A stretch of DNA of 37,799 bases, taken from assembly GCA_029265875.1 (NCBI GenBank), contig JAJUGS010000005.1, positions 1 to 37,799 on the forward strand. Reading direction: 5' to 3'. The DNA is from Prolixibacteraceae bacterium (GTDB lineage Bacteria > Bacteroidota > Bacteroidia > Bacteroidales > Prolixibacteraceae). The stretch's first letter is position 1. Each line of letters begins with the position of its first letter. Shown piece after piece: positions 1 through 37,799 of the stretch. The position numbers and the translations under genes are program-made. The notes under the pieces are model-generated. The model was not told where the DNA came from. It did not search any database and worked only from the letters and a program-made list of their open reading frames with translations.

Positions 1-1
1 G

Positions 2-886
2 ATCAGGCTGAGAATATTTCACACCCCCAATAACGAAGGACCGGTTTGTAACTCGCTTCCCTACACCATCGAACTGGCAAAGGAAGCAAAACAACTGGGC
101 TATAAAATTCTGCTCGATTTTCATTATTCCGATACATGGGCCGATCCGGGGAAACAATTTACACCGTCAGCCTGGGAAAACCTGCCTTTTAACACGTTAG
201 CCGACAGCGTTAAAAAATATACAACCCAGGTACTGAACTCGATGGGAAAAGCGGGCGTTTTGCCCGAAATGGTGCAGGTGGGCAACGAAATCAACAACGG
301 CATGCTCTGGCCTTATGGAAAACTTTATACCGATACGGGGGTAACCAACTGGAAAGGCCTGACAGACCTTGTAAAAGCTGGCATCCAGGGAGTAAAGGAT
401 GCCACGAATGGTTCACAGATAAAAATTATGGTTCACGCTGCCACGGGTGGCAACAAAACCGAATCGGAAAATTTCTATAAAAAGTTGATTGAATACGGTG
501 TCAGTTTCGATGTTATCGGGCTGAGTTATTATCCCTGGTGGCATGGCACTTTCGACCAATTGGAAAGCAACCTTCAAATGTTGTCGTCGAAATTCGATAA
601 AGAAATCTCGGTGGTGGAAACGGCTTATTATGCCAACAACTGGTACCCCGCACCCGATAAATGGACACTGGACGTGCAGCCATTTCCGCCAACCGAACAG
701 GGGCAAAACGATTTCCTGGTTGAACTGGCCACACGAATTAAAAAATATCCCCGGGTAAAAACAATTTTCTATTGGGAACCCGAAACCGTGGATATTCCGG
801 AATCAAAGATTTTTTATTTGGGCAGAAGTCTGTTCGACAAACAGGGCAATGCCTTCAAAGGAATTTCAGCCTGGAAAGAAAAGTGA
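2..886 (+). CDS. GH53 arabinogalactan endo-beta-1,4-galactanase (3' part)
   Basis: This is the 3' part of a gene that begins left of the window; 294 codons are visible, in frame from base 2. The family (GH53) cleaves beta-1,4-galactan, the backbone of type I arabinogalactan and pectic side chains, with a retaining (beta/alpha)8 barrel. Visible family marks are LRIFHTPNNEGP near the visible start, LLDFHYSDTWADPGKQ, VQVGNEINNGMLWP carrying the presumed acid/base glutamate, FDVIGLSYYPWW, and ISVVETAYYANNW carrying the presumed nucleophile glutamate. The protein ends soon after the barrel, so no C-terminal binding module is present. It is probably the last gene of a galactan locus on the left, convergent with the next gene, which ends only 6 bp away. 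The signal peptide cannot be seen. Confidence 0.93.
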   Translation: MRLRIFHTPNNEGPVCNSLPYTIELAKEAKQLGYKILLDFHYSDTWADPGKQFTPSAWENLPFNTLADSVKKYTTQVLNSMGKAGVLPEMVQVGNEINNGMLWPYGKLYTDTGVTNWKGLTDLVKAGIQGVKDATNGSQIKIMVHAATGGNKTESENFYKKLIEYGVSFDVIGLSYYPWWHGTFDQLESNLQMLSSKFDKEISVVETAYYANNWYPAPDKWTLDVQPFPPTEQGQNDFLVELATRIKKYPRVKTIFYWEPETVDIPESKIFYLGRSLFDKQGNAFKGISAWKEK

Positions 887-892
887 GTCGAA

Positions 893-1768
893 TTATTTTT
901 TCAGGTACTGACGCTGTTCTTTTTTAGTCATTTCCAGTCCGCGGACTTCATCAGGATGGACCACTTTAATCGTTTGCGCCGAATTTACAATTTCTGTCTT
1001 CCCCGGTTCTGTCAGAAATGTTGGGATAATAAACTGCAGGCTGGTTGAAGAAAGCGAATCATGATATATAACAAGCACCAGTTCATGGGCTCCGGCAGTC
1101 ACCTCCCCTAAAAATTCACCTGCCTGAATTTTCTGGTTCAGTTTTAATTGGTTGCTTTTATCAACCACATTCTTGTAAATAATCAGTGTTCCGTCGGGTT
1201 GCAATAGTGTAATGGCATTTGTGAGTGTATTGTACCAGTTTTGTGAATTTCCGGCACGGCTGGCACCTGTAATCTCAACAACCTGTCCCTGCCGGGCTGC
1301 AAAAACCGGCATCCCGGGCCTGGCTGAAAAACCAGTGGCTTTCCAACCTTTGGGTTCTTCAGGTCCCCAGAAACCGGCAATACTGTTTACATCAACCGGT
1401 TTTATTTCAGTTCCGGGTGCAAATGGGACGAGATACGGAAAATCGGGATTTACATTGGGTGTCGGATCGGAACGAAATGTCTTTATTTCAAAGATAAACT
1501 GCGGAGCACTTTCCTCTGATTCCCTTGCCAGGGTAAAAAGCGAATTGTATCCGGGGTCCAGCCTCTTTATATAAGGAAGCTCTTCCCTGAAACTTGTGTA
1601 TTCAAGATTTGTGAACCACATATGCAGGTAAAGCGGTGTTTTTGCCTGATTGTGGGCCCCGAAAATACAATCTCCCACATTGTTGTAATTGTATTCAACC
1701 TGAACAAGCTGAGCGCGTACAAAGACAAACTGAAGCAGAAATAAGATACAAACAACAGCTTTTCGCAT
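893..1768 (-). CDS. Secreted M23-like protein, apparently catalytically degenerate
   Basis: This 291-aa protein has a clear signal peptide (MRKAVVCILFLLQFVFVRAQ) and is expected in the periplasm or outside the cell. Residues about 150-225 resemble the beta-barrel core of M23 (LytM-type) peptidases. The pattern is PVFAARQGQVVEI, then PDGTLIIYKNV, then a stretch ending KIQAGEFLGEV, which mirrors the usual V.A..G.V / HxDG...Y.HL / V..GQ.IG order. The zinc-ligand histidines of active M23 enzymes (first HxxxD and last HxH) are not seen, so peptidase activity is unlikely. The C-terminus is basic (MTKKEQRQYLKK). The gene is convergent with the GH53 gene. It may be a structural or regulatory cell-envelope protein. 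The family assignment rests on pattern only. Confidence 0.62.
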   Translation of the reverse strand: MRKAVVCILFLLQFVFVRAQLVQVEYNYNNVGDCIFGAHNQAKTPLYLHMWFTNLEYTSFREELPYIKRLDPGYNSLFTLARESEESAPQFIFEIKTFRSDPTPNVNPDFPYLVPFAPGTEIKPVDVNSIAGFWGPEEPKGWKATGFSARPGMPVFAARQGQVVEITGASRAGNSQNWYNTLTNAITLLQPDGTLIIYKNVVDKSNQLKLNQKIQAGEFLGEVTAGAHELVLVIYHDSLSSTSLQFIIPTFLTEPGKTEIVNSAQTIKVVHPDEVRGLEMTKKEQRQYLKK

Positions 1769-1855
1769 TTATCAATTTTTAGCAGGAAGATATTTCAAAA
1801 CTTCTCAAATGTAAATAAAATTGATTTTCTTGCCGAACTAAACATTCTCAAAACG

Positions 1856-2329
1856 GTGTACACAAAAGAAGAATTAAAAGAGCTGCAGCTAAAATTCTGG
1901 GCAGATTTCAGGGAATTCAGCCAAAATCATCCTGATCCTGCGTTGCGCAGAAAACGTTGGCTATTGAATAACACGGGAGTGAACGGACTGGCTTTCAGGT
2001 TTGAATTCGACCGCAATTGCGCGATGGTGATGATTGAACTGCAACACAAAAACGAAGCCCGCAGGCTGAAAACTTTTGAAATACTGGAACGCTACAAAGT
2101 AGTGCTGGAGGAAGGTTTTGAAAACGGTTTACACTGGGAATTTTACCACCAGCGCGACGACAACCGCCAGGAAGTATGCCGCATTTTTACCCGGCTGGAT
2201 GGTGTCGATTTTCACCGGCAAAACCACTGGCCCGCTGTTTTTGCTTTTTTCACTGAAAATATGATCAGACTCGAGGAGAATTTCCTGATGCTGCGGGAAG
2301 TTCTGAAAGAGAAACTAAAAGAAGATTGA
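1856..2329 (+). CDS. DUF4268-family protein
   Basis: This 157-aa soluble protein has no signal peptide or membrane segment. The start used is a GTG encoding MYTKEELKELQLKFW; no in-frame ATG lies closer and no convincing ribosome-binding site is visible, which is usual in this phylum. The body matches what I know of the DUF4268 family: LKFWADFREF at the N-terminus, a VNGLAFRFEFDR..AMVMIEL segment, and a C-terminal helix with FTENMIRLEENFLMLRE. DUF4268 domains also occur fused to restriction-like nuclease domains; here the domain stands alone, as is common in Bacteroidota. No function is established. It is divergent from the M23-like gene and is followed by a MITE-like repeat 11 bp after the stop. 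Confidence 0.8.
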   Translation: MYTKEELKELQLKFWADFREFSQNHPDPALRRKRWLLNNTGVNGLAFRFEFDRNCAMVMIELQHKNEARRLKTFEILERYKVVLEEGFENGLHWEFYHQRDDNRQEVCRIFTRLDGVDFHRQNHWPAVFAFFTENMIRLEENFLMLREVLKEKLKED

Positions 2330-2340
2330 CGATTTACCAT

Positions 2341-2560
2341 TCAATGTCGTTTAGTTAATGAGCCTCATTGTCCTAAACAGATTGCTTCAGTCGTTCCTCC
2401 TTCGCAATGACGGGCACTTTCTGAAGGAGATGGTCGTGTTTTTTGCGGCATCGCCGCAAAAAACATGACCTCTTTCTCCAGTCAAAATCGTCATTGCGAG
2501 CGAAGCGAAGCAATCCATTTACAATTGAATGTCCTTCTTTGCTTAACTAAACGACATTGA
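2341..2560. repeat. MITE-like palindromic element, copy 1
   Basis: A 220-bp non-coding element is bounded by perfect 18-bp terminal inverted repeats: TCAATGTCGTTTAGTTAA at 2341-2358 and its reverse complement at 2543-2560. Inside is an imperfect inverted pair (2378-2411 against 2489-2515) of the CGTCATTGCGAG / GCGAAGCGAAGCAATCC type often seen scattered in bacterial genomes. The centre is a perfect 13-bp stem with a 3-nt loop (2437-2449 and 2453-2465). An 11-bp direct repeat, GATTTACCATT, lies at 2331-2341 and 2559-2569; it overlaps the element ends by one or two bases and could be a target duplication or coincidence. A related element lies at 7645-7912. No transposase is nearby, so mobility would have to be in trans. 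Confidence 0.85.
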
Positions 2561-2617
2561 TTTACCATTTACGATTTATTCATTCTCAAATTCAAGCATT
2601 ATAGCATTCATGCATTG

Positions 2618-3241
2618 TTACGGTGCCAGCCTCGAAATCTGCCAATTATCAACTTTCTTTACAAACAAAATCCTGTCGTGAAGACGACTTTCGCGGCCTT
2701 GCCAGAACTCAAACCGAACAGGTTTGACGATGTAACCACCCCAGTTTTCAGGTCGGGTGACCGGTTCCTTTTTCCTGGCTTCAAAAAGCTGGTCAATTTT
2801 CTCACGGGAATGGATTACACTGCTTTGCTCCGAAACATTGGCGGCTACCTGGCTGTTCAGCGGACGTGAGTAAAAGTAGCGGTCTGACACTTCGGGACTG
2901 GTTTTTTCTGCAAAACCTGCAACCCTGATCTGTCGTTCGAGTTCGGGCCAGAAAAACAACAGGCTAACTGCTGAACTATTTGTGATGGACTTTCCTTTCA
3001 AACTATTGTAATTGGTAAAAAAGGTAAATCCTTCTTCGCCGAAATCTTTCAGCAAAACAATCCTTGAGTGGGGAAAACCATCTTCTGCAACCACCGAAAG
3101 ACCCATTGCGGTGGGTTCGTTTATTCTGGCTTCCAGCGCCTCTTTCATCCATTTTTCAAACTGCCTGAATGGATTTTTTTCCACCTTTTCCTCCGACAAT
3201 TCTGCCAATTGGTAATCTTTTCGTATCGAATCAAGTTTCAT
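2618..3241 (-). CDS. pdxH: Pyridoxamine 5'-phosphate oxidase
   Basis: PdxH oxidises pyridoxamine or pyridoxine 5'-phosphate to pyridoxal 5'-phosphate using FMN, the last step of de novo and salvage vitamin B6 synthesis in the cytoplasm. The 207-aa length is normal for the family. Recognisable segments are the N-terminal MKLDSIRKDYQLAEL, the FMN-binding SRIVLLKDFGEEGFTFFTNYNSLKG, LLFFWPELERQIRVAG, YFYSRPLNSQVAANVSEQS, and the C-terminal WGGYIVKPVRFEFWQG followed by SRLHDRILF. The protein ends in the typical arginine-leucine-(alanine)-proline tail. The ATG start gives the expected N-terminus. The gene stands alone on the minus strand, divergent from the redoxin gene. Confidence 0.96.
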   Translation of the reverse strand: MKLDSIRKDYQLAELSEEKVEKNPFRQFEKWMKEALEARINEPTAMGLSVVAEDGFPHSRIVLLKDFGEEGFTFFTNYNSLKGKSITNSSAVSLLFFWPELERQIRVAGFAEKTSPEVSDRYFYSRPLNSQVAANVSEQSSVIHSREKIDQLFEARKKEPVTRPENWGGYIVKPVRFEFWQGRESRLHDRILFVKKVDNWQISRLAP

Positions 3242-3370
3242 AATTTCATCTTTCCGGCATTATAACCACCCTGATTTCAGTTTGTTTAGGGTTTCTTTTG
3301 AATTTGAACCTTTTTTAACTGCAATCCGTTAATAAAAGACTAATTGGTATTAATTTAAAAACTGACAACT

Positions 3371-3979
3371 ATGAGAAATTTGCTTTTATTTCTGATTTTA
3401 ATTTTACCCGCGTTTGCGTTGGCAAACGGAAATCCATCGCAACTGCCAATGGGTGGTAAGGCAACATTGACCGACCTGAAAATGGATGATGTGTCGGGTG
3501 CTGAAATTTCGCTGGCCGATGCAAAAAAGGAAAATGGCCTGCTGGTTGTTTTTTCCAGTAATACTTGCCCGTTTGTTCTGCAGTGGGAAGGCCGGTACAA
3601 CGAACTGAAAAGCTTCGCCGACCAGCACAAAGTGGGAATGGTGGTGCTGAACTCGAATCACCAGAAACGCGATGGTGACGATTCTTTTGATGCCATGAAA
3701 AAACACGCAGCCGAAAAAGGGTACAAATTCAGTTATGTGCTTGACGAAGAGAGTGCCATCGCCAATGCGTATGGCGGACAAACCACTCCTCATGCTTTTC
3801 TGTTCGACAGCCGGATGGAACTGGTTTACAAAGGCGCCATTGATGATAATTACAAAAGTGCCGCCGATGTAAAACAACCCTATGTAAAAAACGCGATTGC
3901 CGAAATTGCTTCAGGCAAAAAAGTTTCGGTAGCTGAAACAAAGCCTGTTGGCTGCAGCATAAAAAGAAAAACAGAATAG
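3371..3979 (+). CDS. Exported thioredoxin-fold redoxin (AhpC/TSA-like)
   Basis: The 202-aa protein starts with a signal peptide (MRNLLLFLILILPAFALANG), so it acts in the periplasm. The rest is a thioredoxin/peroxiredoxin fold: strand LLVVFSSNTCPFV with a single cysteine (Cys66) in a CPFV context instead of a CxxC pair, VLDEESAIANAYG, and the cis-proline region GGQTTPHAFLFD. A second cysteine sits close to the C-terminus in VGCSIK, a pattern I associate with a Bacteroidota redoxin group. It could be a thiol peroxidase or a general reductase; the substrate is unknown. A strong terminator follows the stop. No partner gene is adjacent, as both neighbours are on the opposite strand. Confidence 0.82.
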   Translation: MRNLLLFLILILPAFALANGNPSQLPMGGKATLTDLKMDDVSGAEISLADAKKENGLLVVFSSNTCPFVLQWEGRYNELKSFADQHKVGMVVLNSNHQKRDGDDSFDAMKKHAAEKGYKFSYVLDEESAIANAYGGQTTPHAFLFDSRMELVYKGAIDDNYKSAADVKQPYVKNAIAEIASGKKVSVAETKPVGCSIKRKTE

Positions 3980-4003
3980 TAGTTATTTTTGATTTGTAAT
4001 TGA

Positions 4004-4036
4004 AATGCCCTTACCGTTGAGGCGGGGCATTTTTTT
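4004..4036 (+). terminator. Rho-independent terminator of the redoxin gene
   Basis: AATGCCC (4004-4010) pairs with GGGCATT (4025-4031), with further partial pairing inside, and a run of T follows (4030-4036). It lies 24 bp after the redoxin stop and overlaps the stop codon of the convergent rsmD gene by two bases. On the minus strand only TTT follows the stem, so it is expected to work mainly for the plus strand. Confidence 0.8.
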
Positions 4037-4565
4037 ATTCAAAAAAGCTGAAATTTACTTTTCCATATTTTCGGTTTTCCCTGAAACGGGGATGGCTTGA
4101 AAAATCATATTCTTTCGGGTGCTCGAGAATAAAAAGGCCTTCCGGTTTTAGTAATCCCGAAGCCAGAACTGCGTTGGGAACTTCGGTAAAGTTCTTCAGA
4201 TCGTAGGGTGGGTCGGCAAAAATGAAGTCAAAATTGCCGCCATATTTTTTTACAAACTGAAATACATCGGCTTTAAAAACCTTTGCGTTTTCAATTTTTA
4301 GCTTAACGAGAACTTCGTTAATAAAACGTTGGTGAATAAAATCTTTCTCCACAAAAACAGCTTCACGACAGCCCCGGCTCATAAATTCGTAACCAATACT
4401 GCCGGTTCCCGCAAACAAATCGAGTACCGATTTCCCTTCAAACCCGTACCGGTTCTCCAGAATATTAAAAAGACTTTCTTTGGCAAGATCCGTCGTTGGC
4501 CTTGATTGAAATCTTTTACCCGGGTCAAAAGTCCTGCCCTTAAATATGCCGCCTACAATTCTCAT
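4035..4565 (-). CDS. rsmD: 16S rRNA (guanine(966)-N2)-methyltransferase
   Basis: RsmD methylates G966 of 16S rRNA from S-adenosylmethionine during 30S assembly. The 176-aa length is typical. The N-terminus MRIVGGIFKGR, the SRPTTDLAKESLFNIL segment, the SAM-binding loop LDLFAGTGSIG (about residues 48-58), the acidic residue at the end of the next strand (VFVEKD), and the catalytic DPPY motif (residues 118-121) are all present. It is the last gene of a minus-strand operon; its ATG overlaps the stop of the DUF3822 gene by 4 bp (ATGA), implying translational coupling. This gene pair recurs in Bacteroidota. Confidence 0.96.
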   Translation of the reverse strand: MRIVGGIFKGRTFDPGKRFQSRPTTDLAKESLFNILENRYGFEGKSVLDLFAGTGSIGYEFMSRGCREAVFVEKDFIHQRFINEVLVKLKIENAKVFKADVFQFVKKYGGNFDFIFADPPYDLKNFTEVPNAVLASGLLKPEGLFILEHPKEYDFSSHPRFRENRKYGKVNFSFFE

Positions 4566-5365
4566 TGAAGTGTTTCCAGGTAATAATGCAGTGAGTTGAC
4601 TTCTTTGAATCCTGCTATTTCAGGAGCAAAATCCAAAATATCAGTAAAATATGGTGCCAGTATTTCTGTGGTTTTCCGGTTCATTTCTGAAGTTCCTGAA
4701 ATCATGAGTTGCGTGAGGTTTCTCGAAACTTTCAATTGCTGGAAAGTATTGATTATCTGATAAACCAGGTCGGTCGAATGATGGGCCGCAAAACAGTTGG
4801 CCAGCAAAAGCTTGGTCCTTTGCCTGATTATTAAAAAATAATAATTCTGGGTCCTGATCAACACCGAGAGATTGGGTTTACCGGTTGCAGGAAGATGGTT
4901 CAGCAAAACTGCAACGGGATGAAACCATTCCACTTCGTTGAAAGCTTTATCAACCTGTGATACCAGTTCACTGTGAACGGAGAAATTCACATTCACACCG
5001 TTCATGGTTTTACTTAAAAAATACTTTCTTTCAGTTTCCTTACCAAGCAGAATGCGGTTAATTTGTTCCGCCATATTTTCATCAGCCCCGGCCGGGACCA
5101 GTGTAAACAATTCTTCAAAAATATAAACTCTGACTTTTTGAAAGGGAAGTTTCAGAAATGGTTCAGATAAATACCACTCGTAAAAATGGTGGGCAATTAC
5201 AGCGGATGAATTAATTTTCAAGGGAAAATTTTTCCCCGCAATAATTTCATCCCCTTTTTCGTGGGTAATTAAAAAAGAAAATCCATCCAGACTAATCTGG
5301 ATGGACACTTTATACTGACTTAAATCTTTGTTTTCGAAAAAATTGTTTGCTGTCAAATCAAACAT
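4562..5365 (-). CDS. DUF3822-family protein
   Basis: This 267-aa cytoplasmic protein has no signal peptide or transmembrane segment. Its sequence (ISLDGFSFLI near the start, an alternating strand pattern, YYFLIIRQRTKLLLAN in the second half, and ILDFAPEIAGF near the end) and its overlap with rsmD match the DUF3822 family, a Bacteroidota-specific family of unknown function usually next to rsmD. The internal layout of two similar halves might reflect an actin/PilM-like fold, but this is only a guess. It sits 7 bp downstream of the membrane-anchored gene at 5373-6005, so the three genes probably form one transcript. Confidence 0.88.
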   Translation of the reverse strand: MFDLTANNFFENKDLSQYKVSIQISLDGFSFLITHEKGDEIIAGKNFPLKINSSAVIAHHFYEWYLSEPFLKLPFQKVRVYIFEELFTLVPAGADENMAEQINRILLGKETERKYFLSKTMNGVNVNFSVHSELVSQVDKAFNEVEWFHPVAVLLNHLPATGKPNLSVLIRTQNYYFLIIRQRTKLLLANCFAAHHSTDLVYQIINTFQQLKVSRNLTQLMISGTSEMNRKTTEILAPYFTDILDFAPEIAGFKEVNSLHYYLETLQ

Positions 5366-5372
5366 TTTCTGA

Positions 5373-6005
5373 TTACTCCCAGTTTCCGGCGTTGTTAATG
5401 GTTTCGGTAAGCGAACCTACTTTCAGTCCGGGATATTTTTCGTTCGTACGGCGCTGGTCGTTCAGATTGATCACCAATTGGCGGTCGAGATCGCGCAGGA
5501 TTACATTGTTGTGGGCCCTTGCTTCAAAAACCGGAACGCCAATTCCGGAACCAGTGATGATGGTGGTTGCACCCAGCGTAAATTCAGCAGGTTCCCCCGG
5601 AATCGGGATGTATTTCAGGCTTTTGGCATCAAAGTCTTTACCAAAAGTTGCTTCTTTGGCATTCACCCTGATACTGTCACTGATAATAAGCCCCAATTGG
5701 ATGGCTTTCTTTTCAGTAAGACCAGCTTCCAGCATACTGTCGGTCAACTCACCGATTTTGCGCACACTGATCACTGATTCATTTTCAAGAAAGTTGATTA
5801 ATGTATCCCAACTGCCGGTAAATTTCCCGTAAACACTTTTATAGGCAAGTTCTGCTTTTCTGATATCTTTCAGCCTTTCAATAGTGGCATCGTAACGAAC
5901 TTTTTTTGCTTTTTCAAATTCGATCGGACGCTGAATACTCTTGTAAATAAAAAATGCGAGTACAATGGCTACTATTGAAAGTAAGATTTGCAGTACGGTT
6001 TTCAT
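5373..6005 (-). CDS. Membrane-anchored protein of unknown function
   Basis: I place the start at the ATG giving MKTVLQILLSIVAIV (210 aa). An in-frame start 42 bp upstream would add 14 residues of poor signal character. One transmembrane helix (about residues 3-21) is followed by a periplasmic domain rich in charged residues, with a helix ERLKDIRKAELAYKSVYGKFTG. That segment resembles the region after the N-terminal helix of pseudopilin-like proteins (AELAYK.VYGKFT). The remainder has no motif I can name. The family is conserved in Bacteroidota beside DUF3822, as far as I recall. It is probably the first gene of the DUF3822-rsmD operon. Function unknown. Confidence 0.75.
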   Translation of the reverse strand: MKTVLQILLSIVAIVLAFFIYKSIQRPIEFEKAKKVRYDATIERLKDIRKAELAYKSVYGKFTGSWDTLINFLENESVISVRKIGELTDSMLEAGLTEKKAIQLGLIISDSIRVNAKEATFGKDFDAKSLKYIPIPGEPAEFTLGATTIITGSGIGVPVFEARAHNNVILRDLDRQLVINLNDQRRTNEKYPGLKVGSLTETINNAGNWE

Positions 6006-6101
6006 TTGTATAATTTTAATAGTTCGATTTTTTTTGATTGCCTGCAAATTTATAAAAAAATATAAATTACTTTCCTTTGCACTAAGTTATTTTAAGCACC
6101 G

Positions 6102-7523
6102 ATGATTAAAAATCATTTACTGTCGCTTTTGTTGCAAAACCTGCCATTTAAGCCAACTCCGGGTCAGTCTGAGTTGCTTGAAATGGTCGCTTCTGCTGTA
6201 TTTTTAAACCATCCCGACGAAATTCTGCTGATAAAAGGTTATGCCGGCACCGGCAAAACCTCGGTACTGATTTCGCTGGTAAAAACGCTCGAAACACTGA
6301 AGATAAAACCCATACTTCTGGCCCCCACAGGGAGGGCGGCAAAAGTGCTGTCAGGTTACACCGGGAATCCGGCTTACACCATACACAAGAAAATATACCG
6401 GCAACGTTCTTCAACCGATGGGATGGGGCGATTCGAACTGGATAAAAACCTGCACAAAAACACCTGGTTTATTGTTGATGAAGCGTCGATGATTTCGAAT
6501 GAGACCGCTGAAAACTCGGTTTTTGGCAGCGGTCGTTTATTAGACGACCTGCTCGAATATATTTACTCGGGCGATAACTGCAGGTTGGTGTTGGTGGGCG
6601 ACACGGCCCAGCTTCCGCCGGTAGGGCTGAATATCAGTCCTGCGTTAGATAAAACATCGTTGGAAGAATATGGTTTTTCGGTAAAAATGGCTGATCTCAC
6701 CGATGTGGTTCGCCAAGCCCAGGGTTCGGGAATTCTCATGAATGCAACACGGTTGCGGTCAAGGGTGGCAGAGGATCAAGAGCCCGGTTTTTTCCCGGTT
6801 GAGGTAGCCGGATTCCGTGATATTGAACGCATTTCAGGAGCCGAACTGATTGAAAGTGTCTCAACAAGTTATGAAAAATACGGATTATTCGACACCATTG
6901 TGGTGACCCGCTCTAACAAGCGGGCAAACCTGTTCAACAAAGGAATCCGGGGTTCGATTCTTTACAAAGAGAACGAAATTGAACGTGGCGACCTGCTGAT
7001 GGTGGTGAAAAACAACTATTTCTGGGGACAGGAACAACCGGGTTTCGAATTTATTGCCAACGGCGACATTGCGGAGGTGGTGAGCATCGGGAAATACGAA
7101 AACCTTTATGGGTTCAGGTTTGCAAATGTTGATTTGCGGTTTATTGATTACGAAAATATTGAAATCACCTGCAAAATATTTCTTGATACGCTTTCCATCG
7201 AATCAGCTTCATTCTCTTATGAACAAAACCGACAGCTTTTTGAATCGGTTTCGGAAGATTATGCAGAAATCAGGAACAAAAAGGAGCGATGGAAAAAGGT
7301 GCGCGAGAACCCTTATTTTAATGCGCTTCAGGTGAAATATGCCTACGCGCTTACCTGTCACAAAGCACAGGGCGGACAATGGAAAGCAGTTTACGTCGAC
7401 CACGGCTACCTTACCAACGACATGCTCGACACCGAGTTTTATCGCTGGCTGTACACAGCGTTTACGCGGCCTACCCAAAAGCTTTTCCTTGTGAATTTTG
7501 ATAAGGGGTTTTTTGAGTTTTAG
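6102..7523 (+). CDS. RecD/Pif1-like ATP-dependent DNA helicase (SF1B type)
   Basis: The 473-aa protein has the motor core of superfamily 1 helicases of the RecD/AAA_30 type. It shows Walker A GYAGTGKT (residues 46-53), motif Ia LLAPTGRAA (72-80), Walker B VDEASM (125-130), motif III LVGDTAQLPPVG (about 164-175), and the C-terminal UvrD_C_2 region with YALTCHKAQGGQWKAVYVD and YTAFTRPTQKL. There is almost no N-terminal extension, unlike RecD2 (over 700 aa), so this is the short stand-alone Bacteroidota form often annotated as exonuclease V alpha-like. No RecB or RecC gene is adjacent. It likely works in repair or replication restart. The ATG start lies 15 residues before the first helicase segment. 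Confidence 0.92.
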   Translation: MIKNHLLSLLLQNLPFKPTPGQSELLEMVASAVFLNHPDEILLIKGYAGTGKTSVLISLVKTLETLKIKPILLAPTGRAAKVLSGYTGNPAYTIHKKIYRQRSSTDGMGRFELDKNLHKNTWFIVDEASMISNETAENSVFGSGRLLDDLLEYIYSGDNCRLVLVGDTAQLPPVGLNISPALDKTSLEEYGFSVKMADLTDVVRQAQGSGILMNATRLRSRVAEDQEPGFFPVEVAGFRDIERISGAELIESVSTSYEKYGLFDTIVVTRSNKRANLFNKGIRGSILYKENEIERGDLLMVVKNNYFWGQEQPGFEFIANGDIAEVVSIGKYENLYGFRFANVDLRFIDYENIEITCKIFLDTLSIESASFSYEQNRQLFESVSEDYAEIRNKKERWKKVRENPYFNALQVKYAYALTCHKAQGGQWKAVYVDHGYLTNDMLDTEFYRWLYTAFTRPTQKLFLVNFDKGFFEF

Positions 7524-7620
7524 AGAAATAAGGTAAAGCCCATATCGCGTAAATACCTAATCGTGCTATCTCTCATTTTCATTTTTCACAAAACACTTTA
7601 CTCCTTTTTTGCCGATTACA

Positions 7621-7636
7621 TTGTAATTAATTACAA
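7621..7636. other. Perfect 16-bp AT-rich palindrome
   Basis: TTGTAATTAATTACAA reads the same on both strands. It sits 8 bp left of the second MITE-like element and about 100 bp after the helicase gene. It could be a dimeric-repressor site or the preferred landing site of the element. There is no promoter evidence, and AT-rich palindromes arise by chance. Confidence 0.4.
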
Positions 7637-7644
7637 ATTATTAG

Positions 7645-7912
7645 TCAATGTTGTTTAGTTAACGCCTCAATTCTAAAACAGATTGCTTCAGTCCCCCGAA
7701 ACTTCAGGGCTCCATCGTAATGACAGTAAGCCTCATCAATGCTGTCATTTCGACGAGTGTGCGAGGAGAATTGAAAATCAGCGGAGCTAAATCTCTTCAA
7801 ACAGGCAGATTTCTCCTTTGCCGAAATGACAAAAAAATCTGTCATTGGCAGCGAAGCGAAGCCATCCATTTACACTTGAATGCCCTCCATTATTTTAACT
7901 AAACGACATTGA
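7645..7912. repeat. MITE-like palindromic element, copy 2
   Basis: A 268-bp non-coding relative of the element at 2341-2560. Its ends are the same 18-bp inverted repeats (7645-7662 and 7895-7912) with one mismatch. The arms are clearly homologous to copy 1: ACAGATTGCTTCAGT on the left, and GCGAAGCGAAGC(C)ATCCATTTACA plus TTGAATG on the right. The centre is different. It holds another inverted repeat, GTCATTTCGACGAG..GGAGAA at 7743-7770 against TTCTCCTTTGCCGAAATGAC at 7811-7830. A shared frame with different cores suggests insertion of one repeat family into another, or core exchange. The rest of the helicase-rfbB gap (7524-7983) holds the 16-bp palindrome and no gene. Confidence 0.82.
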
Positions 7913-7983
7913 TTTATATATCAAGAACGCGATTCAATACCAGGTTATCCAATTTGTATGGAATTTTTGGGGCCTCAATTCAT

Positions 7984-9036
7984 TTACCTTTTTACATACT
8001 GTTGTTCGTAGTATTTCTGGTAATCACCGGAGATTACATTTTCAAGCCACTCTTCATTTTCGAGGTACCAGTCGATCGTTTTTTCAATGCCTTCTTCAAA
8101 TTGCAGCGATGGCTCCCAGCCTAATTCGCGTTTTATTTTGGTGGCATCGATGGCATAACGCAAGTCGTGACCGGCGCGGTCTTTCACATAGGTTATCAGT
8201 TTTTCCGATTCTCCTGCCGGGCGGCCCAGTTTCTCGTCCATTTTCCGGCACATCAGTTTAATAAGCGCGATATTTGTCCACTCGTTAAAACCACCAATAT
8301 TGTAAGTTTCGCCCACTTTTCCCTGGTGAAAAATCACATCGATTGCACGTGCATGATCAACCACCCAGAGCCAGTCGCGCACATTTTCGCCTTTGCCATA
8401 AACGGGCAGCGGCTTGTTGTTTTTTATGTTGTGGATAAAAAGCGGGATCAGCTTCTCGGGAAACTGGTAAGAACCATAATTATTGGAGCAGTTAGAAATA
8501 ACTGTTGGCACGCCAAAAGTATCGAGATAAGCACGTACAAAATGATCGGAACTCGCTTTTGACGCCGAGTACGGGCTGTGCGGGTCGTAACGGGTTTCTT
8601 CGGTAAACATTCCTTCTTCGCCCAGCGAACCATAAACCTCATCGGTTGAAATGTGGTAGAATTTTTTTCCTTCGAAATGATCTTTCCAGATGGTTTTGGC
8701 AGCATTTAACAGGTTCACGGTCCCGATAACGTTTGTAAAAACAAACTCGGTCGGGTTCGAAATTGAGCGGTCAACATGCGATTCAGCAGCCAGGTGGATC
8801 ACCCCGTCGAATTGTTTTTCGGCAAACAATTTCTGAATAAACTCACTGTCAACAATATCGCCTTTTACAAATTCGTAATTGGGTTTGTCTTCCACGTCTT
8901 TCAAATTGGCAAGATTCCCGGCATACGTCAGCTTGTCGAGGTTAACAATTTTATACTCAGGATATTTGTTCACAAACAGCCGCACCACGTGCGACCCGAT
9001 AAATCCGGCACCGCCGGTAATCAGGATGGTTTTCAT
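7984..9036 (-). CDS. rfbB: dTDP-glucose 4,6-dehydratase
   Basis: RfbB (RmlB) converts dTDP-glucose to dTDP-4-keto-6-deoxyglucose, the second step to dTDP-rhamnose and other deoxysugars of the cell surface. The 350-aa protein is an extended short-chain dehydrogenase: NAD-binding GGAGFIGSH (residues 8-16), GVIHLAAESHVDRSI, the active-site STDEVYGSLG, the YSASKASSDH catalytic tyrosine-lysine pair, and NNYGSYQFPEKLIP, all diagnostic of this enzyme. The other rml genes are not in the window. It lies 9 bp downstream of galE in the same direction, so the two nucleotide-sugar genes are probably co-transcribed from the galE promoter. Confidence 0.95.
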   Translation of the reverse strand: MKTILITGGAGFIGSHVVRLFVNKYPEYKIVNLDKLTYAGNLANLKDVEDKPNYEFVKGDIVDSEFIQKLFAEKQFDGVIHLAAESHVDRSISNPTEFVFTNVIGTVNLLNAAKTIWKDHFEGKKFYHISTDEVYGSLGEEGMFTEETRYDPHSPYSASKASSDHFVRAYLDTFGVPTVISNCSNNYGSYQFPEKLIPLFIHNIKNNKPLPVYGKGENVRDWLWVVDHARAIDVIFHQGKVGETYNIGGFNEWTNIALIKLMCRKMDEKLGRPAGESEKLITYVKDRAGHDLRYAIDATKIKRELGWEPSLQFEEGIEKTIDWYLENEEWLENVISGDYQKYYEQQYVKR

Positions 9037-9045
9037 TTATATTGC

Positions 9046-10074
9046 TTATTTAATTCCTCTAACTTTTTTCTCCCAGTTCCATGCCGAAAGCAATGTTTCG
9101 TCGAGTCCTTTCTCGGCTTTCCAGCCCAGTTCGTTGTTGGCATAAGTTGTATCGGCCCATATTTTTTCAATGTCACCGGCTCTTCTTTCCACAATACGGT
9201 AATTAAGTTTTACACCGGTTGCCCGTTCAAAACCCTTGACAATTTCGAGTACCGAAAGCCCGGTACCGGTTCCCAGGTTAAACACTTCATAATTTGTTTT
9301 GTTTTTCGCTTTCAGGAGTCTTTCAATAGCAATTACATGAGCTTTAGCCAGATCCACTACATGAATATAATCGCGGATGGCAGAACCATCGGGCGTATTA
9401 TAATCGTTGCCAAAAACTTTCAGTTCGTCACGCAAACCGGCTGCTGTTTGCGTGATAAATGGCACCAGGTTTTGTGGCACGCCCAGCGGCAGTTCACCAA
9501 TTAATGCTGAAGGATGCGCACCCACCGGGTTAAAATACCGGAGCGAAATGCCTTTTAATTGCTGGTTAGCCGCAATCGTATCGTGTAAAATATCTTCGCA
9601 GATGCGTTTTGTATTTCCATACGGCGACTCCGCATCTTTCCGGGGAGTTTGTTCAGTCACAGGCAAAACATCGGGCTGGCCGTAAACCGTGCACGACGAT
9701 GAAAAAACAATATTTTCAATCTTGTATTTAATTTGGTTATCCAGCAGGTTTATCAACGAAACAAGGTTGTTTCGATAATAGGCAAGCGGTTTTTGTACCG
9801 ATTCGCCCACTGCTTTGTAGGCAGCAAAATGTATAATTGCTTTTATTCCTTTATTACGTGCAAAAAAATCAGCAGTCTTATCGCGGTCTGCCAGGTCAAA
9901 TTGTTCAAACAAAGGCCTGGTTCCGGTAATTTTCTCAATATTATCAAGTACTTCTATTCCTGAGTTGGAAAGATCATCCACAATCACCACCTCAAAACCC
10001 GATTGTTGTAATTCAACAACTGTATGAGAACCGATATAACCGGTACCCCCTGTAACCATGATCAAATCTGCCAT
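9046..10074 (-). CDS. galE: UDP-glucose 4-epimerase
   Basis: GalE interconverts UDP-glucose and UDP-galactose with bound NAD, feeding surface-glycan synthesis and galactose use (Leloir pathway). The 342-aa length is typical. Motifs are TGGTGYIGSHT (residues about 8-18), IIHFAAYKAVGESV, the serine of FSSSCTVYGQP, the YGNTK tyrosine-lysine pair, RYFNPVGAHPS, and DYIHVVDLAKAHV, which together are specific to bacterial GalE. It is the promoter-proximal gene of the galE-rfbB pair and is divergent from the HU/SPOR gene. Given the galactanase to the left, it could also serve galactose catabolism, but the rfbB linkage favours a biosynthetic role. Confidence 0.96.
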   Translation of the reverse strand: MADLIMVTGGTGYIGSHTVVELQQSGFEVVIVDDLSNSGIEVLDNIEKITGTRPLFEQFDLADRDKTADFFARNKGIKAIIHFAAYKAVGESVQKPLAYYRNNLVSLINLLDNQIKYKIENIVFSSSCTVYGQPDVLPVTEQTPRKDAESPYGNTKRICEDILHDTIAANQQLKGISLRYFNPVGAHPSALIGELPLGVPQNLVPFITQTAAGLRDELKVFGNDYNTPDGSAIRDYIHVVDLAKAHVIAIERLLKAKNKTNYEVFNLGTGTGLSVLEIVKGFERATGVKLNYRIVERRAGDIEKIWADTTYANNELGWKAEKGLDETLLSAWNWEKKVRGIK

Positions 10075-10130
10075 TTTTCTGATTTTTTTTTTTGAAGTTG
10101 TAAAAATAAATAATTTAAACGTGCTGCACC

Positions 10131-10163
10131 AGAAAATAGTCTGGTTCAGGATAAATTTGCCAA
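10131..10163 (-). promoter_or_regulatory. Possible galE promoter with small inverted repeat
   Basis: On the minus strand a TATTTTCT (10131-10138) resembles the Bacteroidota -7 consensus TAnnTTTG in six of eight positions. A TTGG lies 21 bp upstream (10160-10163), close to the expected spacing of the -33 TTTG. ACCAGA and TCTGGT (6-bp inverted repeat) surround the -7 segment. The match is imperfect and other sites are possible. Confidence 0.28.
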
Positions 10164-10233
10164 CTTCTTACTGCTGATATGGCACATAAAACGATGTTTT
10201 TCTACCTTTACAACCAGTTAAAATATAAATAAC

Positions 10234-11295
10234 GTGGACCTGACAAGTTACATAACAGCTTTACTTTCAGACAATGACACGGTGATTATTCCGGGATTCG
10301 GTGCATTTATCTCGGTTTATAAACCCGCGGTAATCAAAGAAAATGAAATTATTCCCCCGGGGAAAGAACTGAAATTTTTTCCCCAGGTAAAGAATGACGA
10401 CAATCTGCTGGCCATGCAGATAGCCAGGGCTAAAAAGATTAGTTATAACGATGCTTTTAAACGGATTGAACGGGCAACAGCCAAAATCATTTTGCAGCTC
10501 GACAAAGGGGAAAAGGTTGTTTTTGGCGATTTAGGTGAGTTTTCATACGATGAAAACGGCATTATTCAATTCACACACTATCAGGCAGAAAAGCCGATTG
10601 CACAAGCTGGTTACGAGCCAGTTTCGCTCGAAGATGTGGTTGAAACGCCCGAAGAAATAACCCCTATTCAAGAGCCGGTGCCGGAAGAACAGACAACTGA
10701 AGAAAATCCGGAAACAGAATCTTCTGAACCAGATCAAATTGTAAATGAAATTCCACAAGTAGAGAACTTACAACCTGAGCCAATTGATTTGCTGAAGTTT
10801 AAAAAAGCTGATTATGAAGACCATCCGGAAGTTATTGCTGAACCTAAGAAAAAGAAGAATTTTGTTTGGTTGTGGATTTTGGTGGCAGTGACAATTGTTG
10901 GCGCTGTATTGTATTTCTTTTTCGCGGGGAAAAAACAGGTACCCGAAAATAACAACCGTTTATCACAGGAAATAAAAAAAGAACAGGTACTGCCCGAAAC
11001 GCCAAAAACCGACACTGTTCAGCCTGCCGGTTCTTCCGGTATTTCGCAACCGCCGGCGGTTGTTCCGGCAATACAATATCACCTGGTTGGGGGTGGGTTC
11101 AAAAGCGAAGAAAATGCACTGAAGTTTATCGACCAGTTAAAAAGTAAAGGAATCGATGGGAAACTTCTGGGACAGAAAGGCAAAATTTTCCTTGTTGGTA
11201 TCGCCTCCTTCAATACAGAAACAGAGGCATATAACGAATTAAACAGAAGAATGCGTGAAAACCCCGAATGGAAATTGTGGGTTTATGAAAAATAA
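10234..11295 (+). CDS. HU-like (CCDC81-type) N-domain, single-TM, SPOR-domain protein
   Basis: The start is a GTG giving MDLTSYITALLSDNDTVIIPGFGAFI (353 aa). Residues 1-115 form an HU/IHF-fold domain of the prokaryotic CCDC81 type (IIPGFGAF, NDDNLLAMQIARAKKISYNDAF, GEKVVFGDLGEFSYDENG). An acidic, proline/glutamate-rich linker follows (about 130-200), then a transmembrane helix at 210-230 (FVWLWILVAVTIVGAVLYFFF), a second linker, and a C-terminal SPOR domain (281-353) of the kind that binds denuded septal peptidoglycan. The layout puts the HU-like domain in the cytoplasm and SPOR in the periplasm, as in Bacteroidota division-linked proteins. The HTCS start lies 42 bp downstream, but co-regulation is doubtful. 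Confidence 0.9.
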   Translation: MDLTSYITALLSDNDTVIIPGFGAFISVYKPAVIKENEIIPPGKELKFFPQVKNDDNLLAMQIARAKKISYNDAFKRIERATAKIILQLDKGEKVVFGDLGEFSYDENGIIQFTHYQAEKPIAQAGYEPVSLEDVVETPEEITPIQEPVPEEQTTEENPETESSEPDQIVNEIPQVENLQPEPIDLLKFKKADYEDHPEVIAEPKKKKNFVWLWILVAVTIVGAVLYFFFAGKKQVPENNNRLSQEIKKEQVLPETPKTDTVQPAGSSGISQPPAVVPAIQYHLVGGGFKSEENALKFIDQLKSKGIDGKLLGQKGKIFLVGIASFNTETEAYNELNRRMRENPEWKLWVYEK

Positions 11296-11337
11296 TCGGC
11301 AACCAGCAGATTAACAAAACGATTGAAGCCGGAAAGC

Positions 11338-14300
11338 ATGAATTTCAGCATAAAACTTTTGCTTTTTATCCTGTTAACTTTCTGTTCGGTTTCTGTCTTT
11401 TCAAAAAACGGTGAACTGAAATTCCTTCATTTTACCAACGATGATGGACTACCGTCATCCTACGTCAGAAGTCTCAGTCAGGACAAATATGGTTTTATCT
11501 GGGCGGCTGCACGAAGTTCAATCTGCCGCTTCGACGGACAATATTTCAAAACTTTTAAAGCCGTTGACGACAACGGTGTACCCATTGATTTGTGGAGCAC
11601 GAACATTTTCAGCTTTAACGATTCAATCCTGATAACTGTAACCACCGACAGTGTTTATTATTATTTCGATTATGAAGCGGAGTGTTTCAGAAACCACCGG
11701 TTGCTGAATGGGGCTGGCAGAATAACCGACCTCCAATATTCAGCATCGGGCATCTGGTTAATTGGCGGCAATGAAGTCCGTTTGTTGAAAAACGGTTCGG
11801 AGGAGATTTTCCCTTTTTCTGAGGTTTTTGATTTCATTGAAAGTGAACGTGCATTGAAAATTATCAATATCAGGGAGAAAAATGGCAAGCTTGTGGCATT
11901 GACCAACAGCAATCAATTGTTGGTCATCGACCTGGAAAACAAAATGCAACGCACCTTCGAACTTCCTGACGGAATTGCCGGTACAGAAATCACCATTTTT
12001 TATGCCGACCAAAATAACAATGTGTGGCTGGGGACCACCGAAAACGGATTGTATAAGGTAAACCTGAATAATGGCAACCGGGTTTACTTTTCGGCCCATA
12101 AAACCGGCGTGCAATATCTTTTACACAACATGGTACATTCGGTTGCCGAAGACAACTCAGGCAGGGTGTGGATCGGAACCGAAAACGGGCTTTGCATCTG
12201 GTCGCCCTACACCGAAACTTTTGATTATTATCAATACGATATCCACAATACCGATGGACTGAACACGAATCCCATCTATGATATTTTTTGCGACAGGGAC
12301 GGTAACATGTGGCTGGGAACTTACTTTGGCGGAATCAATTTCTGGAACAGCGAAGAAGAGTTTTTCAGGGTTTGGCAGGCAGGCACCGGTGACTATCATA
12401 TCGGGGGAAATGCGGTCAGTACCATTACGGAGGACAGCAAAGGCAACATCTGGATTGGAATGGAAGACATGGGTGTAAACCAGATAAATAAAAATACAGG
12501 GAAAATAACCCGGTATGAAAGTTCGCCGGGTGGCCTTTCATTTAACAATGTGCATTGCCTGCTTTTCGAAACTGATAATAAACTCTGGATTGGCACCTAC
12601 ACCGGCGGCATCAATATTCTCGATATTTCAACGGGGCGTTTTAGTTACATCAACCAGCAAAACGAACCCAACCTGCCGGCCAACAACGTATATAAACTTG
12701 TCCGTTCGGGCGATTCAATTTTTATGACCACAACTTCGGGCGTTTCGGTTTACAATATCAATTCAAAGAAAATAACGCTTTTTCAGCCTGAAACCTTTAC
12801 CGGGGTGCAGGTGGAATGTGTTCACGATGATGGGAACCTGCTTTGGTTTTCATGTACAGCCGGTGTTTTTTCCTACAACAAATCGACTAAAAAAATCAAA
12901 CACATAGAAGAATTTGCATTTCTGAAACACATCAACTTTGTAACCACCGATACAAAAAACCGGGTCTGGGTGGGCGATTGTTTGCAGGGATTATGCTGTT
13001 ATGATCCTGCTACCGGTGAAAAAATGCAGTTTTGCGAAAAAACAGGGTTTCCCTTTTCCTGGATTTTCAGCATGGAGCAGGCCGACGATGGCACTTTCTG
13101 GGTGACCGGGAACAAGGGAATTGTAAATTTTAATCCCGAAACGAAAGAAATATTACTTTTTAACCGCGAATCGGAATTGCCTTTTGAACAATTCAATTTC
13201 AGGGCTTCGTACAAAGATTCACAGGGAAATATTTATTTCGGCGGCAACAACGGAATGATCTCATTTAACCAGAATAACCGCAAGCGCAAAGACAAAGCAC
13301 TCAATGTGGTTTTCAGGGGCATGCAATTGTTTAACCAGCCGGTTGTGCCGGGAGCCGGCAGTGTGCTGACAAAATCACTCAATGAAAACCCGGTTGTGAA
13401 ACTCAAACACAAACAAAATGTTTTTACCATCGAGTTTTCCGGACTCAGTTTTCAAAGTGGCGGAAAATGCCAGTATGCTTACTATCTCGAAGGTTTCGAA
13501 GAAGACTGGAACTACACGGGTAACCGCGATTTTGCCACCTACACCAACCTGAGCCCGGGTGAATATACGTTTTATGTAAAAGCATCGACAAATATTTCGG
13601 CGTGGCCCGGTGCCACCAATTCACTCAGAATTATTATTGAGCCACCATTCTGGCTGTCGAACTGGGGTTTTTTGGTTTATGCTATCCTCATTCTTCTGAG
13701 CCTGATCGGGTTTTATAGCGTGGCCACCCGCATTCAGAAATCAAAGGCACTGGCCGAAATGGAGCGGCGTGAAAAAGAGTATGTAACTGAAATCAACAAT
13801 TTCAAGCTTGAATTTTTCACCAATGTTTCGCATGAGTTGCGCACGCCGCTCACGCTCATTATCGGGCCGCTCACAAAAATTCTGGAAGAGGAACAACTCA
13901 CCCCCGGTTTGATGAAAAAGATGAAAGGCATCAAAAATAATGCACACCGCTTGCTGGCCCTCATCAACCAACTACTCGAATTCAGGAAAATTGAAAGTGG
14001 AAAGGAAACACTGCGGGTGAGCCGCCAAAACATTGTAAAACTGGTTGACAACATTCGCGAATCGTGCGAAGGTTCGGCAAAAGCAAAAAATATCCGCCTG
14101 AAATTCAATACCGAAAATCTCGACAGGGATATCTGGGTTGACGGGATGAAACTCGAAAACATCATGATAAACCTGATCTCGAATGCATTAAAATTCACGG
14201 ATAAAGGTGGCAAAGTGAATGTCAAAGTTCATCTTACGGAAGAAAGAAATGCTGAAAACCAGGTACTTTTTATTGAGGTTTCGGATACCGGAATTGGGAT

Positions 14301-15360
14301 TGAACCCGAAAAAAAGGACAAGATTTTTGAAATGTTTTACAAGGAAGAGCTTGGCGTTATAAATCAAAATGGCTCCGGAATCGGGCTGGCATTTGTAAAC
14401 AGCCTTGTAAAACTGCACCGCGGAACTATTGAGGTGGAAAGCACTTTAGGGAAAGGCTCGGTTTTCAGGGTAACAATCCCTGTTTCGGAAAACAATTACA
14501 AAGTGCATGAAATTGTACCGGGCCAAACACAATTCATGCCCGAACTATACACGACCGCGGATGATGAAATGGCCGGAATTGTAAAAGATACCCCGTTTAC
14601 CTCGGGGAAAAATCCTTTGGTGCTTGTTATTGATGATAATGTTGAGTTGCTGGGGTTTATCTCCGAAATGCTGAAAGACAGTTTCGAGGTGGTTACTGCA
14701 ACCAATGGCGGGGAAGGACTGAAAAAGACTGAAAATCAAATCCCCGACCTGATCATCAGCGATGTGATGATGCCGGGCATTAACGGCTTTGATTTGTGCC
14801 GCAAACTGAAAAATGATATCAGAACTTCACATATTCCCATTATTCTGCTTACAGCCAAAAGTGGCGAGGAGAATGAATATGAAGGGTTGAAAACCGGCGC
14901 CGATTATTATATCGAAAAACCCTTTTTCCCCCACATTCTGAGCAAGATGATTGACAATATCCTTACCACCAGGAAGAACCTCATCGAACGATTCAGGTCT
15001 GATATAAATATGTTGCCAACCGAAGCCGCCACGAACGAATCGGACCGCGAACTGATTGACAGGATTACAAAACTCATCAGGCAAAACATCGACAAACCCG
15101 ACCTCGATGTTACTTTTATTATACACGAAATTGGCATCAGCCGAACACTGCTTCACCTGAAACTGAAAAACCTCACCGGCTGTTCGGCCACCGAATTTAT
15201 CCGGTCAATCAGGTTGCGCGAGGCCGTAAAATTAATCGCCGACGGAACCTGCAATATTTCAGAAGCCGCCTATCGCACGGGGTTCACAAGTCCCAACTAC
15301 TTTACCCGGCGGTTTAAGGAGTTTTTTGGCACCACTCCTTCCCAATACTTCGAAAAATAA
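11338..15360 (+). CDS. Hybrid two-component system regulator (sensor kinase + AraC output)
   Basis: One polypeptide of 1340 aa senses a saccharide in the periplasm and drives the PUL. I start at the ATG giving MNFSIKLLLFILLTFCSVSVFS, a good signal peptide; a TTG 15 bp upstream is less likely. Residues about 25-690 hold repeated propeller blades (Reg_prop; many NxWLGTxxGG/GLxxxN repeats), followed by a Y_Y_Y domain (about 690-765) and a transmembrane helix (about 775-797). Then come HisKA with phospho-accepting His832 (SHELRTPLTLI), HATPase_c (DTGIGIEPE, GSGIGLAFV), a receiver with Asp1142 (LIISDVMMPG) and Lys in IEKPF, and a C-terminal AraC helix-turn-helix. All key residues are present. It likely activates the susC promoter downstream. 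Confidence 0.96.
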   Translation: MNFSIKLLLFILLTFCSVSVFSKNGELKFLHFTNDDGLPSSYVRSLSQDKYGFIWAAARSSICRFDGQYFKTFKAVDDNGVPIDLWSTNIFSFNDSILITVTTDSVYYYFDYEAECFRNHRLLNGAGRITDLQYSASGIWLIGGNEVRLLKNGSEEIFPFSEVFDFIESERALKIINIREKNGKLVALTNSNQLLVIDLENKMQRTFELPDGIAGTEITIFYADQNNNVWLGTTENGLYKVNLNNGNRVYFSAHKTGVQYLLHNMVHSVAEDNSGRVWIGTENGLCIWSPYTETFDYYQYDIHNTDGLNTNPIYDIFCDRDGNMWLGTYFGGINFWNSEEEFFRVWQAGTGDYHIGGNAVSTITEDSKGNIWIGMEDMGVNQINKNTGKITRYESSPGGLSFNNVHCLLFETDNKLWIGTYTGGINILDISTGRFSYINQQNEPNLPANNVYKLVRSGDSIFMTTTSGVSVYNINSKKITLFQPETFTGVQVECVHDDGNLLWFSCTAGVFSYNKSTKKIKHIEEFAFLKHINFVTTDTKNRVWVGDCLQGLCCYDPATGEKMQFCEKTGFPFSWIFSMEQADDGTFWVTGNKGIVNFNPETKEILLFNRESELPFEQFNFRASYKDSQGNIYFGGNNGMISFNQNNRKRKDKALNVVFRGMQLFNQPVVPGAGSVLTKSLNENPVVKLKHKQNVFTIEFSGLSFQSGGKCQYAYYLEGFEEDWNYTGNRDFATYTNLSPGEYTFYVKASTNISAWPGATNSLRIIIEPPFWLSNWGFLVYAILILLSLIGFYSVATRIQKSKALAEMERREKEYVTEINNFKLEFFTNVSHELRTPLTLIIGPLTKILEEEQLTPGLMKKMKGIKNNAHRLLALINQLLEFRKIESGKETLRVSRQNIVKLVDNIRESCEGSAKAKNIRLKFNTENLDRDIWVDGMKLENIMINLISNALKFTDKGGKVNVKVHLTEERNAENQVLFIEVSDTGIGIEPEKKDKIFEMFYKEELGVINQNGSGIGLAFVNSLVKLHRGTIEVESTLGKGSVFRVTIPVSENNYKVHEIVPGQTQFMPELYTTADDEMAGIVKDTPFTSGKNPLVLVIDDNVELLGFISEMLKDSFEVVTATNGGEGLKKTENQIPDLIISDVMMPGINGFDLCRKLKNDIRTSHIPIILLTAKSGEENEYEGLKTGADYYIEKPFFPHILSKMIDNILTTRKNLIERFRSDINMLPTEAATNESDRELIDRITKLIRQNIDKPDLDVTFIIHEIGISRTLLHLKLKNLTGCSATEFIRSIRLREAVKLIADGTCNISEAAYRTGFTSPNYFTRRFKEFFGTTPSQYFEK

Positions 15361-15710
15361 GATTATCAGTATTTTACAAAAGTGTTAATTTGACGTTTGT
15401 ACTACTTTTCTGAACATCTGTGATGGTCAGAACAAACAATTCCAGCTTACTTGGCAAAACGATATTTCACTGAATTTTAATCAATCAGTAATCGTTTGGA
15501 ATTAAAACAGCGTACTAATCAAAATGAATGCTTATGAAGTAAAAATCCTGCTGCCAATCTAATCTGCCGTAAAAATCAACTGCCCGGTGATACAATCAAT
15601 CCGGGTTGAATTCTGTAATCAATTAAATAATTAATAACAATCAACCAGGCCGGATGGCTGTTTCAACGCAGAAAGCCGGTATAAAATTAATCCAAGTAAA
15701 ACAATGTGAA
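15361..15710. promoter_or_regulatory. Intergenic region presumed to hold the PUL promoter
   Basis: This 350-bp AT-rich gap separates the regulator from susC and is the expected place for the main PUL promoter and AraC-type binding sites. I see no exact TAnnTTTG with a matching TTTG. A weak CCCGG/CCGGG inverted repeat lies at 15583-15605, and CTGCC occurs three times between 15551 and 15584. These are too weak to call as operators. An in-frame ATG at 15654 is not used in my susC model because the signal peptide starts at 15711. Confidence 0.4.
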
Positions 15711-18700
15711 ATGAAATCTATTCTATCAAAAAAAACACAATTGTTATGGTATTTTTTGTTTCTGTTAATTGCTCCGCTATCGATGTTTGCCCAGAAAAGG
15801 CAAATTACCGGAACAGTTTACGATGAAACAGGCAAATCAATTCCGGGAGTAACGGTAATGGTTTCGGGTACAACCCAGGGGACCGCAACCAACCTTGATG
15901 GCAAATATACAATCGAGGTAAATTCCGGCGAAGTGCTCAGGTTCTCTTACATCGGGTACAAAACCCAGGAAATCAGCGTAAACAACCAGAGTGTACTGAA
16001 TGTGACGCTTACTGTGGAAGCAATCGGTATTAACGAAGTGGTGGCCATTGGTTATGGCACACAACGCAAGGGTGATGTAACAAGTGCAGTGGCCAGTGTA
16101 AAATCGGAAGATTTTTCGGTGGGGAAAATAGGCGATGCTGCTGAACTGGTAAAAGGTAAAATTGCCGGGTTAAGCATCACCAAATCATCAGGCGACCCGA
16201 ATGCCACTTCCAGCATCATGCTGCGTGGTATCACAACCATTAAAGGCAGTGTTTCGCCGCTGGTACTTGTGGATGGTATTGAAGGCTCGCTGACTACCGT
16301 AGCTCCTGAAAACATCGAGTCGATTGACGTTTTGAAAGATGCATCGGCAGCAGCTATTTATGGTACACGGGGTGCCAATGGTGTGATTCTTATCACCACC
16401 AAATCAGGGAAACGCGAATCGGCAGCCGTTGCAACCTATTCAAGTTATTTATCTTTTTCGAACTGGTATAAAACCGCTGAATTCATGGATACGCATGATG
16501 TAATTTACGGGCTTACCAATTTTGAATACGAAGGTTATGATACCGACTGGCTGAAAGGCGTAACACGCCAGTCTGGTTATGCACAAAACCACTCGCTGAG
16601 CCTCGAAGGTGGTTCTCAAAAATCGAGCTATTCTGCAAATGTTACCTACACCGACGAAGAAGGTATCATGCGTTACAGCGACAACAACAACCTGAGAGCA
16701 CAACTCGATTTCAACCAGTATGCACTGAACGATATCTTGAAATTTAACATTAATGTGCTGTACTCCACCCACAAAAACACCAATAACAACAATGCCTATG
16801 TTTATCGTCAGGCATTGATCCGCAATCCTTCGTCTCCGGTTTTTCACGAAGATGGTGCCTACTACGAGGAATACAACCGTTTCCAGTATTACAACCCGGT
16901 TGCCATTCAAAATGAACTGATTGGTGATACAAGGTCGCACAGCGCACGAATTACCGGGAACATTACTTTGGAACCTATAAAAGGCTGGCAAACCAACCTG
17001 ATGTTGTCGCGCCGCGAAAACACTTCAACATCTGAAAATTACTATACCAGTGAGTATTACACATTAAAGGCAAAAGACCCGGCTGACCAAACCCGCACGG
17101 TTCCGGTTACAAGGGGCAGCGCAGGCAAATCATCCAATAATGGCAGAAGCGATAATCTTGAATTAACTTCAAAATATAACCTGAACCTCGGTGAACACCG
17201 CTTCTCGGCTCTTGCAGGGTACAGCTATCTTTATAATGTTTATGATGGATTTAACGCCGGAAACTCAAACTTCCCTTCTGAATCTTATTTATACAACGAT
17301 CTTTCTCAGGGGACTTACCTCACCGACGAAAAAAGAAGGGCAACCATGGGTTCGTATAAAAACGACAATACCCTCATCGGATTTTTTGGCCGTGTGAGTT
17401 ACGGATACGACAACCGTTACAATGCTTTAGTGAGCGTTCGTCACGAAGGTTCATCAAAATTTGGTAAAAACAACAAATGGGGAACTTTCCCGTCGGTTTC
17501 GCTGGGTTGGACCATCAGTAACGAAAGTTTTATGGAAGATGCAACCTGGCTGTCGAACCTGAAACTCCGTACTGGCTATGGTGTTACCGGGGTAATTCCC
17601 GGCGATTCGTACCGGTCACTTGTAACTTATACATATGATGCTTATGGTAAACACCTCAGCAAAGACGGAGAATGGACACCCTCGCTGATTGTTGGGCAAA
17701 ACCCGAACCCCGATTTGAAATGGGAAACCACCAGTGAAGTGAATATCGGGCTCGATTGGGCAATTCTTAACTCAAGAATCAATGGTACCATTGATGTTTA
17801 TTCAAAGAAAACCGTTGATTTGCTTTATGACTATGCCGTCCCGGTACCACCGAACATGTACGAATGGACCATGGCCAACGTGGGCGAAATGAGCAACAAA
17901 GGTATTGAAGTCATGATCAACGCCATTGCTGTTAAAAAAACCGATTTTGAATGGAACACAACTTTAACACTATCTCATAACGAAAATAAATTGCTGAGTT
18001 TATCAAACGATTTATATCAAACCGACAATTTTGTGGAAACAGGTGGTGTGAGCGACCCGATTTCGGTTCCGACACATGCCATGGAAGTGGGCCATCGTTT
18101 GGGTGATTTCTGGGGGCTTCGTTCGGTTGGTGTTAGCAAAGACGGATTTGTGCTGGTGGAGGTTTCTGACGGAAACGGTGGCTGGGTTGTTAAAGAATTT
18201 GACACAAAATACAACGAGGAAAAAAACCGTCAGCGGTTGGGTAACGGATTACCACAGGTTTATGCAGGCTGGAATAATACTTTCCGTTACAAGGGCTTCG
18301 ACCTGAACCTGGTGTTTACCGGACAATTCGGATTTAAAATCCTGAACGTACAGCGCAGCTTCTACGAAAACAATTCCATTGCTTACAACAAACTGAAAAC
18401 CGCTGCCGACCTGCATCCTGCCATTGATGCATCGGGCGCTCCCGTGCTTGATCCTGAAACCGGAGAACAATTGATGGTTAAACTGTCAAATTCGATGCAA
18501 CAGGGTGTTTGGAGCGACCAGATTGAAAACGGCGATTTTGTGAAACTCACCAATGCCACACTCGGATATACAGTTCCGGTTTCGGGTTCGTTAAAAAAAT
18601 ACATTCAAAACCTCCGGTTCTATGTAGCCGGGCAGAATCTTTTCTGCATTACCGGATATTCAGGCCTCGACCCTGAAGTTTCAAACTACTTCCTGGCTCC

Positions 18701-18770
18701 CGGTATCGATGACAGGGATAAATATCCTACCGTCCGGTCTTATACATTCGGTCTTACTGTTAACTTTTAA
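15711..18770 (+). CDS. SusC/RagA-family TonB-dependent outer-membrane transporter
   Basis: This 1019-aa outer-membrane barrel imports oligosaccharides, powered by TonB and capped by its SusD partner. I choose the ATG giving MKSILSKKTQLLWYFLFLLIAPLSMFAQ, a normal signal peptide; an in-frame ATG 57 bp upstream adds 19 unhelpful residues. A carboxypeptidase-regulatory-like domain (about 30-112, ITGTVYDETGKSIPGVTVMVSG) precedes the VAIGYGTQRKGDVTSAV segment at about residue 112. The TonB plug follows (about 120-235, ending DVLKDASAAAIYGTRGANGVILITT), and the rest is a 22-stranded-type barrel ending in aromatic VNF. It lacks an N-terminal STN domain, so anti-sigma control is not expected; this fits control by the HTCS. 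susD follows 11 bp later. Confidence 0.96.
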   Translation: MKSILSKKTQLLWYFLFLLIAPLSMFAQKRQITGTVYDETGKSIPGVTVMVSGTTQGTATNLDGKYTIEVNSGEVLRFSYIGYKTQEISVNNQSVLNVTLTVEAIGINEVVAIGYGTQRKGDVTSAVASVKSEDFSVGKIGDAAELVKGKIAGLSITKSSGDPNATSSIMLRGITTIKGSVSPLVLVDGIEGSLTTVAPENIESIDVLKDASAAAIYGTRGANGVILITTKSGKRESAAVATYSSYLSFSNWYKTAEFMDTHDVIYGLTNFEYEGYDTDWLKGVTRQSGYAQNHSLSLEGGSQKSSYSANVTYTDEEGIMRYSDNNNLRAQLDFNQYALNDILKFNINVLYSTHKNTNNNNAYVYRQALIRNPSSPVFHEDGAYYEEYNRFQYYNPVAIQNELIGDTRSHSARITGNITLEPIKGWQTNLMLSRRENTSTSENYYTSEYYTLKAKDPADQTRTVPVTRGSAGKSSNNGRSDNLELTSKYNLNLGEHRFSALAGYSYLYNVYDGFNAGNSNFPSESYLYNDLSQGTYLTDEKRRATMGSYKNDNTLIGFFGRVSYGYDNRYNALVSVRHEGSSKFGKNNKWGTFPSVSLGWTISNESFMEDATWLSNLKLRTGYGVTGVIPGDSYRSLVTYTYDAYGKHLSKDGEWTPSLIVGQNPNPDLKWETTSEVNIGLDWAILNSRINGTIDVYSKKTVDLLYDYAVPVPPNMYEWTMANVGEMSNKGIEVMINAIAVKKTDFEWNTTLTLSHNENKLLSLSNDLYQTDNFVETGGVSDPISVPTHAMEVGHRLGDFWGLRSVGVSKDGFVLVEVSDGNGGWVVKEFDTKYNEEKNRQRLGNGLPQVYAGWNNTFRYKGFDLNLVFTGQFGFKILNVQRSFYENNSIAYNKLKTAADLHPAIDASGAPVLDPETGEQLMVKLSNSMQQGVWSDQIENGDFVKLTNATLGYTVPVSGSLKKYIQNLRFYVAGQNLFCITGYSGLDPEVSNYFLAPGIDDRDKYPTVRSYTFGLTVNF

Positions 18771-18781
18771 AAGTGAATGAT

Positions 18782-20470
18782 ATGAAACTCAATAAATTTT
18801 TATTTATATCGATTGCCATAAGTGCATTATTGACAATCAACTCGTGCACCGACCTTTCGGAAACCGTTTACAGTGAGCTTACTGACGAAACTGTGGATGT
18901 GAACGATCCGGAGATAATCGGGTACATGATGGGCGAAGTTTATGCACAGTTCAGGTTTATGTACTGGGGCTGGAACGGTTACTTCGATGTAATGGAAGAG
19001 TGTGCCGACACTTACATGACACCAAAACGTATCGGGATTGGCTGGGGCGACCTTTACATTCCGATGCACAAACATAGCTGGAATTCGAGCCAGGGACATA
19101 TCGATGGTTTATGGCATTATGCCTACGTCGGAATCGGTTATGCCAACAAATGTCTCGATGTATTGCCAAAAACAGGAACCGAACAGGCTGAAATGCGTTT
19201 TATGCGCGCATTAAATTATTATGTCCTGCTCGATGCTTTCCGCAATGTTCCGCTCGAAACAACTCAAATTCACGAAGCAGGTTATTTGCCAAAACAGGTT
19301 TCAGGTGAAGAAATCTTTGCATTCTGCGTTGAAGAACTTAACGCAATTAAAGATGAACTCGGAACTGAAAAACATTTCGGATATCCGAACCGCTTTGCTG
19401 CCAACATGGTTTTAGCCAAGCTGTACCTGAATTACAATGCTTATTTTAACAAAAGCGATAACTCGTATTTCGAAAAAGCGCTTGCCGAAGTGGAAGCTGT
19501 GATCAAAGATGGAGGTTACTCACTGGCCCCGAATTATCTTGATAATTTCAAAGAAGATATTTCACAATCGCCCGAAGTGATTTTTGCGTTACCGCTTGAT
19601 TTTACCAATGCACGCCACAACTACCTGGTTAACAAATGCCTTGTTGGTGCAGGTGCTGCAGCTTATGGTTACACGGGTTCGCCCTGGAATGGCAGTTGCG
19701 CGGTTCCACAGTTTATCGACAGCTACGAAGAAGGTGACAACCGCCTGAAATATACATGGACTGGCGGTGTACAGAAATTCGCCACTAAAGATGCCAACGG
19801 AAATACAATTCCACAGTCAGGCGACCCGATTCCGTTCAGCACCGACGACTGGGCCGGACAAGGCGTTCTGAATTACAACAAAAATGTACATTCTATCGAC
19901 AATCCGGGAGCATACCAACAGGAAGGTTACCGCTTTGTAAAAAGCGAAATTGTGGCCGGCGATGAGGGAACTTATGGTAACGATGTGGCTTTCTTCCGTT
20001 TGGCTGATGCCATGTTTATCAAAGCTGAATGTTTGTTGCGCCTTGGCCGCGATGAGCAAACCGCTGCCGACCTGATTACCCAGGTTCGTGCGCGTTCGTT
20101 CGACTCGGCAGCAAAAGCGGTAAGAACCGTTGCCCAGTTGAAAGGCGGAAGCCGCTATGATTATGGTCACCGCGAATACACAAGCGAAGGTTATGCCAAC
20201 TGGGACCCGGCTTCATACATTGCCACCAACGAAGGCGGAGCCGATATTGTTTTGGGAGGATTGCTCGACGACCTGGCCTGGGAATTTGCCGGTGAACATC
20301 ACCGCCGCCAGGATCTGATCCGCTTCAAAATGACCGATGGCCGCAACGTTTTCAACGGAAAATCGTGGTTCTGCAAAAATGCAACCACTGAAACCCACTG
20401 GGACTATTTCCCGATTCCAAAATCGGCAATGGATGCGAACATTTCACTCCGGCAAAACCAGGGTTATTAA
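18782..20470 (+). CDS. SusD/RagB-family glycan-binding lipoprotein
   Basis: This is the surface lid and glycan-binding partner of the SusC barrel. I start at the ATG giving MKLNKFLFISIAISALLTINSC; an upstream in-frame GTG adds only three residues. The lipobox puts the lipidated cysteine at residue 22, followed by TDLSE. The 562-aa body has the family's helical repeat features: MRFMRALNYYVLLDAFRNVPLET, RFAANMVLAKLYLN, FFRLADAMFIKAECLLRLG and AADLITQVRARSF, with the C-terminal DLAWEFAGEHHRRQDLIRF segment and a final YFPIPKSAMDANISLRQNQGY. Sequence alone does not reveal the ligand. It is translationally close to susC and is followed by a small hairpin that may reduce read-through. Confidence 0.96.
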   Translation: MKLNKFLFISIAISALLTINSCTDLSETVYSELTDETVDVNDPEIIGYMMGEVYAQFRFMYWGWNGYFDVMEECADTYMTPKRIGIGWGDLYIPMHKHSWNSSQGHIDGLWHYAYVGIGYANKCLDVLPKTGTEQAEMRFMRALNYYVLLDAFRNVPLETTQIHEAGYLPKQVSGEEIFAFCVEELNAIKDELGTEKHFGYPNRFAANMVLAKLYLNYNAYFNKSDNSYFEKALAEVEAVIKDGGYSLAPNYLDNFKEDISQSPEVIFALPLDFTNARHNYLVNKCLVGAGAAAYGYTGSPWNGSCAVPQFIDSYEEGDNRLKYTWTGGVQKFATKDANGNTIPQSGDPIPFSTDDWAGQGVLNYNKNVHSIDNPGAYQQEGYRFVKSEIVAGDEGTYGNDVAFFRLADAMFIKAECLLRLGRDEQTAADLITQVRARSFDSAAKAVRTVAQLKGGSRYDYGHREYTSEGYANWDPASYIATNEGGADIVLGGLLDDLAWEFAGEHHRRQDLIRFKMTDGRNVFNGKSWFCKNATTETHWDYFPIPKSAMDANISLRQNQGY

Positions 20471-20482
20471 TGCTTCGGATTA

Positions 20483-20509
20483 GTAACTTTCAAGTTACAT
20501 GCTTTTTTT
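20483..20509 (+). terminator. Weak terminator or attenuator after susD
   Basis: GTAACTT (20483-20489) pairs with AAGTTAC (20492-20498) over a 2-nt loop, and seven T follow at 20503-20509 after a 4-nt gap. The stem is AT-rich and the loop very short, so it may only trim expression of downstream genes relative to susCD, a common PUL pattern. Confidence 0.4.
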
Positions 20510-20553
20510 GAAGTACAATTCACAGCATTTTAACACATAAATTAAAGTAACAA

Positions 20554-22467
20554 ATGAAAAAAATACAGATAATTATTCTATTGGCGCTGTTTGTGGCAGG
20601 TTTTGTGGGCTGTAAAGACAACATGGATTACAGCAGTCTGCATAATCTGACAGACGAAGAAAAGGCAGAGCTTGCCCGTCAGGATTCAATCGAAGAAGCC
20701 CAGAAAAACAATATCAACGCGAACCTGAAACTGGAATATACAGCTGAAATTACGGTCAGCAAAACATTGTATGATGGTGTTTCGGTACCCATTGAAATTG
20801 ATAAAATTGCCGCTTTGTTTAAAATCTCGGCGGCTGAAGTTCTTGCAGGAATAGCCGGTGAAGCCGGTGCCCCGGAAATTAAACCTTTTGCCATCGACTG
20901 GAGTACCCGTGCTGATGTTGGTTCGGCTACCACCACCAACGCCCCCTGGGGCCATTGGTGGGATGTAAAAGGTGATGTAACCACGTGGGGCGATGCTACC
21001 AAACTGGCCAATACGTTTTGCGAGTTCGACACCGAGTCAGGCTCATTTTATGTTGGCCAATATCCCAACAGGCTTGTGCCAGGCGATACAATTAAGGTTA
21101 TTGAAGCACTGAAATACAACGAATTGCGTGTGGCGGTAATTATTACAATTTTACCGGTTGCACCGGGCCAAATTAACGCGAAAGTGGTGGACACCCAGGA
21201 ATTGACCATGTCTGTCACACCGAGAAGCTCATACGATCCTGATCCGTTGAAATTCAACCTCGATAAGGTTCTCAGCAGCCTGGGGGTTACCTCCATGGAC
21301 GCAGTGAAATTCCTCGGTGTTAACAAAGATGGCACCTATGCACAGGAAGCTGTAACAGGAAAAGGATTCTGGTACGACCTCGAAGGTTTTGTGGGTGCCT
21401 GGGGCGACAACGCCAGTGTTTATACAAATTATGGCGATTTCGAAGCCGACCAGATCAGTATCGGACAATACCCGAACCGTCTGGCTGCCGGTCAAACCTA
21501 CACAATCCAATACGGATTTATGGCCAACAACAAAATTGCCATGCTGAAGATTACCATCAATGTTGTTGGATATCAGGATCCTGAAACACCACCTGCCGGA
21601 ACTCCGGAAGCACTGGTGATTGACGTTTTACTGAGTAAAAAGTATAGCAACGATTATGCAAGTGTTACTTTCGATGTAAAAGAAATTATGCGCAATGCGT
21701 TTAAAATGACCACTTACCAGATTCACCAGGCCATTGCAAAAGGCGATCTGAAACTGTACCAGGGTGCAGTGAGCGAAAAGGCCCCGGCTTACACTGCCGA
21801 CGTTCCCGGGTTCTGGCTCAAACCCGATGGAACTGTTGGCCAGTGGGCTGAAAGTGTGGTGTGGACAAGCATTGGCCATAATGAAACCGAGTTATTCCTG
21901 TTTGGCGGTAACCACCCCGACAACGCAACGCCCGGTACAACCGTTACAACAAAATACATTGCCACCTGCAACGGCGGTTCGGTAACATTTAACATCACTT
22001 TCAATATTGAAAAAGATGATTATGTGGACCCGGAAACCCCGCCAACCGGTGCGCCTGAAGCATTGACAATGGACATTGATTTGTCGAAAACATACAGCAA
22101 CGATTATGCCACTGTAAAGGCTGACGTAAAAGAAACCCTGCGCAATGCATTCAAAATGACCACTTATCAGATCCACAAAGCCATTGAAGCTGGTGAACTG
22201 AAACTGTACCAGGGCGCTGTCAGCGAAACCGCTCCGGCATACACCGCCGATGCCCCGGGTTATTGGCTGAAACCCGACGGGACTGTTGGTAGCTGGGGAC
22301 AAGGTGCTGTTGTTTGGATCAGTCTCGGTCATAGCGAAACCGAATTGTTCCTGTATGGTGGAAACCATCCGACTGATGGCAAAGCCGGCGACAAAGTGAC
22401 TACAACTTACATCGCCACCTGTAACGGCGGTTCTGTAACATTCAAAATTAATTTCACAGTGAAATAG
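20554..22467 (+). CDS. Four-module DUF4859-like lipoprotein, probable surface glycan-binding protein
   Basis: This 637-aa lipoprotein has lipobox VAGFVGC with lipidated Cys20, followed by KDNMD, which resembles the acidic/lysine surface-export signal of Bacteroidota lipoproteins. After a short linker come four copies of one module: about residues 58-205, 208-340, 350-490 and 500-637. Each carries GxW(Y/L)xxxGxVxxWG and, in modules 1 and 2, the exact GQYPNRL; in 3 and 4 this is GGNHP. I recognise the module as DUF4859-like. Modules 3 and 4 are near-identical over long stretches (FKMTTYQIH, LKLYQGAVSE, YIATCNGGSVTF), showing recent duplication. The position right after susD is that of SusE/SusF-type binding proteins, so surface glycan (or glycoprotein) binding is inferred. 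No catalytic motif is seen. Confidence 0.82.
   Translation: MKKIQIIILLALFVAGFVGCKDNMDYSSLHNLTDEEKAELARQDSIEEAQKNNINANLKLEYTAEITVSKTLYDGVSVPIEIDKIAALFKISAAEVLAGIAGEAGAPEIKPFAIDWSTRADVGSATTTNAPWGHWWDVKGDVTTWGDATKLANTFCEFDTESGSFYVGQYPNRLVPGDTIKVIEALKYNELRVAVIITILPVAPGQINAKVVDTQELTMSVTPRSSYDPDPLKFNLDKVLSSLGVTSMDAVKFLGVNKDGTYAQEAVTGKGFWYDLEGFVGAWGDNASVYTNYGDFEADQISIGQYPNRLAAGQTYTIQYGFMANNKIAMLKITINVVGYQDPETPPAGTPEALVIDVLLSKKYSNDYASVTFDVKEIMRNAFKMTTYQIHQAIAKGDLKLYQGAVSEKAPAYTADVPGFWLKPDGTVGQWAESVVWTSIGHNETELFLFGGNHPDNATPGTTVTTKYIATCNGGSVTFNITFNIEKDDYVDPETPPTGAPEALTMDIDLSKTYSNDYATVKADVKETLRNAFKMTTYQIHKAIEAGELKLYQGAVSETAPAYTADAPGYWLKPDGTVGSWGQGAVVWISLGHSETELFLYGGNHPTDGKAGDKVTTTYIATCNGGSVTFKINFTVK
21577..22464 (+). 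repeat. Intragenic tandem duplication, 450-bp period
   Basis: Two direct copies within the DUF4859-like gene start at 21577 and 22027 (residues 342 and 492), each beginning with DPETPP(A/T)G. The period is exactly 450 bp, that is 150 codons. Protein identity is high while many third positions differ, so the duplication is real but not brand new. Confidence 0.88.
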
Positions 22468-22475
22468 TTTTTGCT

Positions 22476-22513
22476 CCGGCATGTCCTGTTTTCAGGATAT
22501 GCCGGATATTTTT
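22476..22513 (+). terminator. Strong Rho-independent terminator after the DUF4859-like gene
   Basis: CCGGCATGTCCTG (22476-22488) pairs with CAGGATATGCCGG (22493-22505) over a TTTT loop, with one G-U pair, followed by ATATTTTTC. It begins 8 bp after the stop. It should end the susC-susD-binding protein transcript, implying a separate promoter for the metallopeptidase gene. Confidence 0.82.
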
Positions 22514-22669
22514 CAAAGTTTCCTTATAAGTTGCTGGTTTCTGTTTGACATTTTTCAAAAAAATTAATTTTTTCAGCGTTGGTAAGATAAATGCATTGGA
22601 AACTGGTTTATGCAGAGAAAGTCAAACACAACAGATAATCAGCAACTTTTTTTACTTCTTTGCAATGTA

Positions 22670-22721
22670 CCGGATCGCGATTTATCGCGATGAGTTTCCT
22701 GCCCGATCGTCAGACGGGCAT
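22670..22721. repeat. Short GC-rich palindromic repeats in the gap before the metallopeptidase gene
   Basis: Two hairpins lie side by side: ATCGCG/CGCGAT around 22675-22691, and TGCCCG (22700-22705) with CGGGCA (22715-22720). They stand out as GC-rich inside an AT-rich gap and resemble the small palindromes dispersed in Bacteroidota intergenic DNA. The remainder of 22514-22793 holds no gene I can support. Confidence 0.5.
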
Positions 22722-22793
22722 CGTGTGAGAATGTGAATAAAAAGACAAAATGCAGAACCACCTTGCAAACAGCAACTTTATTAATTTTTCAAG

Positions 22794-24845
22794 ATGAAAA
22801 AAATTGAACATATCACCCGGCAGTTTCATTATGGAATCAAAGATTCGCGCAAACTGTTTTTTATCCTGAATTTTATAATTGCCTCAACTTTCTGCCTTAC
22901 TGCTTGCGGCAACAGCGACGATATTCCCCAACCCGAAGACCCCGATCCGGTGGATACCACAAAAGTTTCGGATGTGATTATCCTGAAAGAAACTGATATT
23001 CAGGATTACAACAAATTTTACAAACCAAACGATTTTAAAAATATGAACATGCTCCGCAGCGACAGCAAATGGTCGTTTGTCAGGAGTAAACAATCACAAC
23101 ATTTCATCGTTTTCTGGGAACCCGGTTTCGGTATGAACCCGAATGCCGACTCTGTTCCGCAGGCCTTGAGGGTGAATATCGACGACCTGCTGCAAAAAGC
23201 AGAGTCATTTTACGATGTGAATGTCAACAAACTGAAATTTGCAGAGGTGGGAATTGGAAAATCGAACCTCGATAAATATAAAATGCAGATTTACCTGCTT
23301 TATCAAACCGAATGGCTGGCAACCGGCGCGGGCTACGATGATGTAATCGGCGCACTTTGGGTAAACCCCGGCACCTGCAAACCGGTGGGTTCGACCATTG
23401 CTCACGAAATCGGCCACAGTTTTCAATACATGGTGTATGCCGATTTGCTGGCTTACGGCGGCATCAGCAACGATTTCAAACGTGGTTTCCGTTATGGTTT
23501 CGGCGGGAACGGAGGGAATGGGTTCTGGGAACAAACCGCCCAATGGCAGTCATTCCAGTCATATCCTTCCGAAGCATTTACTTCTTACAATTTTAACGTT
23601 CACATGGAAAACTACCACCGCCATTTCGGACATGAATGGCACCGGTATGCCAGTTACTGGCTCCATTATTACTGGGCCCAAAAGCATGGTATCGATATAA
23701 TCGGGAAATTATGGCGCGAGGCTGTTAGTCCGGAAGACCCGCTTCAGACTTATATGCGAATAAACGGGTTAACGGTTGACCAGTTAAATGAAGAAATTTA
23801 TGACGCAGCCGCCCATTTTGTTACATGGGACCTGGATGCGCTCCGCACAGCAGGAAAAGATTATATCGGAAAATTCACCCACAAATTTTTTCAGTTGGAA
23901 GATGGCAGTTACCAGGTGGCCTACAGTCGTTGCCCCGGAACAACAGGTTATAACGTCATTCCGTTAAATGTTCCCGCTGCAGGAACCGTGGTTTCCACAA
24001 AATTTACGGCACTGGCACCTGGCTCTGCACTGGCACCCGGCGACCCGGGCCAATATTCCGAAGATGGTGCAACGCTTACAAAATCAACTTACAACAGCGG
24101 TTCATTAACCCGCTCAGGCTGGCGATATGGTTATGTGGCGCTTTTAAATAACGGGCAACGTATTTATGGCGAAATGAACCGGAAAACTTCTGCCGACGTG
24201 GAATTCACAGTTCCATCGGGTTGCGAAAAGCTTTGGTTTGTGGTTACCGGCGCTCCTTCAACTTATACCGCTCATGCGTGGGATGAAAAGGAAAGTAACG
24301 ACGACCAGTGGCCCTACAAAGTAAAATTCACCAACACCGATTTACTGGGCAATATCACCATCGACCCGAATGCCAAACCGCAAAATCTCACACTTACCTA
24401 CAACCTGTCGTTTGCCGCCGATGCCGCCGGATACACGGGTGCCACCGTGAACCTGAACAGTAACGGCGATATCAGCAAAGTGGCACAGGCACTTTCGATG
24501 CAACCATCTGCTATTGTGGCAGCTTTGCTGGCAGCAAAAGCAACGCCCGTGGAAGGTAAAATTGCCTTTGCGGCTGTTGAACCCGGTGACGTGCTCAACT
24601 ACAACACCACCGCAAACGGACATGGATTCTGGTTCGATAGCACCGGAAAAGTGATTGCCTGGGGAAGCAGTAACGACAGCAAAATTTTCGCGGAGTTTGC
24701 ACCGGGAAATTTTGAATTTACAGTTGGTCAATACCCCGGCAAAAGCAAAGCCGGTGACAAATACACGGTAAAGGAAGCCTTTGTTTATACCAAAGGTGGT
24801 AAGCAATACCAGGTAACTTTTGTATTTAACGTCACAATTAAGTAG
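22794..24845 (+). CDS. Putative HExxH zinc metallopeptidase lipoprotein (DUF6055-like) with C-terminal DUF4859-like module
   Basis: This 683-aa lipoprotein has a long n-region, then LFFILNFIIASTFCLTAC with lipidated Cys38 and an acidic surface-type tail (GNSDD...PEDPDPVD). Residues about 75-330 form a domain with SQHFIVFWEPGFG, LLQKAESFYD and the zinc motif HEIGHSFQY (His204-Glu205-His208). I associate this domain with DUF6055. ENYHRHFGHEWHRYASYWLHYYW further on may supply another ligand. Residues about 390-510 look like a beta-rich domain, and about 530-683 form a DUF4859-like module (HGFWFDSTGKVIAWGSS, TVGQYPGKSKAGDKYT) like those in the upstream binding protein. Sharing this module suggests both act on the same target. 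Peptidase activity is inferred from HExxH only. It likely has its own promoter. Confidence 0.78.
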   Translation: MKKIEHITRQFHYGIKDSRKLFFILNFIIASTFCLTACGNSDDIPQPEDPDPVDTTKVSDVIILKETDIQDYNKFYKPNDFKNMNMLRSDSKWSFVRSKQSQHFIVFWEPGFGMNPNADSVPQALRVNIDDLLQKAESFYDVNVNKLKFAEVGIGKSNLDKYKMQIYLLYQTEWLATGAGYDDVIGALWVNPGTCKPVGSTIAHEIGHSFQYMVYADLLAYGGISNDFKRGFRYGFGGNGGNGFWEQTAQWQSFQSYPSEAFTSYNFNVHMENYHRHFGHEWHRYASYWLHYYWAQKHGIDIIGKLWREAVSPEDPLQTYMRINGLTVDQLNEEIYDAAAHFVTWDLDALRTAGKDYIGKFTHKFFQLEDGSYQVAYSRCPGTTGYNVIPLNVPAAGTVVSTKFTALAPGSALAPGDPGQYSEDGATLTKSTYNSGSLTRSGWRYGYVALLNNGQRIYGEMNRKTSADVEFTVPSGCEKLWFVVTGAPSTYTAHAWDEKESNDDQWPYKVKFTNTDLLGNITIDPNAKPQNLTLTYNLSFAADAAGYTGATVNLNSNGDISKVAQALSMQPSAIVAALLAAKATPVEGKIAFAAVEPGDVLNYNTTANGHGFWFDSTGKVIAWGSSNDSKIFAEFAPGNFEFTVGQYPGKSKAGDKYTVKEAFVYTKGGKQYQVTFVFNVTIK

Positions 24846-24952
24846 GCACTGATGCAGATTGGTTTAGTAGAAAACGATAAAGTTTTTGCTACAAAGTGGC
24901 AATTTAGGAATAACCCTGTACGAAGTGCGGGGTCAGATAGCACAAGTTACCT

Positions 24953-25061
24953 GAACCCTGAAAGGGTTCAACATACTGTCATTGAACCCCTTCAGGGTTC
25001 TTCATCAGATTTTTTTCCTCCGGTTGCACCGGTGGTTATTCAAATTCAAGCCTTGCAGGCT
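24953..25061. repeat. Composite palindromic repeat between metallopeptidase and cotH genes
   Basis: Three hairpins lie in a row. GAACCCTGAAAGGGTTCAA (24953-24971) pairs with 24982-25000 at 18 of 19 positions, and each arm is itself a palindrome. A T-run follows at 25011-25017. Next is CCGGTTGCACCGG around 25020-25032, then AGCCT/AGGCT (25049-25061) followed by TTTT. This is the look of a REP-type intergenic element; the last hairpin with its T tract could end the upstream transcript. The gap (24846-25101) has no convincing gene. Confidence 0.7.
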
Positions 25062-25101
25062 TTTTAAAACATATTTTTAAACTTATCCGATTTTTCAGAG
25101 G

Positions 25102-26388
25102 ATGAAACAGAAATTTCTGCCACCTTTTTTGTTGCTCAGTATGCTTTTTTTCAGCCGGTGCGCTGTAAACGAAGTGCCTGATGATGAAGGGGAGCCTGAT
25201 GTTTCAACGCCTGTTGAAACTTACCAGGTGGCAAAAATTGCCATTAAAACCGAAAATTCTGCTTCAATTACTTCAAAAGATACTTACATCAAATGCGCTG
25301 TAACTTTAGAATCAGACAAAAACGAGTGGAATTATTCGGGTACCGGAACGATTAAAGGACGTGGAAATTCATCCTGGCTCTGGTACCCGAAGAAACCATT
25401 CAGACTGAAACTGGATGAAAAAGACAATCTGCTGGGTTTAAAAGCCGACAGGGATTGGGTTTTGCTGGCCGATTACCGCGACCCCACCCACCTGATGAAT
25501 ACTTATGTTTTTACAGTTGGGCAGGGTTTGGGCATCCCATTCCCTAATCATTCGCGCTATATTGAAGTTACCCTCAATAACAATTACATCGGAATGTATA
25601 TGCTGACCGAACAGGTGGAACAGGGCGAAAACCGCGTGGCAATCGATAAAACTGAGGGAATTTTGCTTTCACTCGACGTTGACGACGGCCCTGAATTGTC
25701 GCCTGGGGCAAAGGATAATTTCTGGTCATCGGTTTACAAAATGCCGGTTTGTGTGAAAAGTCCCGAAATTATTTACAGTACGCAATTATCAGGTATTAAA
25801 AGCGATTTTGCGCAATTAGAGACTGCTATAAAGGGTGCGGATTATGCTGCCGTTGCCAAACTTTTCGATATACCGGTTTTTATCAATTTCCTGATTATTC
25901 AGGAACTGGTGTACAACGTGGAAGTGGCTGCACCGCGTAGCATGTATCTGCACAAAAACAAAGGCGGAAAATGGACAATGGGCCCGCTGTGGGATTTTGA
26001 TGCCGGTTTTGATTTCGACTGGGGAACCATGTACACAGGCCACAACTATTTCAAAAGCTACAAGGAACTGGTTTTGGGAACTTCGCCGCTCAATCATTCA
26101 GGCGGGTACAACGTGCCATCTTTTTTTACCGATTTATTTCGCAACAAACAATTTGTGGCCGAATACAAAGCCCGCTGGCAGGTGATCAAAGAAAAACTGA
26201 TGACGGAATACTGGGACACCTCTCAACTCTATGCCAACGGATTTGCAGAAGCTGCGCAGCGCGATGCCAAACGCTGGCCCATCGACAAGAACAATGCTGC
26301 AGAAATTCAGAAAATGAAACTGTGGCTGACCTCCAGAATCAGCTATCTTTCAACGGTTATCGAAAATTATCCGGCTGGAACCAAATAA
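25102..26388 (+). CDS. CotH-kinase-family lipoprotein
   Basis: This 428-aa lipoprotein (SMLFFSRC, Cys20) has an acidic tail (VNEVPDDEGEPD) expected to favour surface display. CotH proteins are atypical protein-kinase-like enzymes first known from Bacillus spore coats. Family signatures are KGRGNSSWLWYPKKPFRLKL (residues 85-104), the following DWVLLADYRDPTHLMN, VTLNNNYIGMYMLTEQVE (about 156-173), and the metal-binding WDFDAGFDFD (297-306). All expected motif regions are present, so it may be active. Its stop codon overlaps the first ATG of the GH43 gene (TAATG), linking it tightly to the enzyme genes. A role in modifying the glycoprotein substrate or a surface partner is possible but unproven. 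Confidence 0.9.
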   Translation: MKQKFLPPFLLLSMLFFSRCAVNEVPDDEGEPDVSTPVETYQVAKIAIKTENSASITSKDTYIKCAVTLESDKNEWNYSGTGTIKGRGNSSWLWYPKKPFRLKLDEKDNLLGLKADRDWVLLADYRDPTHLMNTYVFTVGQGLGIPFPNHSRYIEVTLNNNYIGMYMLTEQVEQGENRVAIDKTEGILLSLDVDDGPELSPGAKDNFWSSVYKMPVCVKSPEIIYSTQLSGIKSDFAQLETAIKGADYAAVAKLFDIPVFINFLIIQELVYNVEVAAPRSMYLHKNKGGKWTMGPLWDFDAGFDFDWGTMYTGHNYFKSYKELVLGTSPLNHSGGYNVPSFFTDLFRNKQFVAEYKARWQVIKEKLMTEYWDTSQLYANGFAEAAQRDAKRWPIDKNNAAEIQKMKLWLTSRISYLSTVIENYPAGTK

Positions 26389-28715
26389 TGATGTGTATGA
26401 ATAAACTAAAAATAAATATAAATGATTATCCGATATTCTACCCCCAACCCCTGCCTGTTCGGCAGACAGGCCTTGAAGGGGGCTGTAACCCTGTAAAAAC
26501 AGGCAACATCTGCTCATTTCACAGCCCCAAAGTCCCCTTTAGGGTCCCGATTTTTCGGTATAGGGGTGAATCTGGAACGAATACGGTTTTTCATAAGAAA
26601 ACATTTCTTCTACTGATTGTTTCGGCTTTTGTTTTTGCAGCGAAAGCCCAGCCAACCATTCAGGGCTTTTCAACCGGAAACCCGCTTTTGCCAGGCTATT
26701 TTGCCGACCCCACTATTAAGAAATTTGGTGACTGGTACTACATTTATGCCACAGCCGACGGCGTAAAATTAGCGTCGGGCGAACCCTCGGTTTGGGTAAG
26801 CCGCGACCTGAAAAACTGGTCGAATTACGAACTCGACCTGCAGGTTCCCGAAGGATTGACCAACTGCTGGGCCCCCGATGTGGTTCAGGGAAAAGATGGC
26901 CGCTACTACTATTTTATGGGTAATTGCCAGTTTGGCTGCAACATTTACGGCTATGTTTCCGACTCGCCAATGGGGCCTTTCAAACCGATTAATGAAGGGA
27001 AACCCGTCATTCCGGTGGGCACTGCCAAAGAACACCTGCCCGCGCTCGATGCCCAGTTTCTGGTGGATGACGACGGTTCGGTGTATTCGTGGTTCGGTAC
27101 CTGGTGCACCTCGTTTAAAGGAATGGGTTTTGTAAAACTGAACCCCGAAAATTTAAGCGAAATCATCAACTCCCGTTTTATCCCGATTGCCGAAATTCCG
27201 CTGGCTTTCGAAGCTGCCTACCCGCTGAAATACAATGGCAAATATTACCTGATGTACTCTGCCGGTGATTGCCGTTTGAGTTCGTACGCTGTTCACTACT
27301 CGGTGGCCGACAAACCGGAAGGGCCTTACACGCCGGGCAAAAACAACCCGGTTTTGGCAACCAACACCGACGGGACCATCGACGGCCCGGGGCATCATTC
27401 CATTTTGCAGGAAGGCGATAAATTTTACATGGTGTATCACCGGCACGACAATCCGCACAGCACGGGCGGCGAATTCCGCCAGGTCTGTATCGATGAAATG
27501 AAGTTTGATGCCGAAGGAAATATCCTGAAAGTGGAAGCCGGTCACGCTGGAGTGCAACCACTGAAAACTAAAAATCAGCCTAAAAATCTTGCATTGGGGG
27601 CAAAAGCCGAAGCCAGTTCGTTTTACCATCTTGTCAGCAGAAAAACGGTGTACAGCCAGGCTGATTACAATTACAGCTACCTGCCTGCCAACGCTGTTGA
27701 CGACAACAACGGAACACTCTGGCGGGCTGCATCAGGCGCACTGCCGCAAAACCTGACCCTCGATTTGGGCAAATCAACCAAAATCCGCCGCGTGGCAACC
27801 GAATTTGAATACCCCTCCTACTACTATCAATACAAAATCGAAGTTTCAAAAGACAACAAAAACTGGGTTGTTTACAGCGATAAAACCAACAACCGCACAA
27901 GTGGCTGCCCGATGATTGACGACAACGAAATGACAGGCCGCTACCTGCGCCTCACCATCACCGGCACCCAAAACGCCGGAATGTTAGCGGCTGTGTGGAA
28001 TATCAGGGTTTATGACAAACGCATTGATTTGCCGCCATTTGCCAACCGCGAATCAAATGTCGGCCCGGGAACGGCAAGTACAGGCAGTTTGCTGGCTGAT
28101 TTCAATGCCGAAAAAATAAATGATTCGGCAATTCCGAACACCGGGACACTGGGCGGCCATTTCGAAGTAGTTGGCGAATTGAAAACAAAAACCGTGGAAG
28201 GTATCAAAGCCTTTGAATTGGATGGTTCGAATTATCTGAAACTTTCGGTACCGGCTCCTGCCAGCCTCGATTGGAACTCGGCTTTTACGGCTTCGGTGTG
28301 GGTTTTCAATCCTGAAGTTGCCGAAGGTGAATGCCTGCTGGCCTGGAACTCCCGCGAAAATATGTTGCAATCGTCGTACGCGGCACTGATGTACGGAACC
28401 GCCAAATTTGGTGCAGTTGCGCATGGCGACTGGGCTGTTGACCTGCCTTACAGCCCGCTGCCCGAAAAAGGAAAATGGCACCACATTGCCGTTACTTTCG
28501 ACGGGCTGCTTGAAAATGTTTATGTTGACGGGGAGCTGAACAACCAGCAACCCATCTATCTTTTTGTAAAAGCTGCCGATATTTTGATTGGCGCTTCCGG
28601 CGAACCCAATGAAAACCTGACAGGGTTTATTTCGAGGGCCCAGCTATTCGATAAAGCACTGAGTCCGGGCGAAATAAAAAGCCTGATGCAACAATCAAAA
28701 CCAGATAAGAAATAA
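26388..28715 (+). CDS. GH43 glycosidase with F5/8C and LamG-like modules
   Basis: The secreted enzyme is 775 aa from the first ATG; two further ATGs follow within 10 bp. GH43 enzymes are inverting five-bladed propellers acting mostly on alpha-L-arabinofuranosides or beta-xylosides. Catalytic candidates are Asp107 (YFADPTI), Asp221 (DAQFLVDDDGS) and Glu275 (FEAAYPLKYNGKYYLMYSAG), with HHSILQEGDKFYMVYHRHD after them. A discoidin-type F5/8C module (about 400-545, LDLGKSTKIRRV, RYLRLTITG) and a LamG/concanavalin-like module (about 560-775, GKWHHIAVTFDG) follow. Oddly, the signal peptide core (TFLLLIVSAFVFAAKAQ) starts only near residue 72, after a stretch encoded by a palindromic repeat (26440-26567). 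The true start is therefore uncertain; see the repeat entry. Confidence 0.9.
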   Translation: MMCMNKLKININDYPIFYPQPLPVRQTGLEGGCNPVKTGNICSFHSPKVPFRVPIFRYRGESGTNTVFHKKTFLLLIVSAFVFAAKAQPTIQGFSTGNPLLPGYFADPTIKKFGDWYYIYATADGVKLASGEPSVWVSRDLKNWSNYELDLQVPEGLTNCWAPDVVQGKDGRYYYFMGNCQFGCNIYGYVSDSPMGPFKPINEGKPVIPVGTAKEHLPALDAQFLVDDDGSVYSWFGTWCTSFKGMGFVKLNPENLSEIINSRFIPIAEIPLAFEAAYPLKYNGKYYLMYSAGDCRLSSYAVHYSVADKPEGPYTPGKNNPVLATNTDGTIDGPGHHSILQEGDKFYMVYHRHDNPHSTGGEFRQVCIDEMKFDAEGNILKVEAGHAGVQPLKTKNQPKNLALGAKAEASSFYHLVSRKTVYSQADYNYSYLPANAVDDNNGTLWRAASGALPQNLTLDLGKSTKIRRVATEFEYPSYYYQYKIEVSKDNKNWVVYSDKTNNRTSGCPMIDDNEMTGRYLRLTITGTQNAGMLAAVWNIRVYDKRIDLPPFANRESNVGPGTASTGSLLADFNAEKINDSAIPNTGTLGGHFEVVGELKTKTVEGIKAFELDGSNYLKLSVPAPASLDWNSAFTASVWVFNPEVAEGECLLAWNSRENMLQSSYAALMYGTAKFGAVAHGDWAVDLPYSPLPEKGKWHHIAVTFDGLLENVYVDGELNNQQPIYLFVKAADILIGASGEPNENLTGFISRAQLFDKALSPGEIKSLMQQSKPDKK
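26440..26567. repeat. Palindromic intergenic-type repeat inside the GH43 reading frame
   Basis: Segments ACCCCCAACCCC (26440-26451), GCCTGT/ACAGGC (26453-26458 and 26466-26471), GGGGCT/AGCCCC (26479-26484 and 26523-26528), CCCTTTAGGG and a final TAGGGGT (26561-26567) build a nested inverted repeat. This type is familiar from non-coding DNA of Bacteroidota. The GH43 frame stays open through it, encoding about residues 18-60, a proline/glycine-rich stretch with no sensible role before a signal peptide. A GTG at 26566-26568 would encode MNLERIRFFIRK and then join the signal peptide if one A were added to the A4 run at 26598-26601. Confidence 0.7.
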
Positions 28716-28745
28716 ACTACAGATAAAAACAAAATCACTACCATA

Positions 28746-31163
28746 ATGAAAAATCAAAAAACAATAAAAAACATCTGTTTAGCCCTGTTAATCAGCACTT
28801 CAACAGGCTTGCCCGCACAGGAAAAGCAAACCGGCGGCTACCCGATTTCACCCGTTCCGTTTACGGCTGTAAAAGTAAACGATGCTTTCTGGGGACAAAG
28901 GTTAAACGCCAGCCGCGAAGTGACGATTCCACTGGCCTTTAGCAAATGTGAAGAAACCGGCCGTTACGAAAACTTTATAAAAGCGGCCCACCCCAGTGAC
29001 ACGATTAAAGTGGGCGGCCTTTCGTTTGACGACACCGACGTTTATAAAACCATTGAAGGTGCCAGCTATTCGATGCAAACCTTCCCGAACGCGCAACTCG
29101 AGAAGTACATCGACAGTGTATTAACCATCGTAAAAGCAGCGCAGGAACCCGACGGCTATCTTTACACGGCACGCACCATGAACCCGAAACACCCGCACGA
29201 ATGGGCCGGCGACAAACGCTGGGAAAAAGAGGAAGACCTGAGCCACGAATTGTACAACCTGGGACACATGATTGAAGGCGCCATTGCGCATTACCAGGCA
29301 ACCGGCAAAACCAACTTTCTGGATATTGCTCAAAAATATGCCGATCTCGCGGTGAAAGAAGTCGGGCCAAACCCCGGACAGGCCTGCGTTGTTCCAGGCC
29401 ACCAGATTGCCGAAATGGCACTGGCAAAACTGTATGTGGTAACCGGCGAACAAAAATACCTCGACCTGGCTAAATTTCTGCTCGACAAACGCGGTTACAC
29501 CACCATAAAAAATGAATACAGCCAGTCGCACCTGCCCGTGCTCGACCAGTCGGAAGCTGTGGGCCACGCCGTGCGCGCTGCCTACATGTACTCCGGAATG
29601 GCCGATGTGGCTGCCCTCACAGGCGACACTTCCTACATTCATGCTATCGACAGGATCTGGGAAAATATTGTGGGCAAAAAATTGTACATCACCGGTGGAA
29701 TTGGCGCCACCAACCACGGCGAAGCTTTCGGGAAAGATTACGAGTTGCCGAACATGTCGGCCTACTGCGAAACCTGCGCCGCCATTGGCAATGTTTACAT
29801 GAATTACCGTCTCTTCCTGTTACACGGAGAATCAAAATATTACGATGTTCTCGAACGCACACTTTACAACGGTCTCATCAGCGGGGTTTCGCTCGATGGT
29901 AACGGCTTCTTCTACCCTAACCCGCTGGAATCCATCGGTCAGCACCAGCGCCAGGCATGGTTTGGTTGCGCCTGCTGCCCGTCAAACATCGCCCGTTTTA
30001 TTCCCTCGGTACCCGGCTACATTTACGCGGTTCACATCAAAGATTTGTATGTCAACCTGTTTATGTCGAACAATTCAGAAATTAAAGTTGAAGGTAAAAC
30101 AGTGGGACTGAAACAGACCACCAATTACCCGTGGTCGGGCGATATACAGATTGAAGTTACGCCAAAGAAAAAGCAGGATTTCAACCTGAAAATCCGTGTT
30201 CCGGGATGGGTGCAGGGACAGGTGGTACCCAGCGATTTGTACAGTTATACCGATAAAAAGAAACTTTCATACACGATTAAGGTGAATGGACAGACAGTTG
30301 AAAGTCAGCTTACCAACGGCTATTTTACCATTGCGCGCACCTGGGTAAAAGGCGACAAAGTTGAAATTCATTTCGACATGGAACCGCGCACGGTTAAAGC
30401 CCACCCTCTGGTGGAAGCCGACCGTGGAAAAGTGGCCATTGAACGCGGCCCGGTTGTTTATTGCGCCGAGTGGCCCGACAACGATTTCAGTGTTCGCAGC
30501 GCTATTTTGCCACAAAAACCTGTTTTTACGGTTGAAAACAAACCTGAACTTTTATATGGCCTGACAATGATTCATACCGATGCACAAATACTTTCGTACA
30601 ATAACGCCGGGAAAATTGAAGTAAAAGATGTTAAACTGAACATGATTCCTTACTACGCCTGGGCGCACCGCGGAAGCGGAGAAATGACTGTGTGGCTCTC
30701 CAACGACCTGAGTTCGAGCCGCCCGGTGATGCCGCCAACTATTGCCTCTGAAAGCAAAATAGAAGCTTCGCACCCGGTGAAAGCCATCGGCGCCATCAAC
30801 GACAGGCTCATCCCGAAAGATGAAAAAGACAGCTCTGTCCCTTACTACCACTGGTGGCCAAAAGCGGGTACAACCGAGTGGATTTCGTACAATTTCGAAT
30901 CGGAGAAAACTATCAGCAGCAGCACGGTTTATTGGTACGACGACGGCCCGTGGGGTGGTTGCCGCGTTCCGGCAAGCTGGAAAATTTACTACAAAGACGC
31001 CACCGATAACTGGGTTCCGGTTGAAAATACAACGCCATATTCCGTGATGAAAGGTGTTGCCAGCGATGTTTCGTTTGCACCGGTGAAAACAACCGCCGTC
31101 AAACTCGAAGTAAAACTGCCGGCTGACAATGCTGCCGGGCTTTTTGAATGGGAAGTGGAATAG
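28746..31163 (+). CDS. GH127 beta-L-arabinofuranosidase family enzyme, soluble form
   Basis: The protein is 805 aa with a signal peptide ending near GLPAQ, so it is likely soluble in the periplasm. GH127 enzymes such as HypBA1 remove beta-L-arabinofuranose using a zinc-held cysteine nucleophile. The ligand set is intact: Glu342 and Cys344 in YCETCAAIGN, and Cys410-Cys411 in WFGCACCPSN, with spacing like HypBA1 (338, 340, 417, 418); Cys410 is the expected nucleophile. The (alpha/alpha)6 core runs to about residue 440, followed by beta domains. The last 110 residues form a jelly-roll-like unit (WISYNFESEKTISSSTVYW). Other members cleave different furanosides, so specificity is not certain. It is 30 bp after the GH43 gene and 34 bp before its paralogue. 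Confidence 0.93.
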   Translation: MKNQKTIKNICLALLISTSTGLPAQEKQTGGYPISPVPFTAVKVNDAFWGQRLNASREVTIPLAFSKCEETGRYENFIKAAHPSDTIKVGGLSFDDTDVYKTIEGASYSMQTFPNAQLEKYIDSVLTIVKAAQEPDGYLYTARTMNPKHPHEWAGDKRWEKEEDLSHELYNLGHMIEGAIAHYQATGKTNFLDIAQKYADLAVKEVGPNPGQACVVPGHQIAEMALAKLYVVTGEQKYLDLAKFLLDKRGYTTIKNEYSQSHLPVLDQSEAVGHAVRAAYMYSGMADVAALTGDTSYIHAIDRIWENIVGKKLYITGGIGATNHGEAFGKDYELPNMSAYCETCAAIGNVYMNYRLFLLHGESKYYDVLERTLYNGLISGVSLDGNGFFYPNPLESIGQHQRQAWFGCACCPSNIARFIPSVPGYIYAVHIKDLYVNLFMSNNSEIKVEGKTVGLKQTTNYPWSGDIQIEVTPKKKQDFNLKIRVPGWVQGQVVPSDLYSYTDKKKLSYTIKVNGQTVESQLTNGYFTIARTWVKGDKVEIHFDMEPRTVKAHPLVEADRGKVAIERGPVVYCAEWPDNDFSVRSAILPQKPVFTVENKPELLYGLTMIHTDAQILSYNNAGKIEVKDVKLNMIPYYAWAHRGSGEMTVWLSNDLSSSRPVMPPTIASESKIEASHPVKAIGAINDRLIPKDEKDSSVPYYHWWPKAGTTEWISYNFESEKTISSSTVYWYDDGPWGGCRVPASWKIYYKDATDNWVPVENTTPYSVMKGVASDVSFAPVKTTAVKLEVKLPADNAAGLFEWEVE

Positions 31164-31197
31164 TTTTCAACACGGGAAAAGACAAGAAAGAACTGAC

Positions 31198-33603
31198 ATG
31201 AAGAAACAAACCATTATCGCACTTTTTTTTGCCGGAATATTGGCGACTGCCTGCCAGACCAAAACAGAGGAAGCGACTGCCCCACTCACGCCCGTGCCTT
31301 TTACAGCGGTTCATTTGCACGACGGGTTCTGGGCGCCAAAAATTGAAACCAACCGCACCGTTTCCATTCCGTCGGCTTTTGGCAAATGCGAGGAAACCGG
31401 CCGCATGGACAACTTTGCACTGGCTGGCGGACTGATAAAATGCGAACACAAAGGCGATTTTCCGTTCGATGATACCGATGTTTACAAAGTACTCGAAGGT
31501 GCTTCGTATACGCTTGCTGTTCAATACGATGAAAAACTCGATGCTTATCTCGACAGTGTTATTAACCTGATTGCAGCAGGGCAGGAAGACGACGGCTATA
31601 TTTATACCAGCCTCACCAACCAATGCGACAGGCTGAAAGGCTGGTACGGCAATGGCCGCTGGGACAGGCTGAACAGTCACGAACTCTACAATTGCGGCCA
31701 TTTGTACGAAGCTGCGGTGGCACATTACCAGGCCACCGGAAAACGCAGGTTGCTCGATGTTGCCATCAAAAATGCCAACCTCATCAACGAAGTTTTCGGG
31801 CCGGGTGAAAACCAGAAACATGTTCCGTCGGGCCACCCGATTGTGGAGATGGCGCTGGTGAAACTTTACCGGGTTACCAACGACGAAAAATACCTGAAAC
31901 TGGCCCGTTATTTTATCGACGAAACCGGCAAGGGGACCGACGGACATAAACTGAGCGAATACAGTCAGGACCACAAACCCATTGCTGAACAGGATGAAGC
32001 GGTGGGACACGCCGTTCGCCTTGGATATTTGTACAGTGGTGTTACCGACGTGGCTTCGCTGTTGCACGACCAGGCACTGATGGAAGCTACAAAACGGGTT
32101 TGGGAAAACGTGGTTTCGAAAAAACTGTACATCACCGGTGGTATTGGTTCGCGGGCACAGGGCGAAGGTTTTGGCCCCAATTACGAACTGCCCAACATGA
32201 CCGGCTACTGCGAAACCTGCGCGGCAATTTCGAATGTTTACTGGAACTACCGCTTGTTTTTAAACGAACACGATGCCAAATATTACGATGTGCTCGAACG
32301 TGCTTTGTACAATGGTGTGATTTCGGGTGTTTCGCTGAGCGGCGACAAATTTTTCTACGACAATCCGCTCGAGTCGGTGCACAACCACGACCGCGCTCCG
32401 TGGTTTGGCTGCGCCTGCTGCCCGGGAAACATCACCCGTTTTATGGCTTCAGTACCGGGTTATGTTTATACAACCGATGAAAACTCAATTTATGTGAACC
32501 TGTTTGCTGCCGGCGATGCAAAAATACAACTGGAAACCGACACCATTGCCGTGAGCCAGCAAACTCGCTACCCGTGGGAAGGCCGGGTGGACATTAAAAT
32601 CGAAAAAAGTAAATCCACAAAGTTTAACCTGAAAGTACGTGTTCCGGGATGGGCACAAAACCAGCCGGTTCCTTCAGATTTGTACCATTTTACCGACCAG
32701 AACTCAGAAAAAATCGGTCTGAAAATTAACGGCAAAAACGAAAAATTCAGCATAGAAAAAGGTTATATCAGCCTGAATAAAAAATGGAAGAAAGGCGATG
32801 TGGTTTCGCTGAATTTCCCGATGCCGGTGCGCAAAATTGCAGCAAACGAAAATGTTACCAATAACCACGGTAAACTGGCCTACCAGCGTGGCCCGCTTGT
32901 TTATTGTTTCGAGGACAAAGACAACAACAACGGTTTTATGTTCGATAATTTTGCCGGCGTTGAAGAGAATGTGGCGGCTGAGTTTGACGGACAATTGCTG
33001 GGCGGTGTGGTGAAACTGAAACTGAAAGGCAGCAAAGTTGTTTTGCAAAACGACAAAAAAGTAGCCGAACCAGCCGAACTTATTGCTATCCCTTATTATG
33101 CATGGAACAACCGTGGAAAAGCAAACATGCTGGTTTGGCTGCCCGAAAACGAGACAACTACAGTTGCAAAACCGGCTCAGTCAGTTACCGATTCGGCTGA
33201 AATAAAAGCTTCAACCGATTACTACACAGGAATTAACGATGGGTTTGACCCGAAAAATTCGGGCGATACCGACAAGTCGTATTTCTACTGGTGGCAAAAA
33301 AAAGGCTCCGATGAATGGATTGAATACAATTTCAAAACACCTGTAAATATTTCACAGGCTTCGGTTTACTGGCTGAACATGGACCACTACGATGGGAATT
33401 ACCGGGTGCCCGAAAGCTGGACGCTGGAGATAAAAGACAGTAAAGGAAACTGGAAACCTGTGGAAACTGCCGACGCCTTTTCAACTGCCATCGACCAGTA
33501 CAATACAATGAAATTCAAACCGATAACCACAACTTCCATCAGGCTGAATGCCAAACTGCAGAAAGACGCTTCGGGTGGAATTCTTGAATGGAAATTGAAA
33601 TAA
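31198..33603 (+). CDS. GH127 beta-L-arabinofuranosidase family enzyme, lipoprotein form
   Basis: The protein is 801 aa. I start at the ATG giving MKKQTIIALFFAGILATAC with lipidated Cys19; an upstream in-frame start would place 23 hydrophilic residues before it. It is a paralogue of the preceding gene with the same order of domains and the same C-terminal jelly-roll-like unit (WIEYNFKTPVNISQASVYW). The zinc/catalytic set is intact: Glu339 and Cys341 in YCETCAAISN, and Cys407-Cys408 in WFGCACCPGN. As a lipoprotein it should be membrane-held, perhaps on the surface or periplasmic face, in contrast to its soluble neighbour. Sequence divergence outside the core suggests different substrates or chain lengths rather than redundancy. 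It is probably co-transcribed with the upstream GH43 and GH127 genes. Confidence 0.93.
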   Translation: MKKQTIIALFFAGILATACQTKTEEATAPLTPVPFTAVHLHDGFWAPKIETNRTVSIPSAFGKCEETGRMDNFALAGGLIKCEHKGDFPFDDTDVYKVLEGASYTLAVQYDEKLDAYLDSVINLIAAGQEDDGYIYTSLTNQCDRLKGWYGNGRWDRLNSHELYNCGHLYEAAVAHYQATGKRRLLDVAIKNANLINEVFGPGENQKHVPSGHPIVEMALVKLYRVTNDEKYLKLARYFIDETGKGTDGHKLSEYSQDHKPIAEQDEAVGHAVRLGYLYSGVTDVASLLHDQALMEATKRVWENVVSKKLYITGGIGSRAQGEGFGPNYELPNMTGYCETCAAISNVYWNYRLFLNEHDAKYYDVLERALYNGVISGVSLSGDKFFYDNPLESVHNHDRAPWFGCACCPGNITRFMASVPGYVYTTDENSIYVNLFAAGDAKIQLETDTIAVSQQTRYPWEGRVDIKIEKSKSTKFNLKVRVPGWAQNQPVPSDLYHFTDQNSEKIGLKINGKNEKFSIEKGYISLNKKWKKGDVVSLNFPMPVRKIAANENVTNNHGKLAYQRGPLVYCFEDKDNNNGFMFDNFAGVEENVAAEFDGQLLGGVVKLKLKGSKVVLQNDKKVAEPAELIAIPYYAWNNRGKANMLVWLPENETTTVAKPAQSVTDSAEIKASTDYYTGINDGFDPKNSGDTDKSYFYWWQKKGSDEWIEYNFKTPVNISQASVYWLNMDHYDGNYRVPESWTLEIKDSKGNWKPVETADAFSTAIDQYNTMKFKPITTTSIRLNAKLQKDASGGILEWKLK

Positions 33604-33662
33604 CAAACTGTTTCAATACAAAGGAAATCAGCAACTAAAAGAAAATATATATTTTTCGCGAC

Positions 33663-33670
33663 TATTTTTG
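33663..33670 (+). promoter_or_regulatory. Possible -7 element upstream of the GH146-like gene
   Basis: TATTTTTG matches the Bacteroidota -7 consensus TAnnTTTG exactly and lies 65 bp before the start at 33736, in a 132-bp gap. No TTTG is found at the expected -33 distance, so this may be chance in AT-rich DNA. If real, it would give the GH146-like gene partly independent expression. Confidence 0.25.
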
Positions 33671-33735
33671 TTTTCGAAACGATGACTAATAACTTGTAAC
33701 ACTTCAGAATAAACTAAAATTGAAAATTCATATCG

Positions 33736-36090
33736 ATGAAACGACTTGCTAAACCAACAATTCTGGCTCTTATTTTTACTTTATTTCTGGGAGCCTGCAC
33801 CCCAAAAAACGAAACCATTACAACAGGTGGCCCCGAAGTAGTGGCATTTAAAGCGCTGCCTTTTCAACTGAAAGATGTGAAACTGCTTGACGGGCCGTTT
33901 AAACATGCCACTGAATTGAATATTCAGTCGCTGCTGAATTACGAACCCGACCGTTTGTTATCGAAATTCAGAAGTGAAGCCGGGCTCCAACCCAAAGCCC
34001 AACCATACGGCGGCTGGGAAGCCATGACGATTGCCGGCCACAGCCTCGGTCATTACCTGAGTGCCTGTGCCCTGATGTACCAGACTACTGGTGACCAGCG
34101 TTTTCTCGACCGTGTCAATTATATTGTTGCTGAACTCGATACCTGCCAGATGGCCGACAGTACCGGCTACATAGGAGCTTTCCCGAATGGGAAAAGTATT
34201 TTGGAAGATGAAGTGGCTAAAGGAAACATCCGCGCGCAGGGTTTCGACCTGAATGGAATCTGGGTTCCGTATTACACCCAACACAAAGTGATGGCCGGTT
34301 TGTTTGAAGCCTACTATTTGTGTGGCAACCAGAAAGCACTCGAAATCAACAGAAAATTTGCCGACTGGCTTTACACCATTGTTTCGCCGCTGAACGACGA
34401 GCAGATTCAGAAAATGCTGCATTGCGAACATGGCGGTATCAACGAATCGTTGGCCGAATTGTATGCTTTGACCGGCGATAAAAAATACCTCGACATGTCG
34501 CACATTTTTCACCACAAAGCTATTCTTGAACCGCTTTCGCAGGGAACCGATATTTTACCCGGGAAACATGCCAATACGCAAATTCCAAAGCTGGTCGGAC
34601 TCGCCCGCCGGTACGAACTCACTGCCGACAGCACCGACCGCAAAACCGCCGAGTTTTTCTGGAACCGCGTGGTCAACCACCATTCGTATGTAACCGGCGG
34701 ACACTGCGACCACGAATACTTTGGCCCGGCAGACTCGCTGCGCAACAGGCTGAGCAACGAAACCACCGAAACCTGCAATGTGTATAACATGCTCAAACTC
34801 TCGGAACACCTTTTTGAGTGGGAAGCAAAACCCGAAGTGGCCGATTTTTACGAACGTGCACTTTTCAACCACATTCTTTCGTCGCAACACCCCGAAACAG
34901 GGCATGTAATTTACAACCTCTCGCTCGAAATGGGTGGTTGTAAAGAGTACCAGAACCCCGAATGGTTTACCTGCTGCATAGGTTCGGGCATGGAAAACCA
35001 TTCGAAATACGCCAAAAACATTTATTACCATTCAAACAATGAGTTGTACCTGTTTCAGTTTATTGCCTCGGAATTAAACTGGGAAGCCAAAGGACTGAAA
35101 GTCGTTCAGAACACACAGTTTCCCGATGAACAAAAAACAAAACTCGAATTATTATGTGAAAATCCGGTTCCGCTGACATTGAAAATCCGCTACCCGCACT
35201 GGGCCGAAAACGGCATGGAAATTAAAGTAAACGGCAAAAGCCAAAAAGTAAAATCAAAACCCGGCTGTTTTGTTTCCATTGACAGGTACTGGAAAAACAA
35301 CGATGTGGTTGAAATCAGTTTCCCGTTTAGTGTCAGAATTGAAACCATGCCCGACGACAGCAACCGGATTGCACTGTTTTATGGCCCTGTTGTTCTGGCC
35401 GGAGACCTCGGCCCTGAACACGATTCAACGTCGGTTGACCCGATGTATGTCCCGGTTTTTCTGCCTGCCGATAACAATCCGGCCAACTGGCTGCAACCGG
35501 TTGAAGGCGAAACAAACACTTTTAGAACAGTAAATATCGGCCAGCCCAGAGACATTGTGCTGAAACCATTTTACAAAACCCACAACCGCAACTACTCGGT
35601 TTATTTCGACAGGTTTACACCCGAAAGCTGGGAAAAATTCAAAGCAAATTACCAGGCTGAATTGGAACGGAAAAAACAGATTAAAGCTGCCACCATCGAC
35701 TTTTTTCAGCCCGGTGAAATGCAGCCCGAACGCAACCATAATTTCAAAGATTTGAAAAGCTGGGTGGGCGAAAACAAACACCGCAAATTCAGGGAAATCG
35801 ACCGCGGAGGCTGGTTTAGCTGCGAGATGAAAACCGGCGGCGTTCCTGTAAACCTGGTGGTTGAATACTGGGGTGGTTACACAGGCTCAAAAACTTTCGA
35901 TATTCTGGTAAACGATATAAAAATTGCCACCGAAAATATTTCGAACAAAAAACCGGGCGAATTTGTGGATGTTACCTACGAAATTCCTGCTGAACTGCTT
36001 TCAGGCAAAAAACAGATAACCGTGAAGTTTGTGCCACACGACGGCCATCGCGGTGGGCCGGTTTTCGGGGTAAGAACGGTGAAGAAATAG
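33736..36090 (+). CDS. GH146-like beta-L-arabinofuranosidase lipoprotein
   Basis: The 784-aa lipoprotein (LFLGAC, Cys21) belongs to the same DUF1680 superfamily as the two GH127 genes but to a distinct branch. Its marks are VKLLDGPFKHATELN, GGWEAMTIAGHSLGHYLSAC, VPYYTQHKVMAGLFEAY and HGGINESLAELYALTG, which I associate with GH146 (for example BT0349 of Bacteroides thetaiotaomicron, active on beta-L-arabinofuranose). The zinc/cysteine site is conserved: Glu345 and Cys347 in ETTETCNVYNML, and Cys413-Cys414 in WFTCCIGSGMENH. The end (about residues 660-784) is a separate beta domain (LVVEYWGGYTGSKTFDILVND), probably the accessory domain common in this group. It completes a set of three related arabinofuranosidases in tandem. 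Confidence 0.9.
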   Translation: MKRLAKPTILALIFTLFLGACTPKNETITTGGPEVVAFKALPFQLKDVKLLDGPFKHATELNIQSLLNYEPDRLLSKFRSEAGLQPKAQPYGGWEAMTIAGHSLGHYLSACALMYQTTGDQRFLDRVNYIVAELDTCQMADSTGYIGAFPNGKSILEDEVAKGNIRAQGFDLNGIWVPYYTQHKVMAGLFEAYYLCGNQKALEINRKFADWLYTIVSPLNDEQIQKMLHCEHGGINESLAELYALTGDKKYLDMSHIFHHKAILEPLSQGTDILPGKHANTQIPKLVGLARRYELTADSTDRKTAEFFWNRVVNHHSYVTGGHCDHEYFGPADSLRNRLSNETTETCNVYNMLKLSEHLFEWEAKPEVADFYERALFNHILSSQHPETGHVIYNLSLEMGGCKEYQNPEWFTCCIGSGMENHSKYAKNIYYHSNNELYLFQFIASELNWEAKGLKVVQNTQFPDEQKTKLELLCENPVPLTLKIRYPHWAENGMEIKVNGKSQKVKSKPGCFVSIDRYWKNNDVVEISFPFSVRIETMPDDSNRIALFYGPVVLAGDLGPEHDSTSVDPMYVPVFLPADNNPANWLQPVEGETNTFRTVNIGQPRDIVLKPFYKTHNRNYSVYFDRFTPESWEKFKANYQAELERKKQIKAATIDFFQPGEMQPERNHNFKDLKSWVGENKHRKFREIDRGGWFSCEMKTGGVPVNLVVEYWGGYTGSKTFDILVNDIKIATENISNKKPGEFVDVTYEIPAELLSGKKQITVKFVPHDGHRGGPVFGVRTVKK

Positions 36091-36099
36091 CTTTTTTTT

Positions 36100-36153
36100 G
36101 GGTGTCGCGGATTGTATCCGCGATTTTTTCGGCGGTTACAAACCGCCGCACCC
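36100..36153. repeat. REP-like element folding as a three-way junction
   Basis: GGGTG (36100-36104) pairs with CACCC (36149-36153) and encloses two perfect 8-bp hairpins: TCGCGGAT/ATCCGCGA (36105-36112, 36116-36123) and CGGCGGTT/AACCGCCG (36130-36137, 36141-36148), joined by TTTTTT (36124-36129). The first hairpin plus the T tract would work as a terminator for the GH146-like gene, which ends 9 bp before the element. Confidence 0.75.
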
Positions 36154-36393
36154 CAGAAAACGGGACTTGTAAAAGTCTGTTATTTTTTACGTTTTTATTT
36201 TACATTCCCAAAGCAGAAATAACAGAAAAAGCAAAGTAAAATCAGAAACTTGGTTTATGGTAGTTGGGCTTTTAATACAACGCCTTAAAATCATCCCTTT
36301 TCAGCTAATTTTTCAACGATGTTCCCATAATATAGGTCAAGGCTGCGATAAAATTTATAACCTTCAAATCGGTATATCTGAAGGAAAAATCTC

Positions 36394-36428
36394 AAAACCA
36401 GTGTTAGTCAACTTTACACTGGTTTTTT
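36394..36428 (+). terminator. Terminator-like hairpin in the gap before the oxidoreductase gene
   Basis: AAAACCAGTGT (36394-36404) pairs perfectly with ACACTGGTTTT (36416-36426) over an 11-nt loop, continuing into TT. It lies 240 bp beyond the REP-like element and 119 bp before the next gene, so it does not end a recognised gene. It could close a small RNA made from about 36230-36390 or be a relic. I see no gene in 36154-36546. Confidence 0.5.
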
Positions 36429-36546
36429 ATTGCTGGTTTTCATAATTCAGAACAGACTTTACACTGATTAAAGTTTGCTGCTTCGAAATCATGTGGCTTT
36501 GATTTTAGTAAATTGCAGACCAATTAAACCAACAAGATTAAAACTT

Positions 36547-37799
36547 ATGAATCCATCAAGAAGAAATTTTTTAAGGAATTCGGCTGTGGCTGTTTCGGCT
36601 GCAACAATAATTCCGTCGCAGGTGTGGTCATCGCCGGTGGCCGCGTCCGACAAGGTAAATGTGGCATTAATCGGTTGCCGCAACATGGGTTTTGGCATTC
36701 TGAAACACCACCTCGACACAGGCATGGTAAACTGTGTGGCTTTGTGTGATGTGGATGAAAACGTGCTGAAAGAAAAATCGGAGACCGTAAAAAAAGATTA
36801 CAACCAGTCGCCGGAATTGATAAAAGATTACCGCAAAGTATTGGAAAGAAATGATGTGGATGCCGTAATTATTGGCACGCCCGACCACTGGCACTGCCTC
36901 ATTACGGTGGATGCCTGCTCGGCGGGAAAAGATGTGTATGTTGAAAAACCGATGGCGAACACCATTGCCGAGTGCAATATCATGGTAAAAGCTCAAAAAC
37001 GTTACAACCGCATTGTTCAGGTTGGCCAGCAGCAGCGCGACGGCAAAATTTTCAAAGACTGCATGGGCTTTATCAAAAATGGCGAAATCGGTACACTGCG
37101 AAAAGTAAATATCTGGGCCAATTTTAATTACGGGTTGGGAACTGTTCCTGTGCCCGATGGCCCTGTGCCGGCTGGGGTTGATTATGATTTCTGGCTCGGC
37201 CCCGCACCCAAACGACCGTTCAATCAGGCGCGTTTTCACGGAAGCTGGCGCCATTATTGGGATTACGGCGGCGGGTTGATGAGCGACTGGGGGGTTCACC
37301 TCGTTGACATGGCATTGTGGGCCGGCGATATTGTGGAAGGCCCGACTTTGGTAATGACTTTTGCCAACAACTTCTCGAAACAAAAAATGGCACGCGAAAC
37401 TTTCGACACGATGAATATCGTTTTCCCGAAAAAAGATTTTGTGATTAATTACGACCTCACCGCCGGAATTCAACAGGGGCCTTTTAATTCAGCTTACGGA
37501 TTACAGTTTATCGGCGAAAAGGGAACATTGGTGGCCGACCGCAACAAATATCATTTGTACCCTGAATGGGATGGAGAAAAGAAAGCACCAAAAACCGCCG
37601 AAGTAAGCTGGGACAAAGGACAGGAATCGCACCGCGAACATGTCGATAATTTCCTGGCCTGCATCAAATCGCGCGAAACACCCTCGTGTCCGCCTGAAAT
37701 TGGCAGGGCAGCCGCAGTGCATGTGCACATTGCCAATATTTCGGCACGGCTGGGACAGCCGCTGCTGGAATGGGACGACAAAAACAACCGCTTTACCAA
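36547..37799 (+). CDS. Tat-exported Gfo/Idh/MocA-family oxidoreductase (5' part)
   Basis: The frame is open from the ATG to the window end (417 codons), so the 3' end is missing. The N-terminus MNPSRRNFLRNSAVAVSAATII is a twin-arginine signal (SRRNFLR), meaning export in folded form with its cofactor. A Rossmann domain follows (KVNVALIGCRNMGFG, VALCDVDENVL, AVIIGTPDHWHCL, and the family's VEKPMANTIAECN), then the C-terminal domain (FHGSWRHYWDYGGGLMSDWGVHLVDMALW). EKP carries the usual lysine; the family acts on sugars or inositols with NAD(P), and some exported members are NAD-dependent glycosidases (GH109). The nucleotide loop GCRNMG is a less common version of the GxGxxG pattern. It may finish off released sugars or belong to the next operon, as a 456-bp gap precedes it. 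Confidence 0.92.
   Translation, partial: MNPSRRNFLRNSAVAVSAATIIPSQVWSSPVAASDKVNVALIGCRNMGFGILKHHLDTGMVNCVALCDVDENVLKEKSETVKKDYNQSPELIKDYRKVLERNDVDAVIIGTPDHWHCLITVDACSAGKDVYVEKPMANTIAECNIMVKAQKRYNRIVQVGQQQRDGKIFKDCMGFIKNGEIGTLRKVNIWANFNYGLGTVPVPDGPVPAGVDYDFWLGPAPKRPFNQARFHGSWRHYWDYGGGLMSDWGVHLVDMALWAGDIVEGPTLVMTFANNFSKQKMARETFDTMNIVFPKKDFVINYDLTAGIQQGPFNSAYGLQFIGEKGTLVADRNKYHLYPEWDGEKKAPKTAEVSWDKGQESHREHVDNFLACIKSRETPSCPPEIGRAAAVHVHIANISARLGQPLLEWDDKNNRFT

Follow-up and report, generated by a model that had tools for sequence, protein, structure and literature searches.

The locus in the window, by which we mean the whole stretch of 37,799 nucleotides that was analysed and which is one entire contig, is probably a glycoprotein-utilisation PUL for extensin-type hydroxyproline-rich glycoproteins, a substrate that we infer without assay data. 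Extensins, like other hydroxyproline-rich glycoproteins, are a cross-linked component of the walls of plants and some algae. PULs are usually interpreted as glycan systems. To our knowledge, little is known about which bacteria eat such glycoproteins.

The PUL spans positions 11323-36090 with every gene on the + strand (ORF listing, Pfam, NCBIfam), and the genes run from HTCS to GH146 in the order of Table 1. Adjacent SusC and SusD genes with a regulator and CAZymes on one strand satisfy the definition of a PUL. The sequence-only reading had named these gene types in this order and on this strand, and all of them were found; its range of 20554-37799 omits the HTCS, SusC and SusD genes, though its text lists them. 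The Pfam scan covered 20 of the 38 listed ORFs of the window and the NCBIfam scan covered 10. Of 9 related regions with the long DUF6055, 8 have HTCS upstream of SusC. The listed start of the SusD-like gene is GTG, and an in-frame ATG follows three codons further on. Membership of the Gfo/Idh/MocA gene in the PUL is doubtful, because it was matched in only one of 22 G regions (33% identity) and in none of 80 named loci. Unrelated genes separate the PUL from a GH53 gene 10 kb upstream of it, which the contig start truncates.

Table 1. Genes of the PUL and the gene that follows it, with window positions.
Feature	Position	Strand	Basis
HTCS (Reg_prop, Y_Y_Y, HisKA, HATPase, receiver, AraC HTH), presumed regulator	11323..15360	+	Pfam
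SusC-like TonB-dependent transporter	15654..18770	+	Pfam
SusD-like protein	18773..20470	+	Pfam, translation
Surface-binding-protein-like lipoprotein, four DUF4859, lipobox Cys20	20554..22467	+	Pfam, translation, lipobox scan
DUF6055 metallopeptidase P0002, C-terminal DUF4859, lipobox Cys38	22794..24845	+	Pfam, NCBIfam, AF2
CotH-family lipoprotein, lipobox Cys20, role unknown	25102..26388	+	Pfam, lipobox scan
GH43 with F5/8-type-C and LamG domains	26322..28715	+	Pfam, NCBIfam, PDB, DNA
GH127 (a), SPI-like signal (judged by eye)	28746..31163	+	Pfam, PDB, motif, translation
GH127 (b), lipoprotein; likelier in-frame start 31198	31129..33603	+	Pfam, PDB, motif, lipobox scan
GH146-type enzyme, lipoprotein, C-terminal DUF6805	33736..36090	+	Pfam, PDB, motif, lipobox scan
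Gfo/Idh/MocA oxidoreductase, Tat-type signal, truncated by contig end	36475..37799	+	NCBIfam, Pfam

Peptidase P0002 contains DUF6055 (PF19527, 7.3e-169) and one C-terminal DUF4859 (2.1e-26), and the lipoprotein before it has four copies of the latter (PF16151, 4.6e-57). A module common to these two proteins had been proposed, and it is DUF4859 in both; we found nothing about this domain in open-licence literature. The active-site motif of P0002 is HEIGH (204-208) with the distal Glu E246. In the alignment of P0002 with 68 relatives, HExxH and the distal Glu were invariant in 69 of 69 proteins, and each of them matched the Svx/AvrXca model NF040510. The score of P0002 was 75.3 bits, which did not reach the cut-off of 625, so it is a remote homologue only. 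Its Glu spacing of 37 residues is outside the HEXXHX(8,28)E of Svx, and the Svx motif criterion failed. Pfam revealed no LbH (acyltransferase-like) or hexapeptide repeat domain, DUF4859 being in that place, and a left-handed beta-helix domain was absent among the 50 Foldseek matches listed. Svx of Pectobacterium was reported in 2026 to cleave carrot extensin, a cleavage that depends on its C-terminal domain, according to the available part of that report (PMC13164431). P0002 is a remote homologue of Svx, and that it would also cleave extensin is predicted from sequence alone.

With nine alignment rows (69-75% identical to P0002), the AF2 model had a mean pLDDT of 38.9; with the 69-row alignment, it was 90.8. 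Foldseek matches of the P0002 model to PDB were only weak: of 903 with E<=10, 2 had E<=0.001, and aminopeptidase N (5dll) had 2.7e-3. We therefore make no claim about the fold of P0002. A sequence search of PDB gave no believable relative of P0002 (four matches, E 0.14-0.5), and none of CotH at E 0.01.

The E-x-C...CC motif was kept in both GH127 (P0005: E342/C344/C410-C411; P0006: E362/C364/C430-C431) and in GH146 (P0007: E345/C347 and C413-C414), as identified by motif search with no structural alignment. It is the Zn-binding pattern (Glu/Cys/Cys/Cys) in characterised members, as far as the available part of the source describes them (PMC10850190). Both GH127 satisfied the family criteria, with catalytic, middle and C-terminal domains and Zn ligands (Pfam, motif positions). 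The GH146 kept the Zn motif and was closer to the GH146 structures 5opj and 8k7x than to GH127 structures, and its criteria were also satisfied. This bears out the earlier naming of two GH127 genes and one GH146-like gene. The closest PDB chain was 6ex6 for GH127a (1079 bits) and for GH127b (674 bits), and 5opj for GH146 (508 bits); 6ex6 is presumably BT3674 of an arabinogalactan PUL, and 5opj presumably BT0349 of a pectic PUL. GH127a matched the HypBA2 model only weakly (NCBIfam, 3.5e-5) and in the C-terminal domain only. GH43 had weak matches to arabinanase models, no NCBIfam model above cut-off gave its activity, and it is a candidate alpha-L-arabinofuranosidase. Arabinofuranosidase activity of the GH43, GH127 and GH146 proteins is inferred from family, and catalysis itself is putative. 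No ATG, GTG or TTG was found just ahead of the signal-peptide-like stretch of the GH43 frame, where a DNA search placed a dispersed repeat, and therefore its true start is uncertain.

Around related peptidases, GH127/146 genes were present in 42 of 80 loci and GH43 in 28. The other 38 of 80 loci had no GH127/146 within the DNA examined. In peptidase loci of at least 15 kb, 40 of 70 had a GH127/146; from the copy number in ten host genomes, about 0.026 would be expected per 22 kb, and chance is ruled out. Related loci also carried DPP-IV-type peptidases, M24 Xaa-Pro-type peptidases, alpha-galactosidases and L-arabinose genes, including araA/araB. Flanking ORFs of relatives (72 ORFs with 72 Pfam families, 25 of them listed and the other 47 in at most two members each) included GH95 in two and alpha-L-fucosidase in two, which are not expected for an extensin target. 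The system was found in gut Phocaeicola too, and in Phocaeicola vulgatus ATCC 8482 the locus lies within 1,495,388-1,517,295 of NC_009614.1. DUF5695 was considered as GH121/HypBA2, and neither NCBIfam nor PDB gave a match. In Bacteroidales, short DUF6055 proteins, of about 430-500 aa and with about 31-35% identity, were excluded from the core claim because their regions are mostly without GH127/146. A weak GH127 (22%) is near the short DUF6055 in G092, and a large divergent DUF6055 protein (24%) directly adjoins GH146 (67%) in G060.

Some relatives have a trans-4-hydroxyproline-type operon, encoding a DapA-family protein, aldehyde dehydrogenase, 4-hydroxyproline epimerase (NF010578, 579 bits, cut-off 376) and D-amino-acid dehydrogenase. 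Its distance to the peptidase was about 21 kb in Mangrovibacterium (G049) and 12-26 kb in another genus, represented by five genomes; in Galbibacter and in two Salegentibacter it was about 4 kb. Among 101 relatives, strong Pro_racemase matches (>400 bits) were found in 8 of the 10 that have the long peptidase, in 4 of the 5 that have the short type only and in 0 of the 86 others, which gives 12/15 against 0/86 (p 4e-13). For the long type alone the counts were 8/10 against 4/91 (p 1e-7). A phylum sample gave 7/13 against 73/379 (p 0.007). The bit thresholds were picked after viewing the lists, phylogeny was uncorrected, and 11 other relatives had weaker matches. This support is weakened because 4 of the 12 genomes (G010, G011, G031, G092) had only the short type, and because the flavobacterial clusters have divergent linked DUF6055 proteins, just 22-34% identical to P0002; the five linkages of the phylum sample are one genus. 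The draft genome of the window (G000, 94% complete) had no match for 4-hydroxyproline epimerase, and G000 and G009 had the PUL without a Pro_racemase match.

The enzymes of the window PUL by themselves do not fix the substrate. The hydroxyproline-rich glycoprotein target rests on the homology to Svx, on the neighbourhoods of relatives (peptidases, alpha-galactosidases, L-arabinose genes and the hydroxyproline operon) and on Pro_racemase co-occurrence. The protein-linked arabinan of extensin type, which had been proposed before, is supported in this way and is still an inference.

Arabinogalactan-protein (type II AG) is unlikely as target but is not excluded, nor is an algal hydroxyproline-rich glycoprotein. 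In such a locus beta-L-Araf caps would be trimmed and the peptidase would cut the hydroxyproline-rich AGP backbone; the very close match of GH127a to 6ex6 fits this, breakdown would likewise yield hydroxyproline, and the flanking fucosidases in few relatives and GH42 in one flavobacterial cluster would also fit. However, there is only a single GH43, no GH16, GH30 or GH35 was found in the 20 of 38 window ORFs scanned, and the closest peptidase that has been characterised, Svx, is active on arabinosylated extensin, AGP not being among the substrates in the available description. A locus for pectic arabinan or RG-I side chains, with an incidental peptidase, is improbable, although the nearest chain of GH146, the weak arabinanase matches of GH43, the arabinose genes of relatives and the truncated GH53 gene would agree with it: no polysaccharide lyase or GH28 was found in the scanned window ORFs (20/38) or in the Pfam families listed for the 72 flanking ORFs (25 of 72), and DPP-IV-type peptidases, HExxH proteins and hydroxyproline catabolism would be unexplained. 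Pectic arabinan and rhamnogalacturonan-II had both been left possible by the sequence-only reading and are kept here as rivals, the latter as barely credible, since the aceric acid hydrolase model NF049879, though the top NCBIfam match of both GH127, was not reached (485.6 and 481.9, cut-off 950) and this reading of them was rejected on score, both being closer to 6ex6 than to 5mqo (presumably BT1003), with no further RG-II enzyme family recognised in scanned window ORFs.

Counting against the extensin reading are the absence of the epimerase in the draft of the window, the pectic-PUL enzyme nearest to GH146, 6ex6 as nearest chain of GH127a, the score of P0002 far below the Svx cut-off, and GH53 at the contig start. 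If extensin-type glycoprotein is the substrate, the lipoprotein with four DUF4859 and SusC/D would hold arabinosylated protein at the cell surface, and the DUF6055-DUF4859 lipoprotein would cut the protein backbone, guided by arabinosides through DUF4859 as an inferred arabinoside-binding module. The lipoproteins GH127b and GH146 and the exported GH43 and GH127a may remove alpha-linked capping arabinose, beta-linked Araf-Araf and Araf-Hyp, and HTCS would sense the products; these locations and this order of action are inferred. In relatives, prolyl-type peptidases would break the peptides, and arabinose genes, in some also the 4-hydroxyproline operon, would consume the products.

A broader proposal stands at about even odds as a whole: that Bacteroidota, among them Phocaeicola vulgatus ATCC 8482 and P. 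plebeius, have a dedicated extensin-utilisation system, in which the surface peptidase reads glycosylation via DUF4859, which would be a new module for binding Hyp-arabinosides, DUF5695 is an unrecognised beta-arabinoside glycosidase replacing the GH127a orthologue, and some lineages extend to hydroxyproline catabolism, so that glycan and protein are both eaten. If the extensin reading of the window locus holds, this PUL would act on glycoprotein and bring a protease of its own, in contrast to the view of PULs as glycan systems; DUF6055, DUF4859 and perhaps DUF5695 would gain a function, and an extensin protease known as plant virulence factor would be extended to nutrition. Phocaeicola vulgatus ATCC 8482, Mangrovibacterium marinum DSM 28823 and Maribellus sediminis Y2-1-60 allow direct testing.

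We found no description of an extensin PUL in open-licence literature; subscription papers could exist. In the predicted extensin/HRGP degradation of Latescibacteria, GH127 was likewise interpreted as extensin-directed, but the available part of that paper does not mention peptidase-PUL coupling or hydroxyproline-operon linkage (PMC4454575). The arabinogalactan PUL BT3674-87 and arabinan PUL BT0348-69 of B. thetaiotaomicron have alike PUL logic and related GH127/GH146 types with other assigned substrates, and the peptidase/DUF4859 pair is not mentioned in the accessible portion of that source (PMC3243724). The HypAA/HypBA2/HypBA1 system of Bifidobacterium longum shares GH43 and GH127, used there for Hyp-linked beta-L-arabino-oligosaccharides according to the excerpted account (PMC7263609); its hallmarks, a GH121 catalytic match and an ABC importer, were absent in the scanned ORFs (Pfam 20/38, NCBIfam 10), and the window PUL instead has SusCD/HTCS, GH146, the peptidase and the DUF4859 binding protein. 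With Svx, as partially available sources describe it (PMC13164431, PMC9266454, PMC10815107), P0002 has in common that both are exported HExxH-plus-Glu peptidases in which a C-terminal domain follows the catalytic part. This domain is DUF4859 in P0002 and LbH in Svx, the Glu of P0002 follows HEIGH after 37 residues, and P0002 is a remote homologue that occurs as a lipoprotein within a PUL, where its role is inferred to be nutritional.

The locus on this contig is probably a polysaccharide-utilisation locus (PUL) for extensin-type glycoproteins; no published PUL of this type was found in the open-access literature, subscription papers being outside the scope. All gene types named by the sequence-only reading were recovered with Pfam/NCBIfam, and the PUL start which it had placed at 20554 was too late. 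Genes of other kinds lie 5' of the PUL. The source draft genome has 4.26 Mb in 420 contigs and is 94% complete, the window being one entire contig, and the Pfam search covered 20 of 38 listed ORFs, the remaining ones being short, overlapping or antisense frames. The GH43 gene also bears F5/8C and LamG domains, and its start is unclear because no ATG, GTG or TTG occurs in its frame just before the signal-peptide-like stretch. The repeat between CotH and GH43 has two more near-full copies elsewhere in the genome, with 78-82% identity.

Features of the locus and of related loci (positions in the contig unless another locus, L, is named)
Feature	Position	Strand	Remarks
PUL	11323-36090	+	HTCS (hybrid two-component sensor), SusC, SusD, predicted lipoprotein with four DUF4859, DUF6055-DUF4859 peptidase, CotH, GH43, GH127, GH127, GH146, in that order
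Peptidase P0002	22794-24845	+	DUF6055 with C-terminal DUF4859
GH127a	28746-31163	+	
GH127b	31129-33603	+	
GH146	33736-36090	+	
Gfo/Idh/MocA gene	after GH146		truncated by contig end
Partial GH53 gene	2-886		endo-beta-1,4-galactanase family; cut by contig start, 10 kb 5' of PUL
Repeat, ~170 bp	26425-26600		between CotH and GH43
PUL-type DPP-IV (67%) adjoining small HExxH protein (68%)	L183 (G000:C108) 5575-8710		other contig of the same genome, 3' of GH26 gene
Small HExxH protein, examples	L089 19631-20467; L167 12116-14839		
DUF5695 (PF18951), example	L035 16864-19572		~900 aa; Pfam

A long DUF6055 protein was present in nine of the 100 other relatives (G005, G008, G009, G013, G014, G020, G024, G034 and G049), among which G005 and G020 belong to the same genus as the window genome. 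HTCS, SusC, SusD and a DUF4859 protein were located 5' of it in eight of the nine (exception G013), and CotH 3' of it in six (absent there in G013, G024 and G008). The other 3' genes form varying sets of DPP-IV-type peptidases, DUF5695, T9SS/fn3 protein, small HExxH protein, M61, GH146 with LamG and GH43; annotation covered ten proteins, taken from five of the nine genomes, and the rest were assigned by similarity. Several relatives then carry genes for L-arabinose use, with araA and araB annotated in G014 and the genes recognised by start sequence in other relatives and by blastp in two Sinomicrobium. The small uncharacterised protein had HExxH in 17 of 17 cases, lying within a 906-909-aa frame in five Bacteroides/Phocaeicola-type loci, and on this motif it is a candidate second metallopeptidase of the system. 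In G008 and G034, two short DUF6055 proteins adjoin the long-DUF6055 PUL, with SusC and HTCS further on, an arrangement suggestive of another locus with its own peptidases, its target unknown.

A scan across the GTDB-species collection yielded 536 relatives, of which the best 80 were analysed, with genes labelled by best blastp match to proteins of the window and relatives. Hosts of these 80 were of Bacteroidales, Flavobacteria, Cytophaga, Chitinophaga and Sphingobacteria type, including Phocaeicola vulgatus and P. plebeius; algal instead of land-plant glycoproteins as target would be compatible with the marine-sounding hosts. The same best 80 loci contained SusC (64), SusD (44), GH127/146 (42), GH43 (28), DUF4859 protein (25), DPP-IV (18), CotH (14), DUF5695 (14) and 4-hydroxyproline (4-Hyp) epimerase (3), and GH127/146 was not found in 38. 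Among loci of at least 15 kb, GH127/146 occurred in 40 of 70, against ~0.026 expected for each from a copy number of 6.6 in ten host genomes. Pfam was run on 72 of 82 unlabelled ORFs of the loci having GH127/146 and revealed DUF4859 (12), SusD (7), GH27 alpha-galactosidase (6), additional GH43 (6), GH95 (2) and alpha-L-fucosidase (2). A GH27 relative was found in eight of the best 80 loci; in seven it was either the query itself or at least 62% identical to it. Serine of extensin bears alpha-galactose, according to PMC13164431, and therefore the alpha-galactosidases suit extensin. The fucosidases do not fit it, and arabinogalactan-protein (AGP) as the substrate stays possible from the window enzymes alone, as do pectic arabinan and extensin, though we regard an AGP locus as unlikely.

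Both GH127 proteins and GH146 keep the E-x-C ... CC motif in a motif search; in members that have been characterised, these residues are Zn ligands (PMC10850190). GH127a matched PDB 6ex6 with 1079 bits across 628 residues, GH127b the same entry with 674 bits, and GH146 PDB 5opj with 508 bits. A lipobox scan indicates that the DUF4859 protein, peptidase, CotH, GH127b and GH146 look like lipoproteins, and SPI-like stretches were judged by eye in GH127a and GH43. GH43 matched the NCBIfam arabinanase models only far under cut-off. Use of pectic arabinan is quite improbable in our judgement, and no lyase or GH28 was among the 25 of 72 Pfam families listed for the 72 flanking ORFs. An RG-II (rhamnogalacturonan-II) locus is hardly credible, the matches to the NCBIfam aceric-acid-hydrolase model reaching only about 50% of the cut-off score.

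In the 45 loci that carry GH127, GH146 or DUF5695, a close GH127a orthologue (at least 65%) occurred in 18 and DUF5695 in 13, and both together in none (p 4e-4). The thresholds were chosen after the labels were seen, and the loci are related and extend only ~10 kb each way. GH127b and a more distant GH127a (51%) do co-occur with DUF5695 (L114, L094, L096). DUF5695 was not matched in the window genome, where GH127a is present, but the search controls also gave no match. DUF5695 had no PDB relative by sequence; as a lead only, it may be a glycosidase performing the GH127a step.

Utilisation of extensin-type glycoprotein is the preferred reading. The distribution of hydroxyproline (Hyp) catabolism was also compared. 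The locus of G049 (assigned to Mangrovibacterium marinum DSM 28823) continues with P5C dehydrogenase, a Xaa-Pro-peptidase-like protein and then a four-gene Hyp operon (DapA-family protein, aldehyde dehydrogenase, 4-Hyp epimerase, D-amino-acid dehydrogenase). Its epimerase scored 579 bits against a cut-off of 376 and P5C dehydrogenase was also above cut-off; the other four genes did not pass theirs and were read from family and gene order. Across 101 relatives, Pro_racemase exceeded 400 bits in 12 genomes and DUF6055 in 15, covering all 12: eight of ten long-DUF6055 genomes, four of five short-only and none of 86 others (Fisher 4e-13). Long DUF6055 alone gave 8/10 vs 4/91 (1e-7), and the window's genus 10/12 vs 0/25 (2e-7). 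These thresholds were chosen after the lists were viewed, and phylogeny is uncorrected; weaker matches occur in 11 other genomes, and Pfam's own cut-off gives 12/15 vs 8/86 (4e-8). The operon was complete in all seven of the 12 genomes inspected (L082-L088), with no labelled PUL enzymes in the surrounding 20 kb. Among 392 genomes sampled widely over the Bacteroidota, those with the epimerase above cut-off were 7 of 13 with DUF6055 >200 bits vs 73 of 379 others (p 0.007). Five of those seven, all of one genus, have the two ~12-26 kb apart in a cluster of Hyp operon, DPP-IV, GH146-LamG, DUF5695 and GH43, with DUF6055 proteins 22-34% identical to P0002. Pfam on two of the five clusters added GH36, GH42, M24, DUF885 and amino-acid permease (G121), and GH97, M1 and DUF885 (G322). 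In Galbibacter and two Salegentibacter, the epimerase lies ~4 kb from a peptidase of 48-55% identity. Pro_racemase had no match in G000 (the window genome) or G009, both having the PUL, and therefore the system does not include Hyp use in every genome.

HEIGH (204-208) and E246 of P0002 were conserved without exception across an alignment of 69 proteins, made up of P0002 itself, 63 proteins of named loci and five short ones. All 69 matched the NCBIfam Svx/AvrXca model (best 5.3e-25, P0002 3.9e-21), and because the score is far under the model cut-off, P0002 is a remote Svx homologue and not an equivalog. Svx of Pectobacterium is a gluzincin peptidase, as described in PMC9266454. According to PMC13164431, it degraded a carrot extensin fraction and not mucin or concanavalin A, and without its C-terminal domain it lost extensin cleavage and retained azocasein cleavage. 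Svx has its own C-terminal domain, whereas that of P0002 is DUF4859, the same module present four times in the adjoining surface protein; by analogy, we infer that DUF4859 may take the role of the Svx C-terminal domain.
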